Assembly (NCBI RefSeq): GCF_003865345.1
Contig: NZ_RMVE01000001.1
Span: 496,001 to 560,000 of the forward strand
Direction: 5' to 3'
DNA from: Nonlabens xiamenensis
GTDB lineage: Bacteria; Bacteroidota; Bacteroidia; Flavobacteriales; Flavobacteriaceae
Length of the DNA stretch: 64,000 nucleotides
Below the pieces are notes generated by a model. It was not told the origin of the DNA. It made no database searches and was given only the letters and a program-made list of their open reading frames with translations. Shown here piece after piece: positions 1-64,000 of this stretch. A program made the position numbers and the translations under genes. Within the stretch, counting starts at the first letter, position 1. Each line of letters starts with the position of its first letter.

Positions 1-99
1 GTTTTTAAGCTTGCGGGTTTTTTTTGGCCTCTGAGGAGCCATTTTATCGGATTCTCTCAATCTTTTCTAAAAACTATACTGACCACTGGTTCCAGCCCC

Positions 100-107
100 T
101 ACCTTTG
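100..107 (+). promoter_or_regulatory. Putative -7 promoter element for the thioesterase gene
   Basis: TACCTTTG matches the Bacteroidota -7 consensus TAnnTTTG and lies 16 bases before the ATG at 124, which would give a very short leader. No convincing -33 TTG is visible at the expected distance, so this rests on the -7 box alone. Confidence 0.4.
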
Positions 108-123
108 CAAAAATTTTGGATTC

Positions 124-633
124 ATGGAAACAAAGACCCCAAGAGAATCATTTACCACTGTTACGGATATGGTATTACCTAGTGAAACCAATCCGCTGAA
201 TAACCTGTTTGGTGGCGAACTTCTCGCACGAATGGACCGTGCTGCCAGTATAGCTGCGAGAAGACATAGTCGCAGAATAGTGGTGACCGCTTCTGTCAAT
301 AATGTTTCCTTTAATCGTATGGTTCCGTTGGGAAGTGTGGTTACAATTGAAGCTCAGGTAACCAGAGCTTTCAGAACATCAATGGAAGTTCATATGGATG
401 TTTGGGTGGAAGATCGGGAGAGTGGTCAGCGCACCAAGGCCAATGAAGCCATCTATTCCTTTGTGGCAGTTGACGATACAGGTAGGCCTGTCGAGGTTCC
501 TTCTATTGTTCCAGAAAGCAAGGAAGAAAAAACACGATATGATGCAGCCTTAAGACGCAAGCAACTCAGCCTTGTGCTGGCCGGCAAAATGAAAGCCAGT
601 GAGGCAACTGAGCTTAAGGCGTTATTTGAGTAA
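124..633 (+). CDS. Acyl-CoA thioesterase, hotdog fold
   Basis: A 169-residue cytosolic protein of the hotdog-fold acyl-CoA thioesterase family (YciA/ACOT type), which hydrolyses acyl-CoA to free acid and CoA. The signature NPLNNLFGGELLARMD runs from about residue 23 to 38; by analogy with characterised family members, Asn23 and Asp38 are the likely catalytic pair. A second family block, NNVSFNRMVPLG, lies near residue 60. There is no signal peptide or membrane segment. The length suits a single-hotdog subunit that oligomerises, followed by a charged helical tail. The ATG at 124 follows a TACCTTTG box. The gene stands alone: the next gene is on the opposite strand. The family is secure; the preferred acyl chain cannot be read from the sequence. 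Confidence 0.88.
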   Translation: METKTPRESFTTVTDMVLPSETNPLNNLFGGELLARMDRAASIAARRHSRRIVVTASVNNVSFNRMVPLGSVVTIEAQVTRAFRTSMEVHMDVWVEDRESGQRTKANEAIYSFVAVDDTGRPVEVPSIVPESKEEKTRYDAALRRKQLSLVLAGKMKASEATELKALFE

Positions 634-716
634 AAGAGAATCACGGCGACCCATCTTCATTGACGGACAACGTACAGACAATCTAACTTACCCTCAAAAT
701 ATAAGTACTGTCACAG

Positions 717-1547
717 CTATTTCTCATTAGCATCGGCAGGGATTTGGGGTACCTCAAAATTAAGTCCCCAATGTACCACATACTCTGATAAGGGACCCAT
801 GCCCATTATTTGACGACGTGCATCAACACCTTCTGGGTTTTTTAGGTCGTAAAGCTCATATTCACCGTCTTCATTCATGGTGATTTGGCTGCCGTACAGT
901 TGGGGTTGGCCATCATCCATCAGCATCCTGTCCTGCATGAGTGCTATATCTTGTCTTTCTAGATCTCCTTTTTTCGAGGCTTCCAAAAGCATGGGGAAGT
1001 ACTGCTTGCGTTTTTCGGCACTGGCATGTTGAATAACCAGCCAGATGGCACTCATTCCTTTATCTCCTGCGGTCTGTATGCTAGGCATCCCACATTTTTC
1101 CAATATTTGTTCTACGGCCGCCAGATTGGCCAGGTCTAATTGCTCATCCATGAGATTGTCGCTGCGGTTGTCCTGATCACGATCATAAATACGCTCTAGA
1201 ATACGGTTCAGATTCTGGCAATCTACCCTGTTGATATCCTTGATCACGGGTTCTTTTTTCATGGCTATTCGCGCTATTTCAGGATCGCGATACTCTACTT
1301 TTCTCAACACATTGTCCGCATTGATATACCAAAGTGCATATGGCGCATCTTCAGATAAGGCATCGGCCTCATCCTGCGTTAACAGGCGTCCCTCTTTATT
1401 ATAACGCTCGACATCCATAGGAACATGCAGCTTGTTTTCGACCATCAGATCCACCATTTCATGATAATTTAAGGCCGTGAGCTTTTCTTCAGGTTTTCCG
1501 CATGAAAAAAGGATAAACAAACAGAGAAAGGGAATAATTTTCTTCAT
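717..1547 (-). CDS. DUF6624-family lipoprotein
   Basis: A 276-residue predicted lipoprotein: hydrophobic stretch MKKIIPFLCLFILFSC with a lipobox LFSC and lipidated Cys16. The C-terminal half carries what I recognise as the DUF6624 pattern: a DRDQDNR motif, then IWLVIQHA, ALMQDRMLMDDGQPQLYGSQ, and a terminal block containing VDARRQIMGMGPL. The molecular role of this family is unknown. It sits 39 bases downstream of hemW on the same strand and is probably cotranscribed with it. Nothing suggests a heme function beyond that proximity. The first 85 residues are not obviously part of the domain. Family assignment is from memory of the motif pattern. Confidence 0.72.
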   Translation of the reverse strand: MKKIIPFLCLFILFSCGKPEEKLTALNYHEMVDLMVENKLHVPMDVERYNKEGRLLTQDEADALSEDAPYALWYINADNVLRKVEYRDPEIARIAMKKEPVIKDINRVDCQNLNRILERIYDRDQDNRSDNLMDEQLDLANLAAVEQILEKCGMPSIQTAGDKGMSAIWLVIQHASAEKRKQYFPMLLEASKKGDLERQDIALMQDRMLMDDGQPQLYGSQITMNEDGEYELYDLKNPEGVDARRQIMGMGPLSEYVVHWGLNFEVPQIPADANEK

Positions 1548-1586
1548 ATGACGGGTTTTGGTTGACCGCGCCTGCTCAGCGAGTCG

Positions 1587-2729
1587 TCAATTTTCTGGAT
1601 TCAAATTAAGCATAAACAATTCGCTAGCAATACCATCGCTTAAGAATTTACCTTTACGTGTCACCAGAAGCCTGTCCCCATCCAGGTAGAGGTAATGATC
1701 CCTAAGGAAACCCTCTGATTGTTCCAAAAGGTAGCTTTTAAAGCTACCCCCAAAGTCTTTTTCGACTTTATCCAATGAGACCCCATAAATAGTGCGCAAG
1801 CCGGTCATTACGTATTCATTATATCGGTCCACGGTGGTTAATACCTCTGTTTCCATAGGTAATTGCCCAGATTGAATGGCCTTGATGTATTTGATGTTGT
1901 TATTGATATTCCACCCGCGGCGTTGGCCATCAAAACTATGTGCGCTAGGACCAATACCCATATAAGATTTCCCGGTCCAATAAGCGGTATTGTTTTGGGA
2001 GAAAAAGCCGGGTTTGCCAAAATTGGAGAATTCATAATTCTGGTAACCATGCAACTGCATTAGATCCAGAAGTATCTGAAAATGTTTTTGGGCTAGTTCA
2101 TCGTCTACCTCCTGGATGAGCCCCTTTTTGATCAAAGATTCCAAAGCTGTATTTTCCTCTACAGTAAGGGCATAACTCGAGATATGGGGCACACCGAGGT
2201 CGATGGCCATATAAAGATTTTCCCTCCATTGCTCTTCACCCATACCAGGTATTCCATAGATAAGGTCAATAGAAATATTGGGGAAATGGCCGATGGCATT
2301 TTTGATACAAGCTTTGGCTTCCTGTGCATTGTGCGCCCTATTCATCAGTTGAAGGTCTGCTTCAAAAAAACTCTGTACACCTATAGAGAGCCTGTTGATC
2401 CGCGTACTGGCTAGAGTAGCAATTTTTTTGTCGCTCAGATCGTCTGGATTGGCCTCCAACGTGATTTCAGGTGTACTAGAAAGTTGGTAGCACTGGTCGA
2501 TTGTTTGTAAAATTTGCTGGATTTCACCCGTTTCTAGTATACTGGGTGTCCCTCCTCCAAAATAAATGGTTTGGACTTCTTTATTCTTGTATTCGCTTTC
2601 GCGAAAGCGTAATTCTTCACATATGGCGTCAATCAAGTCTTTCTTGTGCTTAAAATTAGTGCTAAAATGAAAGTCACAGTAATGGCAGGCCTGCTTGCAA
2701 AAAGGGATGTGAATATAAATGCCGCTCAT
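1587..2729 (-). CDS. hemW: HemW-type radical SAM heme chaperone
   Basis: A 380-residue radical SAM protein of the HemW (formerly HemN-like) family, now understood as a heme chaperone rather than a coproporphyrinogen oxidase. The start chosen is the ATG at 2729 (MSGIYIHIPFCKQACHYC), because the usual HemW N-terminus begins right there; 12 more in-frame codons exist upstream but look non-coding. Cys11, Cys15 and Cys18 form the CxxxCxxC site for the 4Fe-4S cluster. The SAM-binding YFGGGTPS block follows at about residue 62, and the HemW C-terminal domain is complete. One copy of the recurrent palindrome (2594-2609) lies in the coding region and encodes FRES. The downstream partner is the DUF6624 lipoprotein. 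Confidence 0.92.
   Translation of the reverse strand: MSGIYIHIPFCKQACHYCDFHFSTNFKHKKDLIDAICEELRFRESEYKNKEVQTIYFGGGTPSILETGEIQQILQTIDQCYQLSSTPEITLEANPDDLSDKKIATLASTRINRLSIGVQSFFEADLQLMNRAHNAQEAKACIKNAIGHFPNISIDLIYGIPGMGEEQWRENLYMAIDLGVPHISSYALTVEENTALESLIKKGLIQEVDDELAQKHFQILLDLMQLHGYQNYEFSNFGKPGFFSQNNTAYWTGKSYMGIGPSAHSFDGQRRGWNINNNIKYIKAIQSGQLPMETEVLTTVDRYNEYVMTGLRTIYGVSLDKVEKDFGGSFKSYLLEQSEGFLRDHYLYLDGDRLLVTRKGKFLSDGIASELFMLNLNPEN
2594..2609. repeat. 16-bp palindrome CGCTTTCGCGAAAGCG (exact)
   Basis: Exact full-length copy inside hemW, read on the minus strand as R-F-R-E-S. Confidence 0.9.
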
Positions 2730-2904
2730 ACAACAAATATAGTCTTGAGGCGTTAGTAATATCAATTACATCCGACATAATGTCAAATAATATAGATAAA
2801 AAGTGTTAAATTCTGATTTTTAGCATGTTAAACTCGGATAGATAATTATATTCGGCATTGTTTATGTAACCCTTAACATAACTTCTAAAACCCTAATTAA
2901 TTTT

Positions 2905-3864
2905 ATGTTGAACAAATTAGTATTATTTCTTACCATTTTATCAGTCAGTTGGGCTGTTGCTAGCGACAATACTCTTACACCTGACAATGAAGCCACAGAA
3001 TTACCCCATGCTGAGGTGGTTAATTATCAAGACGCAGGACTTCAATTGGCTTTGCAGGATCAGATCAACGCTAATCCGCATTGGAATCGCTTGATACGTC
3101 AAAAACGCATGTCTATAAGTTTGGTGGATATGAGTGAAGTTGGTGCTACCAAATATGCCAACATCAATGGTGATCATATGATGTACGCAGCTAGTATGCC
3201 TAAAATTGCTGTTTTATACGCAGCTATGGATGCCATTGAAGAAGGAGATTTGAGATTAACCAAAGAAATCGAAAAGGATATGTGGTTGATGATTTCAAAA
3301 TCTAACAACGCAGCTTCCACTCGAATGATAGATCGTGTAGGTTTTCAACGCATTGAGGACTTAATGTGTAATCCAGAAAACCCTTTTTACGATAAAAATG
3401 GAATAGGTGGACTTTGGGTTGGTAAGCGGTACGCTGCTGGTGGAAAACGTAATCCTGAACCCATACGTGGGCTAAGCCATGCTGCCACTACTGATGCGGT
3501 TGCCAAATTCTATTATCAGCTGGCTACTGGTCAATTGATTAATGAAAAACGCAGCAAACAAATGTTGCGATATATGAAAAATCCAGGCTTACACCACAAG
3601 TTTGTAAATACCTTAGATAAAATTGCTCCTAATGCCACGCTTTTCAGAAAAAGCGGGTCTTGGAAAAACTGGCATTGTGACTCTATAATGGTATGGGATG
3701 AAAAGCGCGGCAAAAACTATATCCTGGTAGCCATGGTAGAAGATCCTGATGGTGAAAACATTATCAGAAATTTAGTAAAGCCGGCTGAGCTTGCACTGGA
3801 TCAAAGGGCTACCTTAGTACCTGAGATCAACGAAGATGAAATCCTTATTACGGCAGATTCATAA
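2905..3864 (+). CDS. Secreted serine hydrolase, beta-lactamase/transpeptidase fold
   Basis: A 319-residue protein with a signal peptide (about residues 1-19, cleavage near AVAS-DN). It has the three motifs of the serine beta-lactamase fold: S97-M-P-K100, S133-N-N135 and K249-S-G251. No Glu166-type omega-loop motif is obvious, and in this part of the tree such proteins are usually annotated as generic serine hydrolases (Beta-lactamase2 family), so I do not call it a resistance enzyme. A murein-peptide or other periplasmic amide substrate is plausible but inferred. The last 29 bases overlap the start of the transporter-HEAT gene in another frame, suggesting translational coupling. A second protein with the same fold is encoded at 7445-8728. 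Confidence 0.82.
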   Translation: MLNKLVLFLTILSVSWAVASDNTLTPDNEATELPHAEVVNYQDAGLQLALQDQINANPHWNRLIRQKRMSISLVDMSEVGATKYANINGDHMMYAASMPKIAVLYAAMDAIEEGDLRLTKEIEKDMWLMISKSNNAASTRMIDRVGFQRIEDLMCNPENPFYDKNGIGGLWVGKRYAAGGKRNPEPIRGLSHAATTDAVAKFYYQLATGQLINEKRSKQMLRYMKNPGLHHKFVNTLDKIAPNATLFRKSGSWKNWHCDSIMVWDEKRGKNYILVAMVEDPDGENIIRNLVKPAELALDQRATLVPEINEDEILITADS

Positions 3865-6655
3865 TTTCTTTGACATTAGGGACGGAGAGGAATCCGTTTC
3901 CCTGATGATGCAGTTATATATATTTTTAATCATTTGCGCATTGCTGATAGTTAAACCTACAGTCAATGCGCTTTTTTTGTCTGAATTAGGGGCAGAAAAC
4001 CTATCGGTGGCCTTTATTATCATTGCGGTAGTTGCAGTAGTTACATCTTATGCTTACAATAAGTCACTGGAGAAATTTCCGTTGAGATTTATCATCCGCA
4101 CTACACTTATCCTTTTTTCAGCTGGTTTTATGGCCATGGGGGTGATTGTGGCCGCAGGTCTTATCAGTCCTTTTTTTGCGTACTTATTCTACACTATGGT
4201 CGCGATGTTTGCCTTACTGGCCACGTCTCAATTCTGGGTATTGGCCAATGTGGTGTTCAATGTTCGGGAGGCCAAACGTCTTTTTGGGTTCATTGGTGCA
4301 GGAGGTATTGCAGGAGGTATTGTGGGAGGTTATCTGACCTCAGTGTTGGCTGGCTTTTTAGGGAATGGACTACTTATGGTTACCGCAGGTCTTATGATCG
4401 CCAGCTGCACGCTGGTTTTCAAAAATATTTGGAAGACGAGAGTACAAGGTTTGAGTCGCTTTAAAAGAAAAGAAAGAGCCACCGTTTCCACAGAATCTTC
4501 TTTAAAACTTATCTGGAAATCCAGGCATTTGACTTATCTCGCAGCAGTCATCGGATTTGGTGTTTTAGTGGCCAAATTAGTGGATTACCAGTTCAGTGCC
4601 ATCGCCGCGGCCAAGATACCCGATGCACAGGAATTGGCCTCATTTTTCGGATTTTGGTTTTCAACCTTTAATATTGTTTCCCTCGCTATACAACTGTTTG
4701 TCACAAAACGGGTGTTGGAAAATACAGATATCAGTGTAAGTCTTATAGCCTTGCCAGTTGGCGTCGTACTCATGTGCTTGTTATTATTATTCTTCCCAGA
4801 GCTTTGGATCGTGATCATTATTAAAGGTTTGGATGGAAGCTTAAAACAATCCCTTCACAAAAGCGCAGTAGAACTCTTGGCGCTACCGATTCCGTCCAAT
4901 ATAAAAAACAAAACAAAGACCTTTATTGACGTGGTTGTAGACAGTCTGGCTACTGGAGTGGCTGGTTTCCTTCTCATTTTTGTCATCAAAGGCTTGGAGT
5001 TATCTGCCACCTACATCACCGCCATCACGATTTTGATGGTGATAGGGTGGATATATACCGTTTTTAAGGTAAGGGACGCTTATTTGGGCACTTTTAAGGA
5101 AAACATCATGATGCGGGAAAATTTGGGAGATACCAAAAAGTCCAGTGCACGTATCCGTAAAAACATGCGTATCATTTTTGAATCGGGTTCAGAAAAGGAT
5201 ATTTTATTCATGCTGGGTCGCTTGCGCGAAACTGCACACCCGTCCATCAAAAAAGATGTGCTGGCACTGCTGGATCACGAAAGTCATAAAGTAAAGGCGG
5301 CGGTGGTAGAAAACCTTCAATATGTTACCAAAAAGCCCCAACCTAAAGTCCAAGATTTCATCTATATAGAAGATGATGACTTAATTGTGGCGACCATGAA
5401 TTATCTATTGTCTCAAGAAAAACTTTCTCACCAGTTTTTTGAGCAGTATTTGAATTACGAGAACGAATTTATCTCTACGGCTGCTTTAATGTGTCTGGCG
5501 CGGGAGTCGCAGGATAATCCCAAATTGGCTTCCAAATATAATCTTAATCTAAGGGTGAGGGTTTTTATTGACGAGCTGGAAAAAGGACATAGTGACTTGC
5601 GTATTCCTGAAATTACCCGACTGATTGAAACCTTGGGATTCATCAACAGGCCGAAATATCACCATATCATCGTACGTTATCTCAAGCACAAAAATCCTAT
5701 TTTGAAAAACGCGGCAATTATGGCTGCTGGAGAGACCTCAAGAGAAGAATTTTTACCCATACTGTTTGAAGAATTGGAGGATATCGCTTTTCGCGAAAGC
5801 GCCATTTCTGCTATTGCGTCCTACGGAAATGGCATTATTCCCACCTTGTATAAGAAATATTTAGATCCCAATTTATCATTGGTGCAAAAGGCACAAATAC
5901 CTGCGATTACTTACGAAATTCATTCTGCCAGAGCGTATCAAGCCCTTTTCAAAATGAGTCAGCGAGGATCTTTTAAACTGCGTACTAAATCGGCAGATTT
6001 GCTTTACGATTGGCGTAAGAGTGGAGGTGAGTACAACATCAACCATCGCACCCTCAGAAATATGATCAGCGGTGAGTGTAAATTATACCGCGAACTCCTG
6101 GGTTGTTATTTTTCGCTACGTATCATTGATAGGTCTAAATTGCATCCAGAAAAAATAGTGTCACTACCAGAAAAAGCGGAGCGCTCCAAACTTATTCAGC
6201 AATTAAAAAATGCTATGGAAAAAAACCTGCAACGTGTTTTCAATCTTTTGGCATTGTACTATAAACCAGAAGATGTTTATGTGGCTTATAGCGGTTTGCG
6301 CAGTGAGACCAAAGAGTCCCAACTACACGCGATGGAATACCTGGAAGGTTTGTTAAGCCGTAATTTGAAAGGTATGCTACTTCCCATCTTGGAAAATGGA
6401 CTGAGTGTCCCAAATCAAGAATTGAGTGATTACCACAAACATGTCAGCCTGTACAATCAGGAAGATTGTTTAAAAATATTACTGCAGCAAGAGGATCACA
6501 CATTGCTGTTACAAACGATTAAGTTGATTCAATACACTCCAGACGAGTACACTTATAAGCTTTTAATTGAGGCTTCTGATCTGGAAAATGATGCGGTCAG
6601 TGATGCAGCGCTTGATGCCTTGAGATTTAAGCAGGGATCCCAGCAAACAGCTTGA
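3836..6655 (+). CDS. Nucleotide-exchanger/MFS-like membrane protein fused to HEAT-like repeats
   Basis: A 939-residue protein. Residues about 20-430 contain roughly a dozen hydrophobic helices with a glycine-rich helix (GFIGAGGIAGGIVGG near residue 150). The architecture resembles the ATP/ADP antiporter (NTT/TlcA) or MFS families. Residues about 440-939 are soluble, helical and repetitive, with recurring leucine/alanine helices such as LKNAAIMAAGE that look like HEAT repeats. The start at 3836 lies inside the preceding hydrolase gene (29-base overlap). The substrate is unknown, and a nucleotide-exchange role must not be assumed because transport residues were not checked. A near copy of the palindrome at 5785-5801 encodes AFRESA between repeat helices. 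There is no sign of truncation. Confidence 0.72.
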   Translation: MKSLLRQIHNFFDIRDGEESVSLMMQLYIFLIICALLIVKPTVNALFLSELGAENLSVAFIIIAVVAVVTSYAYNKSLEKFPLRFIIRTTLILFSAGFMAMGVIVAAGLISPFFAYLFYTMVAMFALLATSQFWVLANVVFNVREAKRLFGFIGAGGIAGGIVGGYLTSVLAGFLGNGLLMVTAGLMIASCTLVFKNIWKTRVQGLSRFKRKERATVSTESSLKLIWKSRHLTYLAAVIGFGVLVAKLVDYQFSAIAAAKIPDAQELASFFGFWFSTFNIVSLAIQLFVTKRVLENTDISVSLIALPVGVVLMCLLLLFFPELWIVIIIKGLDGSLKQSLHKSAVELLALPIPSNIKNKTKTFIDVVVDSLATGVAGFLLIFVIKGLELSATYITAITILMVIGWIYTVFKVRDAYLGTFKENIMMRENLGDTKKSSARIRKNMRIIFESGSEKDILFMLGRLRETAHPSIKKDVLALLDHESHKVKAAVVENLQYVTKKPQPKVQDFIYIEDDDLIVATMNYLLSQEKLSHQFFEQYLNYENEFISTAALMCLARESQDNPKLASKYNLNLRVRVFIDELEKGHSDLRIPEITRLIETLGFINRPKYHHIIVRYLKHKNPILKNAAIMAAGETSREEFLPILFEELEDIAFRESAISAIASYGNGIIPTLYKKYLDPNLSLVQKAQIPAITYEIHSARAYQALFKMSQRGSFKLRTKSADLLYDWRKSGGEYNINHRTLRNMISGECKLYRELLGCYFSLRIIDRSKLHPEKIVSLPEKAERSKLIQQLKNAMEKNLQRVFNLLALYYKPEDVYVAYSGLRSETKESQLHAMEYLEGLLSRNLKGMLLPILENGLSVPNQELSDYHKHVSLYNQEDCLKILLQQEDHTLLLQTIKLIQYTPDEYTYKLLIEASDLENDAVSDAALDALRFKQGSQQTA
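5785..5801. repeat. Palindrome variant with one inserted T
   Basis: CGCTTTTCGCGAAAGCG: the right arm is perfect and the left arm has an extra T. It lies in the HEAT-repeat region and is read as A-F-R-E-S-A. Confidence 0.65.
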
Positions 6656-6762
6656 TCATCCTATAATGGCTACTAATGACACAAGAATGACGCAAATAAT
6701 GCGCAAACTTTTATTCCAGTATGATCAAATAGAATGATATTTTTACCTCCAACGCTTTAATC

Positions 6763-7361
6763 ATGAATTACGGAAAAAAATCATCCAAGCCAGAGAAAGA
6801 AAAGGTTGGACTCAAAAAGAATTAGCAGAACGCGCTCAACTCAGCCTGAGAACTGTCCAAAGATTGGAAGGAAATGACACTGCACCTCGATACTCAACAC
6901 TTCAATTAATTACTGAAGCTTTAGGGTTGAAACTCGATGACAACAAAGTTGCTCACAGAAATGATAGCGTTCATCACAGATCTATACTTGCAAAAACCGT
7001 AGACGTATTTTTTCTATGTCTATTCAATTTTCTAGTAATGGCGCTGGTGGGTTTCCTTGTTATAGACTCCAACGCCAACTTAAATAGTAGAATAGGGGCA
7101 ACGGTTGTTTGTATTGCTCTGCCTTTTATAATTGTGCTTCTGGACCTCAAAAGAACTGCTGTGTCCAGGTTATTGGCATTTGGTAGTGGAATGTTTTGTT
7201 ATTCAATGCTGTTGTTAATTTCAGCCAATTCTTTAGTTAGCGTTTTGGTGATCGGTATCCAAAGCGGACTGTTCCTGAACAGTATTTTATTCTTAAGTAT
7301 CCTATATTTTGGAGATAGATGTCTTCCTATGTTAGGTTCTAAAAACGACCTTAGCTTGTAA
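6763..7361 (+). pseudogene. XRE-family HTH plus multi-TM protein with a frameshift near the start
   Basis: From 6762 one frame reads a typical XRE/Cro HTH domain (ARERKGWTQKELAERA, then LSLRTVQRLEGN), followed by four or five hydrophobic segments up to the stop at 7361. That frame has no ATG, GTG or TTG before the HTH: it is closed by a TGA at 6735, and its first ordinary start is the TTG at 6864, which would delete the DNA-binding domain. The ATG at 6763 is in another frame and stops after 20 codons. A -1 shift at the seven-A tract (6774-6780) joins them as M-N-Y-G-K-K-I-I-Q, a very natural XRE N-terminus. So either one A was lost (real or sequencing error), or ribosomes slip here. The HTH-plus-membrane layout suggests a membrane-tethered regulator; its target is unknown. 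Confidence 0.6.
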
Positions 7362-7444
7362 GAACAACATTTGATAAGACCAAAAGGCATCAAGAGAGTT
7401 CAAGGCTCAATTTTACATTGATGGTGCGGGCAAAGTAAGTTGTA

Positions 7445-8728
7445 CTAGCTCTTTTGATTCTCCTCAACCTCTGGAGTCTCGTAAGCTTTTCTAATTTGTC
7501 GGTCGATAGCACTGGCTAGATACATATGTGCTCCTGCACTGTTCTTACTCAATACGTTGCTTTCCAGACATACAATATAATTGATGCCATTGGGATGTTC
7601 TACAATACAGACACTATTCATGTAATTATAGACATTGCCTCTATATTCTCCGTATGGAGTTCCTAGTGAAGGATTATTACTGTACAAACTACCTGATTTG
7701 AAATAGATGGCGGCATCGTGCAATTCTGGGCTGGCTCCATATCTTATCCTCCTATCGGTCATGTACAATAGACGTTTGATTTCAAGACTGGAAGCCTCAT
7801 CAATCACGCAACCTTGCTCCAATTTTATAAAATATTTCATCAGGCCTTTGGGAGTTCCGATACTCCCTCCTTTGCTACTCACATATTGATTGGGACCATT
7901 GGTAAAAAAACTTCCTAATCGCCATTCATTATGTTTGATCCCGAGATCGCGTAAGGGGTCATTGACCAGGTTAATCGCAATATCTGTTATTTCACCACGG
8001 TCTGCAGTCTCAAAATAGGCATCTGCCTCTTCTTGGGTCAGACCGAAATAATCATCTCCAAAAATGCGCATCAAAAGTGCTTCACGCCACACGATGCTGG
8101 CCGCTCCATTATTGCTTACGCTCACCATGTGGTCCACCCATTCATAAAGGGTGAATTCGTCGCTGGCGATTACGGTGCGTTTTACGTAGGTATCCTTTTC
8201 AATGTTGTAAATAGGGATGGTATGATGGTCGTAAAGTCCCCAGGCACCTGATCTTACTACTTTGTTTTTCATCAAGCGTTCCCTTACGTTATAATCATCG
8301 GGGCAAAGGTTCCTGAGCTCGGTAAAAAAAGCAGTGGCCACAGCAATTTTACCAACGCTTCCAGGTTGGAACCCGCTGTTCTCATTCATTTCTGCATATC
8401 GGGTGTTTTCTGGATCAGTGATGTCCAAGACTGTGATACCATATCCCGAACGACTGGGAAATAAACGCAACATTTCTTTTTGGAACGCTGGATCGACCTG
8501 CATTAAACTGTCTGTGGGGTAAGTCTTCTCACAAAGCCATAAATTAATCTCGTCGTGTTTCTTAAAGGATCCAGGGCGTAAATAGTATTCGGTGATGGTA
8601 CTGTCCAGTGTTTTTTCAAGGCGTTTGAGTCTTGCTATACCGGTTTTCTCATACCCGTCAATAGGGTAGTAGGCCATTAAGGCTAAGGCGGCTAGCAAAA
8701 CAAGTAAACTATTTCCAATTTTTTTCAA
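7445..8728 (-). CDS. Serine hydrolase, beta-lactamase fold, coupled to the dikinase-like gene
   Basis: A 427-residue protein with an N-terminal hydrophobic segment (residues 5-20, signal anchor or signal peptide) and the catalytic motifs of the serine beta-lactamase/DD-peptidase fold: S124-V-G-K127, S205-N-N207 and K344-S-G346. It is much longer than a class A beta-lactamase, with an insertion of about 60 residues between the first two motifs. Its ATG overlaps the stop of the upstream secreted dikinase-like gene by 4 bases (ATGA), so the two are almost certainly cotranslated and should act in one process in the periplasm. The substrate is unknown. It ends convergently to the XRE gene with an 83-base gap in which I see no clear terminator. 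Confidence 0.82.
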   Translation of the reverse strand: MKKIGNSLLVLLAALALMAYYPIDGYEKTGIARLKRLEKTLDSTITEYYLRPGSFKKHDEINLWLCEKTYPTDSLMQVDPAFQKEMLRLFPSRSGYGITVLDITDPENTRYAEMNENSGFQPGSVGKIAVATAFFTELRNLCPDDYNVRERLMKNKVVRSGAWGLYDHHTIPIYNIEKDTYVKRTVIASDEFTLYEWVDHMVSVSNNGAASIVWREALLMRIFGDDYFGLTQEEADAYFETADRGEITDIAINLVNDPLRDLGIKHNEWRLGSFFTNGPNQYVSSKGGSIGTPKGLMKYFIKLEQGCVIDEASSLEIKRLLYMTDRRIRYGASPELHDAAIYFKSGSLYSNNPSLGTPYGEYRGNVYNYMNSVCIVEHPNGINYIVCLESNVLSKNSAGAHMYLASAIDRQIRKAYETPEVEENQKS

Positions 8729-11637
8729 AGTGCAATTTCTTTATGTAATAATAATTTGGTGTTCACATCAACGTCAGCGTCAATGGAATTGAGGTATTCA
8801 GAATTCTGGGCCTGGCTGTTTTCTACAAATGGCCTGATCTGGAAGAGATATAACTGACCGTCTTTAAAACCCAGCTCAATATCCCAAGCACCAGTATAAC
8901 TTCCATCTTTGCTGCCGGGCATGGTCTCATGTACTTGAACAGCAAATTCGCGGATTGTTTTAAGGTTCTCAGCATTTAAAATGGGTTGGTCAAAATCAAC
9001 TTGTTCCATCACAGACCCGCCAGTAATCGGTAGTTTACGCTGCTGGTTTTCTCGGGCTGGAGATATTAATTGTCCTTCCCCCTCCTTGTTGATCAAATAG
9101 GTTTCAGCACTCTGACCATCCACCGCTCCACCAGCTCCTCGGCTCATCGCCAGGGTAATCTTGTTGTCATCATTATTGATGAAATCTTTGGTGATCAGTA
9201 CACCACTATAATCCACGTCTACCGTAGGGATGATCAATATTGAAGGATAAACGTTTTCTGGATTATCCAGATAAGCTTGCCTCCACTTAAAGCTACGTTC
9301 AGTGTAAGGGCTGGCCCAGACATCCCGGATGCCATTCATCACTTTTTTCCGAGCTACCGCATTGAAAACAGTAAGGTTCAGTCCGGCTCCAGTAAATTCT
9401 TCCAAGTCCTCCATGTTGGTGTCGCTGCGCAGGAAAACAGGCACATTACCCAAACGATCTCCTAGTACAGTATTGAAGTCAGCTTCCAGCGCATCCACAA
9501 AGTTTTTCTTAAACGGCATTGTTGCAATGGCTTCTCTGAGCTGTGACAATTGTTTCAATTGGAAATCGACAACTTCCTGTTCAGCCGTTCCCTGGCTTCT
9601 CATTTGTTTCGCTTTCGCGAAAGCGGACATCAAAAAATCCCAGTAACTGCCGGAGGTTTCTGGCATGGGTTGGTTCATGTGATCCTTAAATACACCAAAT
9701 GGTATGACGATTCCATTAACGACATTATTGGGAAACATTTGTTTGAGTTGACCCAGGTTGGCTGCCTTTGGACCACAGAGAATACCGCTGTCTTTACTGC
9801 CTACCTCGGCCATATTCAGCGGTAAAGTGCCATCCAGTTTGAGCTTGTCTTCAGGAATATGTATTGTCTTTTTTTCTTTTTTCTTGGTTTGGGAGAAAAG
9901 AGACTGTTCCAAATCGCTCATTTCATCACTAGGTTTAAGGACAACGGTACCACGATTGCTCACGGCATAAAAGATCTCTTCGCCATCCAAGGCTTTCAAA
10001 TCTGCGAGATTATCAGTGGAAATAGCGGCATTGGGAATACCCAGATTACGAGCCAATAGTTGGACGTGAGAAACCAGGTTCCCTTCTGCTACCGTCGCAA
10101 TTCCAGCCACCGGTTTTAAATCACTAGGCGGATGATCGAAAATGTAAATATGGTTGGGATTCACATTCATTCCTTCGGCATTTCCTTCCACGACCACAAG
10201 TTTTCCCTTGGTATAACCTGGATTTAAACCCCTTACCGTACTTACATTGTCCACGCCAGAAATCTCGCTGGTCAGCCCTATTTGTCTGGAAACCAATCCA
10301 CCTAAACTCCCGACAGCATCACCCAACGGAAGAAGAAGCGAACTGCGGATGCGGTCGTCATAGAAACCGTAGGCCAAAGGTTCAAAGCCCATGTATTCGT
10401 TGACCACATCACCATAGATGGCATTGACCATTCCAGTTCCCCATTCTACCTGACTACGTCCAGTATTGATAAAGTCCAGCAACTGATGTGCTTCAATAGT
10501 GCGACCCTCGGCCAGGTATAGTTGATCCTCAACAGCATCCCACTCCCAGAGTTCGGTGTATCCCGCACTGGCAAGCGCCTCACTTAAAGCATAGATCTTA
10601 TCCAGATGTTCCTGTAGATCCACAGGCTCCCACTGGCTGGCTTGTTGAAAAATCAATTCTTCCAGGCGTAAACTCAGTTCCAAGGCGTTTGTACGTCGGG
10701 TTCCACGAAGATCTTCTTTGAGGTTTACACGTATATCACACATGAGATTCGCTGCAGCCGGAACCAGAATGGAAGGATTTTTTTCATCTTTATAAAAATT
10801 AGAAAACCATTCTGCCTGGGAACGGATATAAGTGTCCTCTGGCCAGTCGGCTACCATTTTTTCCAATTCGCTTACGGCTACTGGCTCAAAGAAGTCCTGC
10901 ATATCTGATAAGAGCTGGTTAAAATCCTTTTTGGAGGATTCGCTCAGGTCTGATTCATTCTTGTCTAGCCATTCTTTCACGGCATTGATGTCTTGGGCTT
11001 GCGGATTCCCATGGATTTTGATACGCAGATCCATGAATTTGGGATGTTTTTGTGCCAGGACTTTGCTCAAGCTGCGTATTTCTTGTGCCAGATTGGTATC
11101 ACCATCGTGCGGAAGATCCCTTAAGCTTTCGCGGATCAGGAAAAAGTCTCGTTCTACCAAATCGTTGTCCGACAGTATGGTATAATAGAATTTTCTACCC
11201 CACTCTTCTTCATCCTCAATTTGCTTGGCGCCGCGATAAAATCTGGATTTTTCCTGGATCCAACCATTGTCTACCGCCTCGAGATATTTATTGAGTTGGT
11301 ATTGCTTGACCCTACTGTGGTTGTTGTTTCCATCCCAAAAACCCCACACCTTATTGGACGCGAGAATTTCTGAAAAATAAAGGTGCCGAGTTTCTGCCAG
11401 TGCTTTAATTTCAGGTTTATAGCTGGCGTGTTGGATGCCTTCACCTATCGCGTCCGGACATGGATCACGGGCCTCTCTGACACTACCATCTGGGCAAAAC
11501 CAATTGATACTTTTATATGGCCCTCGGTCCAATTGTCTAAATTGAGCAATCATTTCTTTGACACGGGCGTCATCAAATTGCTGTGCTAGACCAATCGTAC
11601 TAAAGAAAATCGGAATCAATAATAAAAATCTCTTCAT
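8725..11637 (-). CDS. Secreted PEP-synthase/dikinase-like protein (phosphohistidine swivel + ATP-grasp)
   Basis: About 970 residues from the ATG at 11637, chosen because a clean signal peptide follows (MKRFLLLIPIFFSTIGLAQ); nine further in-frame codons lie upstream. Residues about 20-460 are unassigned. A PEP-utiliser mobile domain follows at about 475-560, with the motif GNLVSHVQLLARNLGIPNA and likely phospho-accepting His524. A PPDK_N-type ATP-grasp module occupies about 620-955 (GPKAANLGQL, FLRSDTNMEDL, then a final ELGFKDGQLYLFQIRPF). The His domain precedes the ATP-grasp domain, as in glucan water dikinases and opposite to PEP synthase. Export is surprising for an ATP-dependent fold. The palindrome at 9610-9625 encodes AFAKA. 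It is translationally coupled to the downstream serine hydrolase. Confidence 0.75.
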   Translation of the reverse strand: MKRFLLLIPIFFSTIGLAQQFDDARVKEMIAQFRQLDRGPYKSINWFCPDGSVREARDPCPDAIGEGIQHASYKPEIKALAETRHLYFSEILASNKVWGFWDGNNNHSRVKQYQLNKYLEAVDNGWIQEKSRFYRGAKQIEDEEEWGRKFYYTILSDNDLVERDFFLIRESLRDLPHDGDTNLAQEIRSLSKVLAQKHPKFMDLRIKIHGNPQAQDINAVKEWLDKNESDLSESSKKDFNQLLSDMQDFFEPVAVSELEKMVADWPEDTYIRSQAEWFSNFYKDEKNPSILVPAAANLMCDIRVNLKEDLRGTRRTNALELSLRLEELIFQQASQWEPVDLQEHLDKIYALSEALASAGYTELWEWDAVEDQLYLAEGRTIEAHQLLDFINTGRSQVEWGTGMVNAIYGDVVNEYMGFEPLAYGFYDDRIRSSLLLPLGDAVGSLGGLVSRQIGLTSEISGVDNVSTVRGLNPGYTKGKLVVVEGNAEGMNVNPNHIYIFDHPPSDLKPVAGIATVAEGNLVSHVQLLARNLGIPNAAISTDNLADLKALDGEEIFYAVSNRGTVVLKPSDEMSDLEQSLFSQTKKKEKKTIHIPEDKLKLDGTLPLNMAEVGSKDSGILCGPKAANLGQLKQMFPNNVVNGIVIPFGVFKDHMNQPMPETSGSYWDFLMSAFAKAKQMRSQGTAEQEVVDFQLKQLSQLREAIATMPFKKNFVDALEADFNTVLGDRLGNVPVFLRSDTNMEDLEEFTGAGLNLTVFNAVARKKVMNGIRDVWASPYTERSFKWRQAYLDNPENVYPSILIIPTVDVDYSGVLITKDFINNDDNKITLAMSRGAGGAVDGQSAETYLINKEGEGQLISPARENQQRKLPITGGSVMEQVDFDQPILNAENLKTIREFAVQVHETMPGSKDGSYTGAWDIELGFKDGQLYLFQIRPFVENSQAQNSEYLNSIDADVDVNTKLLLHKEIAL
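9610..9625. repeat. 16-bp palindrome CGCTTTCGCGAAAGCG (exact)
   Basis: Exact copy in the ATP-grasp part of the dikinase-like gene, read on the minus strand as A-F-A-K-A. A half-site, GCTTTCGCG, occurs in the same gene near 11125. Confidence 0.9.
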
Positions 11638-11827
11638 ATTGCCAAAAATATAGGGAATTAACAAACCTAGCGACCAACTTAAGAGCAGTTTAACTAGCGC
11701 TGGACATCCTTAATAGCTGGAGATACTAGGACCAAGGTCATGAGAAGCTATGTTCGTGCTGATTGAATGATTTTGCGATGTCAATCGTTGAATAGCTTTT
11801 TTGTAGTTTTCATCCATCAATGGAGTC

Positions 11828-12367
11828 ATGAAGTTATCCAGGTCTGTATTTATTATTTTCCTTCTCAGCGTGGTTTTGGCTAAAGGTCAAGGCATGGATA
11901 GGCCAGGAGAGGTGAGCTGTACCGATTTCGGGTGCCTGGGAAAATATAGTGGTCCAGAGTTTGTCAATGGCAGTGATATAGCCCACCAACTCTCCAACAC
12001 CATAAGCAAGGAAGTGGGTCAACAGCTGAAAGCGCTGTTCCATCAGGGAAAATATCGCAAAGTCGATTTTTCTTCCATTCAAATGTCAACGCAAGGGATG
12101 GGCTCTGGGACCGTGGTCTATCAATTGAAAATACCCTTTGTGGCCGTTCCAACGGCTTGTGATGCTTTTACCTCCTTTGACCATGTGGGCGGATGGAATC
12201 ATACCCCTGCATTGAATCAAAGAAAACAACAATTGAATGATGTCACCCTACCAGGAGAACAATTGTACGTCAGCAAACTCAAACGAACACCAGAGGGCCT
12301 GCAGGAATACTGGATCCAATGGCGCAATTCGCAGGTGCAAAATAAATGTGCATCCATCCGAGATTAA
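11828..12367 (+). CDS. Secreted cysteine-containing protein of unknown function
   Basis: A 179-residue protein not recognised as any family. It has a signal peptide (MKLSRSVFIIFLLSVVLAKGQ, cleavage near residue 20). The mature part has four cysteines (in SCTDFGC, PTAC and NKC), enough for two disulfides, and a short beta-rich middle (GSGTVVYQLKIPFVAVP). It sits between the divergent dikinase-like gene and the acyl-CoA dehydrogenase gene, 67 bases before the latter. Codon choice and composition look like its neighbours, with no sign of recent transfer. Export of a small disulfide-bonded protein is the only functional statement the sequence supports. Confidence 0.6.
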   Translation: MKLSRSVFIIFLLSVVLAKGQGMDRPGEVSCTDFGCLGKYSGPEFVNGSDIAHQLSNTISKEVGQQLKALFHQGKYRKVDFSSIQMSTQGMGSGTVVYQLKIPFVAVPTACDAFTSFDHVGGWNHTPALNQRKQQLNDVTLPGEQLYVSKLKRTPEGLQEYWIQWRNSQVQNKCASIRD

Positions 12368-12434
12368 AATATTACCCTTTCATTAACAACATACGAGTCT
12401 GAGGTAGAGTAATTTTCTCTTTCAAACTTTTCAT

Positions 12435-13799
12435 ATGTCCATATTTTCAAAAATTAAAGGTACCATCGACTTGATGAAAAAAGTCGATTTGGACCAACTC
12501 GCAGCGATCAATAAGAAGATTGACTTGGCCAAGGTAATGGATACGGTCGGACAGTTGGATGACCGGCAGCTGGCTGGATTGATGAAGATGCTATCCACCA
12601 AAAAGAAAAAAGGTCAGCACAAACTACCACCTATCGATGGAGACTTTTATAACCTAAGCTTGAAACTCAATGAAAAGCAGCGGGAGATCCAGATAAAAGT
12701 CCGCAACTTTATGGAGGATGAGGTTCAACCTATCGCCAATGATTATTGGAACCGAGCTGAATTTCCACATGATTTGATTCCAAAAATGGCCGAATTAAAC
12801 ATTGCCGGTATTGCTTATGAAGGCTACGGTTGTCCAGCCATGGATTTTGTTACGGAAGGAATCATTGCTGAAGAAATTGCCAGGGTAGACGTGTCTATCT
12901 CTACATTTTTTGGCGTCCATAGTGGTCTTGCTATGGGTTCTATTTACTTATGTGGTAGTGAGGAACAGAAGCAAGAATGGTTGCCTGCCATGGCCAAGAT
13001 GGAAAAAATAGGAGCTTTTGGACTAACTGAACCTGAAACTGGAAGCGGTATTGCTGGTGGAATGGATACCACCTGTAGGAAGGAAGGGGACCAATGGATA
13101 CTTAATGGCCAAAAGAAATGGATTGGCAACGCCACCTTTGCCGATGTAGTGGTTATTTGGGCAAGAGATGTAGATAGTGGTCAGGTCAAAGGCTTTTTGG
13201 TACGCAAGGGAAACCCCAATTTTAAAGCTGAAAAAATGCCAGACAAAATGGCCCTACGTACGGTTCAAAATGCCATCATAACCCTTACCAATTGTAGTGT
13301 ACCTGAAAGCGATCGCCTTCAGGAAGCCCATACTTTTAAAGACACCGCCAAGGTATTGCGTATGACCCGTGCTGGCGTAGCCTGGCAGGCGGTAGGTTGT
13401 GCGAGGGGAGCCTATGAAAATGCATTGAAATACACCAAAAAACGCGAACAATTTGGTCGTCCGATCGCTAGTTTCCAATTGGTACAAAATCATTTGGTGG
13501 AAATGATTTCCAATCTCACCAGTATGCAAACACTTTGTTTTCGCTTGAGCGAAATGCAAGATGAAGGTATTCTTAAAGACGAGCACGCGTCTCTAGCCAA
13601 AGTCATATGTTCCATGCGCACCAGAGATATTGTTTCCAGGGCACGAGAAGTGATGGGTGGAAACGGTATTTTATTGGAACACAACGTGGCCAGATTTGTG
13701 GCCGATGCAGAAGCTATTTATAGCTATGAAGGTACCAAGGAAATCAATAGCCTGATTGTGGGAAGAGCGATTACCGGTTATAGTGCATTTGTGAGTTAA
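12435..13799 (+). CDS. Acyl-CoA dehydrogenase, glutaryl-CoA-dehydrogenase-like
   Basis: A 454-residue FAD-dependent acyl-CoA dehydrogenase. The FAD/substrate block is FGLTEPETGSGIAGG at about residues 195-209. The C-terminus YEGTKEINSLIVGRAITG contains the presumed catalytic base Glu432. The GRAITG ending and the middle part resemble glutaryl-CoA dehydrogenase more than short- or medium-chain enzymes. If it keeps that activity it would convert glutaryl-CoA to crotonyl-CoA in lysine/tryptophan breakdown; the substrate is inferred only. The first 65 residues are an extra, lysine-rich helical extension (KIKGTIDLMKKVDLDQ) absent from the usual roughly 390-residue family. It is monocistronic, with a terminator directly after the stop. 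Confidence 0.87.
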   Translation: MSIFSKIKGTIDLMKKVDLDQLAAINKKIDLAKVMDTVGQLDDRQLAGLMKMLSTKKKKGQHKLPPIDGDFYNLSLKLNEKQREIQIKVRNFMEDEVQPIANDYWNRAEFPHDLIPKMAELNIAGIAYEGYGCPAMDFVTEGIIAEEIARVDVSISTFFGVHSGLAMGSIYLCGSEEQKQEWLPAMAKMEKIGAFGLTEPETGSGIAGGMDTTCRKEGDQWILNGQKKWIGNATFADVVVIWARDVDSGQVKGFLVRKGNPNFKAEKMPDKMALRTVQNAIITLTNCSVPESDRLQEAHTFKDTAKVLRMTRAGVAWQAVGCARGAYENALKYTKKREQFGRPIASFQLVQNHLVEMISNLTSMQTLCFRLSEMQDEGILKDEHASLAKVICSMRTRDIVSRAREVMGGNGILLEHNVARFVADAEAIYSYEGTKEINSLIVGRAITGYSAFVS

Positions 13800-13803
13800 A
13801 TAA

Positions 13804-13827
13804 AAAAGCAGCCCGAAAGCTGCTTTT
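13804..13827. terminator. Rho-independent terminator after the acyl-CoA dehydrogenase
   Basis: AAAAGCAGC, a six-base loop (CCGAAA) and GCTGCTTTT form a nine-pair stem four bases after the stop codon. It has A and T runs on both sides, so it could work in both directions between this gene and the convergent barrel gene. Confidence 0.8.
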
Positions 13828-13847
13828 GTAAGGTGGTGATCAAGGTT

Positions 13848-13862
13848 CGCTTTCGCGAAAGC
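13848..13862. repeat. Palindrome CGCTTTCGCGAAAGC (exact 14-bp core), intergenic
   Basis: One of two intergenic copies. It lies between the terminator and the end of the minus-strand barrel gene. Confidence 0.88.
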
Positions 13863-13909
13863 AAACTTATTATTGGATTTTCTCAACCATCTTAAAGCTT
13901 ATCAAGCCT

Positions 13910-16615
13910 TTACAAATCATACATGATCTGTAGATAGACATATCTGGGCTGCACGGTATAAAAACTTGTACTGGTGGCGATTTGTCCAAAACTGTTCCGG
14001 TTCAATGCTTCAGTGTTGAGAATATTGGTGGCGGCCAATTTAAACTCCCAGCTGGATTCTGGTTTTTGATAGTAAAGAGCGGCTTCCAAAAAATCAAAAT
14101 TATTGTCCACACCTGCATTGGTCTCAAACAAATTCAAGTCGTATTCTGCTTTAAGGAACCAGGCCTTGTTGATCTGCCAGTCTGCGTCCACACTAATGGT
14201 TTGGGTAGTGGCATTATTGGTTCTTCCACCGTTGTCAGAATTGTTAAAGCCAATGTTATATCCCAGGTCAAAATTAACACCGTCTTTATAATTTGAACGG
14301 GCACTAATGCCGTATCCATGATTGATGTTTTCAGATTCTTGGGTAACACCGTTGATGATGTTGTTGAAGGTACTCCAGCTCAAATTGGCATTGACGGAAG
14401 CTCTGATTTTACCAAACTCACGCGAATAACGTCCAAAACCTGTAGCGCTTTCATTGGCAAATGGCGAATTGATCACTGAACTTATTTGATTGATCCCGTC
14501 GATCAAGGTCGTGCTTTGAATCGCATCTCGCTGCCGGGTATAAGTGATTCCTGCACTGATGTTGGTATAATTAAACATATTAAAATTAAAATAGTTCAAT
14601 GATACGCGATCGTTCTCTGATCCACTTAATTGATTGTTCCCAGAGTTTAAGAAGTTGTAATTGCCGAAAATGGTACCCAGGGCATAATTTTCTACATCGG
14701 TAAAGGTCACGGTCCTGCGGTAGTCAAGATTTATGTTCTCACTGGATCGCAGTGAAAAACGAAGATTAAAATCAGGGAGAAGTTTTTCAAACTCCAATTT
14801 GTTCTCGGTTCCTAATTGCTCATCTCTAGTGGTGAATCGGTGCGCGGTTACCCCAGGGGTTATAGTAAATTTACCTGTGATGAATTTATAGTGCAAGGCC
14901 GCAAATAAATCCGTAAACCTATAATTGACATCGTTGTTGAACTGATCTTCTTCCAGATCATCACGGGAGCCGTCATCCAGAATTTGGAAGATCCCTGTGT
15001 TGTAATCTTGATCGATAAAACTCGAACCTAGGCTAAAATTGATGTTACTCTTTTTATTGAGAATACGCCAATAATCTACTTTAGCATCCAGCTTAAAACT
15101 TTCTACCAATTCTTGTTGGTTGATATTATAAGGGTCTGCTGGGGTCAACCCCAATGCTCCATTGAAAGGTTCTGGATCGGCAGTGTTTCTTTGGTCTCTG
15201 ATCGCATTATAGAAAGGGTCTTCCTCTGCATCGATCAACCTGCCTTCAAAAGCAAAAATATTCTTCTCACTTTGCGTCCAATATGCATTAAGGGACTGGT
15301 CAAAAGTCACAGGTTTTTGGGATTCTCTTTGATCAATATCTTCTACGATACCTTGCCTGGAAGATGTGAAGTCGTTGAACTGACTCACGTCACTCAGGTT
15401 GAGTTGACCGTTGTATTCCAACGAAAAGTCATTATTTGGCTTATAATCTCCACCTAGTTTGAACAAACCTATCTGATTGCGTTGAAATGAGCGATCGGTT
15501 GTATTCTCTACAACTCCTGTATCGATAAATGTTCTGGAGGCAATGGTTTCCTGATCAGTATCTACGCTAGAGAAAATGGCAAAGGCATCAATACTGAGCT
15601 TTTTGTTCACTGTCCAGGCGCCGTTGAATGCACCAAACTTACTTTCGATTTCCTTGGCTCGGTTAGCTTGCAAATTTAATAAACCTCCTGCACCCGCACC
15701 TATGTCGATGGAGGAACCGCTCGCTCTGGTATTGCCTCTTCTGAACCCTGTAAACCTTATGTAGTCTCTGAATGTAAAGGACTGAATACCCAAATTATTA
15801 AAGTCGGTCAGTATGTTAATAGAAACATTGGGACTGTAATAAAAGGCCTTGGGTTTGGCTTGGTAACGTATGTCTTCATCTCCTTGACCCAGGGCACCAG
15901 TAATTTCTCCAAACCAGAAGTTCTTTTTACCTTCCTTTAAGCGTATGTTGATGGCGATGCGGTCCTCATCATTTCCCAGCCCTTTAAGTTGGCTGACATT
16001 GTTGTAGTTTTTGAGCACTTCGACCTTACCTACCGCATCGGCCGGAATGTTCTTGGTTGCCAGACGGGAATCTCCCTCAAAAAAATCTTTTCCGTCCACC
16101 ATGACCTTCTCAACTGTTTTTCCCTCTACCTGAATGTCTCCGTCTTCATTGACCTCCATCCCTGGTAATTTGTTCAATACATCTCCCAGTTTGCGCTCTG
16201 TACCGTTGGTAAAACTGTCACTGTTGTAGACGATGGTATCACCCTTGATTGAAACAGGCATATCGTACACGATATTGACGGCATCCAACTCGTCTGGACC
16301 ATCCACCATTACGTAATTTTTGACCAGATCCTGCTGAATATTTTTAATCGTATCTTCTACGGGTTTGAGCCCTAAAAAAGAAACTTTGATGACATAAGTA
16401 CTGTCTTTCTTCAGGTTTTGTAATTGATATTTTCCGTTGACATTGGTGATCCCAAATGCTCCTAGATTATTGTCTTTTTGATAGGCGATCACATTAGCCA
16501 TTTGTAGCGGCATACCAGTGCTGTCCACGACAACGCCAGTAATCTTGACGGATTGAGCTTGACCCAATGACAAGCAAAAGCAAGCCGTCAAAAGAAGTAG
16601 TAAATTTCTTTTCAT
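13910..16615 (-). CDS. TonB-dependent-receptor-like outer-membrane beta-barrel protein
   Basis: A 901-residue outer-membrane protein. A signal peptide (about residues 1-20) is followed by a CarboxypepD_reg-like beta-sandwich (about 22-105, GVVVDSTGMPLQMANV), a plug-like region (about 115-235, VLNKLPGMEVNEDGDIQVEG) and a long beta-barrel of alternating aromatic strands. It belongs to the group usually called outer membrane beta-barrel family protein. The substrate is unknown. The two GLPGLI genes immediately upstream on the same strand probably share its transcript, and the divergent kinase/regulator pair beyond them is a candidate controller. There is no lipobox and no SusD-like partner, so a polysaccharide-utilisation role is not supported. 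Confidence 0.85.
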   Translation of the reverse strand: MKRNLLLLLTACFCLSLGQAQSVKITGVVVDSTGMPLQMANVIAYQKDNNLGAFGITNVNGKYQLQNLKKDSTYVIKVSFLGLKPVEDTIKNIQQDLVKNYVMVDGPDELDAVNIVYDMPVSIKGDTIVYNSDSFTNGTERKLGDVLNKLPGMEVNEDGDIQVEGKTVEKVMVDGKDFFEGDSRLATKNIPADAVGKVEVLKNYNNVSQLKGLGNDEDRIAINIRLKEGKKNFWFGEITGALGQGDEDIRYQAKPKAFYYSPNVSINILTDFNNLGIQSFTFRDYIRFTGFRRGNTRASGSSIDIGAGAGGLLNLQANRAKEIESKFGAFNGAWTVNKKLSIDAFAIFSSVDTDQETIASRTFIDTGVVENTTDRSFQRNQIGLFKLGGDYKPNNDFSLEYNGQLNLSDVSQFNDFTSSRQGIVEDIDQRESQKPVTFDQSLNAYWTQSEKNIFAFEGRLIDAEEDPFYNAIRDQRNTADPEPFNGALGLTPADPYNINQQELVESFKLDAKVDYWRILNKKSNINFSLGSSFIDQDYNTGIFQILDDGSRDDLEEDQFNNDVNYRFTDLFAALHYKFITGKFTITPGVTAHRFTTRDEQLGTENKLEFEKLLPDFNLRFSLRSSENINLDYRRTVTFTDVENYALGTIFGNYNFLNSGNNQLSGSENDRVSLNYFNFNMFNYTNISAGITYTRQRDAIQSTTLIDGINQISSVINSPFANESATGFGRYSREFGKIRASVNANLSWSTFNNIINGVTQESENINHGYGISARSNYKDGVNFDLGYNIGFNNSDNGGRTNNATTQTISVDADWQINKAWFLKAEYDLNLFETNAGVDNNFDFLEAALYYQKPESSWEFKLAATNILNTEALNRNSFGQIATSTSFYTVQPRYVYLQIMYDL

Positions 16616-16673
16616 GTAGTTTTTTGGTAAATAAATAGAGGCCGGGAGTCAGCTTCTATAAGCATTTCAGGTT

Positions 16674-17537
16674 TTAGCCTCTTCTGTTCGAGCGTCTGCC
16701 TCTCCATCGTTCGGACATTTCCTGCATTTTCTTTTTGAACAATTCGTTGTATTTCTCTTCAGTAGTAACCTCTCCTTTTGTGGCTGGCTCCAATTCTTGT
16801 CGATCCTCAGGATTCACGACAATTTTGCTGCAGAGTAGGGTTGTATTTCCAGCACTCACTTCAAGAATAAGCCCAGGGAGACCGGCATATTCTGCTGGAC
16901 CGTGTTGCACGGGTATCTGTGGTGTAAACCAGGCAACAACCTGAATTTCTTCGGCCTGCTCAAAAACCTCGTCCACTTTGCCTTCGGCCAAGGCAAGGCT
17001 GTCCTTTTTCTTGTCTTCTTCAGAATCCCCTCTTCTGCGTCTAAAACTGCTCCAATCCAATTCATTAGGCTTTTTAGAGGCAGTAGCCTTGATGGCTTGA
17101 TATTGACCGATCTGCTTAGTTTCGCCAGTGATTTTCCAGTTCATTTGTGGGATGTCTTCCTTGATCAAAAATGTTTTTCCCATCATGTCGCGTTGCTCCA
17201 CCCACTGTCCTTGTTCCAGATTTTTATATTTTTCTCCTCCCATGGCGGTTCCCATAAAATTCCCCCAGCCTCTTCCTTGACCTGGAGCCTCAAGCTCCTT
17301 TTCTTCTTTATAGGTGGATTCGTTGCGATTGAATTTCAACACATACGTTTTCTCGCCAAATTTTTTCATGCGCTCTTCTATGCGTTGCCTTTGTTGAGGA
17401 GACATTTCCCGTCCTTCAGGGAGCCAACTCATGTCCATCTTTGTCTTTGAGATATAAGTGGCTTCCCCATAGAAGTCTTGGGCCAAACCAGTTGAAAGTG
17501 CTAGAAAACTAGCTAGTATAGTGCATATAAATTTCAT
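16674..17537 (-). CDS. GLPGLI family protein
   Basis: A 287-residue secreted protein with a signal peptide (MKFICTILASFLALSTGLAQ). The family motif appears as GPAEYAGLPGLILEV near residue 217, after a WFTPQIPVQHGP segment. The C-terminus is strongly basic and arginine-rich (RWRGRRSNRRG). GLPGLI proteins are a Bacteroidota family of unknown function, often encoded next to TonB-linked barrels, as here: the barrel gene follows 58 bases downstream and a second GLPGLI gene precedes it. The two copies share overall layout but differ enough to be an old duplication. A periplasmic accessory role for the barrel is an inference from neighbourhood only. Confidence 0.87.
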   Translation of the reverse strand: MKFICTILASFLALSTGLAQDFYGEATYISKTKMDMSWLPEGREMSPQQRQRIEERMKKFGEKTYVLKFNRNESTYKEEKELEAPGQGRGWGNFMGTAMGGEKYKNLEQGQWVEQRDMMGKTFLIKEDIPQMNWKITGETKQIGQYQAIKATASKKPNELDWSSFRRRRGDSEEDKKKDSLALAEGKVDEVFEQAEEIQVVAWFTPQIPVQHGPAEYAGLPGLILEVSAGNTTLLCSKIVVNPEDRQELEPATKGEVTTEEKYNELFKKKMQEMSERWRGRRSNRRG

Positions 17538-17642
17538 AAGCGTATTTTAAAGCCGTTGTATTATGGCTGAAGTTTAGACAATCGAAAAAGCCAATAGTTT
17601 CAATTTAAGAATTAATTAAATCAAGTTTTTTTAGAAACCAAA

Positions 17643-18497
17643 TCAGCCTTTCATGAAAATTACGCCGTCTCCAGATCTTTTATTTTGAAAGCGTTCTTGC
17701 ATTTCTTTTTGCTTTTTGGCCTGCAAGTCATTAAAATCTTCCAATCCGATTTTCTTTCCTTTTTTAGGTTTTTCCAATTCAAAATCAGCCGGGTTCATCT
17801 CAATACGATCACAAAGTATGACTGTATTTCCATCCCTTAATTCCAAAATAAGTCCAGGTAATCCCTGGTAATTTCCTGGTCCATTGCTGATCGGGATGTC
17901 CATTGTAAACCAAGCAGTAATGACTCGTTCATCGCTCCCTGCCATCTCCAACAGTGATGTTTCAACTTCCTGCTCGTCTTTTTCCTCTTTTGGAAAAGTG
18001 TAGGTGGCTTTCATGGCCGTATAATTTCCTATCTTTTTAGATTCTCCGGTCAATTTCCAATCCAGTGGCTTGATCTGGTCAACGATCAAAAATTCTTTGC
18101 CCTGAATCTGGTCTTCGCGTATAAAAGTCTGGTCCACCAAGTTTTTATAGGTGGTCCCGTAAGTATCACCTCCTCCAGAGATTTCAATTGAAATACTCAT
18201 TCCGGATTGTGGTTTGGGCTTGGCTAATTCTTGCACCTTTTCATACAAAGATTCAGTACGTGAAAATTTTAAAGTGAATTCTGCTTTTCCAGCATTTTCC
18301 AACGCGGAAGCAATCATTTTTTGCATTTCTGGATCCAGTTTCTGCATTTTTTTCTGAAGGCTGTCATCTGATTTTTCCATTATCATTTTACTTTTGTAAT
18401 GGGCTATTCCAGTGATTTCCTGTTGGGCGTAGGATAGTTCCGCTTTCGCGAAAGCGATCACCAACAACAAACAAATAGTACGGGTAAATTTTTTCAT
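17643..18497 (-). CDS. GLPGLI family protein (second copy)
   Basis: About 284 residues from the ATG at 18497 (MKKFTRTICLLLVIAFAKA), chosen because it gives a standard signal peptide; an earlier in-frame ATG adds eight charged residues. The motif is GPGNYQGLPGLILEL near residue 206, preceded by WFTMDIPISNGP as in its neighbour. The signal peptide is partly encoded by an exact copy of the recurrent palindrome (18441-18456, I-A-F-A-K-A). It begins the minus-strand run of GLPGLI, GLPGLI and barrel, and is divergent from the histidine kinase gene; the shared intergenic region is 117 bases. Function is unknown for the family. Confidence 0.87.
   Translation of the reverse strand: MKKFTRTICLLLVIAFAKAELSYAQQEITGIAHYKSKMIMEKSDDSLQKKMQKLDPEMQKMIASALENAGKAEFTLKFSRTESLYEKVQELAKPKPQSGMSISIEISGGGDTYGTTYKNLVDQTFIREDQIQGKEFLIVDQIKPLDWKLTGESKKIGNYTAMKATYTFPKEEKDEQEVETSLLEMAGSDERVITAWFTMDIPISNGPGNYQGLPGLILELRDGNTVILCDRIEMNPADFELEKPKKGKKIGLEDFNDLQAKKQKEMQERFQNKRSGDGVIFMKG
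18441..18456. repeat. 16-bp palindrome CGCTTTCGCGAAAGCG (exact)
   Basis: Exact copy within the signal-peptide codons of the second GLPGLI gene. Confidence 0.9.
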
Positions 18498-18614
18498 GAG
18501 ACCTTGAATTTTGTGTTTCAAATATCAACTATTTTTATAGTTAAAGAACTTTCTTCTCGTTAATATATGTTAAGCAGCTTTTCGCTAAGGGTTTAAAGGT
18601 AGACCTTTGGTATT

Positions 18615-20129
18615 ATGAACGATAGAAAATATCATTTTCTTTTTGTCCTGATCAGTGTGGTCATCGCAGCCGTTCTGGCCATGCAGATTTATTGGAATTA
18701 CAAGAATTTCCAAGAGTCTGAGAAACAACTATTGTCTGAATTGCAAGTGAGCCTGGATCAGAGTGTGGAGGAATATTATACCGAATTTCTCGAGACTGAG
18801 CAGTACGGTATCATTGTAGAAGAGACCACCAACCGCATGGGCGAACTCAGTACTTTTTTTAAACGTCTGGACAGTATTAACAAAAGAGCTGGATATAGGG
18901 GCTTTGACCTCAATAATGTGAATGTCAGCGATATTTCTGAAATACGTATTTTCAGAGGAGCTGATATGAGTGACCTCAATGAGGTCGAACCTATGGAGGG
19001 TTTATGGAATTTACCTAACTATGATATCAGCCAGCCAGAACCTACCCCCAACTTTACTGGAATCAAATCCCAAACTTTTTTCTCAGATAGTCAGAATCTG
19101 AATGAAACTATTCGCGAACTGACCTCAAAGGTGATTTTCAGCATTCAGGAACCCATGAACCTGGAACAATTGGATAGCATTTTTTCCAGAAAGTTAGAAA
19201 ACAGGGATATCAAATTGGATTATAGCCTCCAACTTATCGAAAAGGATATTGAAAACCCGATGAATATGGGGCGCAATAAACGCATTAAAGCACAAAGCGA
19301 ATTGGTAGGAAAGGGAAAGCAGCTGAGCCTTGATTATAATAGCTTGTCGCGCAGTATCTTTGATAGAAATCTAACAGGCGTCATATTGAGTGGCCTGCTG
19401 ATTGCGAGTGTAGTGCTGTGTCTGTTCTACCTATTACAGATCATCAGAAAACAAAAAGCACTGGGGGAGATGAAAAATGATTTGATTTCCAACATCACCC
19501 ATGAATTTAAAACGCCTATTGCTACCGCCAGTGTCGCGCTGGAAGGTGTGCAGAGTTTTACCGACAGCGGAGATTTGGATAAAACCTCCCGCTATTTAAG
19601 CATGGGAAGGGAACAGCTCAGTAAACTCAATGGCATGGTAGAGCGTATTCTAGAGACCGCTACACTGGATAGTCGCGAACTCATGCTGCAAAAAAGCGAG
19701 GTAGCATTGGTGGACTTGGTCGAGGCCATTATTACCCGGTCGCAAAGCCAAACCAAAAAAGAGATTCAATGGACAACCAGCCATCCCGAAATCATTATCA
19801 ACGCAGATGCCTTCCATCTTGAAAATGCCATCAATAATTTACTGGACAATGCCATTAAGTACGGTGGTGAGCTCATTCATGTAAGTGTAAATAAATTGAG
19901 TCACCAGACCTCCATTGAAGTCACAGACAATGGAGCAGGATTAAGCGCCAAGGATGCCCGACTTATTTTTGATAAGTTCTATCGGGTAGGTAAAGGGAAC
20001 AGGCATGATGTGAAAGGTTTTGGTATAGGGTTGTTCTATACCAAATCCATCATCGAAAAACACAACGGTACAATTTCTGTAGCCGTACAACCAAAAACCA
20101 CTTTTAAAATCACTCTGCCCAATGAATAA
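18615..20129 (+). CDS. Membrane sensor histidine kinase
   Basis: A 504-residue two-component sensor. Transmembrane segment 1 is at about residues 9-26 and segment 2 at about 255-277, enclosing a periplasmic domain of about 230 residues of no recognised type. The HisKA block is ISNITHEFKTP with phospho-accepting His296. The HATPase domain shows the N box (NAINNLLDNAIKYG), the G1 box (DNGAGL) and the G2 box (GFGIGLFYT). No HAMP domain is evident between TM2 and HisKA. The 3' end overlaps the response-regulator gene by 8 bases, so the two are a cognate pair. The divergent GLPGLI/barrel genes are the obvious candidate targets, but no binding site was identified. Confidence 0.93.
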   Translation: MNDRKYHFLFVLISVVIAAVLAMQIYWNYKNFQESEKQLLSELQVSLDQSVEEYYTEFLETEQYGIIVEETTNRMGELSTFFKRLDSINKRAGYRGFDLNNVNVSDISEIRIFRGADMSDLNEVEPMEGLWNLPNYDISQPEPTPNFTGIKSQTFFSDSQNLNETIRELTSKVIFSIQEPMNLEQLDSIFSRKLENRDIKLDYSLQLIEKDIENPMNMGRNKRIKAQSELVGKGKQLSLDYNSLSRSIFDRNLTGVILSGLLIASVVLCLFYLLQIIRKQKALGEMKNDLISNITHEFKTPIATASVALEGVQSFTDSGDLDKTSRYLSMGREQLSKLNGMVERILETATLDSRELMLQKSEVALVDLVEAIITRSQSQTKKEIQWTTSHPEIIINADAFHLENAINNLLDNAIKYGGELIHVSVNKLSHQTSIEVTDNGAGLSAKDARLIFDKFYRVGKGNRHDVKGFGIGLFYTKSIIEKHNGTISVAVQPKTTFKITLPNE

Positions 20130-20811
20130 AGATACAATTGATATTATCCTCGCAGAAGATGAACCTGCATTAGGTATGATCGTTAAGGAAAGCCTGGAGA
20201 CCCGCGGATTCAAAGTAAGACATCGGGAAAACGGCGCAGAGGCCCTGGATGCCTTTCACGAACAGCAACCAGATATTTTGGTGCTGGACGTAATGATGCC
20301 ACAAATGGATGGTTTTGAAGTCGCCAAAAAAGTACGCTTGGAAAATGAAGAAGTGCCGATCATATTCTTGACAGCCAAATCCCAAACTGAAGATGTATTG
20401 GAAGGTTTTCACGTGGGAGGAAACGACTACCTCAAAAAACCGTTTTCTATGGAGGAGTTGATTGTGCGCATTGAAAATCTTTTGAGCCGACAAACTGTGC
20501 AAAAAACGGCTGCTGTCTATGAATTGGGTGACTTTAAATTCAATTTCCCCAAACAACAATTGATCTACAAGGATGACGAGGTGACAAAACTGACCCATAG
20601 AGAAGCTCATCTTCTTTACCATCTGGTGCTAAAAAAGAATAAAGTACTTGATCGTACTTTTATCCTCAAAAAGCTGTGGGGCAATGATGATTTCTTTTCG
20701 GGAAGGAGCATGGATGTCTTTATCACCAAACTCAGGAAGAAACTCGCCAGGGAAGAACGCCTTGAAATTGTCAATGTACGCGGTTACGGCTATAAGTTGA
20801 TCATGCCCTGA
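20122..20811 (+). CDS. OmpR-family response regulator
   Basis: A 229-residue regulator. The receiver domain (1-120) has the acidic patch E12-D13, phospho-accepting Asp56 (LVLDVMMP), the conserved Thr in FLTAK and Lys106 in LKKP. The DNA-binding winged helix (about 130-229) ends with the family signature VRGYGYKL. It is translationally coupled to the kinase gene (8-base overlap). The natural prediction is control of envelope genes, perhaps the divergent GLPGLI/barrel run. All key residues are present, so the pathway should be functional. Confidence 0.94.
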   Translation: MNKDTIDIILAEDEPALGMIVKESLETRGFKVRHRENGAEALDAFHEQQPDILVLDVMMPQMDGFEVAKKVRLENEEVPIIFLTAKSQTEDVLEGFHVGGNDYLKKPFSMEELIVRIENLLSRQTVQKTAAVYELGDFKFNFPKQQLIYKDDEVTKLTHREAHLLYHLVLKKNKVLDRTFILKKLWGNDDFFSGRSMDVFITKLRKKLAREERLEIVNVRGYGYKLIMP

Positions 20812-20858
20812 CCAAATTCTAGAGCACCCGCTGATTTCTTTTTGCTTAATTTACTCCC

Positions 20859-21692
20859 ATGAAAAAATATCTGTTGCTTTTTGGGTTGTGCTGCTGTGTT
20901 TGGGGAATTGCCCAGAAACCGTCGGTAGAACTAAGAGCTGACGCATTTTATGGTGTAGATGATTTTGATGCCTTATACTATGGCAAGGACAATGTATTTT
21001 ATAAAAAGCAGGCAGATCAACGCTTACAATTCTATGATGTCCAGTTGGGTGATCTTACCGAAGTGGACTTAATCAATCCGCTGAAAATACTGTTGTTCTA
21101 TAAGGATACGCAAACCGTCGTACTTGTAGATAACCGTTTGAATGAAACCCAGCGTATCATTCTCAACGAACTAGAACCTTACCGATTTTTTGAACATGCC
21201 CGACTGGCAGGGGAGCGCCGACTATGGCTACACGACTTGGACCAAAACCGTATTCAACTCTATGATTATATCCAGGAACGCGTGGTGGTCAATACGCCGG
21301 TACTTAAAAATGATGTCCAAAATTTGTTGACTGATTATAACTTTTGTCATGTTTGGAGTGATGGATACCTGCAAACTTTTAATACTTATGGGAGCGAGAC
21401 CGCCAGCCTGGAACTCGACCAGCCTAAACATCTTGGCTATGATTTTGGTACGTTGGTCGGTAAAAATAACGACGGATTCCATCTTTGGAAACTCAACGAG
21501 GATTATCGCTTTGATTCAATGGCGCTAGGACCTGCGTTGAACAGCCTGGGCAATTCAGATTTAAATTCTGCAAATCAAGCCGATCAAGACCTACAAAACC
21601 CCATCAAAAGCCTTTACCTAAAGGGTGGAAAACTTTATCTTTGGCGCGGTAAACGCGTGCTCGTTTACGATCTGAACCTGAATAAAAAGTAA
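20859..21692 (+). CDS. Secreted protein of unknown function, possible beta-propeller
   Basis: A 277-residue protein with a signal peptide (MKKYLLLFGLCCCVWGIAQ, cleavage near residue 19). The mature part is rich in short beta strands with repeated patterns such as RLQFYDVQLGD, RIQLYDY and KLYLWRGKRVLVYDLN, compatible with propeller blades, but I cannot assign a family. Only two bases separate its stop from the deoxynucleoside kinase ATG, implying cotranscription. A link to nucleotide metabolism is not evident from the sequence. The start ATG is followed at once by the signal peptide, so it is secure. Confidence 0.72.
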   Translation: MKKYLLLFGLCCCVWGIAQKPSVELRADAFYGVDDFDALYYGKDNVFYKKQADQRLQFYDVQLGDLTEVDLINPLKILLFYKDTQTVVLVDNRLNETQRIILNELEPYRFFEHARLAGERRLWLHDLDQNRIQLYDYIQERVVVNTPVLKNDVQNLLTDYNFCHVWSDGYLQTFNTYGSETASLELDQPKHLGYDFGTLVGKNNDGFHLWKLNEDYRFDSMALGPALNSLGNSDLNSANQADQDLQNPIKSLYLKGGKLYLWRGKRVLVYDLNLNKK

Positions 21693-21694
21693 AC

Positions 21695-22312
21695 ATGCAT
21701 ATAGCCGTTGCTGGAAACATAGGCGCTGGTAAAACCACGCTCACAAAACTGCTGGCCAAACACTATCGCTGGACTCCGCAATTTGAAGACGTATTAGAAA
21801 ATCCTTATCTGGAGGATTTCTATACAGATATGGAGCGTTGGTCCTTTAATCTTCAGGTTTATTTCCTCAACAGCAGATTCAGACAAGTATTGGAAATCAG
21901 AGAAAGTGGCAAGAAAATAATTCAGGACCGCACCATTTATGAGGATGCTAATATTTTTGCTCCCAACCTGCATGCCATGGGATTGTTGTCCCAACGCGAT
22001 TTTGATAATTATAGTTCGCTTTTTGACCTGATGGAAAAATTGGTTGCGGCACCGGATTTGTTGATCTACCTACGCAGTTCCATTCCCAATCTCGTCAAGC
22101 AAATCCATAAAAGAGGGCGTGATTATGAAAACAGTATCTCTATCGACTACCTGAGCAGGCTCAATGAGCGTTACGAGGCTTGGATCCATGGGTATGACAA
22201 GGGTAATCTTTTGATCATCGATGTGGATGAGATTGATTTTGTCAATGACCCTGAGGATTTGGGGAATATTATTAACCGTATCGACGCTGAATTAACCGGT
22301 CTCTTTGCTTGA
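21695..22312 (+). CDS. Deoxynucleoside kinase
   Basis: A 205-residue cytosolic kinase of the dNK/dGK/dCK family, which phosphorylates deoxynucleosides for salvage into dNTPs. The P-loop is GNIGAGKTT (residues 7-15). The substrate/Mg block is QDRTIYED near residue 78, the LID region carries RGRDYE, and the length is typical. It begins two bases after the upstream secreted-protein gene and ends 26 bases from the convergent receptor gene. The exact base specificity (purine or pyrimidine) cannot be deduced by eye. No odd residues were seen. Confidence 0.92.
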   Translation: MHIAVAGNIGAGKTTLTKLLAKHYRWTPQFEDVLENPYLEDFYTDMERWSFNLQVYFLNSRFRQVLEIRESGKKIIQDRTIYEDANIFAPNLHAMGLLSQRDFDNYSSLFDLMEKLVAAPDLLIYLRSSIPNLVKQIHKRGRDYENSISIDYLSRLNERYEAWIHGYDKGNLLIIDVDEIDFVNDPEDLGNIINRIDAELTGLFA

Positions 22313-22338
22313 CCTGAGGCATTCATATTTAGTGGTTT

Positions 22339-24483
22339 TTACAGATTATCCAACTGGTTGTCGTTACCTCCTATAGTCCAGAAAAATCCAACAAAAATAA
22401 AACGATCTGCAGCCTGGCCAATAGCCCTACGGTCAAACTGCCCGTTGACATCTGGGGTATTACTATACTGGTAATTAAATATATTGTCTCTTCCCAACAC
22501 ATTGGTCACCGATAGGAAAAGTATTTTTTGATCGTCAATTAAATACGCCCAATTCAGGTTCAGGCTCTGAAAAGACTTGGTTTTGTCATTCAGGAAGCCA
22601 GCTTTATTGGCGTTGGTATAATTTCTCCCACTGGTGTAGTTAAAGGTAATGCCCAGCTGAGATTTCCAGTCTTCCATCCAATATTTCCCAACCAGGCTTA
22701 AGTTGTGCTGGGCCGCAAAGTTAGGCGTGGCCTCTATTGGAAAATTACGGAATTTCCTCTGGGTGTCTAGATAGGAATAGCTCACCCAGTAATCTAAGTT
22801 TTTTACAGATTGCTCGTCCCTCCAAAAAAGGTCCAGACCAGCGGCATAACCCTCACCAGAATTATCAAATTCGCTCAGGAATCCTGGGCGCGCGGTGTCA
22901 TAGGTCAATAAGTTCTCATAATTTTTATAAAAAGCCTCGGCACGCAGCATGCGGTTGCTTTTCTTGTACATAAAATTAGCGATATAATGTTGCGCATTTT
23001 CTGTTTCCAAATCCTGGGCATACTGTTGGATATTGTTTTGGGCCTGCTGATAGAAATTTCCGTAGGCCAGGGAGATTTGCGCATGATCTGTTAGACTGAA
23101 CGCGGCGCTGAGTCTGGGTGAAATCTTTATTGCATCTGTAGCTTGGTAGTAATCCGCTCTTACTCCTGTTTTAAAGGCTACTTTTTTGGAGGCAAATATT
23201 TCTGCTTCCGCGAAAGCGCCCGTCAAACCGTAATCGATCCCAGAGGTAAACCTATTTCCATCAAAACGTCCGCTTTCTTCATAATCCACAAGAAATTGCT
23301 CTGCGCCAAAATTTAATTTAAAGTAGTTATTGTAGCGCTTCTTTAGTTTTAACTTGGCGTGAAATGCATCTTCCCTGGCGTCGATATGATTCTCTGCTAT
23401 GCCTAAATCATTGCCGTCATGGGCCAGGCTGATACCAGTGTCGATACTCCAGCTGTCTGACAATTGCCCATCATAATTCAAATTACCATAATAATTACGG
23501 TTCCTCAGACCAAAAAAGAAGCCATCTTCTATATTGATATCCTCTTGAATCAAACTGAAATTACTGTAGGAATAAGCGCTGTAAGCCTTGAACAAACCTT
23601 TATCCAATTCCCTTCTATACACCGCTTCACCACTTAATAGTTCGTACGGATCCACAAACTGGTTATTTTGCGGAATGACCTCGTTATAAGGTGCTAAATT
23701 GTAGTAGGTAGCATTTACACTTACACTGTTTTTATCCCATATTTCTGTGTGCCCCAGACTCCCCCCTACACTCATAAAACCCAGATCAGTTTTTTCCTCT
23801 ACGGGAAAATCGGTGGTGTTTAAGAGCAATACACTAGACAGGGCATCGCCATATTCTGCGCTGTATCCGCCGGTAGAGAATGTAATTCCGTCAAATAAAA
23901 AGGGAGAAAATCGCCCGCGGGTAGGAATGTTACCAGTGGTAGGCAAAAATGGACGGAACACCCGACTACCGTCAATAAAAATTTGAGTTTCATCTGCACT
24001 ACCTCCTCTTACAAAGAGTCGGCCATCATCTGCATTATTGGTCGTGCCTGGTAAAGTTTGCAAAGCACCTAAAACATCGCCTACGGCACCGGCCGTGGTC
24101 ACAATATCGAGCGGCTTAAGAACACTGGCCTCAGAACTGTCTCCTGCGCTCAAACTCCCTGCACTTAAAATCACGGTGTTTAAAGCATTCATGCTTTCGC
24201 GTAAGCGTATTTTCAAATCATTTAATTCAGTTACTGATGCTTGCAAGCTGTATTCTTCATAGCCTATATAACTGGCGATCAGGGTGGCCGTGGGGTTTTC
24301 TTCAGTTTGAAAAGAAAAGGCACCATTCAGATCTGTAGTAGTTCCATTATAGGTTCCTTCAAGATACACATTGACACCCATGATAGGCTGGCCCTGGAAG
24401 TCCATTACTGTACCAGTGATTTTGGTCTGAGCAGTGGAAAATAGACTGAAAGAAAATAATAAAAAGAAGGCTAAATTTTTCAT
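22339..24483 (-). CDS. TonB-dependent receptor with CarboxypepD_reg-like domain
   Basis: A 714-residue outer-membrane receptor. It has a signal peptide (about residues 1-19), a CarboxypepD_reg-like domain (about 20-105, GTVMDFQGQPIMGVNVYLEG) and a plug with RLFVRGGSADETQIFIDG (about 155-175), then a barrel to the C-terminus. It is shorter than SusC-type receptors and has no SusD neighbour, so small-ligand uptake (siderophore, vitamin or metal complex) is more likely than glycan uptake; the ligand is unknown. Two palindrome variants lie in the gene (23204-23218 and 24193-24207). The start is 152 bases from the divergent aminotransferase ATG. Confidence 0.9.
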   Translation of the reverse strand: MKNLAFFLLFSFSLFSTAQTKITGTVMDFQGQPIMGVNVYLEGTYNGTTTDLNGAFSFQTEENPTATLIASYIGYEEYSLQASVTELNDLKIRLRESMNALNTVILSAGSLSAGDSSEASVLKPLDIVTTAGAVGDVLGALQTLPGTTNNADDGRLFVRGGSADETQIFIDGSRVFRPFLPTTGNIPTRGRFSPFLFDGITFSTGGYSAEYGDALSSVLLLNTTDFPVEEKTDLGFMSVGGSLGHTEIWDKNSVSVNATYYNLAPYNEVIPQNNQFVDPYELLSGEAVYRRELDKGLFKAYSAYSYSNFSLIQEDINIEDGFFFGLRNRNYYGNLNYDGQLSDSWSIDTGISLAHDGNDLGIAENHIDAREDAFHAKLKLKKRYNNYFKLNFGAEQFLVDYEESGRFDGNRFTSGIDYGLTGAFAEAEIFASKKVAFKTGVRADYYQATDAIKISPRLSAAFSLTDHAQISLAYGNFYQQAQNNIQQYAQDLETENAQHYIANFMYKKSNRMLRAEAFYKNYENLLTYDTARPGFLSEFDNSGEGYAAGLDLFWRDEQSVKNLDYWVSYSYLDTQRKFRNFPIEATPNFAAQHNLSLVGKYWMEDWKSQLGITFNYTSGRNYTNANKAGFLNDKTKSFQSLNLNWAYLIDDQKILFLSVTNVLGRDNIFNYQYSNTPDVNGQFDRRAIGQAADRFIFVGFFWTIGGNDNQLDNL
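23204..23218. repeat. Palindrome variant GCTTCCGCGAAAGCG
   Basis: One mismatch to the core. It is inside the TonB-dependent receptor gene, read on the minus strand as A-F-A-E-A. Confidence 0.6.
24193..24207. repeat. Palindrome variant GCTTTCGCGTAAGCG
   Basis: One mismatch to the core. It is in the CarboxypepD_reg-like region of the receptor gene, read as R-L-R-E-S. Confidence 0.6.
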
Positions 24484-24635
24484 GATGTTTGGTTTGATGG
24501 TACAAACATGAAGAGGAATGCCCGTGAATAAAACTTCGTTCTACCGAACTGTAGAAAAATACAGATGTATTGTGTAAAGGCTCCTTTTTAAGGCTTTTTG
24601 ATCGGGTGATAGCTTTAGGTTTTGTATTTTCCAAT

Positions 24636-25772
24636 ATGATCAAATCTAAACTACCCCAAGTAAGCGACTCCATATTTACTACTATGAGTCGACTTGCCCA
24701 AAAATATGACGCGCTCAATCTATCTCAGGGATTCCCCAGTTTTCCTGTCGACCCAGTGCTTAAATCACTTCATCAAGAAGCCATTGGACAAGACCAAAAC
24801 CAATACGCCCCAATGGCTGGGTTACCAAAATTGCGGATCAAATTATCCCAGATGACCCAGGAACAGCACGGTGCCTTTTATGATCCAGATACAGAGATTT
24901 GTCTCACGGCTGGAGCGACTCAAGGCATCTTCAGTGCAATACAGGCTACCGTGCATCAAGGCGACGAAGTTATTTTGTTTACCCCAGCTTACGATTGCTA
25001 TGCGCCAGCGGTGGAACTGGCCGGTGGTAAGGTGATTGCCATACCCATGCAAGTACCTGAATTTACCATCGATTGGGAGCAAGTGGAACGTCAAGTGTCT
25101 GATCGCACCCGCATGATCATTATCAATTCGCCCCACAACCCCAGTGGTAATATGTTGACCCAACAAGATATGCTCGCCTTGCAGGAAATCGTACTCCGGC
25201 ACCAGCTTTATGTGTTGAGCGATGAGGTATATGAATACATTGCTTTTGACGGCCGTACACATTATAGTGCAGCAGCTTTTGAGGGTTTACGAGAGCGTAG
25301 TTTTGTCACTGGAAGTTTTGGTAAGACTTTTCACGTAACCGGATGGAAAATGGGTTATTGCTTGGCGCCGAAAGCCATGATGCAAGAATTTTTTAAGGTA
25401 CATCAATATGTGGTCTATTGCGTCAACCGTCCCGTGCAACAAGCTATTGCCCAGTACCTGAAACAACCTGAGCGGTATACCGAATTGGGAAAATATTACC
25501 AGCGCAAACGGGATTTGTTTCTTAATTTGATCAATGAAAGCCGATTCAAATACGTGCCAACACACGGATCTTATTTTCAATTGTTAGATTATTCTGCGAT
25601 CAGTGAGGAAGGTGATGTGGATTTTGCTAAACGTCTGACAAGGGATCATAAGATAGCCGGCATCCCCATTTCTGTTTTTATGGATGGAAATGACCCCAAA
25701 ATGTTGAGGTTTTGTTTTGCCAAAGAAGATGAAGAACTGGTGCAAGCAGCTACTATCCTCAACCGGCTCTAG
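24636..25772 (+). CDS. PLP-dependent aminotransferase, methionine/kynurenine aminotransferase type
   Basis: A 378-residue fold-type I aminotransferase (class I/II). The start at 24636 (MIKSKLPQVSDSIF) is preferred over an ORF extension of 22 codons because homologues begin there. Key residues are Asn168 (SPHNPSGN), Asp196 and Tyr199 (SDEVYEY) and the Schiff-base lysine Lys230 (GSFGKTFHVTGWKMGY). The opening LSQGFPSFPVD and the K-T-F-H-V-T-G-W-K-M-G block match the YbdL/KAT-like methionine aminotransferase group, which transaminates methionine or aromatic amino acids with 2-oxo acids. Precise specificity is inferred. The lipoprotein gene that follows starts 55 bases downstream. Confidence 0.88.
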   Translation: MIKSKLPQVSDSIFTTMSRLAQKYDALNLSQGFPSFPVDPVLKSLHQEAIGQDQNQYAPMAGLPKLRIKLSQMTQEQHGAFYDPDTEICLTAGATQGIFSAIQATVHQGDEVILFTPAYDCYAPAVELAGGKVIAIPMQVPEFTIDWEQVERQVSDRTRMIIINSPHNPSGNMLTQQDMLALQEIVLRHQLYVLSDEVYEYIAFDGRTHYSAAAFEGLRERSFVTGSFGKTFHVTGWKMGYCLAPKAMMQEFFKVHQYVVYCVNRPVQQAIAQYLKQPERYTELGKYYQRKRDLFLNLINESRFKYVPTHGSYFQLLDYSAISEEGDVDFAKRLTRDHKIAGIPISVFMDGNDPKMLRFCFAKEDEELVQAATILNRL

Positions 25773-25826
25773 TTAATGAAATGGCAGAGGATTTGCTACG
25801 CATTTAAAAATGAAGTTATAGATATT

Positions 25827-26315
25827 ATGAAATACCTAATTGCTTTGGCCTGTTTGGCCTTAATTTCCTGTAATTCCCAAAAAATTTCTGCTACCAAGAA
25901 AGCGGAAAACTATAATCTGAATGAACGTCCTTATGCCCAAGAATGGTTGGGCGGTGCTCCAGGCTCCGGCAGCGGAATAGATCTTTACCTGCCTGCTAGC
26001 CTTATACTCAACGCCGAGCTTCAAGCGGTGTATTTTAGGAATATGACCAGTACCCAATTGCGTTTTACCAACAACATCAAAAACATGACCGTGACTCGGT
26101 TCAACCAACCAATCAATAAGGATTTGGTGATGGATATCGACCAACAAAAAGAAATGCAAAACACCCCACCCGAAGCCTTGGATTTCCCTTTTCCGCTGGA
26201 GGATGATGAAGCGGTGGTAGAGGTCAAACGCGATGGAAAAAGCGAATATATCAAAGTAACTGGAATCGAGTATAAGGAACCCATTGCCTACCCGGAAATG
26301 CGTCCAGAGAAATGA
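25827..26315 (+). CDS. Small lipoprotein of unknown function
   Basis: About 162 residues from the ATG at 25827 (MKYLIALACLALISCNSQ), chosen because it starts a lipoprotein signal peptide with lipobox LISC and Cys15; an upstream in-frame ATG at 25776 would bury the signal. The mature part contains YAQEWLGGAPGSGSGIDLYLP and a beta-rich body. It is not a family I can name with confidence. It follows the aminotransferase on the same strand and may be cotranscribed with it. Probable location: inner or outer membrane, facing the periplasm. Confidence 0.68.
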   Translation: MKYLIALACLALISCNSQKISATKKAENYNLNERPYAQEWLGGAPGSGSGIDLYLPASLILNAELQAVYFRNMTSTQLRFTNNIKNMTVTRFNQPINKDLVMDIDQQKEMQNTPPEALDFPFPLEDDEAVVEVKRDGKSEYIKVTGIEYKEPIAYPEMRPEK

Positions 26316-26364
26316 GTACACGCATTCTTTTTCAAGTCCAGATGTTGGATAACCACTAGAATCG

Positions 26365-26372
26365 TATTTTTG
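26365..26372 (+). promoter_or_regulatory. Putative promoter of the flippase-dut operon
   Basis: TATTTTTG fits TAnnTTTG. A TTG at 26345-26347 lies 17 bases upstream, near the expected -33 spacing. The predicted transcript starts about 15 bases before the TTG start codon. Confidence 0.45.
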
Positions 26373-26393
26373 GCTGAACTAAGTCATTAGGCA

Positions 26394-27860
26394 TTGGCGA
26401 CCATCAAAAGATTATTCCAACACACCTTTATCTATGGGCTGGCGACGGTACTGCCGCGACTACTCACCGTGCTGCTGACCAGACTGTTGACTGAATACCT
26501 ACCAGGAACGGTAGAGTTTGGGGAGGTTTCTATCATTTTTTCCTATATCATTTTTGCCAATGTGATCCTGACCTACGGCATGGAAACCGCCTTTTTCAGG
26601 TTTTACAATGACGCTTCAACCAAAGTTAAAACTTTAGGTACAGCGCTGGTTTCCCTTTTGGTCACCACTGCGGTTTTTACTGCATCGGCTTATTTGCTGC
26701 TGGAACCCATTGAACTGCTTACGGATTTGTCGGCAGATTATTGGAAATGGGTGATTGGCATTATCGCTGTCGATACCTTGATGGTGATCCCGTTTGCCTA
26801 CCTGCGAGCCCGCGGGAAGTCTGTTAACTACGCTTTGATCAAATTGTTCAATGTGGTGATTACGGTTGGTTGTACCCTTTTGTTCTTTACTGTGCTGCCC
26901 CAATTTCCTGCCTGGCAGGAATATTTGCCTACGGATCGGATACAACTCTTTTTTATAGCTTTTCTTACTGCCAACCTATTCACCTTTTTGATGGTCATGC
27001 GTCCGTATTTTATAACCTGGACGATTGATAAACAACTATGGAAAAACATGCTGACTTACGGTTGGCCGATTTTGCTGTCAGGATTAGCCTTTGCGATCAA
27101 TGAAACAATAGACAAAATTCTGCTTCAACAATTTCTACCGATGGACGAAGACCAAGCAGAGTCGGTGGTTGGTGTTTATACGGCCGGTTACCGTTTGGCA
27201 GTGGGTATGACCTTGTATGCTCAAGCTTTTAGGTTGGGTGTAGAACCTTTTTTCTTCAGTCAATCCCAAGATAAAAATGCACCCCAACAATACGCCTTGA
27301 TCACCAAAGCCTTTGTGGCACTGGGAGCTATCGCACTAATGGTATATGTAGTTTTGGTCGATGCGATCAGGCCCTTGATCATTGAACCTGGTTTTGAAAC
27401 TGCGATGGAAGTTGTGCCTTTGGTATTGATTGCCTACTTTTTCTCTGGAATTTACCAGACCTTGTCCGTGTGGTACAAAATTCAGGATAAGACCCGGTAT
27501 GGCGCCTATATATCTCTAACCGCAGCAGCGCTGACGATATTTGTAAATGTCCTTTTGATTCCTCACATTGGATATATGGCCAGTGCTTATGCTACTTGTG
27601 CCGCTTATGGACTGATGATGGTTGTATCCTATATATTGGGCCGTCGTCATATGCCCATTCCCTATCAAATCATGGATATCTCGCTATATTTGGGTGTTTC
27701 CATACTGTTTTCGCTTTTCTTTTTCTACGTGGTGAGGGCGGAATTGGGAATTCAGAGTTGGCCGACTTATCTTGTAGGAAGTTTATTGACCTTGATTGTT
27801 GTGGCTTTGGTTAGCTTTCGCGAAAGCGCACTCATCCAGAAAATTTTATCTAAGAAATGA
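26394..27860 (+). CDS. Polysaccharide flippase-like membrane protein (MOP/Wzx type)
   Basis: A 488-residue integral membrane protein with about 12-14 hydrophobic helices. The N-terminus ([22 protein letters not shown]) is characteristic of polysaccharide biosynthesis flippases of the MOP superfamily, which move lipid-linked sugars across the inner membrane. The start codon is TTG at 26394: an in-frame TAG lies immediately before it (26388) and no ATG fits. It overlaps dut by 4 bases. An exact palindrome core (27814-27828) encodes S-F-R-E-S near the C-terminus. It heads a run of envelope genes that ends with the EnvC-like activator. The substrate lipid is unknown. Confidence 0.87.
27814..27828. 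repeat. Palindrome GCTTTCGCGAAAGCG (exact 14-bp core)
   Basis: Located near the 3' end of the flippase gene, read as S-F-R-E-S-A. Confidence 0.88.
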
Positions 27861-28291
27861 CTATAAAAATCATCAACAAATCCTCACATGCCTTACCTCA
27901 CTATGAAACTGGTGCCAGTGCAGGAATGGACTTGCGCGCCGAACTGGAAGTGCCGGTTACTTTACAACCCTTGGAAAGGCAGATTATAAAAACAGGCCTT
28001 TTTATTGAACTTCCAGTGGGTTATGAGGCGCAAGTGCGTCCCAGAAGCGGTCTTGCGGCCAAAAAAGGTATCACCGTACTCAATGCACCAGGCACTATCG
28101 ATGCCGATTATAGGGGAGAAATAGGGGTGATTTTGATCAATTTATCTCAAGAAGAATTTAAGATTGAAAACGGTGAGCGTATTGCCCAACTAGTGATCGC
28201 CAAGCACGAGCGTGCCGTATGGCATAAGGTAGAAGAGCTCTCTACTACCGACCGTGGTGCTGGTGGTTTTGGGAGTACGGGCACTAAATAA
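27857..28291 (+). CDS. dut: dUTP diphosphatase
   Basis: A 144-residue trimeric-type dUTPase, which hydrolyses dUTP to dUMP and pyrophosphate to keep uracil out of DNA. All family motifs are in order: GMDLRA near residue 25, PRSGLA at about 62, [16 protein letters not shown] at about 76 (catalytic Asp), and the C-terminal glycine-rich arm [10 protein letters not shown]. The ATG overlaps the flippase stop by 4 bases. The gene's place in an envelope-biogenesis run looks like operon co-option rather than functional linkage. Confidence 0.96.
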
Positions 28292-28314
28292 TACATCCAT
28301 AAAAAAACCAACCA

Positions 28315-29283
28315 ATGAAAAATTATTTTTTCCTTTTGGCCCTGATGTTCCTGGGTCATGCCTATGCACAAGAATCTATCAAAAACCAGGAGCTGTATGA
28401 TACGGCTTGCAATTGTATTGAAGAGATTGACAGCAGTGCCTCACAAGACGAGCGCTATGAAGAAGTAAGTACTTGTTTAAAGAGTGCTATCATGGCAGAA
28501 CAACTAAAGTCCAAACTCTTGTTCAATAAGGATTTTGCCATCGACAGTCTTATCAACAACACCAAGGATAAAGATAGCGTGACGGTTAAAAAAAATATCA
28601 ACATCAATTTAGATCCTACAGAAGGATATGAAGATCTGGAACGTGAATTACTGGATAATTGTAACGCTTTAAAGAAACTAATGATTGACGATGTCAAATC
28701 GAGCAAGCATTCCATGAGTGATGATGAAGCAGCAAAAATCTATTACAAAAAAGGACTTGATGCCTATTCGGAAGGTAAATTTCCTCAAGCATTGGATCTT
28801 TTTGAAAGGGCAGTAGACGCCGATAGAAAATTTGCATTTGCCTGGGATATGATCGGGATCACCCACAGACAAATGGGCGACTTTAAGCAAGCAGTTAAGA
28901 ACTATAAAAAATCCTTGCGTATTGATCCCAAAGGAAAGATGCCATTGCAGAATCTACCAGTAGCTTATCGATTATTGGAGGAATATGAAAAGGCTCTGGA
29001 AGTTTATGAAGACTTGATCAAATATTACCCAGACGATGCCGAGGGCTATTACGGTATTGGACAAACGGCTGGCGCGCTAGGTAAATTCGCTATGGCTGCT
29101 GACAACATGATGATCGCCTATAATATGTATGTGGAAAGCAACTCTCCTTATTCCCAAGACGCAATCAGAATGCTAAAATCATTGTATGTAGAAATGCAAA
29201 ACAGGGATCAACTGGAGGAATTTTTGGCCCTGGCCGAAAAACACAATATCAAATTTCAGGAAACCTCAGAAGAGAAAGAATAA
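28315..29283 (+). CDS. Secreted tetratricopeptide-repeat protein
   Basis: A 322-residue protein with a signal peptide (MKNYFFLLALMFLGHAYAQ). An N-terminal domain of about 110 residues contains conserved-looking cysteines (CNCIEEI, STCLKSA, DNCNALKK). It is followed by TPR units between about residues 140 and 290 (AKIYYKKGLDAYSEGKFPQALDLFERAVDAD is split over one and a half units). The periplasmic TPR domain is presumably a protein-protein scaffold. It lies 23 bases after dut in the envelope run. No specific partner can be named. Confidence 0.82.
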   Translation: MKNYFFLLALMFLGHAYAQESIKNQELYDTACNCIEEIDSSASQDERYEEVSTCLKSAIMAEQLKSKLLFNKDFAIDSLINNTKDKDSVTVKKNININLDPTEGYEDLERELLDNCNALKKLMIDDVKSSKHSMSDDEAAKIYYKKGLDAYSEGKFPQALDLFERAVDADRKFAFAWDMIGITHRQMGDFKQAVKNYKKSLRIDPKGKMPLQNLPVAYRLLEEYEKALEVYEDLIKYYPDDAEGYYGIGQTAGALGKFAMAADNMMIAYNMYVESNSPYSQDAIRMLKSLYVEMQNRDQLEEFLALAEKHNIKFQETSEEKE

Positions 29284-29316
29284 GCTTTCTATAAGATAAA
29301 ACACTGATCAGTTTTT

Positions 29317-29324
29317 TAACTTTG
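29317..29324 (+). promoter_or_regulatory. Putative -7 element upstream of the nucleotidyltransferase gene
   Basis: TAACTTTG matches TAnnTTTG within the 113-base gap after the TPR gene. No good -33 TTG is seen. It may allow transcription of the distal part of the operon independently. Confidence 0.4.
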
Positions 29325-29396
29325 CAGTGCAGTTTCAATCCTTGACGGCCGTAGATAGCCGTGCATTAAATATTTCCTGATCAGGGAACCCAACTT

Positions 29397-30413
29397 ATGA
29401 AGATAATCGTACCTATGGCCGGTCGTGGCTCGCGTTTGAGACCTCATTCGCTTACCGTGCCAAAACCTTTGATCCCTATTGCCAATCAACCTATTGTGCA
29501 CAGATTGGTCACTGATATAGCCCGTATCCTCAACGAACCTATTGAAGAGATCGCCTTTATATTGGGAGATCCTGCCTTTTTTGGGGAGTATGTAGTAAGT
29601 AGTCTTAAAGCGTTGGCTCATGGATTGGGAGCAAAGGCCAGTATCTATCGCCAACTTAATCCTTTGGGAACAGGACATGCGATTATGTGTGCAGAGCCCT
29701 CACTTTCTGGGCCGGCGGTTGTAGCTTATGCAGACACATTGATCCGTGCCGATTTCCAATTGGATCCCGAGGCAGATGCAGTGATCTGGACCAAACAGGT
29801 GGAGCATCCCGAGGCTTATGGTGTGGTTAAGCTGAACGACAATAATGAGATTATCGAACTGGTAGAAAAACCAGCTACTTTTGTTTCTGATCAAGCAGTC
29901 ATCGGTATCTACTATTTTAAAGAAATTGGTCATCTAAAACGCGAACTACAATACGTGATCGACAACGAGATCATCAATGGTGGGGAATACCAGATCAATG
30001 ATGGAATCAAACGGATGATGGCCGATGATAAGATCTTTAAAACCGGAACGGTTGATGAATGGATGGATTGTGGGAATAAAAACGTGGCGATTGAAACCAA
30101 TCAGCGCATCATGGAATTTATGGCGCAGGATGGTAGTAGCGAGTTGGATACTGAACCAAAATTGATCAATTCCAAGATCATACCTCCTTGTGTAATTGAC
30201 CCCAGTGTGATCATCAAAGATAGCACCGTGGGCCCTTATGTCTCCATTGGCGCAGGTAGCCAACTGGACAATGTCACTATATCAAATTCGCTCATCCAGC
30301 AAGATACTCTTGTAAAAAACGCTACCTTAGACGAAGCCATGATAGGTAACCACGTGCACTATGATGGGAAATTTACCAAAATTAGTATCGGAGACTACAG
30401 TAAAATGGAATAG
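29397..30413 (+). CDS. Sugar-1-phosphate nucleotidyltransferase
   Basis: A 338-residue enzyme. The N-terminal Rossmann-type NTP_transferase domain (about 1-235) has the nucleotide-binding motif GRGSRLRPHSLTVPKPLIPI and catalytic Asp in AYADT. The C-terminal part (about 245-338) reads like left-handed beta-helix hexapeptides (IIPPCVIDPSVIIKDSTVGP). This layout fits glucose-1-phosphate thymidylyl- or mannose/GlcNAc-1-phosphate nucleotidyltransferases that make NDP-sugars for envelope glycans. The sugar and nucleotide specificity is not readable by eye. It precedes the TPR-DUF4292-EnvC genes and follows dut/TPR. Confidence 0.87.
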   Translation: MKIIVPMAGRGSRLRPHSLTVPKPLIPIANQPIVHRLVTDIARILNEPIEEIAFILGDPAFFGEYVVSSLKALAHGLGAKASIYRQLNPLGTGHAIMCAEPSLSGPAVVAYADTLIRADFQLDPEADAVIWTKQVEHPEAYGVVKLNDNNEIIELVEKPATFVSDQAVIGIYYFKEIGHLKRELQYVIDNEIINGGEYQINDGIKRMMADDKIFKTGTVDEWMDCGNKNVAIETNQRIMEFMAQDGSSELDTEPKLINSKIIPPCVIDPSVIIKDSTVGPYVSIGAGSQLDNVTISNSLIQQDTLVKNATLDEAMIGNHVHYDGKFTKISIGDYSKME

Positions 30414-30432
30414 TCTTTGAAAATCCATTGCC

Positions 30433-31809
30433 ATGAAAAGGTTTTGCCATTTGATCTTGTTTTTCTCCCTTTGTTGGAGCCTGCCTCTCTTTGCCCAAGA
30501 AGAGGTGGCCGCCGAGGAGGTGAGCCAGGATGATCTGGGGAATGTTTCGGATGAATTCAAGGAAAACTTTTTTGACGCGTTGGCCGCTAAAGCTATTGGC
30601 AATCATGACAAAGCCATCGCTTACTTAAAGGTTTGTGACAGAATTCAACCCAATTCTGGAGCCATTCAATTTGAGCTGGCCAAAAACCATTTGATGGACC
30701 GCAACTTCCAGCAAGCTGAGGATTATCTCAAAAAAGCCGTCCAATTGGAAGGTCAAAAGGAGCCTCTACTGGAAACCCTTTATGATATCTATGACCAGCA
30801 GCAGGATTATGAACGATCTATTATAGTGCTCGAGCAATTGGCAGCCCAGAATGAGAATTATGAAGAGCTCTTGCCTTTTCAATACTTCAGATTGGAGAGG
30901 TTTGACGATGCCGTTGCCATGATACAAAAGCTGGACGACAGATTGGGCGAGGATCCTAGACGTAATTATATTCAACGACAGATCGCAGCACGCAGCCGTC
31001 AGAACGAACGGGAAAGTAGTTCGATCGATCAGTTACAACAACGCATAGCCGATAATCCACAGGACGAGCAAGCCTATGTGAATCTATTGTATATCTACAG
31101 CCAGCAAGGCAAAACCGATGAAGTTGTTGCCACAGCCCAAGCCATGGAAACGGCTTTACCCAGTAGTGACAAGGTACATCTGGCGCTGTACAAAATTTAT
31201 CTGGACCAGGGAGAAATTGAAAAAGCTGTGACTTCTATGGAGCGGGTTTTTGGAAGTAGCGAGTTTGACCTGGAGACCAAAACCAACGTGCTACAAGATT
31301 TTATCAAAACTGGCTCCACAGATCCAACCGTAGCTGGTCGAATAGAAGAGGCCATTGATGACTTTGCTGACGAAGTAGAGGACGTTCGCACCTATCAGAT
31401 TCTAGGGGATTTTTACTTGAGCCAAAAACAGCCTCAACAAGCTATTACTTTCTATGAGAAGGGTCTGGAAGAGGCCCCCAAGAATTACGAGCTTATTAAG
31501 AACATCATTTTGCTCTCCATCGATATCAAGGATTACCAAAATGCTGTGGATCGCACTGAAGAGGCTCTGGACGTATTTCCTGCCCAAGCTTTGCTGTACT
31601 TGCTCAGTGGTGTGGCTCATAACCAATTGGGCCAAGCCCAAAAAGCCATCGACCAATTGGAAATGGGATTGAGCTTCCTGCTGGATGAGCCTAAGCTAGA
31701 GAGTGATATCTACCAACAACTGGCCGTGAGTCACGATCAATTGGGCAACACAACTAAAGCAGCAAAAATGCGTTCTAAAGTAGCAGAGTTGTCCAAAAAA
31801 ATACAATGA
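30433..31809 (+). CDS. Secreted TPR protein
   Basis: A 458-residue protein with a signal peptide (MKRFCHLILFFSLCWSLPLFAQ). A short acidic linker (EEVAAEEVSQDD) leads into about ten tetratricopeptide-like helix pairs covering the rest (for example AIAYLKVCDRIQPNSGAIQFE and AITFYEKGLEEAPKN, given here as fragments). Its stop overlaps the DUF4292 lipoprotein start (ATGA), so translation is coupled. A role as a periplasmic scaffold for envelope assembly with the following lipoprotein and EnvC-like protein is inferred from coupling only. Confidence 0.86.
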   Translation: MKRFCHLILFFSLCWSLPLFAQEEVAAEEVSQDDLGNVSDEFKENFFDALAAKAIGNHDKAIAYLKVCDRIQPNSGAIQFELAKNHLMDRNFQQAEDYLKKAVQLEGQKEPLLETLYDIYDQQQDYERSIIVLEQLAAQNENYEELLPFQYFRLERFDDAVAMIQKLDDRLGEDPRRNYIQRQIAARSRQNERESSSIDQLQQRIADNPQDEQAYVNLLYIYSQQGKTDEVVATAQAMETALPSSDKVHLALYKIYLDQGEIEKAVTSMERVFGSSEFDLETKTNVLQDFIKTGSTDPTVAGRIEEAIDDFADEVEDVRTYQILGDFYLSQKQPQQAITFYEKGLEEAPKNYELIKNIILLSIDIKDYQNAVDRTEEALDVFPAQALLYLLSGVAHNQLGQAQKAIDQLEMGLSFLLDEPKLESDIYQQLAVSHDQLGNTTKAAKMRSKVAELSKKIQ

Positions 31810-32561
31810 GATATATATCACCCCTTATTTTTTGTCTTTGTTTGTTGCTAGCCGGCTGTGGAGGGAAGCAGCGCGCCGCCAATGAAGCCATGGCAACGGC
31901 CAAAAGATCTAAAGTCATCAATGCCCATGAGGCAGCCAGGATCGATTTTAAAACCTTAAAAGCCAGATTGGGGACCAGTTATGACAACGGTAGTTCAAAA
32001 CGCTCATTTACCGTCCAACTGCGTATGGAAAAAGGCAAACAAATCTGGATGAGTGCAGGACTATTTGGGATCACAGCAGCCAAGGTTTATATCACACCAG
32101 ATCGGGTCCAATTCTATGAAAAGCTCAATAAACGCTCCTTTGATGGAGACTTCAGCTTGATCAGTGAGTTCTTAGGAGAGGAAATTACTTTTGATCAATT
32201 GGAGGATCTATTGTTGGGTCAGGCGGTGGAGTCACTCCAAGGGAAAGAATTTATGATCGCCGACAACCAATACCAATTTAAAACTGAGGATGTAGTCACC
32301 AAAATTTTCAAATTAAGACCCAGCGATTTCAAGGTGGCTGAACAAACTGTCACCCAACCTAAGGAAGGAGATTTTCTCACAGTGCGCTACCCAGAATACC
32401 AAATCGTTCAGGATAGAATTTTACCCAGTGAAGTGATGATCAGTGCGATAAAAGGCAAACGCAACAACAAGGTTGAGATGGAATTTAAGGGAGTCTCCTT
32501 TGACGAGGAGTTGAGCTTTCCTTTCGAAATGCCTTCGGGATACCGACAATTTGAGCTGTAG
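31806..32561 (+). CDS. DUF4292 lipoprotein
   Basis: A 251-residue outer-envelope lipoprotein with a signal and lipobox LAGC (Cys18). The body fits the DUF4292 family, with blocks such as RMEKGKQIWMSAGLFGITAAKVYITPD (quoted in part) near residue 75 and LEDLLLGQAVESLQGKEF near 135. The pattern recalls LolB/LolA-like half-barrels, so lipoprotein or lipid handling is a reasonable hypothesis but unproven. It overlaps the TPR gene by 4 bases and abuts the EnvC-like gene with no spacer (stop at 32559-32561, ATG at 32562). Confidence 0.85.
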   Translation: MRYISPLIFCLCLLLAGCGGKQRAANEAMATAKRSKVINAHEAARIDFKTLKARLGTSYDNGSSKRSFTVQLRMEKGKQIWMSAGLFGITAAKVYITPDRVQFYEKLNKRSFDGDFSLISEFLGEEITFDQLEDLLLGQAVESLQGKEFMIADNQYQFKTEDVVTKIFKLRPSDFKVAEQTVTQPKEGDFLTVRYPEYQIVQDRILPSEVMISAIKGKRNNKVEMEFKGVSFDEELSFPFEMPSGYRQFEL

Positions 32562-33767
32562 ATGAAAAGACACTTTTGGATTACTTTATTGTTGCTGTGT
32601 TGTTTCGCTTTCGCGAAAGCGCAATCTGAAAAGGCCAAACTGGAAGAAAGAAAGGCCGAAATACAGCGTGAGATCAATCAGTTTGATCGGCTCTTGCGGG
32701 ATGTGCGTAAGGAAGAAAAAACCATGGTACTGCTGGTAGAAACCATTGATCGCAAAATCGCTAGAACCCAAGAAATTATCACGCTGACCAACCGGCAGGC
32801 CAATCTGATCACCAGGAACATCAAGGAAAACAAAACCCAAATTGATCAGTTGGAAGCCGAGTTAAAGCTGCTCAAGGCCGAATATGCCGAAATGATCGTC
32901 AAGGCCTATAAATCAAAAAACGAACAAAGCCGACTGATGTTTCTGCTGAGTTCGGAAAGCTTTCTTCAAGCGTATAAGCGGGTGCAATACCTTAAATCTT
33001 ATGCAGATTATCGCAAGAAGCAAGCCGATGAGATTGAGCTGAAGTCTGAGCTGCTTCAAGAAAAAACCCTGGCGCTGGAGCAAGAAAAAAAACAAAAGGA
33101 AGAAGTTTTGGCACTGAACCGCAAGCAGCGGGAAGCCCTGAAGAAAGACAAAGTCGAACAGGAAAATCTGCTGGCAGTCGTTCAGGCCAATGAGAAGAAA
33201 TATGCGGCTGATATCAGAGAAAAAGCCAATGAACGTAACAGGATAGATCGGGAGTTGCGTAATTTGATTGCTGCAGATATTAAGGCCAGTAACAAAGGCA
33301 AGGCCGGCGCGGTGGCTGGAAAATTCTTTCTGACACCGGAAGCCAAAATTTTAGCGAACAATTTTAAAAGTAATAAAGGCAAGTTGCCCTGGCCAGTTGC
33401 AGAAGGATTTGTGTCCAGAAAATACGGGCGTCAGCCACACCCAGTAGTACGCACCGCGACTATTGTTTCCAATGGATTGAGGCTACAAACACCAGCCGGA
33501 GCGCAGGCCAGAGCCATCTTTGAAGGAGAAGTGGTGCAGATTACCAAAAGCAAATACGGTATCCTCGCCGTACATGTGCGTCACGGTAATTTTACCTCAG
33601 TTTACGACAATCTTAAATTAGTTGCTGTACAAAAAGGTGATCGTGTACAAACCAAAGATGTGATTGGTGAGATATTTACTTCTAATTCTGGTGAAACGGA
33701 GCTGAAGTTTGTGTTGATGGAAGACTCAGATACTGTGGACCCTGCTCAATGGATCGCCAGAAAATAG
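32562..33767 (+). CDS. EnvC-like murein hydrolase activator (degenerate LytM domain)
   Basis: A 401-residue secreted protein. The signal peptide ends CFAFAKAQ and is encoded by a palindrome copy. A long coiled coil runs from about 22 to 260 (KLEERKAEIQREINQFDRLL). A LytM/M23-like domain occupies about 285-395. The zinc ligands look lost: where active M23 enzymes have HxxxD and HxH, this protein has VVRTATIVSNG and HGNFTSVYDNL. That is the EnvC/NlpD situation, in which the LytM fold activates cell-wall amidases instead of cutting peptidoglycan. A role in daughter-cell separation is the family expectation. It is the last gene of the envelope run. Confidence 0.87.
   Translation: MKRHFWITLLLLCCFAFAKAQSEKAKLEERKAEIQREINQFDRLLRDVRKEEKTMVLLVETIDRKIARTQEIITLTNRQANLITRNIKENKTQIDQLEAELKLLKAEYAEMIVKAYKSKNEQSRLMFLLSSESFLQAYKRVQYLKSYADYRKKQADEIELKSELLQEKTLALEQEKKQKEEVLALNRKQREALKKDKVEQENLLAVVQANEKKYAADIREKANERNRIDRELRNLIAADIKASNKGKAGAVAGKFFLTPEAKILANNFKSNKGKLPWPVAEGFVSRKYGRQPHPVVRTATIVSNGLRLQTPAGAQARAIFEGEVVQITKSKYGILAVHVRHGNFTSVYDNLKLVAVQKGDRVQTKDVIGEIFTSNSGETELKFVLMEDSDTVDPAQWIARK
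32606..32621. repeat. 16-bp palindrome CGCTTTCGCGAAAGCG (exact)
   Basis: Exact copy inside the signal-peptide codons of the EnvC-like gene, read as F-A-F-A-K-A. Confidence 0.9.
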
Positions 33768-33845
33768 AAGTTCCAGCTTTTCAGGCGTGGAGTGATCTCT
33801 TCCTTATATAGAATGGTAAGATCCAGTTCCGGGATGGATGTAAAC

Positions 33846-35312
33846 TTAAAACTGGAAGTAAATAAAAGGTTGAACCTCACTACTGGCAGTCGCACTGATC
33901 AGCCAGATCACAGCGGCAAAAACCATAACCTTACCAGCCATTGGCAGTCGATGGAAAAATGCAAACTGTCGCTTCTGAATAGAGGCAGGTATAAAATGCC
34001 ATAAGAATCCAATAATCATCAAAATAGCCACATTTTGATAGCCTTTTAAAACGCTCCACCAGTCGGCAGGCGCAAATTCAAGACTACCTACATTCTGGAT
34101 GACATTCAATGCGATTTGAAAGTCTGCCGCCCGAAAGAAAATCCAGCAAAAAGCCACAAAATGAAAAGTGATTAATGCACCTAATAAACGCCGACCCCAA
34201 TTTTTGCCAGACCATTGGGGAATACCAAAAGCTTTTTCCAGCGCCAGTACAGTACCGTGCATTCCTCCCCAAAGTACAAATTTCCAAGAGGCGCCATGCC
34301 ATAAACCGCCCAGCAACATGGTCATAAACAAATTGAAATAGGTGCGTATTTTTCCTTTTCTATTCCCGCCCATGGAAATATATAGATAATCCCGTAACCA
34401 ACTGGAAAGAGAGATATGCCAGCGCCGCCAGAATTCGGTAATACTCGCACTTTGATAAGGAGTTCTAAAGTTGGGAGGTAGCTCAAATCCCAATAATAGC
34501 GCCAGTCCAATCGCTATATCTGAATAGCCGGAGAAATCACAATAGATCTGAAGTGTATATCCGTAAACCGCAAGGAGGTTTTCAAAAGCAGAATAATTGT
34601 CTGGAAAATCAAATACCCGATCCACAAAATTTACACTGATAAAATCTGAGATCACTGCCTTTTTGAGCAGACCGCCAATGATCAGAAACATGGCTTTACT
34701 CAATTCGATTTTGGTCAAGCTTAGTCGTTCGTAGATTTGCGGAATAAAATCTCTGGCCCTTACGATCGGACCGGCTACCAGTTGCGGAAAAAACGACACA
34801 AAAAACATAAAATCGAGTAGATTTCTAGCGGGTTTCAACTCGCGCCTGTAGATATCTATGGTGTAGGACATGGTTTGAAAAGTGTAAAAGGATATTCCCA
34901 CCGGAAGGAATATGTTACCAAAACTCAAGTCGCCATTAAAAATTGAATTAAAATTATCGGCCAGGAATCCAGTGTATTTAAAATAAGCGAGTAGTCCCAA
35001 ATTAATTATACAGGAGGCTACCAATAGTAAAGTACGCCAGCGATGATTGTTGCTTTTATAAATAGCCTCTGAGAGGTAGTAATCCACAAAAGAGGAAAAG
35101 ATGAGCAGTAGGAAGAAGATTCCGCTGCATTTGTAGTAGAAATAAAGAGAAAATGCGATCACATACAACACCCGTAGACGGCGCAGATCCTTCATCAGGA
35201 TATAGAGCAAATAGAAGCTCAGGAATAGATATAGGAAAGCGGCGCTATTAAACAACAACGGGCGTTGCGGGTCATAGGCCAGCCAGTCCGTCAGGGCATT
35301 CCAATCCATCAT
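33846..35312 (-). CDS. MBOAT-family O-acyltransferase
   Basis: A 488-residue polytopic membrane protein of the MBOAT family (AlgI/DltB/PatA-like). Family signatures are HISLSSWLRDYLYISMGGN at about residue 295, and GLWHGASWKFVLWGGMHG at about 340 with the catalytic His. Such proteins pass acyl groups from a cytosolic donor across the membrane to a periplasmic acceptor. Its ATG overlaps the stop of the upstream SGNH hydrolase gene, which in turn overlaps another SGNH gene, giving a coupled set SGNH-SGNH-MBOAT. This resembles AlgI/AlgJ/AlgX or PatA/PatB systems, so O-acylation of peptidoglycan or a surface glycan is likely. The acceptor is not known. Confidence 0.9.
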   Translation of the reverse strand: MMDWNALTDWLAYDPQRPLLFNSAAFLYLFLSFYLLYILMKDLRRLRVLYVIAFSLYFYYKCSGIFFLLLIFSSFVDYYLSEAIYKSNNHRWRTLLLVASCIINLGLLAYFKYTGFLADNFNSIFNGDLSFGNIFLPVGISFYTFQTMSYTIDIYRRELKPARNLLDFMFFVSFFPQLVAGPIVRARDFIPQIYERLSLTKIELSKAMFLIIGGLLKKAVISDFISVNFVDRVFDFPDNYSAFENLLAVYGYTLQIYCDFSGYSDIAIGLALLLGFELPPNFRTPYQSASITEFWRRWHISLSSWLRDYLYISMGGNRKGKIRTYFNLFMTMLLGGLWHGASWKFVLWGGMHGTVLALEKAFGIPQWSGKNWGRRLLGALITFHFVAFCWIFFRAADFQIALNVIQNVGSLEFAPADWWSVLKGYQNVAILMIIGFLWHFIPASIQKRQFAFFHRLPMAGKVMVFAAVIWLISATASSEVQPFIYFQF

Positions 35313-36685
35313 TTTTGTTGTTGTTTATACGCCTTAATCAATGCTTCCACTAGCAAACTGGCCTGCAATTGGTAGCCCTTTTCCAAAAAATGGATCTTGT
35401 CCGTTGAAGTGAGTCCTGCCTCGTACCAATCTGGCATCGCATCACTGCTACGGGATACGGCATGCAAGTCGTAAAATGCCCAGGAATTCAGGTTGGCAAA
35501 AACGCCCATTTCATAAGCATAGGCCGTGGCCTTAGAATTGATCTTTTTTCGTTGTTTCATGGATGGCGGCGGACTCGTCAAAAGCACACTTCCCGTTAAG
35601 CCTCTAGAGATCATATGTCTGTTGAACTGATCCATGTCCCTCTTGAGTTGTTCCTCAGAATAGTTATGGTAAAAACTTTCATTGGTTCCCAGAGAGATCA
35701 GGATGAGGTCTGGTTCCAGCTGGGACAATTGATCAAAGAACCTAGGGAACTTGTTGTAATCGGCAAATTTTGTCCCATTGACACCTATAGCATGAAATTC
35801 AATTCCTGGCTGTCCGTTATCTATCAAGATGCCATCCAAGGTATAGCTGGAGGCGGGTTGTGCGGGTCTGATGTAAAGCTCCTTACTTCCTGATGGTATT
35901 GTAAATACCCCGGTTTCCAATCTTTCCAAGTCAATAAAAGACTGTTTTGATACCGCTTGGGTCTGTTTTTTAGCCTGGGGGATTTTAAGTTGTTGACCCG
36001 CTTTGATACGGGTAGAAGTCATAGCATTGGCCCGCTGAATTTCCTTAACACTGGTATTAAATTTTGAAGCAATACGGCCCAAATAATCTCCAGACTGGAT
36101 GGTATAATTTTGTGTTGAGGCTACTTTTCGCAGGACATTATTTCCTTTGGAAGTTGAAACCACAAAACGCTCTGGATGTTCTGTGATGAGTTTGATTTGA
36201 GTGACTTCAATTTCATCAGAAATATTCATCTGTAGGAGAAAGTCCTGATCGGTAGTCTCCAAGGAAATGCCACTGAGGCCGATATTGTGGCTCCCATCAC
36301 TTTTGACATTACGTACGGCATCCCAATTTCCGCTAGCTTTGAATTTAACATCTACAGCACCATTGGTCTGTGCAACGCGATAGGGAAATACGAATCCGCG
36401 GCCCGCATTGCCGAATTCGCCCTGTAATCCTTGGCGGATATATTGTGGAAAATAAGGGCCCTGCACGTGGGAGTCACCTATTTGAACCACGTTGAGCTTT
36501 TTCTTCTTTCCTGATCGCAATAGGGCCAGTTCATTGAAGAATGACCTTAATACTTCTGGGTTTTGGATATGCTGAAAACTGCGGTCTACCAACAAGGGGT
36601 TCAGTTGGATTTCTTCAATAGGCTGAGCATGGCACCAAGAAGATATACAGAGCAACAACCATATGTACAAACAATACTTACTCAT
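35309..36685 (-). CDS. Secreted SGNH/GDSL hydrolase with LysM domain
   Basis: A 458-residue periplasmic protein with a signal peptide (about 1-20). The SGNH blocks are QIGDSHVQG (about residue 68, nucleophile Ser), LISLGTNES (about 330) and the terminal DKIHF (DxxH pair). Inserted at about 195-240 is a LysM repeat (YTIQSGDYLGRIASKFN to GQQLKIP), a peptidoglycan-binding module. An O-acyltransferase or esterase acting on peptidoglycan is therefore the best guess. Both ends are translationally coupled: 4-base overlaps with the upstream SGNH gene and the downstream MBOAT gene. The LysM insertion strongly hints that murein is the acceptor. Confidence 0.87.
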   Translation of the reverse strand: MSKYCLYIWLLLCISSWCHAQPIEEIQLNPLLVDRSFQHIQNPEVLRSFFNELALLRSGKKKKLNVVQIGDSHVQGPYFPQYIRQGLQGEFGNAGRGFVFPYRVAQTNGAVDVKFKASGNWDAVRNVKSDGSHNIGLSGISLETTDQDFLLQMNISDEIEVTQIKLITEHPERFVVSTSKGNNVLRKVASTQNYTIQSGDYLGRIASKFNTSVKEIQRANAMTSTRIKAGQQLKIPQAKKQTQAVSKQSFIDLERLETGVFTIPSGSKELYIRPAQPASSYTLDGILIDNGQPGIEFHAIGVNGTKFADYNKFPRFFDQLSQLEPDLILISLGTNESFYHNYSEEQLKRDMDQFNRHMISRGLTGSVLLTSPPPSMKQRKKINSKATAYAYEMGVFANLNSWAFYDLHAVSRSSDAMPDWYEAGLTSTDKIHFLEKGYQLQASLLVEALIKAYKQQQK

Positions 36686-38268
36686 GGCTTTGGTTTCAAA
36701 CTATCGTTAGATTGTTGGAGTTCTAATTGTTTCAAGCTGTCCTGTTGACGCAAGAGTTGTTCTTGTTTCTTCCGCTCTTCTTGACGAAGATTTTCGGCTT
36801 TGACATAATCGGAATATCCCAACATCATTTCCTGAAAGATCAAACGTCCTATTTTACGGGACCCTTGTGGGCTAAAATGGGTATAGTCGGCATTGGCCAG
36901 TTTGTGGTCTGTCCAAACCTGCATGCTATTGGGTCCACCCATCAAGTGGAAAAGGCTCAAAAAACCAGATTGGGTATTGGCGGCGTATTGTTGTTGAGAC
37001 CTGAGCAAGCGTACCACGGTTGAGTCGGTCCGCACTTGCTGTTCATTTTTAGTGCCTTTGTCAGCCGTTCCTAATATTAAGATAGCGGCCTTAGGGAAGG
37101 TTTGATGTAGATGTTCGACCACACGAATCATTCTACGAGCATACCAATTGAAGCTATTGGCTTTGGTGCTTAACACATTGGCACCAAACTGCAAGATAAT
37201 TAGGTCATAACCCAGTACCTGATCAAAATCATTCATCAACTGTGGGTTCAATAAAGCCAGTGGCATACCAGAGTTGCCTCGGTTGGAAAAACCATCTACC
37301 GCTACTCCAACGCCATTTGAAAAATCAATACCATAAATAGGAAGATCCTGCGCCTGGGCAAAATCCAATTCTACTCTTTTTACATTGTCAGAAGAAAGAT
37401 TCACTGAATTGAATAGGCCTGGACCATTTAATGGAATGTCAGTGGTCAACGTGTCCTTGTCTATACGCAATTGAAGGTTAGCATCTGGACGTCCTGGTCC
37501 ATAAAACAATCTTGGACTATTCAAACGGTAGGCATTCTTGATACCGCTAGCAAGGTACTTTACCTGCGCAGTAGAGTCTTTGGCAAAATAAACACCACCA
37601 TTGACACCAAAAGATATGCTTTCAGACCGCCCTCCCATATAGTTGTGTTCTTTCCAGTTTCCCTTAGCATAGTGTTTTACTGAATACCTGGATCGTGCAC
37701 TTTCTGATACCATGGGAACAAAGCCTACACCACGTCCCCCAAATCTATCCTGCATAGCGCTTCTGAAATCCTGTACGATTAAATCACCATCGATCATGGA
37801 ATCTCCATAATAGGCAATACGCACTTGACCTTGACTACCGTTTTCAAGTGCATAGAGTTTTTCAAAAAAACTACTCAAGTATTTGACGCCTTTATAGCCT
37901 GACAACGGAATAGGCTGAGGAATTACTGCTTTTCCGGTAGAATCGGCAGGATGGCTGAGATTGAAATCAAAAGCATGAAGGTTGATCAATTGTGTCTGTA
38001 CGGCAGATGTTGCTTTCACCACACTTTCTTTGGGTTTGGAGATCGTATCTGATGATACAACAGGCACAGCTACTTCAATGATCGCTGAATCTTGTTCCTG
38101 CTCACTCATGGCCTGGAGCATCAAGCTGTCCATGACAATATGTGCTCCGGGGTCCGATTCGGCAAACAGCTTTCGCGGAAGCAATGGCTGCGATACATAA
38201 AACAACAACCCGCCTAAGGCAAGTATTAAAAAAGCTGAAAAAAATTGTTTTTGTTCAGAAAAGGGCAT
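36682..38268 (-). CDS. Membrane-anchored SGNH/GDSL hydrolase
   Basis: A 528-residue protein with an N-terminal hydrophobic segment (about 12-26, probably an uncleaved anchor). The SGNH domain has YYGDSMIDGDL near residue 152, a middle ILQFGAN block and a terminal DYTHFSPQG (DxxH). The C-terminus is a charged coiled-coil-like helix (EERKKQEQLLRQQDSLKQ) that could contact partners. It is the first gene of the SGNH-SGNH-MBOAT set, overlapping the next gene by 4 bases. A palindrome variant lies at 38169-38182. Its role is presumed acyl transfer to, or removal from, a periplasmic glycan. Confidence 0.84.
   Translation of the reverse strand: MPFSEQKQFFSAFLILALGGLLFYVSQPLLPRKLFAESDPGAHIVMDSLMLQAMSEQEQDSAIIEVAVPVVSSDTISKPKESVVKATSAVQTQLINLHAFDFNLSHPADSTGKAVIPQPIPLSGYKGVKYLSSFFEKLYALENGSQGQVRIAYYGDSMIDGDLIVQDFRSAMQDRFGGRGVGFVPMVSESARSRYSVKHYAKGNWKEHNYMGGRSESISFGVNGGVYFAKDSTAQVKYLASGIKNAYRLNSPRLFYGPGRPDANLQLRIDKDTLTTDIPLNGPGLFNSVNLSSDNVKRVELDFAQAQDLPIYGIDFSNGVGVAVDGFSNRGNSGMPLALLNPQLMNDFDQVLGYDLIILQFGANVLSTKANSFNWYARRMIRVVEHLHQTFPKAAILILGTADKGTKNEQQVRTDSTVVRLLRSQQQYAANTQSGFLSLFHLMGGPNSMQVWTDHKLANADYTHFSPQGSRKIGRLIFQEMMLGYSDYVKAENLRQEERKKQEQLLRQQDSLKQLELQQSNDSLKPKP
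38169..38182. repeat. Palindrome variant GCTTTCGCGGAAGC
   Basis: One mismatch to the 14-bp core. It is in the first SGNH gene, read on the minus strand as L-P-R-K-L. Confidence 0.6.
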
Positions 38269-38370
38269 GCAACAAATTAACGCAGATCTGCAAATAATTA
38301 TTGGGGTGCAATTTAGTGGATTTCAGACACGAAACCATATGAGACATGAATCTACGTTAGTCAATCCTCA

Positions 38371-39138
38371 TCAACCAGTAACCAGTAGTTTTCTGGCCGC
38401 GCCAATACCGCACTTTTGGTACTTGTTATAGGCTTGAGCCGCTGCTTCGGCTACTTGATCTGGTGTAGACTCTTTTATCCAAGCGCTTAGGGCCGCCTCG
38501 AGTGTATAGGCTTCTGGAGCCATCAAATGGGTAGTCCATAATAGCGGGCGGGCATTGGTTTGGACAAATAATTGATCAAAATATTGTTTTCCATAGCACG
38601 CCAGCACAATGGCATCCGTACGGTTGTCGGGTAAGGCTTCAAAAGCACCAGTGATTTCAACTTCCATCAGACCATTGTGTCCTACATACCCGATCAAATT
38701 TGCATCTCCACCAAAGCAAAGCATATTTTTATTTACAGTCAGCTCGAAACCATTACGGCCGGCAGCAGCCTCGACAAAGTCCGTGAGCGTTTGCTGGATG
38801 TATCGTCCATCATATGCATCAGCTAGTAAATAGGTATTGGATGATTTATGTTTGAAGATTAGGCGTTCCAGAATCAGGCTATCTACTTGACTGTAGGTTT
38901 TGAGCAATTGCCAATCCTTGCTGCGATTGAAGAAGGTCTTTAACCCATATCCAGCTCCCCAATAAAGATTGGTAGAGGCCTGCTGACCATTTCCTATGGA
39001 TTCAGGCACAGGTGCAATGCCTTGATATTTATTATCGCAAAGGGCTACAAAAATATGAATGGCTTTGGGAGAATTGTTGGATTGAGACCAAAGTCTTGTC
39101 GAAAAACAGCACAAGAAAATCAAGAATAAATACTTCAT
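38371..39138 (-). CDS. Secreted protein with a clan-CD-peptidase-like His/Cys pair
   Basis: A 255-residue protein with a signal peptide (MKYLFLIFLCCFSTRLWSQ). It is not a family I can name. Two segments match the pattern of clan CD cysteine peptidases (caspase, legumain, gingipain): a hydrophobic strand ending in LIGYVGHNG with His154-Asn-Gly156, and a second strand ending in AIVLACYG with Cys181. The spacing of 27 residues is short compared with caspases but the order (HxG, then hhhAC) is right. The opening strand (AIHIFVALCDNKYQGI) fits a Rossmann-like core. It lies alone between the SGNH genes and the acylase gene. The peptidase reading is a hypothesis from motif shape only. Confidence 0.55.
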   Translation of the reverse strand: MKYLFLIFLCCFSTRLWSQSNNSPKAIHIFVALCDNKYQGIAPVPESIGNGQQASTNLYWGAGYGLKTFFNRSKDWQLLKTYSQVDSLILERLIFKHKSSNTYLLADAYDGRYIQQTLTDFVEAAAGRNGFELTVNKNMLCFGGDANLIGYVGHNGLMEVEITGAFEALPDNRTDAIVLACYGKQYFDQLFVQTNARPLLWTTHLMAPEAYTLEAALSAWIKESTPDQVAEAAAQAYNKYQKCGIGAARKLLVTG

Positions 39139-39285
39139 AGCTTGAAGATAATTGATTCTAATTTAATAACTAAGACTTGTTTTTGAAGTCACTCAGCTTT
39201 ATGAAATTGGATATGTTTTACGGTTCACTACACATCGGGAAACAGTTAATACCACATCGCATTATTGCTTCATGCATCAGTAGAA

Positions 39286-40170
39286 TCATTTAATTTCCTC
39301 CACCACAAAAAATCCGTCATTTCCCTGTCCTTGGTACAATGGCATAAAAATATGGGCATTCCATTGACTGCGGATTTCCCGACCATTGTGGGTGGCGAGC
39401 ACTTCGTTCTTGACTATGTGATCAAAATTATGGAATCCAGGTTTCATTTCAAATTTGTCAGAGGCTTGGAGCTCGTGACGATAAATAATGTCAAAACTTT
39501 GTTGCTCAAATTGACGAAGACTTGCGGTGCAGTTTGGGTATTCTGTGAGGGAATCCAAGGAAAGATCGCACGCCTCTTTTAAAATTAGCCAGATCATGCT
39601 TTCATGATGTTGGGCAGATTCAGGATTTTGATGGCTGCCTGCTTCAAAAGTAAAACCCGTCATCCCCAGATCTGTAAAATAATGATCGATGCTTCCCTCT
39701 ACCATATCACTAAAACCACGTACAATTTTTGTTGGGAAACGCTGGGACCATTCAGCATTGTCGTTTTTGACCTGAACAGAGATATAGGGAGCACTTTCAG
39801 ATGAGGTGGTATGACAATCCAGAAAATAAGCAGGTTGTTTTTCCTTACCTCCCCAATGCTTGTTGAGAAGCTGGATGATATCTTGCATTTCCGCTTCTTC
39901 GTGGGTGCGAACCTGCTGCGTTTCAATTTTGTCCTTCTTCCAGGTGCGATTAAGATCCTCATCAATAAAACGCCTATTCAGTTGCAGGGCCTTTTGATTT
40001 CCCTTGATCCCTACAAGCTTACCCTTGATGTGCGGTTGTTGCTTTGAAAGACTATTAAAAACATTTTCTAAGGCTTCAACTCCGCTGGGCTCGTTACCAT
40101 GTACTCCCGCTGTTACCCATACCAAAGGGCCTTCTTGACCGGAGGAATATTGACCTATTATTCTGTTCAT
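39286..40170 (-). CDS. Succinylglutamate desuccinylase/aspartoacylase-family Zn hydrolase
   Basis: About 294 residues from the ATG at 40170 (MNRIIGQYSSGQEG). Earlier in-frame codons cross the palindrome and lack family similarity, so I reject them. Zinc ligands are His24 and Glu27 (GVHGNEPSG) and His120 (LDCHTTSS). The substrate-binding DLNR motif is at about 72-75, and a TFEAGSH block carries the presumed catalytic Glu. The family removes N-acyl groups or cleaves amides at an amino-acid carboxylate. It is the third gene of a minus-strand run with the DUF1704 peptidase and the ATP-grasp ligase, 50 bases after the latter. Actual substrate unknown. Confidence 0.84.
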   Translation of the reverse strand: MNRIIGQYSSGQEGPLVWVTAGVHGNEPSGVEALENVFNSLSKQQPHIKGKLVGIKGNQKALQLNRRFIDEDLNRTWKKDKIETQQVRTHEEAEMQDIIQLLNKHWGGKEKQPAYFLDCHTTSSESAPYISVQVKNDNAEWSQRFPTKIVRGFSDMVEGSIDHYFTDLGMTGFTFEAGSHQNPESAQHHESMIWLILKEACDLSLDSLTEYPNCTASLRQFEQQSFDIIYRHELQASDKFEMKPGFHNFDHIVKNEVLATHNGREIRSQWNAHIFMPLYQGQGNDGFFVVEEIK

Positions 40171-40192
40171 ATGCTGATTTTTTTTGAGGTGT

Positions 40193-40208
40193 CGCTTTCG
40201 CGAAAGCG
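40193..40208. repeat. 16-bp palindrome CGCTTTCGCGAAAGCG (exact), intergenic
   Basis: Exact copy in the 50-base spacer between the ATP-grasp gene and the acylase gene, 22 bases before the acylase ATG on its transcript. Confidence 0.9.
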
Positions 40209-40220
40209 ATAACATTAGAA

Positions 40221-41264
40221 TTATGCCATGGTAGCCAGGCATTTGTTACCCAATGCTCCTTGGTATTTTTCTTTATAGGAAACCTTTTTTTCTATGGCCG
40301 CAATCACGCTTTTGGAGAAATCGGGTAAACCAATCTTTTCAAAATACTCCATACCTCCAGGACTGAGCAAGTTGATTTCAATTAATTTGTCATCCACGAT
40401 GTCCAGGCCGACAAAAAAGAGACCATCCTTGATCAATCGCGGTGCCACGATATCGATGATTTCCTTCATGGCTGGGGTCAATTCGCTGCTATCTGCTGTG
40501 GCGCCCAGGGAAAAATTACTTCTGAATTCGCCCTCACCGGCCACACGCCTTATGATACTCAATTTACCTTCTTCTTCCATCACACGGCCATTGAGTAACA
40601 ACACCCTGACATCACCTTCCTTAACTTGGGGAAGAAATTCCTGGGCGATCACGTAGCCTTCTGCCAGTAAGGTCTCTATGATCTGATTTGTGTTTCTTTC
40701 ATTCTTGTCGATCAGATATACATTTTGACCTCCAGAGCCTTCGAGCGGTTTGAGCACCATACGTTGCCCCAGTTCTTCATAAAACTGCATCAGATGATCT
40801 TTATCCCGCGTAATCAGGCTTTTGGGTTTGATATGTTCAGGCAGAGATTCAAAATAGAGCTTATCGATAAAGGCATTGGCTAGCGTGTGCGCATCATTCA
40901 GTACGAGGACGCCCGAATCCTGGATCATTTGTCCAAAGCCTATTCCCGAGAATTCAGCCCATTGTCTGCTCCCTTCTTCTTCCGTGGGATTGTTTCTCAA
41001 AAAAAGTACATCCAGATCCGTGCTCACAATTTCTTCCAATGGCTGAGTTTGTATATAAGACAGTGTTTCTTCTGGGGAGCGTTTCTTATTGCTTTTAGGA
41101 ATACGTGCAGCCTTGATCGAGATAGGTTTGTGGCTGTGGAAACAGAAGCTACCCACGCCGCAAATGTAGACTTCATGCCCGCGATCGTGGGCTTGGTTGA
41201 TCATTCGCACGCTGGATCCACAAGATTCTGTGGCAATTTCATTTAATACAAAACATATTTTCAT
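40221..41264 (-). CDS. GshB/RimK-like ATP-grasp carboxylate-amine ligase
   Basis: About 347 residues from the ATG at 41264 (MKICFVLNEIATES). ATP-grasp blocks are MVLKPLEGSGGQNVY (about residues 170-185), AQEFLPQVKEGDVRVLLLNGR (about 220), an RSNFSLGA segment and the metal-binding end VGLDIVDDKLIEINLLSPGGM. These resemble glutathione synthetase GshB, but no gamma-glutamylcysteine synthetase is nearby and the gene sits between a peptidase and an acylase. A peptide- or amino-acid-ligating role is therefore at least as likely as glutathione synthesis. Its ATG overlaps the stop of the DUF1704 gene (ATGA), so it is translationally coupled to it. Confidence 0.82.
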   Translation of the reverse strand: MKICFVLNEIATESCGSSVRMINQAHDRGHEVYICGVGSFCFHSHKPISIKAARIPKSNKKRSPEETLSYIQTQPLEEIVSTDLDVLFLRNNPTEEEGSRQWAEFSGIGFGQMIQDSGVLVLNDAHTLANAFIDKLYFESLPEHIKPKSLITRDKDHLMQFYEELGQRMVLKPLEGSGGQNVYLIDKNERNTNQIIETLLAEGYVIAQEFLPQVKEGDVRVLLLNGRVMEEEGKLSIIRRVAGEGEFRSNFSLGATADSSELTPAMKEIIDIVAPRLIKDGLFFVGLDIVDDKLIEINLLSPGGMEYFEKIGLPDFSKSVIAAIEKKVSYKEKYQGALGNKCLATMA

Positions 41265-43117
41265 GATTGAGTCATTTGGGCAAGATAGGTTCCTGCGTTG
41301 ATTTGTTTGAGTTGGTCCCGATAGCAATCCATGTCCAAATACCTAGGGGTAATCTTTGCAGGTAACAAGACTTGTCTTTCGGTTAATTCTTTGATAATAT
41401 TGATGTGGTGCAGGGCAAATTTTCCGGATAGTAGTATTTGGAGATCTCCGCCCGAATTCAAGTAGTGCCTGAGCTGCACAAAACCCTTGAGATATATAAT
41501 GTCCTTGAGGAATCCGCCACCCTGAAACATACGCGAAGTAATATTAAATGCCCTGTCCCGATCAAATCCATAGGTGTTTTTCAGCAGGTCAAACATTTCT
41601 TTAAAATCACAACCCTGGATCAGTGCATCGCCAGCGATTACCCTTCCTGCGAGTGTCCTGAGTCGGTTAGGGGTGAGGGAGCCACAGAGATATTCGGCCA
41701 TGACCGCCAGACCTTCCTGTAAGGTATCATAATCTGCCAAGCCTGCTTTCATTTGTGTAAGTGGCTGCTGCGAACCATTATAATAGGTCAGTACATGGGT
41801 ACCAATTTCATGTTGAAGTAGCGCCTGAGCTTCTGTTGAGGTCATGCGGTAATTATGGGGCAGGTAAAACTCACCCTGGGATACCATCATGATGTTCAAA
41901 TCCTTTTTGAGGTGAATCTGACTTTTAAATTGCGGGTCCTGGGCTTTGAAATAGTCAAATTCTGCATGTACCAGGTCTTTAAAGTCATGCGCACTCAATA
42001 AATCTTCTGGTTTGGGTTGCGTTTGTTCCGGCAATACAGAAAGTATTTCCTGCGCCTCCTTTTTAAGATCTTTTTCCACGCCATGGAACAGTCGGATACT
42101 GCTGTAGAAAAAATTTCTAGTTCCACGTTCTTTCAGCATGGAGAGCTGCTTGTCTACCTCTTCTCGTTTTTCGTTATATAAATAGGATAGGGCAGGATCA
42201 TCAATTTCATCGATACGTAAATTGAATAACTTGCGTTTCAATCGATCTGGATCTACGGGCAGTAGGCGGTAGTGATAATCCAACACTTGCTGGAAGCCAG
42301 ATTCAAAAAATTTGGTCCGTATATCATTAATATTCACCGGTGCTACCAGCATCAAAAGATTGAAAGAAGACTCCAGCGCTGTCAATTCTCGATCCAGGTG
42401 AAACAATTCTTGGTGTATGCTACGTTTTCCAATGGCCGAATAACTAGGGATTCCAGCTGGTGTTTGCACCCGAATAAATTCAAAAATACCTTTTTGGATA
42501 GCCCTATAGAAGCGATCTCTGAATCGCCTGAAATATACAGGGAAAAGTATCCCCTCTTTATTTCTAAATACAGGTGGGACCTGAAGCCCAATCCAGACGG
42601 CACCTGATGTAAAAATATCGCTCTTGGAATAAGGTAAACCAGATAATTTTTGATCGGACTCACTTAAATCATGAATTTGGATGTCAATCTTTTTATGAGA
42701 AGCGATACTGTTTATTTTGAGGAGCTCTTCCCTCAAGGCTTCCATGGAGGCTGGCATACTGTCCTGTGGAGCGTTGATCTCAAAATTTAGGGAGGATTCA
42801 GGACCTGAATAGACGTCTATGATCAGAAAGGCGCGATGTCGAGCTAACATTTTTAGACTAATTCCTTCGAGTAGATTTTCATAATCAAAGGATGTTGAAT
42901 CATCCAAAATAAGATAGGAGGCAGCACTTTTGACCAAGCGTTTGGTACCTGCATCTTTTTCTGTTGTACAACGATAAACCATCAAAAAAGGAAGGTTGGG
43001 CTCCAGGTGTAGGAAACCTTTACCCTCCAGAGCGGTTATAGATCGCCTTCCTGCCTCAAGATCTGTTATGATGCTGTGAATAGGACTTTCTTTTTCTACC
43101 AATTTTTGTTGGCTCAA
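41261..43117 (-). CDS. DUF1704 / QEGLA-motif metallopeptidase-like protein
   Basis: A 618-residue protein. The C-terminal half (about 300-618) is the DUF1704 domain, known from the annotation flavohemoglobin expression-modulating QEGLA motif protein. The zinc motif is H436-E-I-G-T-H441 and the signature Q467-E-G-L-A follows 26 residues later, supplying the third ligand region. Eukaryotic members include the MATCAP/TMCP tubulin carboxypeptidases, so a C-terminal-residue-removing peptidase is plausible. The first 230 residues are an additional domain I cannot name. The only in-frame start at the 5' end is TTG (43117). No signal peptide is present, so it should act in the cytosol with the coupled ATP-grasp ligase. 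Confidence 0.84.
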   Translation of the reverse strand: MSQQKLVEKESPIHSIITDLEAGRRSITALEGKGFLHLEPNLPFLMVYRCTTEKDAGTKRLVKSAASYLILDDSTSFDYENLLEGISLKMLARHRAFLIIDVYSGPESSLNFEINAPQDSMPASMEALREELLKINSIASHKKIDIQIHDLSESDQKLSGLPYSKSDIFTSGAVWIGLQVPPVFRNKEGILFPVYFRRFRDRFYRAIQKGIFEFIRVQTPAGIPSYSAIGKRSIHQELFHLDRELTALESSFNLLMLVAPVNINDIRTKFFESGFQQVLDYHYRLLPVDPDRLKRKLFNLRIDEIDDPALSYLYNEKREEVDKQLSMLKERGTRNFFYSSIRLFHGVEKDLKKEAQEILSVLPEQTQPKPEDLLSAHDFKDLVHAEFDYFKAQDPQFKSQIHLKKDLNIMMVSQGEFYLPHNYRMTSTEAQALLQHEIGTHVLTYYNGSQQPLTQMKAGLADYDTLQEGLAVMAEYLCGSLTPNRLRTLAGRVIAGDALIQGCDFKEMFDLLKNTYGFDRDRAFNITSRMFQGGGFLKDIIYLKGFVQLRHYLNSGGDLQILLSGKFALHHINIIKELTERQVLLPAKITPRYLDMDCYRDQLKQINAGTYLAQMTQS

Positions 43118-43467
43118 GACTACTGTTTAATGGTTGAAGCCTGAAGATACTGCATTAGCAAAGTCTAGGAAGTACTTTTCTCATTACTTTAGTACGCCTT
43201 AAACAAAGTTTTAATAATCAAAAGGGCTTGATGGTAAAAGATTTCAGTGCTATGAATTGCATCTGTGATGATAGTTGAACAACACCCCCAACAGATTCTT
43301 CATCTTCTCTATTGAAAGGATGCAGGAAAAGCACCTACCAAGTAAAGGAAGATGCATGTTTTATTAAGATTCAATCCAAATAAGAGGGCAAAAGAAGTGC
43401 TTTTAACTATTACGATTGAAATTGAAACGCCTGGCAGTTATCTTTGCAGCAAACTAAAAAATTATAC
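43118..43467. other. 350-base divergent intergenic region
   Basis: Separates the minus-strand DUF1704 gene from sdhC. Apart from the sdhC promoter near its right end I see no gene, RNA or strong hairpin. On the minus strand the sequence TAGACTTTG (complement of 43159-43167) is one base longer than the -7 consensus and might serve the DUF1704 gene. The rest is AT-rich with no recognised motif. Confidence 0.5.
43416..43446 (+). promoter_or_regulatory. Promoter of the succinate dehydrogenase operon
   Basis: TTG at 43416-43418 and TATCTTTG at 43439-43446 are separated by 20 bases. This matches the Bacteroidota housekeeping promoter (-33 TTG, about 19-20 bases, -7 TAnnTTTG), and is the best promoter in the window. 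The predicted start is about 15 bases before the sdhC ATG. Confidence 0.68.
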
Positions 43468-44139
43468 ATGAGTGCATTAGTAAAATCATCGCTTGCCAGA
43501 AAATGGGTCATGGCATTATCCGGACTCTTCCTGGTTGTTTTTCTTACGCAACACTTTGTTATAAATATTACTTCCGTGATTGCACCGGATACTTTTAATG
43601 AATGGTCGCACTTTATGGGATATAATCCACTGGTGCAGTACGTAGCCCAGCCTATTCTACTTGGAGGTTTGATCGTACACTTTGTAATGGGGATTATTCT
43701 TGAGCTCCAAAACAACAAGGCACGCCCTGTGAAATATGCCCAATTTTCTGGAAACTCTAATTCGCAATGGGTATCCAGAAACATGATTATCACCGGATTA
43801 GTAGTATTAGCGTTCTTAGGATTACACATGTATGATTTCTGGGCACACGAAATGCAATACAAGTATATTTCCTTTCTGGAAGAGGATTCCACCCGATATT
43901 ATGCCGAAACCGTAGCTAAGTTCCAGCCGGTATGGAGAACTGTTATTTATGTGATATCGTTTATTTTGTTGGCTATGCATCTATGGCACGGCTTCAATAG
44001 CTCTTTCCAATCCATGGGATTAAAGAGTGTAAGAAAGGGAGAGGGGATCAAAAAGTTTTGCTACGCCTGGTCAATTTTGATTCCAGCAGGCTTCATTTTG
44101 ATTGCACTTTATCATCATTTTAATCCATTAACAGCTTAA
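43468..44139 (+). CDS. sdhC: Succinate dehydrogenase cytochrome b subunit
   Basis: A 223-residue inner-membrane subunit from the ATG at 43468 ([20 protein letters not shown]); an earlier in-frame start would add eight residues and overlap the promoter. Five hydrophobic helices and the R-K-W-x-M-A-L-S-G opening are typical of the single-polypeptide, di-heme type B cytochrome b of Bacteroidota. Helix histidines ([25 protein letters not shown]) are candidate heme ligands. It anchors SdhAB and passes electrons to menaquinone. It is the first gene of sdhCAB; sdhA starts two bases after its stop. Confidence 0.93.
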
Positions 44140-44141
44140 TT

Positions 44142-46145
44142 ATGGCAGTTTTAGATTCAAAAGTACCTCAAGGACCACTTGCTGAAAAGTGGGTCAATCA
44201 TAAAAATACCATCAACCTGGTCAATCCGGCCAATAAGCGTAATATCGATGTTATCGTTGTGGGAACTGGTCTTGCTGGTGGATCTGCAGCTGCTACTTTG
44301 GCAGAGCTGGGTTATAATGTAAAGACTTTCTGCTATAATGATTCACCGCGTCGTGCGCACAGTATCGCCGCTCAGGGTGGAATTAATGCAGCCAAAAACT
44401 ACCAGGGAGACGGTGATTCTGATTATCGTCTATTCTACGATACTATTAAGGGAGGGGACTATAGATCCAGAGAAGCCAATGTATATCGACTTGCCGAGGT
44501 CTCTTCCAATATCATTGATCAATGTGTAGCTCAAGGGGTGCCATTTGCGAGGGAATACGGCGGATTGTTGGACAACCGTTCGTTTGGTGGAGTGTTAGTC
44601 TCAAGAACCTTTTATGCAGCAGGTCAAACCGGGCAGCAATTATTGCTTGGAGCATACTCTGCCTTGAATCGTCAAATCAATCGTGGTAAGGTGCAACCTT
44701 TTAATCGCCATGAAATGTTGGATTTGGTGGTAGTGGATGGTAAAGCCAGAGGGATTATAGCCCGTAATCTGGTGACTGGAGAAATAGAACGACATGGCGC
44801 CCATGCGGTAGTCATTGCCTCAGGAGGTTATGGAAACGTATTCTTCCTGTCCACCAATGCGATGGGAAGTAATGTGATGGCTGCCTGGAGGACCCACCGA
44901 CGTGGAGCTTATTTTGCTAATCCTTGTTACACCCAAATACACCCTACCTGTATTCCAGTTTCTGGAGAGCACCAATCCAAATTAACCTTGATGTCTGAAT
45001 CCCTAAGGAATGACGGACGTATCTGGGTACCCAAGAAAAAGGAGGATGCTGAAGCTATTCGTGCTGGAAAATTGAGAGGAGTAGACCTTAAGGAAGAAGA
45101 CAGGGATTACTATCTGGAGCGCAGATATCCAGCTTTTGGTAACCTGGTTCCTCGAGATGTAGCGTCCCGTGCTGCCAAAGAGCGTTGTGATGCTGGTTAT
45201 GGGGTCAATAAAACCGGTAATGCGGTTTATTTGGACTTTGCCGCTTCTTTCTTGAGATATGGAAAGGTAGAGGCCTTGACCAGTGGAAACAAAAATGCCA
45301 CAGAACAAGAAATGATTGCTTTGGGTAAAAAAGTGATCGAAAAGAAATACGGTAACTTGTTCGACATGTACCGCAACATCACCGATGAAAACCCCTACGA
45401 GGTACCCATGAAGATTTTTCCTGCGGTACACTATACGATGGGTGGACTGTGGGTGGATTACAACTTACAAACCACTGTTCCAGGTTGTTTTGCCGCTGGT
45501 GAAGCAAACTTCTCTGATCATGGAGCCAATCGACTAGGGGCAAGTGCATTGATGCAAGGTTTGGCCGATGGATACTTTGTACTACCATACACCATTGGTG
45601 ATTACTTGGCCAATGAGATCAGAACAGGTGAAATCCCAACAGATTCTCCAGAATTTGAGCAGGCAGAGAAGGATGTGCGCAACCGTATTGAGAAATTGAT
45701 GAATGCGTCTGGAACACACTCGGTTGATTATTATCATAAAAAACTGGGGCTGATCATGTGGAATAAATGTGGAATGTCCCGTAATGCCGAGGACCTCCAA
45801 AAAGCCATGGATGAAATCAAGGAACTGCGTGAGGATTTCTGGAAAAATGTAAAGATTCCAGGAAGCGCCAATACTAAAAATCAAGAATTGGAAAAAGCAG
45901 GTCGCGTGGCCGACTTCCTTGAGTTGGGTGAATTGTTTGCCAAGGATGCGCTGACGCGAAATGAAAGCTGTGGGGGTCACTTTAGGGAAGAGTATCAAAC
46001 TGAAGAAGGAGAGGCCTTAAGAGATGATGAAAACTTTGCCTTTGTCAGTGCTTGGGAATACAACGAAAACCCCAGGGATGCAAAGTTACACAAGGAAGAC
46101 CTTGTGTTTGAAAATGTAGAATTGAAAACCAGATCCTATAAATAG
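44142..46145 (+). CDS. sdhA: Succinate dehydrogenase flavoprotein subunit
   Basis: A 667-residue subunit that oxidises succinate to fumarate (or the reverse) with covalent FAD. The dinucleotide-binding motif is [17 protein letters not shown] near residue 40. The FAD-attachment block is [13 protein letters not shown] (about residues 69-81, His flavinylation site). Substrate-site residues lie in a TQIHPTCIP segment and the [11 protein letters not shown] block. The length is typical of the type B enzyme. It is in an operon with sdhC (2-base gap) and sdhB (78-base gap). No damage is seen. Confidence 0.97.
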
Positions 46146-46223
46146 GATTTCCTGCGCTAGCTACAGCTCAGGAGGCTCGATCTATGATCATTGAGCTTCA
46201 TAAAAATTAAATAACTGAACGTT

Positions 46224-46970
46224 ATGAAATTGACACTTAAAATATGGCGTCAAGCCGGACCAGACCAAAAAGGTAAGTTGGTGACCTATCCCTTGGATGG
46301 GGTTGATGGTGACATGTCTTTTCTGGAAATGATGGACATTCTCAACGAGGAATTGGTCAATAAAGGAGAAGAGCCAGTGGAATTTGATCACGATTGTCGT
46401 GAAGGAATATGTGGTTCCTGTAACATGATGATCAATGGTCAACCGCATGGTCCTCAAAAATTGACGACCACTTGCCAATTGCACATGAGAAAATTCAATG
46501 ATGGCGATACGATTACTATTGAGCCGTGGAGAGCTGCTGCATTTCCAGTCATCAAAGATCTTATCGTGGATAGAACATCCTTTGACCGTATCCAGCAGGC
46601 AGGAGCATATGTCTCAGTAAACACTTCTGGAAATACCCAAGATGCCAATGCTATTCCTATTGAAAAAGCAAAGGCTGATGAGGCATTTCATTCTGCAACC
46701 TGCATCGGTTGTGGAGCATGTGTTGCGGCTTGTAAGAATGCTAGTGCGATGTTGTTTACGAGTGCCAAGGTTTCACAATATGCTCTGTTGCCTCAAGGAG
46801 AAGTAGAGGCTACACAGCGTGTTCAAAATATGGTACGCCAGATGGATATTGAAGGATTCGGGAACTGTACGAATACAGGTGCCTGTATGGTCGAGTGTCC
46901 TAAGGGTATCAAACTTGAAAATATTGCCCGCATGAACAGGGAATATCTTAAAGCGGAAACCATAGGGTAA
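46224..46970 (+). CDS. sdhB: Succinate dehydrogenase iron-sulfur subunit
   Basis: A 248-residue subunit carrying three Fe-S clusters. The plant-ferredoxin-type 2Fe-2S site is [13 protein letters not shown] at about residues 57-69. The 4Fe-4S ligands lie in [13 protein letters not shown] at about 157-169. The 3Fe-4S region is [15 protein letters not shown] at about 217-231. Electrons run from SdhA FAD through these centres to the SdhC hemes. It is the last gene of the operon; a strong terminator begins 26 bases after the stop. Confidence 0.97.
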
Positions 46971-46995
46971 ACCGAATCAGTTACCTACTACATTG

Positions 46996-47030
46996 AAGCT
47001 GTTTTATCATTGCATAAGACAGCTTTTTTA
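46996..47030 (+). terminator. Terminator of the sdhCAB operon
   Basis: A twelve-pair stem, AAGCTGTTTTAT with ATAAGACAGCTT (one G-T pair), closes a six-base loop (CATTGC) and is followed by a T run. Confidence 0.82.
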
Positions 47031-47146
47031 ATTTGGGTTCCAATGGTTGCCGATTTTTCTGTTTCCGGATGAGTAAAAGCTGGCCACTTTCGCCTTGAGC
47101 GATATTATCCTGCTGAATCCAATCCTATATGTTGCATCACAAAAAA

Positions 47147-47170
47147 ACCTCGGAAATCTCCCGAGGTTTT
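47147..47170. terminator. Bidirectional terminator between sdhB and the FAS1 gene
   Basis: ACCTCGG and CCGAGGT pair around a seven-base loop, flanked by a seven-A run on the left and a six-T run on the right. It lies 27 bases from the end of the minus-strand FAS1 gene, so that transcript probably stops here. Confidence 0.78.
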
Positions 47171-47196
47171 TTGTTTAAACTAAGTTCGTTTGTGTA

Positions 47197-48210
47197 CTAC
47201 TGTGCTGCTAATGATCCAGCTACGCGTTGGATAGTTCCATTAGAGGTTTGAATGATAGCGTTATCATCATTGAGAATATTCACTACATTAGGGAAGAAAC
47301 CACCGGTCGTTGTTAATGTAGCATTGCCATCGCTATCACGACCAGCAGTAGCTACGCGAGTTCTGGTGCGTACGGTTTGTCCGTCCTGTAGCATATTTTC
47401 GTAAAAACTACCTTCTGTAGATAAATGTGCATTGATAAAGTCTGAAAAACGTTGTCCAGCAGAAATACTACCATCAGGATTCCCGTTGAGCACCAGATCC
47501 AAAGTTGGGTCTTCAGACACAAATAATGTAAAAGGAGCTTGATTGGTGACCGTGAACTTTTGATCACAAATATCTCTGATCTCCGTAAAATCACCACTTA
47601 ATTCTACCAAATTTTTCAGCGCACTAAATTGGTCGCTCAAAGCTACTATAGAAAACAAGGTAGATGGTTCGATAATTTGATTGATCTCAGTGGCTCTACC
47701 GTTGATAAAAGTCAAGGTCTCATTACTGATAGAGACACCATTAACTGTGGGGACACCGTCGATAGTCTTAACGATGGCAGTCAAATGGTTTTCTGAATTG
47801 AATAGCTGAGTAGCTTTGGTTTCTACAAATAATTCGGAATTAGCAGCTGCTGATGTCAGGTCGAGATCAGTGACGATAACATGATTCAGCAATACTTGAC
47901 GCATATAATCTACAGGTACATCTTCTATGGATGCGAAACCATTTTCTGCCAGAAACAAATTCAAAGCCAAGTTATTGGGGAGAAATATTTTAAGTCCAGC
48001 TTGTGCATCAGTTTGCCCCATCAATCCAGTGTATTCTAAAGCGTCATTCAGCTGGGAAAACTCAGGATTGCTTTTAACGTAGTTGGAAATAGTGAACTTT
48101 GAAGGATCTTGATAAAGATCTTCGTTGGTCAATTCGTCTCCTGAACAAGAAACCAGCCCGGCAATCATCATTAAAACGCCTGCTATTCTAAGAGTAATAT
48201 TTGTATTCAA
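47197..48210 (-). CDS. FAS1 (fasciclin) domain lipoprotein
   Basis: A 337-residue surface or periplasmic lipoprotein with lipobox LVSC (Cys22) followed by SGDELTNEDL. Two FAS1-type repeats are visible, each with the loop pattern LFLPNNLALNLFL (about residues 73-85) and FTLFVSEDPTLDLVL (about 226-240). Each is followed by a RQVLLNHVIV-like or SDFINAHLS segment. FAS1 domains mediate adhesion or protein contacts. The start codon is TTG at 48210; the only in-frame ATGs lie inside the signal peptide and would leave too short a leader. It is monocistronic, with a large AT-rich region upstream. Confidence 0.84.
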   Translation of the reverse strand: MNTNITLRIAGVLMMIAGLVSCSGDELTNEDLYQDPSKFTISNYVKSNPEFSQLNDALEYTGLMGQTDAQAGLKIFLPNNLALNLFLAENGFASIEDVPVDYMRQVLLNHVIVTDLDLTSAAANSELFVETKATQLFNSENHLTAIVKTIDGVPTVNGVSISNETLTFINGRATEINQIIEPSTLFSIVALSDQFSALKNLVELSGDFTEIRDICDQKFTVTNQAPFTLFVSEDPTLDLVLNGNPDGSISAGQRFSDFINAHLSTEGSFYENMLQDGQTVRTRTRVATAGRDSDGNATLTTTGGFFPNVVNILNDDNAIIQTSNGTIQRVAGSLAAQ

Positions 48211-48587
48211 AACTTTCTCGGTTTTCGATTATATGTACAAAGTAAAGGATGAAATACATTTAATTGGTTAAATCAAAGTTAATCAACTGAATTTAATCTA
48301 TGATAGTTGCAGATCATCTATCTTAAAAATATGGAGCTATAAAACATAAGATGTTGTTTACCAGTTAGTTGTATAAAATTAATTACCCATTGGATGTGCT
48401 TTGATGATTATCTTAAAAAATTTGCATTTCATCGAATGTTAAAATTATAAATCAGCAGTTATGCAATTATTATTTATCTGAAGTTAATTATATTTCATTG
48501 GCTCAGAAAGTTTTTTTCGATCAGCACAAGAGAGGTGAAACTTGTCTCTAGAGATCATTTATTATCTTAGCCCAACAATAAAAAATC
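48211..48587. other. 377-base AT-rich divergent intergenic region
   Basis: Lies between the FAS1 and M1 peptidase genes. It is markedly AT-rich compared with its surroundings, with TTAACTT/AATTAA-like words and a small perfect palindrome TCTCTAGAGA at about 48545-48554. TATCTTAG at about 48563-48570 is a near match to the -7 box for the peptidase gene, and TTACTTTG (complement of 48238-48245) is a near match for the FAS1 gene. No small gene or RNA was recognised. Confidence 0.5.
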
Positions 48588-50453
48588 ATGAAAAAAATAC
48601 TTGTCCTTTGTTTTACCGTCTTGCTATTGGCAAGCTGTGGTTCTAAACAATCAACAACCCAGGCTAACAACTCTTCAAAAGCTGCTACCTATTGGCAACA
48701 GCATGTAGATTATCAGATGGATGTCCAAATGGATGTTCACCGATATCAGTATACTGGTTCTCAGGAATTAGTATATACCAATAATTCTCCAGAGACCCTT
48801 GACCGGGTATATTATCACCTCTTTTTCAATGCTTTTCAACCAGGCAGCCAAATGGACGTAAGATCCAGAACTATTTCTGACCCCGATCGTCGTGTAGGTT
48901 CTCGTATTGCGTCACTTTCTCCTAACGAGCAGGGATACTTACATGTCAACAACATGACGCAGGATGGTAGGGCTGTTCAAGCCAGCGAGGAGGGCACAAT
49001 TTTGGTAGTGGAGCTGGCCAAGCCCATAGGTCCAGGTGAGTCATCTACTTTGAAATTGGATTTTAACGGTCAGGTTCCTGTACAGATCAGACGTAGTGGT
49101 AGAAACAATGCTGAAGGTGTCGCCCTTTCCATGACCCAGTGGTTTCCCAAAATGGCCGAATTTGATAAATACGGTTGGAACACCACTCCATATATAGGAA
49201 GGGAATTTCATGGTGTTTGGGGAGATTTTGATGTCAAAATTACCTTGGACAAAGATTACACGATTGGGGGAACGGGTTACCTACAAAACCCCAAAGATAT
49301 AGGTCATGGGTATGATCAACCCAACTCCGGTCCTGCCAAAGGAAAAGATGGGAAATTGACCTGGCATTTCAAAGCTCCTCGTGTACACGACTTTGCCTGG
49401 GGCGCAGATCCGAATTATATCCACGATATTTACAAGGGAGCAAACGGAGTTGATCTTCACTTCTTTTACAAAGACAATGATGCTATCAAAGAAAACTGGA
49501 AAAGACTTCAGCCCACAACCAATGACTTCCTAAAATACTTTAATGAAAATATTGGCCCTTATCCATATAAGCAATATTCTGTTATCCAGGGTGGAGATGG
49601 AGGAATGGAATATGCCATGTGTACCTTAATTACCGGTGAGCGTAACTTTGGTAGTTTGGCAGGAGTAACTGCTCACGAGTTTGCCCACTCTTGGTTCAAT
49701 CACGTACTGGCTACCGATGAATCAAAACATGAGTGGATGGATGAAGGCTTTACGACCTACATTTCCAGTCTTGCCATGAACGACTTGTTTGATGAGGGCA
49801 AGAAAAATCCTCATCTTTCGTCCTATCAGAGTTATATCTATTTGGCCAATTCTGGCACCGAAAAACCACAAACCACTCACGCAGACCGATACGATACCAA
49901 TCGCGCTTATGGTATAACGGCCTATGGAAAAGGCGCTGTCTTTTTAAGTCAGCTTGGATATATTGTGGGTATGGATGTACGTGACCAAATCATCAAGGAA
50001 TACTATGACACCTGGAAATTCAAACATCCAGATCCCAATGATTTCAAGAGGGTCGCTGAACGCGTCAGTGGCTTTGACCTGGAATGGTATCTACGTGACT
50101 GGACCATGACTACCAATACAATTGACTATGCGATTGAGGATATGGGAAGTGTGGATGGAGTGAGTACGGTAACGCTTTCGCGAAAGGGGCTAATGCCGAT
50201 GCCACTGGATGTCCAGGTCACTATGACTGATGGATCTAAAAAAATGTACTATATCCCGCTCGAAGAGATGAGAGGGCAAAAGCAAGTAGACCGCAACACA
50301 GCGATTGTGGAAGATTGGGCATGGGCTTACCCGACCTATGAATTAAAACTAGAGGGAGTGAACATGGAAAATATACGCAGCGTGACTATAGATCCAGAAG
50401 AATGGATGGCTGATGTAGATCGTGAGAACAACACTTGGCAACTGGAAGAATAA
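48588..50453 (+). CDS. M1-family aminopeptidase, lipoprotein
   Basis: A 621-residue lipoprotein (lipobox LASC, Cys17) of the gluzincin M1 family. The zinc site is H363-E-F-A-H367 with third ligand Glu386 in WMDEGF, the exact HExxH-x18-E spacing. The substrate-recognition loop is GGMEYAM, in place of the classical GAMEN, about 30 residues upstream. It removes N-terminal residues from peptides in the periplasm or at the surface, with probable nutritional use of peptides. A palindrome near-copy at 50173-50187 encodes L-S-R-K. It is followed by a strong terminator. Confidence 0.92.
   Translation: MKKILVLCFTVLLLASCGSKQSTTQANNSSKAATYWQQHVDYQMDVQMDVHRYQYTGSQELVYTNNSPETLDRVYYHLFFNAFQPGSQMDVRSRTISDPDRRVGSRIASLSPNEQGYLHVNNMTQDGRAVQASEEGTILVVELAKPIGPGESSTLKLDFNGQVPVQIRRSGRNNAEGVALSMTQWFPKMAEFDKYGWNTTPYIGREFHGVWGDFDVKITLDKDYTIGGTGYLQNPKDIGHGYDQPNSGPAKGKDGKLTWHFKAPRVHDFAWGADPNYIHDIYKGANGVDLHFFYKDNDAIKENWKRLQPTTNDFLKYFNENIGPYPYKQYSVIQGGDGGMEYAMCTLITGERNFGSLAGVTAHEFAHSWFNHVLATDESKHEWMDEGFTTYISSLAMNDLFDEGKKNPHLSSYQSYIYLANSGTEKPQTTHADRYDTNRAYGITAYGKGAVFLSQLGYIVGMDVRDQIIKEYYDTWKFKHPDPNDFKRVAERVSGFDLEWYLRDWTMTTNTIDYAIEDMGSVDGVSTVTLSRKGLMPMPLDVQVTMTDGSKKMYYIPLEEMRGQKQVDRNTAIVEDWAWAYPTYELKLEGVNMENIRSVTIDPEEWMADVDRENNTWQLEE
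50173..50187. repeat. Palindrome variant CGCTTTCGCGAAAGG
   Basis: The last base of the core differs. It is inside the M1 peptidase gene, in the third codon phase (T-L-S-R-K-G). Confidence 0.6.
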
Positions 50454-50474
50454 ATAAGAAGTCAAAACACAAAA

Positions 50475-50508
50475 ACGGCATCATCTCAACAAGGTGATGC
50501 CGTTTTTT
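50475..50508 (+). terminator. Terminator after the M1 aminopeptidase
   Basis: ACGGCATCA pairs with TGATGCCGT around an eleven-base loop, preceded by an A run and followed by a seven-T run, 22 bases after the stop codon. Confidence 0.88.
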
Positions 50509-50594
50509 TACAGTGTCATGTAAAAAAGTACACCAAAACCAGGTATATTTTCCTGCATACATAATACTTTTACCTTAAATTAAATTAAAACTTC

Positions 50595-51587
50595 ATGAAA
50601 ATAGCAGTAGTAGGCGTCACCGGAATGGTGGGCAAAGTCATGCTGAGCGTTTTAGAAGAACGCCAATTGGACATCACCACCCTTATACCTGTGGCTTCAG
50701 AGAAGTCCGTAGGTACTGAAATTACTTTTAAGGGTCAGCCTGTAAAGGTGGTAGGCATGAAAGAAGCTATTGATATGAAACCAGATATAGCCTTGTTTTC
50801 TGCAGGAGGCTCAGTGAGTCAGGAACACGCACCAGCATTTGCCGCTGTGGGTACTACAGTCATTGACAATTCCAGTGCTTTTAGAATGGATGCTGACAAA
50901 AAATTGATTGTTCCTGAAATCAATGCGGCCAGCCTGACCAAAGAGGACAAGATCATCGCTAACCCTAACTGCTCTACCATTCAAATGGTGCTGGCGCTTG
51001 CTCCATTACACAAAAATTATGGGATTAAGAGGTTGGTGGTCTCCACTTACCAATCGATTACTGGAACTGGTGTCAAAGCAGTGGAACAATTGGAAAATGA
51101 GTATTATGGTAAAAAGGGAGAAATGGCTTATCCCTATCCTATTCATCGTAATGCATTGCCACACTGTGATGTATTTGAGGAAAATGGCTATACCAAGGAA
51201 GAAATGAAACTCGTGAGGGAGACACAAAAAATCTTGGACGACCGTAGTATAGCTGTTACCGCTACCGCTGTTCGTATTCCAGTGGTGGGAGGTCACTCAG
51301 AAAGTGTGAATATCGAATTCGAAAAGGACTTTACTGAAGCCGATGTACGTCGCCTGCTGTCTGAAACAGAAGGTGTAGTGGTTCAGGATAACCCAGATGT
51401 GAATACTTATCCAATGCCTTTGATGGCACACGGAAAAGATGAGGTTTTTGTTGGACGTATCAGACGCGATCATTCTCGGGAGAATTGTTTGAACATGTGG
51501 ATCGTGGCTGACAATTTGAGAAAAGGTGCCGCTACAAACGCCGTACAGATCGCACAACACCTGATTACCCATAACTTATTAGGCTAG
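50595..51587 (+). CDS. asd: Aspartate-semialdehyde dehydrogenase
   Basis: A 330-residue NADP-dependent enzyme that reduces aspartyl phosphate to aspartate semialdehyde in the lysine/threonine/methionine and diaminopimelate pathway. The Rossmann motif is VGVTGMVGKVML at the N-terminus. The catalytic cysteine is Cys126 (NPNCSTIQ). A later VVGGHSES block holds the catalytic His. Length and motifs are canonical. No other pathway gene lies nearby. The next gene starts 52 bases downstream behind its own probable promoter. Confidence 0.95.
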   Translation: MKIAVVGVTGMVGKVMLSVLEERQLDITTLIPVASEKSVGTEITFKGQPVKVVGMKEAIDMKPDIALFSAGGSVSQEHAPAFAAVGTTVIDNSSAFRMDADKKLIVPEINAASLTKEDKIIANPNCSTIQMVLALAPLHKNYGIKRLVVSTYQSITGTGVKAVEQLENEYYGKKGEMAYPYPIHRNALPHCDVFEENGYTKEEMKLVRETQKILDDRSIAVTATAVRIPVVGGHSESVNIEFEKDFTEADVRRLLSETEGVVVQDNPDVNTYPMPLMAHGKDEVFVGRIRRDHSRENCLNMWIVADNLRKGAATNAVQIAQHLITHNLLG

Positions 51588-51597
51588 TCGACTCAGA

Positions 51598-51624
51598 TTG
51601 AGGGCTGTATTTTTCTTAACTTTA
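51598..51624 (+). promoter_or_regulatory. Putative promoter of the T9SS-exported BNR protein gene
   Basis: TTG at 51598-51600 and TAACTTTA at 51617-51624 are separated by 16 bases; the last base deviates from TAnnTTTG. The ATG follows 15 bases later. Confidence 0.42.
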
Positions 51625-51639
51625 CCAGAAAGACTTTTC

Positions 51640-52944
51640 ATGTTAAAAAAAATACTCTTCCTATGTTGTCTGCTTTGTATGGGGTTGTTACAAGCCCAGT
51701 TCTGGACAGAGACTTACTCAGGATTTTCTACCAACCTAAGAGGGTTGAGCAAGTTTGATATTGTTGATGCGTCAGTCACCTGGGCAGTTGGATACGATGG
51801 AGTGAATACCAATAATAACATTCAAGAATTTTCAAAAACAGTAGATGGCGGCGTCACTTGGACTGCTGGAAATATTGATGTAGGTGATACAGGCTTGGGG
51901 ATAGGTAATATCTCTGCGCTAGACGCCATGCAGGCTTATGTTTCTATTTATCCACGCGCGTCAGGTCAACAAGGAGGGATTTGGAAAACAGTTGACGGTG
52001 GAACTACGTGGACATTAGAAGCCAATGCAGGTTTTACCTCCAGCGCTAGTTTTTTAAATATTGTTCATTTTTTTGATGCTACTACCGGACTGGCCATCGG
52101 AGATCCTGTAAATGGGTTTTGGGAAATCTATCGCACGACCAATGGTGGATCTAGTTATTCACGTGTGGCTTCCAGTCAAATTCCTGCTCCACTTGCAGGC
52201 GAAACAGGTTATATTGCCCAATTTGAAAGCTTTGGGGACAATATATGGTTCACTACCAGTGAGGGCCGCATTTATCATTCCGTTGATAAGGGCGCAAGCT
52301 GGAATGTTTATCAATCTCCTATAAATGATTTTGGAGGGACTACTATCGCTGGAGATATCGCCTTTGCCACGGGCTTACGCGGAGTGATTCAAGACAACAG
52401 TGGTAATTTATATCGGACCGTTGACGCCGGTCAGACCTGGAACAATATAGTCATTTCTGGAGTGGGAACCCCTTACGGCGGATCTATCGATTATCTCCCC
52501 AACACCTTTTTTATGGTTAGTACTGGTGGTGACCCTAGCTTTGCTGGCAGCTCCTATTCCAGGGATGACGGTGTAACATGGATAAATATTGACACTGAAC
52601 AACATGTGGATTGCGCTTTCTTGGATGATAATACTGGTTTTAGCGGTGGTTTTAGCAATGCCACGGCCATGTTGGGCGCTTATCGCTATACCAGCACAGT
52701 GTTGAGTAATCCAGACGAAGCTCTCGCCCAAGATTTTATGGTCTTTCCCAATCCAGTTGGTGAACAATTGAACATCCAGACCAATTTATCTTGGAACAAA
52801 GCCATCGTTTATGATCTCAATGGTCGGCAAGTCCTAGACTCTAGGAGTCCGCAAATTGATGTGGGATTCTTAAACACTGGCTTGTACTTTATTGAAATAT
52901 CTTCTGATGCGGGTTCACGTCGCATCCAATTCCTGAAAAAATAA
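51640..52944 (+). CDS. Secreted BNR/YCF48-like repeat protein with T9SS sorting domain
   Basis: A 434-residue protein from the ATG at 51640 (signal peptide MLKKILFLCCLLCMGLLQAQ); an upstream TTG start would precede the signal with 14 unrelated residues. The body is a beta-propeller-like series with repeated Asp-box motifs (KTVDGGVTW, KTVDGGTTW, RTTNGGSSY, SVDKGASW, RTVDAGQTW). The last 70 residues form a type A sorting domain (FMVFPNPVGEQLNIQ to LYFIEIS) for type IX secretion, so it should be exposed or released. It may be a sialidase-like or photosystem-assembly-like fold without known activity. The S9 peptidase gene begins two bases after its stop. Confidence 0.85.
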   Translation: MLKKILFLCCLLCMGLLQAQFWTETYSGFSTNLRGLSKFDIVDASVTWAVGYDGVNTNNNIQEFSKTVDGGVTWTAGNIDVGDTGLGIGNISALDAMQAYVSIYPRASGQQGGIWKTVDGGTTWTLEANAGFTSSASFLNIVHFFDATTGLAIGDPVNGFWEIYRTTNGGSSYSRVASSQIPAPLAGETGYIAQFESFGDNIWFTTSEGRIYHSVDKGASWNVYQSPINDFGGTTIAGDIAFATGLRGVIQDNSGNLYRTVDAGQTWNNIVISGVGTPYGGSIDYLPNTFFMVSTGGDPSFAGSSYSRDDGVTWINIDTEQHVDCAFLDDNTGFSGGFSNATAMLGAYRYTSTVLSNPDEALAQDFMVFPNPVGEQLNIQTNLSWNKAIVYDLNGRQVLDSRSPQIDVGFLNTGLYFIEISSDAGSRRIQFLKK

Positions 52945-52946
52945 TT

Positions 52947-55109
52947 ATGAATAAATATCTAATCGGAGCAGTGGCTTTGGCGGCACTGACCTCCTGTAAA
53001 AACGATCAAGAAAAAACCCAAAGCCTAGCCATGAAGTATCCTGATACCAAGAAAGTGGATACCGTTGATGTTTATCACGGTGTTGAAGTAGCAGATCCCT
53101 ACAGATGGCTGGAAGATGATCGTAGCGAGGAAACTGAGGCCTGGGTCAAAGCCCAAAATGAGGTCACGCAAAACTACTTGTCACAAATCAGCTTTCGCGA
53201 AAGCATCAAAAAAAGACTCACCGAACTCTGGAATTATGAAAAGATAGGGACTCCTTTTGACGAAGGCGATTTTACTTATTTCTACAAGAACGACGGACTC
53301 CAAAATCAATATGTCATCTATCGTTATCCCAAGGGAGGCGATGAAGACCAAGCCGAAGTTTTCCTTGATCCCAATACGTTCAGTGAAAAGGGGACTACCT
53401 CATTGGGGGGTGCCAGTTTTACGGAGGATGGTTCGCTATTTGCCTATTCGATCAGTGAGGGCGGAAGTGATTGGCGCAAGATCATCGTTCTGGACACCAA
53501 AACCATGGAAAAAGTTGGGGATACCCTCAAAGATGTAAAATTTTCTGGGATGTCCTGGAAAGGCAATGATGGATTCTTTTATTCCAGTTACGACAAGCCA
53601 AAGGGAAGCGAATTAAGTGCGATGACCGACCAGCATAAACTTTATTATCACAAGTTGGGTACGTCCCAATCGCAGGATCAGGTCATCTTTGGAGGTACGC
53701 CAGATCAAAAATACCGTTATGTAGGTGGGCGGGTAACAAATGACCAAAAATACCTTGTTATTTCTGCCAGCACTTCCACTAATGGAGGTAAATTGTTTAT
53801 CAAGGAACTGGATCGTCCAGACGCGCCGCTGGTGACCATTCTCGATAATTTTGATACCAATACCTACTTGATTCACAATGAAGGCAGCAAACTCTGGTTG
53901 GTGACTGACTATGAAGCGCCTAATAAGAAGATCGTCATCACTGATTTTTCGAATCCAACACAGGAGAATTGGAAAGATGTCATTCCTGAAACAGAACACG
54001 TGCTTTCTCCTTCCACAGGAGGGGGCTATATTTTTGCTGAATATATGGTAGACGCCGTCTCACAGGTCAAACAATTTCAATATGACGGTGAATTGGTCAG
54101 AGAAGTGGAATTGCCTGGTGTAGGTAATGTTGGTGGTTTTGGTGCCAAAGAGGAAGATGAAACCTTGTATTATAGCTTTACCAATTATACAACTCCTGGA
54201 AGCAGTTATCTCTACGATATTGAAAAAGGAACCTCAGAGCTTTTCAGGAAACCAGCCATCAAATTTGATAGTGATGCCTATGAAAGCAAGCAAATATTCT
54301 ACACGTCCAAGGATGGCACGCAGATCCCCATGATCATCTCCCATAAAAGAGGACTGCCGCTCGATGGCAAGAACCCGACTATCCTCTACGGATACGGAGG
54401 TTTTAATATTTCTCTCAACCCTTCTTTTTCTGTCACCAGGGCAGCCTGGATGGAAATGGGTGGCGTCTATGCTGTGGCCAACTTGCGTGGCGGTGGAGAA
54501 TACGGAAAGAAATGGCATGATGCAGGTACCAAAACCGACAAACAAAATGTATTTGACGATTTCATAGCGGCAGGAGAGTGGCTGAAGGACAATCAATATA
54601 CAGATACGCAACACTTGGCCATTCAGGGAGGGTCCAACGGCGGACTCCTAGTAGGGGCCACGATGACCCAGCGACCTGACTTAGCAGGAGTTGCCTTCCC
54701 AGCAGTTGGTGTGCTGGATATGTTGAGATATAATAAATTTACTGCGGGAGCCGGATGGGCGTATGACTATGGAACTGCCGAAGAAGGTAAAGAAATGTTT
54801 GAATATCTGAGGGGATATTCTCCATTGCATAACATCAAAAGCGGTATTGAATACCCAGCTACCTTAATTACAACTGGAGATCATGACGATAGGGTGGTGC
54901 CAGCTCACTCCTTTAAGTTTGCCGCCGAGCTCCAATCTAAACAATCAGGAGATCAGCCCACTTTGATTAGGATAGAGACAGACGCAGGTCATGGAGCAGG
55001 AAAATCAACTGAGCAGCAAATCCAAGAATGGACCGATATTTATGGGTTTGGTCTGTACAATATGGGTTACAACCAGTTGCCTGATGTCAATAAACGTATT
55101 AAAATGTAG
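52947..55109 (+). CDS. S9A prolyl oligopeptidase
   Basis: A 720-residue peptidase, probably a lipoprotein (LTSC, Cys17). The N-terminal seven-bladed propeller (about 60-440) follows a PYRWLED block that is diagnostic of prolyl oligopeptidase. In the C-terminal alpha/beta-hydrolase domain, the nucleophile is Ser563 (GGSNGG), with the acid in DHDDRVVP and the His in AGHGAGKS. It cleaves after proline in short peptides, here in the periplasm. An exact palindrome core (53191-53204) encodes S-F-R-E-S. Tight spacing suggests cotranscription with the T9SS protein gene. Confidence 0.93.
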   Translation: MNKYLIGAVALAALTSCKNDQEKTQSLAMKYPDTKKVDTVDVYHGVEVADPYRWLEDDRSEETEAWVKAQNEVTQNYLSQISFRESIKKRLTELWNYEKIGTPFDEGDFTYFYKNDGLQNQYVIYRYPKGGDEDQAEVFLDPNTFSEKGTTSLGGASFTEDGSLFAYSISEGGSDWRKIIVLDTKTMEKVGDTLKDVKFSGMSWKGNDGFFYSSYDKPKGSELSAMTDQHKLYYHKLGTSQSQDQVIFGGTPDQKYRYVGGRVTNDQKYLVISASTSTNGGKLFIKELDRPDAPLVTILDNFDTNTYLIHNEGSKLWLVTDYEAPNKKIVITDFSNPTQENWKDVIPETEHVLSPSTGGGYIFAEYMVDAVSQVKQFQYDGELVREVELPGVGNVGGFGAKEEDETLYYSFTNYTTPGSSYLYDIEKGTSELFRKPAIKFDSDAYESKQIFYTSKDGTQIPMIISHKRGLPLDGKNPTILYGYGGFNISLNPSFSVTRAAWMEMGGVYAVANLRGGGEYGKKWHDAGTKTDKQNVFDDFIAAGEWLKDNQYTDTQHLAIQGGSNGGLLVGATMTQRPDLAGVAFPAVGVLDMLRYNKFTAGAGWAYDYGTAEEGKEMFEYLRGYSPLHNIKSGIEYPATLITTGDHDDRVVPAHSFKFAAELQSKQSGDQPTLIRIETDAGHGAGKSTEQQIQEWTDIYGFGLYNMGYNQLPDVNKRIKM
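53191..53204. repeat. Palindrome GCTTTCGCGAAAGC (exact 14-bp core)
   Basis: Located in the N-terminal part of the prolyl oligopeptidase gene, read as S-F-R-E-S. Confidence 0.88.
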
Positions 55110-55140
55110 GTGAAATCTAAAACTTATATGTGAATTTATC

Positions 55141-55174
55141 ATCAGCCCAGCTATTTGCTGGGCTGATTTATTTC
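55141..55174 (+). terminator. Terminator after the prolyl oligopeptidase
   Basis: A perfect eleven-pair stem (ATCAGCCCAGC with GCTGGGCTGAT) around loop TATTT, followed by TTATTT, 31 bases after the stop codon. Confidence 0.87.
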
Positions 55175-55276
55175 CTAACCATTTAATAACCTTTTGGGAG
55201 TCAAAAGCTAATCATTAGTTCACCTTATCTTGACCTTGTAGGGTTTTCTTTGTGGATGTAACCAAATCATAAACTC

Positions 55277-56797
55277 ATGAAGAAAACTTTATTCGCCTTA
55301 GTCTTTTTATCCCTCTTAATCAGTTGTAAAAACGATGATGAAGATGCACTCACTTCCATCGCTTCTACAGACATCAACTTTCAACGCGGAGCCACCATCA
55401 ATGTAGGAGGAGAAGGTGCAGCTGAAATAAGTGCATATGACCCTGTATCAAAAAAACTCTTTGTCATCAATGCTGCGGCTGGCCAGGTCAATATCTATGA
55501 CCTTACGAATCCCAGTTTACCTATTGAACAGCCAGCCATCACTTTGGCTTCTGGTGCTCCCAATAGTGTAGCCGTGGGAAATGACATCATAGCCGTCGCT
55601 GTTGAAAATGAAAATAAGCAAGCTCCTGGTACCGTAGAAACCTACAGTATCTCAAATTCCAGTGCAATCAACACTTACACTGTAGGAGCCCTACCAGACA
55701 TGCTCACGTTTAGTCCTGATCAAAATAGCATCGTCGTGGCCTGCGAAGGTGAACCCAATGATGATTATAGTATTGATCCAGAAGGAACAGTAGGAATCAT
55801 TGATCTGACGAGTGGGAATGTAAGATTGGTAGATTTTACTGCGCTTAATGGGCAGGAAAACCAATTGAAATCTGCTGGTGTCAGAATATTTGGACCTAAT
55901 GCAAGTGTCGCTCAGGATTTGGAGCCAGAATTTGTGGTGGTATCTGAAGATAGCTCCACGGCCTATATCATTTGCCAGGAGAATAATGCCTTAATGAGTG
56001 TGGATATAGCCACGGGAAATATCAATTACCTACGCGCGTTTGGCGCCAAGGATTATATGAGTCCGCTGAACGCGATGGATCTAAGTGATCGGGACGATGC
56101 CAAGGAACTTAAGAATTGGCCAGTACGTTCCTTTTATCAGCCTGATGGTATGACGATCGTGAATATAGGTGGTCGAGAATATATTATTACCGCCAATGAA
56201 GGTGACGCGAGGGATTACGATAACTATTCTGAAGAAGAGCGCCTTGCTGATGTTACACTGGATCCTACCGCCTTTCCAGATGCGGCAACTTTACAGTTGG
56301 ATGAAAACCTGGGTCGATTAAAAATCACCACAGCTGATGGCGATACTGATGGTGATGGCGATTATGACTTTATCTATGGATATGGTGCTAGAAGCTTTAG
56401 TCTTTGGGATACAGAGGCTCAACTGATCTACGACAGCGGAAACAGTATTTCTGCCAACACCCTTGATATGAACGCGACCAGATTTAATGATGACGACGGT
56501 CGTAGCGATGACAAAGGCGCTGAACCTGAAGCTGTGGCCGTACTAGAGATCCAAAGCAGCCAGAACCGATATATTCTCGCTGTAGCAATGGAACGCACTG
56601 ATGGCGTATTGTTGTATGATATCAGCAACCCAAATAGTCCGCAATTTCTCACTTGGTTGCAACCAATGGGTGATGAAGCCCCAGAAAGCGTTTTAATGAT
56701 TCCTAGAGAAGACAGTGGAAATGATAAGGCTTTGCTCATCATCAGTAATGAGGACAGTGGAACGGTGAATATTTATGAAAATAATATTGAAGACTAA
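55277..56797 (+). CDS. Choice-of-anchor I family lipoprotein
   Basis: A 506-residue lipoprotein (LLISC, Cys17). It is a beta-propeller-like protein of the choice-of-anchor-I group: GGEGAAEISAYDPVSKKLFV near residue 44, VACEGEPNDDY at about 158, TANEGDARDY at about 302 and a final EAPESVLMIP segment. Here the anchor is a lipid instead of a C-terminal sorting domain. Relatives are annotated as mesenchyme-specific cell-surface glycoprotein or alkaline-phosphatase-like, but activity is unproven. Its calcium-binding-like DTDGDGDYD stretch (about 354-362) is notable. It is monocistronic between two terminators. Confidence 0.82.
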   Translation: MKKTLFALVFLSLLISCKNDDEDALTSIASTDINFQRGATINVGGEGAAEISAYDPVSKKLFVINAAAGQVNIYDLTNPSLPIEQPAITLASGAPNSVAVGNDIIAVAVENENKQAPGTVETYSISNSSAINTYTVGALPDMLTFSPDQNSIVVACEGEPNDDYSIDPEGTVGIIDLTSGNVRLVDFTALNGQENQLKSAGVRIFGPNASVAQDLEPEFVVVSEDSSTAYIICQENNALMSVDIATGNINYLRAFGAKDYMSPLNAMDLSDRDDAKELKNWPVRSFYQPDGMTIVNIGGREYIITANEGDARDYDNYSEEERLADVTLDPTAFPDAATLQLDENLGRLKITTADGDTDGDGDYDFIYGYGARSFSLWDTEAQLIYDSGNSISANTLDMNATRFNDDDGRSDDKGAEPEAVAVLEIQSSQNRYILAVAMERTDGVLLYDISNPNSPQFLTWLQPMGDEAPESVLMIPREDSGNDKALLIISNEDSGTVNIYENNIED

Positions 56798-56822
56798 TTT
56801 CTAATCCGTTCAAATTTGCAAG

Positions 56823-56852
56823 CCCGTGTTTTTCAACACGGGTTTTTGTTTT
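56823..56852 (+). terminator. Terminator after the choice-of-anchor I gene
   Basis: CCCGTGTT and AACACGGG pair around loop TTTC, followed by TTTTTGTTTT. Confidence 0.88.
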
Positions 56853-56857
56853 AAGAG

Positions 56858-56865
56858 TACCTTTG
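56858..56865 (+). promoter_or_regulatory. -7 element placed for a leaderless ABC ATPase transcript
   Basis: TACCTTTG matches TAnnTTTG and ends 4 bases before the ATG at 56870, so transcription would begin at or next to the start codon. No good -33 TTG is seen at the usual distance. Confidence 0.42.
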
Positions 56866-56869
56866 TGAC

Positions 56870-57844
56870 ATGCTGCAAATAGAACAGGTACATTTTACTT
56901 TTCCACGTTCCCGTTTCCACAATCATAATGAGAAACCCATAACCAAAACCCTGGAAGGGATCAACTTCAATGTTTCCCAAGGTGGTTTGGTGGCAATTTT
57001 GGGAGAAAGTGGTTGCGGTAAAAGTACCTTACTAGATATGATCTATGGTTTGCTGGAGGTGGATCAAGGAAAGGTGATTTGGAAAGGAGAGGAGCTTCTA
57101 GGTCCTGACCATCATTTGGTTCCTGGACATCCCATGATGAAATATGTGCCACAGGAGTTTGACTTAATGCCCTATACCAGTGTAGCCGAAAACGTTGGGG
57201 AACACCTGAGTATACAATTGGATAACCGCATGGATCGCATACACGAATTACTGGAAGTTGTAGATATGTCGGCTTTTGCAGGCAGAAAGGTCAGCACCCT
57301 ATCTGGAGGTCAAAAGCAGCGCGTAGCCATAGCCAAGGCGCTCGCTCAAGAGCCTGAATTATTGTTGCTGGACGAGCCTTTCTCACACATAGATAATTTT
57401 AGAAAAAATCATTTGAGGAGACGTCTTTTTGGTTATTTGAAAAAACAAGGGATCAGCGCGATGGTAGCGACGCACGACAAGGAAGATGTTTTATCGTTTT
57501 GCGATCAGGTCATCGTGATGCGCCATGGGAAGATTCTCGATTACAGGCCCACGATGCAGGTCTATCAAAATCCGAAAGATTTATACACCGCCCAATTATT
57601 TCACGAGGCGCAGATAATTCCTGGGGACTGGGTTCAGTCTCCAAAAGACCTGATTGTTTATCCTTATGAATTAAGCGTTGCAGACCATGGGTTTGAAGTT
57701 GTGGTTATGGAATCATATCCCACAGGTCGGGATTACCTCATCCTGGCTCAAAGGGAAGGTCTTGAGGTATTTTTTAAATCAGCTCGGGAGTTGGAAAAGG
57801 AGAGAAAAGTTCTGTTGGAATTGGTGAAAGATAAACACAGCTAA
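56870..57844 (+). CDS. ABC transporter ATP-binding protein (orphan)
   Basis: A 324-residue ATPase. Walker A GESGCGKST (45-53), Q-loop Gln95, signature LSGGQ (144-148) and Walker B LLLLDEP with catalytic Glu169 are all present, followed by the H-loop in MVATHDKED. A C-terminal domain (about 235-324) resembles the regulatory extension of importer ATPases. No permease or binding protein gene is adjacent, and the next gene is convergent. It presumably pairs with membrane subunits encoded elsewhere; the substrate is unknown. Confidence 0.9.
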   Translation: MLQIEQVHFTFPRSRFHNHNEKPITKTLEGINFNVSQGGLVAILGESGCGKSTLLDMIYGLLEVDQGKVIWKGEELLGPDHHLVPGHPMMKYVPQEFDLMPYTSVAENVGEHLSIQLDNRMDRIHELLEVVDMSAFAGRKVSTLSGGQKQRVAIAKALAQEPELLLLDEPFSHIDNFRKNHLRRRLFGYLKKQGISAMVATHDKEDVLSFCDQVIVMRHGKILDYRPTMQVYQNPKDLYTAQLFHEAQIIPGDWVQSPKDLIVYPYELSVADHGFEVVVMESYPTGRDYLILAQREGLEVFFKSARELEKERKVLLELVKDKHS

Positions 57845-57901
57845 GGGTATTATTCCATTTCACTTCTATCTGAAACCTTTAAGAGCTTAATCAATCTTAG
57901 C

Positions 57902-58624
57902 TTACTCAGCTAGCTGCTCATCTGGGTCAGCATTAGACAATTTCGCTTCAAATTCAGCTATTTCCATAGCTTTTTCTACCTTAAAATCGCCAATGGCGGT
58001 ACGTCTAAGGGCCGTTAAATGACCGCCATTATTTAATGCCTGTCCAAAATCATGGGCAATAGAGCGTATATAGGTTCCTTTACTACACCTGATTTTAAAG
58101 TGTACATCGGGGAGTTGGAAGTTGGTGATTTCAAATTCGTGAACCACCACTTCCCTGGCCTGTATTTCCGTTTCTTCTCCGGCACGGGCCAGTTCATATA
58201 GTCTTTTACCATCTTTTTTAATAGCGGAAAATATGGGCGGTTTTTGAAGGATTCGACCAGTGAAATGTTGGGTGGTTTCCCTGACTCGTTCCTCTGTAAT
58301 ATCATCCAAAGCAAACTCCTGATCCACCTGGGTTTCCAAATCATAACTTGGTGTCGTTGCCCCTAGACGTATCGTGCCCGTATATTCTTTCTGTTGGGCC
58401 TGGTAAGTTGAGATATTTTTGGTTTGTTTTCCTGTACATAGTATCAATAACCCACTGGCCAAAGGATCTAGCGTACCCGCGTGTCCTACCTTGATCTTTT
58501 TAATGCCATAGGCCTTCCGGATGAGCCAGCGCACCTTATTGACCACTTGAAAAGAGGTCCATTCCAGCGGTTTGTCGATTAAGATCACCTGACCTTGTTG
58601 ATAGGGGTTATTGTTTTCCTGCAT
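57902..58624 (-). CDS. truB: tRNA pseudouridine(55) synthase
   Basis: A 240-residue enzyme that makes pseudouridine at position 55 in the T-loop of tRNAs. The catalytic block is GHAGTLDPLASGLL with Asp53. The second family block is KPPIFSAIKKDGKRLYE at about residue 135. The RCSKGTYIRSIAHDFG motif follows at about 180. The ATG at 58624 lies 47 bases from the short repeat element. It is transcribed with, or just after, the TerB/DnaJ gene on the same strand. Confidence 0.95.
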   Translation of the reverse strand: MQENNNPYQQGQVILIDKPLEWTSFQVVNKVRWLIRKAYGIKKIKVGHAGTLDPLASGLLILCTGKQTKNISTYQAQQKEYTGTIRLGATTPSYDLETQVDQEFALDDITEERVRETTQHFTGRILQKPPIFSAIKKDGKRLYELARAGEETEIQAREVVVHEFEITNFQLPDVHFKIRCSKGTYIRSIAHDFGQALNNGGHLTALRRTAIGDFKVEKAMEIAEFEAKLSNADPDEQLAE

Positions 58625-58670
58625 GGGTACAAAGGAAAGGAATTTTATAAGAATGTTGATTGTCTTTTGG

Positions 58671-58765
58671 GCGTCACCACAAGGGTCGGGCTATACGTTA
58701 CAAGTCCTCGCATTTCCCGATATTCATCGGGAATGCTGCGGGCTTTCCACTGCTATCCCTGACGC
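58671..58765. repeat. Short dispersed-repeat-like element with terminal inverted repeats
   Basis: About 95 bases bounded by GCGTCA and TGACGC. Inside are GGGTCGGGCTATACGTTACA, a hairpin TTCCCGAT-ATTC-ATCGGGAA (58714-58733) and CTGCTATCCCTGACGC. From memory, closely similar blocks (GGGCGT, a CGGGCT segment, a variable hairpin, then CTATCCCTAACGC) recur in flavobacterial genomes as non-coding interspersed repeats. It begins 5 bases beyond the stop codon of the TerB/DnaJ gene. No coding content. Confidence 0.6.
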
Positions 58766-58770
58766 AAGCC

Positions 58771-59481
58771 TTAATTCATACCACGCTCACTGCGTATGTT
58801 TTCATAAGCTTCCTGAACCTTGCGGAATTTCTCCTCGGCACCTTTTCTATGGGCCTCATCCATGTCCATGAGTTTGTCGGGATGGTATTTTTTGGCCATA
58901 GTTCGATATGCCTTTTTAACCTCGTGATCTGGGACAGACTTATCTATTTCCAAAATCTTATAAGCGTTGTCCTGATCAGCCACAAACATAGCTTTGATGG
59001 ATACAAAATCCCGATCAGACAATCTTAAATATCTGGCGATCTGTTGGATCATGTGGAGTTCGGCATTGCCTACATGACCATCAGCCTGAGCAATTCCAAA
59101 TAAAAAGTGTAGGATTTGTAATCTGGATTCGTATCTGGTTCGGGCGGTCAAATAGTTACAAATATTTTGCGCATTGACCTCGCGTTTTTTGACCACTTCA
59201 TTAAATGTTCTAAAAATAGCATTGGCCCGATCCTTTCCATAGGCACTGACAAAATATTGTCTTACGTAGTCTAATTCCTTTTGGCTGACATGGCCATCGG
59301 CCTTGATGACCAAGGAGGTGAGTGACAACAGGTTCAATTCAAAATCTTGCGGGCTCACACTTGTACTGCGTTGCGTGTACGGGCTTCCGTAAGTGCGTTG
59401 GGTTTGGGAGCCATTACTTAAAAAAGCAGTGTAAATCCACCTGAGGATAAAGAAGATTGCTAAATAGCCTAAAAATGACAT
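58771..59481 (-). CDS. Membrane-anchored TerB/DnaJ (DjlA-like) protein
   Basis: A 236-residue protein from the ATG at 59481 (MSFLGYLAIFFILRWIYTAF); six extra in-frame codons upstream look non-coding. An N-terminal transmembrane anchor is at about residues 3-19. A TerB-like helical domain follows at about 48-160 (TSLVIKADGHVSQKELDYV, then GIAQADGHVGNAELHMI). A C-terminal J domain (about 168-236) has the HPD motif in AKKYHPDKL. This is the DjlA architecture, a membrane-bound DnaK co-chaperone. Its target is unknown. It lies downstream of the SUF-associated genes and upstream of truB. Confidence 0.87.
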   Translation of the reverse strand: MSFLGYLAIFFILRWIYTAFLSNGSQTQRTYGSPYTQRSTSVSPQDFELNLLSLTSLVIKADGHVSQKELDYVRQYFVSAYGKDRANAIFRTFNEVVKKREVNAQNICNYLTARTRYESRLQILHFLFGIAQADGHVGNAELHMIQQIARYLRLSDRDFVSIKAMFVADQDNAYKILEIDKSVPDHEVKKAYRTMAKKYHPDKLMDMDEAHRKGAEEKFRKVQEAYENIRSERGMN

Positions 59482-59549
59482 AGAATGTGTTTGAAACAAG
59501 AGACCTTGAGCTGCGTCATCGTGGTTGGGTGTTCAGTTATTGGCCGGAT

Positions 59550-60062
59550 TTAAGATTTCTTTCGCTTATAAACAGGAACAGCACTGCATGCCTCTCCATA
59601 CATGATCGACTTGGCCACAGATTGTAAGCGTTCTGTTATCATCGCATAGGCTGCCACAGGCACTGGCTTGTTGGAACAACCTTTCACGATTACTGGGTGA
59701 TCCTGAAAATCTGATAGATCTAGCTGCTCAATGCTTGAACGGTACAGCGCTGTTTCCAATTGCTCCAGGTTACCGTAGACGGTCAATGCAGCGATATCCT
59801 TGAGCTGGCTTTGAACGAGCATCCAGGCCCATTGAGGTATAATAGCATCGGTACTGCAGTAGATGGCTACAAAATGACCTTGATATACGCTAAAGTCTGT
59901 GGATTTTAAACTTTCGCGAAAGCGGGATTCTACCAGTACAATACCCTCCAACAACCATTGAGAGATATCAATTTGACTTCGTTCACCGGCGGCGTAGTAA
60001 TCTTCCAGGTCAAGAACCTTGAGTTTGGACTGTGCTACTCTATTGATGATCTCTTCGGCCAT
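59550..60062 (-). CDS. DUF2480 family protein
   Basis: A 170-residue soluble protein of the Bacteroidota DUF2480 family, recognised by the terminal block KGCSNKPVPVAAYAMITERL and YGEACSAVPVYK. Two cysteines in these motifs (in KGCS and EACS) are possible metal or cluster ligands. It is the last gene of a tight run (2-base gap after the SufT-like gene), so it is likely linked to Fe-S assembly, though no activity is known. A palindrome variant at 59911-59924 encodes R-F-R-E-S. The start ATG at 60062 is clear. Confidence 0.82.
   Translation of the reverse strand: MAEEIINRVAQSKLKVLDLEDYYAAGERSQIDISQWLLEGIVLVESRFRESLKSTDFSVYQGHFVAIYCSTDAIIPQWAWMLVQSQLKDIAALTVYGNLEQLETALYRSSIEQLDLSDFQDHPVIVKGCSNKPVPVAAYAMITERLQSVAKSIMYGEACSAVPVYKRKKS
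59911..59924. repeat. Palindrome variant CTTTCGCGAAAGCG
   Basis: Preceded by A in place of the first G of the core. It is within the DUF2480 gene, read on the minus strand as R-F-R-E-S. Confidence 0.6.
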
Positions 60063-60064
60063 GG

Positions 60065-60385
60065 CTAAAGCATTCCTAATTCAAGTTTTGCCTCCTCGCT
60101 CATCAGATCTTTGTTCCAGGGAGGATCAAAAGTGATTTCCACTTCGGCATCATTTACCTCTTTCAAGGTCTTTACTTTTTCCTCTACCTCTACAGGTAGG
60201 GTCTCGGCTACTGGACAATTGGGGGAGGTAAGAGTCATTAAGATCTTTACATCACCATCTGTGCTGACCATAACATCATAAATCAGTCCCAGTTCATAAA
60301 TATCTACTGGGATTTCTGGATCGTAGATGGTTTTGAGTACACGCACTACTTTCTCTCCTACTTCCTGTCCGTTGATTTCTTCCAT
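60065..60385 (-). CDS. SufT-like DUF59/MIP18 protein
   Basis: A 106-residue protein of the DUF59 (MIP18/PaaD) family found in SUF clusters as SufT. It is thought to help Fe-S cluster maturation or delivery. The motif TIYDPEIPVDIYELGLIYDV is at about residues 18-37, a TSPNCPVAETLP block with one cysteine follows at about 68, and FDPPWNKDLMSEEAK lies at about 88. The start is 1 base from the sufE stop. The position in a sufD-sufS-sufE run makes the role firm in outline. Confidence 0.9.
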   Translation of the reverse strand: MEEINGQEVGEKVVRVLKTIYDPEIPVDIYELGLIYDVMVSTDGDVKILMTLTSPNCPVAETLPVEVEEKVKTLKEVNDAEVEITFDPPWNKDLMSEEAKLELGML

Positions 60386-60386
60386 C

Positions 60387-60812
60387 TTAATTAAGTTGTG
60401 TTTGATAGGCTACAGCATACATCTTTAACTGTTTGATCATGGAGACCAAACCGTTGGCTCTTGTGGGTGAAAGATGTTCCTTCAATCCTATTTCGTCAAT
60501 AAAACTTGTATCGGCAGCGACTACCGCAGCTGGGGGTTGCCCTGACCAAGCTCTGATCAATATGGCAATGATTCCTTTGGTAATGATGGCGTCGCTATCT
60601 GCTGTAAAAACAATCTGGTCATCTTCCAAAGTGGCATCCACCCAAACTTTGGATTGGCAACCTTTGATCAATCGATCATTGGTTTTTAGTTCTTCGTTAA
60701 TGAGCGGAAGACTTTTTCCCAGATCTATCATGTATTCATAGCGCTGCATCCAATCGTCAAACATGGAAAACTCTTCTACGATTTCCTCTTGTATGTCTTT
60801 TATGTCTGGCAT
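60387..60812 (-). CDS. sufE: SufE sulfur-acceptor protein
   Basis: A 141-residue protein that takes persulfide sulfur from SufS and passes it to the SufBCD scaffold. The active cysteine is in LIKGCQSKVWVDA at about residue 51. The family opening is MFDDWMQRYEYMIDLGKSLP. The C-terminal LSPTRANGLVSMIKQLK is also typical. Its ATG overlaps the stop of the META-domain gene by 1 base, so these genes are translationally coupled. Nothing unusual. Confidence 0.94.
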   Translation of the reverse strand: MPDIKDIQEEIVEEFSMFDDWMQRYEYMIDLGKSLPLINEELKTNDRLIKGCQSKVWVDATLEDDQIVFTADSDAIITKGIIAILIRAWSGQPPAAVVAADTSFIDEIGLKEHLSPTRANGLVSMIKQLKMYAVAYQTQLN

Positions 60813-61285
60813 TAGTTTTTCTTCTCTGTGGCCGGAAGCGCTGTAATCAATGTTTCTCCTGACTCATCCAATAGGTGCAACTTTCCTTCTTCCATGCTGT
60901 ATGCATCGACCTGGGATAAATGGTTCATATAATCTCGCTCGATATCGGCTGTATTCTCGCAGTACATTTTGGTGCTCATGAGCATGCCGATTTCCAGCTT
61001 ATTTTCTTTAGGATTGCTGATAGGCCCTGAGTATTGATTGCAAGAGGAATAACCAGAGATGCGTGATTCCTCACCCAAGCTCACCTCAATTGTAATATCG
61101 TGTTCTGTATAGTCGTTTTCACCGACCATGGTAACATTATATTGGCCTGCCCAATCCTTCATCGACTTACTGTCGGCGGTTGTTTCAGTCAGAGCACTAG
61201 CATCTGTTTCTTCTGTTTTATTTTCTCCACATTCCTGGGCCTGAACCAATAGGAATAAACCGAAAATGATACTTAGTAATTTCAT
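60812..61285 (-). CDS. META/HslJ-domain secreted protein
   Basis: A 157-residue exported protein (signal MKLLSIIFGLFLLVQAQ; the next residue run ECGENK could make it a weak lipoprotein). The domain resembles META/HslJ: ISGYSSCNQYSGPIS at about residue 76, LEIGMLMSTKMYCE at about 96, then DYMNHLSQV and a final beta strand (GKLHLLDESG). Two cysteines in these blocks are typical. The presence of an envelope protein between sufS and sufE is odd: it is coupled to sufE by a 1-base overlap but has no obvious role in Fe-S assembly. Confidence 0.74.
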   Translation of the reverse strand: MKLLSIIFGLFLLVQAQECGENKTEETDASALTETTADSKSMKDWAGQYNVTMVGENDYTEHDITIEVSLGEESRISGYSSCNQYSGPISNPKENKLEIGMLMSTKMYCENTADIERDYMNHLSQVDAYSMEEGKLHLLDESGETLITALPATEKKN

Positions 61286-61312
61286 AATTTCTTATTTTGG
61301 TTATCTACAAAG

Positions 61313-62527
61313 TTAAGACAACATATTTACAGCACGATGCAAAGCCTGTACCATAACATCAATTTCGTCTTTGGTATTATAAAAAGCAAAGCTGGCCCTG
61401 ATCGTTCCAGGTATACCAAATCTGTCCATAACCGGCTGGGCACAGTGATGTCCTGTCCTAACCGCAACCCCTAATTTATCCACGATCGTACCTATGTCAT
61501 AAGGGTGCAGCGAACTTACATTGAAGCTTATGACTGCAGCTTTGTCAGTCACCTCACCATAAATTTTGGCTCCAGGAATTTTTTTAATCGCCTCAGTACC
61601 GTATTCCAACAATTCATGTTCATAAGCAGCGATGTTATCCATGCCCAACTCATTGAGGTAATCAATAGCTGCGCCCAGTGCAATTCCACCTGCAATATTG
61701 GGTGTACCGGCTTCAAATTTATGTGGAAGGCCGGCATAAGTGGTTTTCTCAAAAGTTACCTGATCGATCATTTCTCCACCACCTTGGTAAGGAGGTAGTT
61801 GATTCAATGCATCTTCTTTACCGTAAAGTATTCCAATTCCAGTAGGACCACACATTTTATGTCCAGCCATGGTATAGAAATCTGCATCCAACTCCTGCAT
61901 ATCTAATTTCATGTGCCCACAGGACTGTGCGCCATCAATAAGTGTCATAGCACCGTATTTTTTGGCTTCCTTGATAATATCTTTCACTGGATTGGTCACA
62001 CCAAGGGCGTTAGAGATATGGTTGACCACCACAAAGGCAGTTTTATCGTTCAGTATCTTTTTATAAGCATCCATGTCCAAGGTTCCATTTTCCAAGACCG
62101 GAATGACTTTTAGATGCGCTCCAACGCGCTCACAAAGCATTTGCCAAGGAACTATGTTAGAGTGATGCTCTACCGAGCTCACGATGAGTTCGTCTCCTTT
62201 ATTTACAAACACATGCGCTCCATGGGCAACAGCGTTGATAGAATGTGTATTCCCAGACGTAAAAATTACTTGTTTGGCCTTAGGTATGTTAAAAAAGACC
62301 CTGGCTTTTTCACGTGCTGCTTCAAAAAGATCCGTCGCTTCCTGGCTCAAAGCATGTACGCCACGGTGGATATTGGCATTGTATCGTGTATAATATTCGG
62401 TAATGGCGTCTATGACCTGTTGAGGTTTTTGAGATGTCGCGGCATTGTCAAAATAGATCAGTGGTTGACCATTTACCTCTCTGGATAAAATGGGAAAATC
62501 GGCCCTTATTTTCTGTATATCTAGCAT
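61313..62527 (-). CDS. sufS: SufS cysteine desulfurase
   Basis: A 404-residue PLP enzyme from the ATG at 62527 (MLDIQKIRADFPIL); three codons upstream begin with TTG and are less likely. It releases sulfur from cysteine as a persulfide on an active-site cysteine. PLP-lysine is in MAGHKMCGPTGIG near residue 225. The catalytic cysteine is in RTGHHCAQPV near 364, the compact class II arrangement that works with SufE. It is separated from sufD by a hairpin terminator. Confidence 0.96.
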   Translation of the reverse strand: MLDIQKIRADFPILSREVNGQPLIYFDNAATSQKPQQVIDAITEYYTRYNANIHRGVHALSQEATDLFEAAREKARVFFNIPKAKQVIFTSGNTHSINAVAHGAHVFVNKGDELIVSSVEHHSNIVPWQMLCERVGAHLKVIPVLENGTLDMDAYKKILNDKTAFVVVNHISNALGVTNPVKDIIKEAKKYGAMTLIDGAQSCGHMKLDMQELDADFYTMAGHKMCGPTGIGILYGKEDALNQLPPYQGGGEMIDQVTFEKTTYAGLPHKFEAGTPNIAGGIALGAAIDYLNELGMDNIAAYEHELLEYGTEAIKKIPGAKIYGEVTDKAAVISFNVSSLHPYDIGTIVDKLGVAVRTGHHCAQPVMDRFGIPGTIRASFAFYNTKDEIDVMVQALHRAVNMLS

Positions 62528-62600
62528 AGCACACAAAGGTACGATCCAGCGGATAAACAGCTGATCTTTTGGCCTTCATTTGGGAGTTGGGTGCCAGGCA

Positions 62601-62636
62601 AAAAAAACTGCAGCCGATCAAGGACCAGCTGCAGTT
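62601..62636 (-). terminator. Hairpin terminator between sufD and sufS
   Basis: Read on the minus strand, AACTGCAGC pairs with GCTGCAGTT across a 13-base loop, followed by an eight-T run. It lies 23 bases after the sufD stop and 74 bases before the sufS ATG. Confidence 0.82.
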
Positions 62637-62658
62637 GATATCATCAATATTAGAAGGT

Positions 62659-63972
62659 TTAGAGGTCAAAGCCTATTTCCACATTGAGTTTTAAGGCGAT
62701 AAGTTTAGTTATGCGCGCTTTAATCTCAGGGATTTTTACGCTTTCCAAAACGCTATTGGCAAAGGCATACATCAACAATGCTCGCGCTTCTTTTTTAGGA
62801 ATCCCTCTGGATTGCATATAAAACAGTGCATCTTCATCCAGCTGACCAATCGTACATCCGTGTGAGCAACGGACATCATCAGCAAAGATTTCCAATTGCG
62901 GCTTAGCATTGATGGTGGCCTTATCGCTGATCAGGATGTTGTTGTTTTGCTGGAAAGCATTTATTTTTTGTGCGACTTTATCTACCAATACTTTTCCGTT
63001 AAATACCCCTACTGCCTTATCGTCAAAAATTTGTTTGTATTCCTGATAACTCTCACAATTAGGGGAAGTATGGTGTACCAAGGTGGAATGATCCACGTGT
63101 TGTTTTCCTTCAATGATGGTCACTCCATTGAGTAAAGAGTTACAATGTTCTCCCCTTTGGTAGAAATACAGGTTATTTCGCGTAAGCGCACCGCCAAAAG
63201 AAAAAGTATGAAGACGCACTTCACTGTCTCCCTGTTGCTCCACGTTAGTGTGATCAATCAATGATGCGTTGAGTCGGTCGTTTTGGATCTTGTAGTAATC
63301 CACCATTGCTCTTTTATCCGCAAAAACTTCGGTCACTACGTTGGTCAACACGGCATTGTCTGTTAGACTTTGGTGTCTTTCTATAATTTGTACTTGAGCA
63401 TTTTCTTCAACGACTACAAGATTGCGTGGTTGAACCATTAAGTGATCTTCATTGCCTGTAGAGAAATAAACCACTTCTATTGGTTTTTCTACTGCTATGT
63501 TCTTTTTGATATGAATGTAAGCTCCTTCACGGGCAAAAGCGGTATTCAATGAACTCAGCCCGTCATTTCCAGCCAGTTTATTGTAATGTTTTTGAATAAC
63601 CGAACTGTATTTGGGATGGCTCAAAGCACTAGACATCAAGCAAACATCGAATTTATCGTGAGTGGTTTGCGACAGGTGCGAACTATAAATACCATCGATA
63701 AAAACTACCCTGTAGGCATCTATTTGATGTACCAAATATTTCTTGATGTCCTTATATTCTATGGCAGTTTCCTTTTTAGGAAATAACGTATAATCCTTGC
63801 CAAATAATGATTTTAGCGAGGTGTATTTATAAGCTTCTTCCTTGCGCATGGGAATGCCTTGACGCTCAAAATCGGCCAAGGCCTTGTTGCGTAATTGATG
63901 GACATAACTTTCTGTGTCGACCTCGTTTTCCAAGGCGATAAAGGAAGATACAATGTTATCCTTAAAACTCAT
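62659..63972 (-). CDS. sufD: SufD Fe-S cluster assembly scaffold subunit
   Basis: A 437-residue subunit of the SufBCD scaffold. The opening MRKEEAYKYTSLKSLFG (about residues 41-57) and the C-terminal block RCSHGCTIGQLDEDALFYMQSRGIP (quoted in part, about 372-396) are typical of SufD, including the conserved Cys and His used at the SufB-SufD interface. The start is 28 bases before the window end, and the upstream bases are A-rich. sufC and sufB are expected beyond the window. A weak palindrome-like TTTCGCGTAAGCG lies near 63176-63188. Confidence 0.95.
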   Translation of the reverse strand: MSFKDNIVSSFIALENEVDTESYVHQLRNKALADFERQGIPMRKEEAYKYTSLKSLFGKDYTLFPKKETAIEYKDIKKYLVHQIDAYRVVFIDGIYSSHLSQTTHDKFDVCLMSSALSHPKYSSVIQKHYNKLAGNDGLSSLNTAFAREGAYIHIKKNIAVEKPIEVVYFSTGNEDHLMVQPRNLVVVEENAQVQIIERHQSLTDNAVLTNVVTEVFADKRAMVDYYKIQNDRLNASLIDHTNVEQQGDSEVRLHTFSFGGALTRNNLYFYQRGEHCNSLLNGVTIIEGKQHVDHSTLVHHTSPNCESYQEYKQIFDDKAVGVFNGKVLVDKVAQKINAFQQNNNILISDKATINAKPQLEIFADDVRCSHGCTIGQLDEDALFYMQSRGIPKKEARALLMYAFANSVLESVKIPEIKARITKLIALKLNVEIGFDL

Positions 63973-64000
63973 TTGTTGTTTTTTTTCCTGCTTTTTCCCT

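Follow-up and report, generated by a model that had tools for sequence, protein, structure and literature searches.

The window, meaning the whole 64-kb stretch of DNA that was analysed, holds ORFs ranging from a HemN-like radical SAM protein and a PPDK_N-domain protein to peptidases and a prolyl oligopeptidase, and along it the 14-bp palindrome GCTTTCGCGAAAGC recurs in 8 exact and 6 near copies (Table 1), as compared with 0.13 copies at up to 2 mismatches expected from shuffles. All 14 sites named in the preliminary description were recovered, exact and near ones alike, whereby the true coordinates differ by up to 2 bases. Its statement that most sites lie in genes holds, while its count of 12 of the 14 is to be corrected to 13, given an ORF minimum of 100 aa for placing them. 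As had been described, the in-gene copies use all three codon phases, being read as FRES, AFAKA or LSRK, and two of them fall into N-termini which, judged by eye, resemble signal peptides. In 22/22 congeners the spacer after sdhA has an exact site, no more than about 60 bp away from where the gene ends; the corresponding spacer of this genome has none, and its site was probably lost.

Table 1. Copies of GCTTTCGCGAAAGC in the window and the sdhA spacer used for comparison.
Feature	Position	Strand	Context
Exact site	2595..2608	.	HemN-like radical SAM ORF 1587-2765(-), FRES phase
Near site, 2 mismatches	5787..5800	.	TLC transporter/HEAT ORF 3836-6655(+)
Exact site	9611..9624	.	PPDK_N-domain ORF 8725-11664(-), AFAKA phase
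Exact site, sole intergenic window copy	13849..13862	.	between ORFs 12435-13799(+) and 13910-16615(-)
Exact site	18442..18455	.	codon 23, ORF 17643-18521(-), signal-peptide-like, AFAKA phase
Near site, 1 mismatch	23204..23217	.	TonB-plug/CarboxypepD_reg ORF 22339-24483(-)
Near site, 1 mismatch	24193..24206	.	TonB-plug/CarboxypepD_reg ORF 22339-24483(-)
Exact site	27814..27827	.	codon 474/488, polysaccharide-synthesis ORF 26394-27860(+)
Exact site	32607..32620	.	codon 16, M23 peptidase ORF 32562-33767(+), signal-peptide-like, AFAKA phase
Near site, 1 mismatch	38169..38182	.	GDSL-lipase ORF 36682-38268(-)
Exact site	40194..40207	.	codon 12, AstE/AspA ORF 39286-40242(-), LSRK phase
Near site, 1 mismatch	50174..50187	.	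M1 peptidase ORF 48588-50453(+)
Exact site	53191..53204	.	codon 82, prolyl oligopeptidase ORF 52947-55109(+), FRES phase
Near site, 1 mismatch	59910..59923	.	ORF 59550-60062(-)
Spacer 3' of sdhA, without site in this genome	46146..46223	.	comparison with congeners

The excess over background is genome-wide rather than confined to the window, as the Nonlabens genome to which it belongs contains 553 exact copies of GCTTTCGCGAAAGC and 0 of the reversed control word; sampling 0.66 Mb of that genome gave 89 copies against 0.001-0.15 expected under Markov backgrounds of orders 2-5. Copy numbers of 288-857 were found in 23/23 Nonlabens genomes (22 congeners searched and this one), with an approximately two-fold spread of site density among congeners. 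Two other genera, represented by one genome each, are likewise site-rich (408 and 857 copies), and 391 of the 397 genomes from the family Flavobacteriaceae carry 0-19 copies, 317 of the family genomes being entirely free of the site. GCTTTCGCGAAAGC is hence a massively over-represented, taxon-restricted word. Words that mark self-DNA are documented in Neisseriaceae (DUS) and Pasteurellaceae (USS), and, as is the case for these, over-representation falls steeply as mismatches accumulate: a sample of the Nonlabens genome G002 yielded 265, 26 and 7 sites at 0, 1 and 2 mismatches, to be seen against 1, 42 and 819 possible variants. Among 79 other Flavobacteriaceae loci, eight other long words were repeated, each of them in one locus; four are AT-rich 12-mers with palindromic symmetry, and the remaining four are 13-mers that lack it. 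Among the open-licence papers listed on Nonlabens, or on uptake sequences of Flavobacteria/Bacteroidetes, none gave an account of GCTTTCGCGAAAGC.

GCTTTCGCGAAAGC forms the centre of a longer element with dyad symmetry, which spans about 50 bp and in the flanks of which A recurs periodically; extended flanks are also a property of the USS of Pasteurellaceae. Within the G002 sample the 14-bp core is strict. The two half-sites are independent, meaning that left and right flanks match each other no further than their separate consensus, and compensated double changes were found in 0/6 and 0/7 cases. The copies are also held in position: 11 of 13 orthologous positions are exact between G000 and G002, two Nonlabens genomes that are 71% identical there, as compared with 2% for random 14-mers, and at the sdh loci of Nonlabens orthologous positions are exact in 313/321 comparisons, as compared with 8% for random 14-mers in the same alignments. 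The variants seen at one mobile-element site are point mutations. The use of all codon phases, the intergenic copies and a positional exactness above that of random 14-mers bear out the earlier proposal that selection or spread acts on the DNA word rather than on the peptide. Such strict positional conservation is equally compatible with a fixed binding site.

Regarding placement, 117 of the 265 sampled G002 sites are intergenic, while noncoding DNA makes up about 11% there, and 148 lie inside ORFs, the ORF calls behind these counts being crude. The gap class of the intergenic G002 sites matches the length-based expectation, without an excess of convergent gaps. In-gene sites show a preference for the first 35 codons (32 versus 13.3 expected, and 20 versus 6.3 expected). 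The site thus occupies both genes and noncoding DNA with enrichment at permissive positions, as DUS and USS do. Copies avoid each other mostly below about 1.5 kb; among the matches listed for C5 (the first 100), 0/99 gaps were shorter than 1.5 kb versus 21.7 expected, and, again among the matches listed, the gap CV was below random also in G016, G004, G266 and G250. Such strikingly even spacing also counts against a reading as uptake sequence. The copies are spread over the whole chromosome. Across 61 stretches of the single genome G002, neither the ori-ter trend (Spearman -0.20, P 0.13) nor the first harmonic of site density (P 0.22) was significant, the phase of the latter nonetheless being near parS.

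Copies furthermore sit on mobile elements in other, site-poor genera, where 106 of 184 partner comparisons were exact versus 20.6 expected, with one site supplying 56 of these 106. Among 120 stretches from IMG/VR contigs, at least 21 site rows passed the flank filter with typical flanks. In the 70.7 kb of the lytic Nonlabens phages P12024S and P12024L, sites are lacking even when 2 mismatches are allowed; the phage annotations include DNA-modifying enzymes, which are potentially protective.

Considering these data, we infer that GCTTTCGCGAAAGC may be an uptake-sequence-like self-DNA tag with a putative reader, spread by transformation, a reading to which slightly less than an even chance is given. 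This role is absent from the preliminary description and fits better than those named there, of which binding by some protein may still apply; the extent of the element, its confinement to few genera, the avoidance among copies and the mobile-element copies elsewhere were not visible to that description. It is assumed that a putative, probably dimeric reader in Nonlabens and the two other genera would recognise site-bearing DNA and favour its uptake via ComEC and its recombination, and that site-carrying alleles would therefore spread by molecular drive. If a single site per fragment were enough, sites would consequently be spaced at fragment scale, and mobile elements resident in these hosts would acquire the site and ferry it into other genera. 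The reading is suggested because high copy number is confined to few genera, because copies are coding and intergenic with an intergenic excess and, in genes, a preference for the first 35 codons, and because even spacing goes along with short-range exclusion; extended flanks, point-mutational variants at one mobile-element site, and ComEC in 26/26 genomes tested together with the two-fold density variation among congeners argue in the same direction. So do the mobile-element copies in site-poor genera, which parallel the donor-type DUS carried by neisserial ICEs according to the available part of PMC7371117.

The available parts of the DUS/USS literature (PMC1939737, PMC7371117, PMC3630211) describe further shared features, namely a taxon-restricted word in hundreds to thousands of copies, coding and noncoding copies with a noncoding excess and reported even spacing, point-mutational gain and a donor signature on ICEs; for known uptake words, the accessible portion of PMC1939737 describes both the noncoding excess and an origin by point mutation. 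Within the order Flavobacteriales, competence and self-preference were reported for Riemerella, with R. columbina preferring its own DNA, and a k-mer count of short words had A-rich words at the top of its list (PMC7965970, as far as its available text goes). On the other hand, the uptake words known from the accessible parts of these sources are non-palindromic, which counts against the uptake reading. GCTTTCGCGAAAGC differs from them in being a palindromic 14-bp core within a symmetric element and in its Bacteroidota host. ComEC is also present in 14/14 site-poor genomes tested and is therefore not discriminating. ComEC as a shared, transferred reader was rejected, as its tree (20 rows, two of which, G266 and G138, read short) does not group Nonlabens with G250/G266. 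The T4P/T2SS-type ATPase (PF00437) is over the cut-off in only 3/23 Nonlabens genomes, so that uptake by the T4P route known elsewhere is probably not common to the whole genus.

Chromosome organisation, one of the roles considered earlier, would make GCTTTCGCGAAAGC an abundant, evenly distributed anchor for a nucleoid protein like SlmA, Noc or MatP, albeit genome-wide. Noc, SlmA, MatP and ParB sites are likewise palindromic words of protein-site character in many copies, and GCTTTCGCGAAAGC far exceeds the copy numbers known for them. Dyad symmetry with independent half-sites, the strict core, even spacing and strongly conserved positions are what such a site would display; it is nevertheless rated unlikely, though worth serious consideration, as GCTTTCGCGAAAGC shows no significant ori- or ter-bias, differs about two-fold in density between congeners, is missing from most of the family sample and occurs on mobile elements of genera lacking chromosomal abundance. 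ParB and parS are also ordinary: site-rich genomes have a single ParB_N match in 10/12 cases, and GCTTTCGCGAAAGC is not restricted to few copies near the origin as parS is. A ParB/parS shift was dismissed with the finding of the canonical parS pair, intact and separate from GCTTTCGCGAAAGC, in 7/7 Nonlabens searched, and segregation, as proposed earlier, gains no support in a ParB-based form. A further possibility is a nuclease or exclusion system that spares site-bearing DNA, by which chromosome and resident mobile elements would retain their sites. The exactness of the mobile-element copies and the viral contigs with typical flanks agree with such a defence tag, whereas the site-free phages, even if possibly shielded by their DNA-modifying enzymes, speak against it, and it is considered improbable.

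The suggestion of a methylation target or HIP1-like word, made or kept by a methyltransferase of short recognition sequence, is disfavoured. HIP1 and the alternate HIPs of cyanobacteria are palindromes highly iterated across the genome, and HIP1 itself, an 8-mer, commonly occurs in one-off forms and has a cognate methyltransferase (PMC4390886, in its available part). GCTTTCGCGAAAGC shares palindromy and iteration and includes CGCG and TCGCGA, and the 10- and 12-mers within it are over-represented also where no full site is present (14 versus 1.4 and 7 versus 0.0 expected in G002; 9 versus 0.8 and 5 versus 0.0 in this genome); near-matches of the full site likewise predict that enrichment. It is, however, longer than HIP1, and the shorter words within it (4-8 bases) show little or no enrichment once full sites are set aside, the observed/expected counts for CGCG, TCGCGA and TTCGCGAA being 805/1204, 87/125 and 17/13 in G002 and 657/1196, 57/103 and 14/8.9 in this genome. 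The two methyltransferase families searched do not track the sites either, PF00145 being missing in 6/12 and PF01555 in 4/12 site-rich genomes, which leaves this explanation very improbable. Hardly credible at all is an RNA-level element (hairpin or terminator) or a small mobile REP-like palindrome: a stem of 5-6 bp is possible and T-runs adjoin some intergenic sites, but the flanks lack further mutual matching and compensated changes, convergent gaps are not in excess, and one-site variants are point mutations. An assignment to the REP/BIME elements, which are extragenic and move with RAYT, was rejected on account of the sampled sites within ORFs.

A more far-reaching version of the putative self-DNA tag, which is plausible but rather doubtful, assumes that a horizontally acquired reader of the dyad-symmetric tag entered two or three separate Flavobacteriaceae lineages, whereby each chromosome would have been rewritten with 400-860 evenly spaced copies of GCTTTCGCGAAAGC and conjugative elements would have kept the tag as a passport. 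If true, this would represent a new type of sequence-coded self-DNA recognition in Bacteroidota, independent of type IV pili. As the palindrome is strict, dense and present in two to three separate lineages, the reader should be findable by phyletic profiling, and drive versus intracellular function becomes directly testable. GCTTTCGCGAAAGC may also serve as a marker for gene flow out of Nonlabens-type hosts on mobile elements.

The density of GCTTTCGCGAAAGC is comparable to that of Chi in E. coli (about 1 per 5 kb), with Chi being short, asymmetric and orientation-biased and GCTTTCGCGAAAGC palindromic. A recombination hot spot at the sites was considered and found not convincing. At ICE loci, alignments stopped no more than 15 bp from a site in 10 cases versus 4.1 expected, all 10 involving locus L143, and between G000 and G002 in 2 versus 0.8 expected; at the sdh loci 55 such ends were counted versus 10.5 expected, those sites residing in poorly alignable spacers. 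In one viral stretch (L224), compared against three others, a junction coincides with the site.

All 14 window sites of the preliminary description were recovered, their positions agreeing within 2 bases and all three codon phases occurring among them as claimed; most do lie in genes, the count being 13 of 14 (ORFs of at least 100 aa) instead of 12. The word is not confined to the window, as its own genome (G000; 3.68 Mb in 13 contigs, the window being on C5) holds 553 exact copies and none of the reversed control word. The best 80 matches of an SdhA scan over named genomes include one Nonlabens record; it is 94% identical, site-rich and placed among the congeners by the SdhA tree, and the assignment to Nonlabens rests on this. 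Sampled DNA held 89 exact sites in 0.66 Mb of this genome and 265 in 1.22 Mb of the complete congeneric genome G002 (3,914,632 bp), which we take to be N. dokdonensis DSW-6; the runner-up among palindromic 14-mers reaches 3 in either sample. Markov models of orders 2-4 predict fewer than 0.005 sites, bearing out the supposed over-representation, and order 5, already trained partly on the sites themselves, predicts 0.15 and 1.6 respectively.

Mismatched copies are few despite 42 possible one-mismatch and 819 two-mismatch variants (265 exact, 26 with one and 7 with two mismatches in the G002 sample; 89, 17 and 6 in that of the own genome), hence almost the entire 14-bp core is needed. In whole genomes, the ratio of near (1-2 mismatches) to exact copies is 0.12-0.32 in ten Nonlabens, 0.49 in G266 and 0.79 in G250, the latter two being site-rich genomes from other genera, with 11-48 reversed-word matches at up to two mismatches. 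Outward from the core, G002 flanks carry G at +1 (93%) and A at +4, +7, +10 and +13 (80, 57, 75 and 62%), G being depleted out to about +20; the A pattern peaks in intergenic and AFAKA-phase copies and is weaker in the other two phases, and the own genome shows a similar, weaker flank pattern. Between the left and right flanks there is no positive correlation, which makes the word a pair of half-sites rather than a hairpin.

By crude ORF calls, 117 of the 265 G002 sites (noncoding about 11%) and 22 of the 89 in the own genome are intergenic. Gap class matches the length expectation in G002, and divergent gaps hold 7 of the 22 in the own genome (3.8 expected). Sites within genes prefer the first 35 codons (32 of 132 versus 13.3 expected; 20 of 65 versus 6.3). 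Spacing is even: the first 100 places listed on C5 have a mean gap of 6.0 kb, a CV of 0.56 (0.99 at random) and no gap below 1.5 kb (21.7 expected). In the G002 sample 15 pairs lie closer than 1.5 kb (73 expected), of which two are separated by no more than 250 bp; the own-genome sample has 3 such pairs (17 expected). G002 counts per 20 kb are under-dispersed (index 0.47). Low gap CVs recur in the listed stretches of two congeners, G016 and G004 (3 short among 33 listed gaps in G004, the smallest 270 bp), and of G266, while G250 gave P 0.13 with 9 gaps and a CV of 0.72 (P 0.005) with 57.

Between G000 and G002 (70.7% mean identity) the word stays exact at 11 of 13 orthologous positions, with 2% expected. 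Of 321 pairwise comparisons across sdh loci, 313 show an exact word (8% expected); the pairs are mutually dependent, and alignment seeding is helped by an exact word. A site directly follows sdhA in 22 of 22 congeners, at an identical place in most, the spacers of G015 and G005 being longer and different; it is missing from the own genome (window 46146-46223) and from eight other-genus genomes checked, including G250 and G266. Its absence, together with the weaker flanks, suggests that the word is less well maintained in the own-genome lineage.

Comparison with relatives, as proposed earlier, revealed 288-857 copies in 23 of 23 Nonlabens among 99 genomes, the other 76 having 1-6 copies (6 genomes) or none (70). 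In a family sample (n=397), hundreds of copies occur in six genomes (four Nonlabens, G250 with 408 and G266 with 857), 1-19 in 74 and none in 317; in a phylum sample (n=296), 6 of 266 genomes outside the family have a single copy. Over 1.55 Mb from 79 other named loci of Flavobacteriaceae or Bacteroidota, 8 places match at up to two mismatches versus 4 for the reversed control. A 107-row SdhA tree, built by a quick method, requires 3 changes to explain its 22 site-rich rows, 3 being forced by well-supported branches; the number forced drops to 2 in both a smaller SdhA tree of 14 rows and a ComEC tree of 20. From these single-gene trees it is claimed that the site-rich state occupies two to three separate lineages. 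Since the smaller trees force just 2 changes, G250 and Nonlabens may share one gain, followed by loss in the Leeuwenhoekiella-like line of G204. That genome has 9 exact sites and 86 places at up to two mismatches (20 for the control), which could be relics of former sites; contrary to this, a 22-kb Leeuwenhoekiella locus (L308) has 0 such places.

In site-poor genera copies often occur in clusters, and several of the clusters retrieved share homology with one another and in part with a region of G002. Considering their spread and a 616-aa ParB-like ORF near one cluster (G033), these clusters are called putative ICEs. Across 13 such loci from 8 genomes, chosen for holding some site and hence biased upward in retention, 184 comparisons of sites with their partners yield 106 exact words versus 20.6 expected (mean identity 77.7%). 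A single in-gene site supplies 56 of the 106, leaving 50 of 120 without it; it persists in 8 of the 9 elements and, with the ninth omitted, its 16-column run holds all fully identical 14-column windows (3 of 1515). Against retention, exact matches at many other sites are confined to 0 or 1 among 3-6 partners, and comparison with the G002 copy gives just 3 exact sites out of 8 (1.6 expected). Genomes of five genera (G138, G147, G161, G275, G220) have in common a site pair spaced by exactly 933 bp, the signature of a single mobile-element family. In one ICE copy (L143:18198-18289) an N-terminal site is split by a longer in-frame stretch that by eye resembles a second signal peptide. For two viral contig stretches, L224:2309 and L220:6838, the alignment covers a single side of the site, which may therefore be a mosaic junction.

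Being strict, symmetric, evenly spread, taxon-restricted and kept on host and mobile DNA, the word points to a putative sequence-specific reader. An uptake-sequence-like self-DNA tag is our leading, still tentative reading: uptake with molecular drive would account for the spacing, permissive placement and point-mutational variants, and for the donor signature on mobile elements. DUS/USS offer a precedent (PMC1939737, PMC7371117, PMC3630211). Uptake and drive alone leave the palindrome and the missing T4P ATPase unexplained; a T4P/T2SS-type ATPase exceeds the cut-off in 3 of 23 Nonlabens (G000, G004, G007).

Binding by a chromosome-organising protein accounts for symmetry and evenness and leaves the mobile-element copies and patchy taxonomy unexplained; we consider it rather unlikely. 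Every one of the 26 genomes tested has either a ParB some 300 aa long or a hit above the cut-off, and six, two of them site-rich, carry additional ParB-like ORFs of about 600 aa. An exact canonical parS with a one-mismatch copy 1.9 kb off was found in 7 of 7 Nonlabens searched, and the trend of G002 site density with distance from parS is not significant (Spearman -0.20, P 0.13). A defence passport, which would account for copies on mobile elements, seems less probable still. Nonlabens phages P12024L and P12024S have no site at up to two mismatches; annotation of the former (L387:17279-18674) lists an HMC glucosyltransferase plus a methyltransferase, that of the latter a DNA methyltransferase.

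Partitioning and ATPase features located in the own genome
Feature	Position	Remark
parS pair	G000:C5:457916-459824	about 36 kb from window start
T4P/T2SS-type ATPase	G000:C12:16568-17587	match over cut-off

In the ComEC tree Nonlabens (L388-L394) sits on a long branch, and the ComEC Pfam scores of 12 site-rich genomes are below those of 13 of 14 site-poor genomes.
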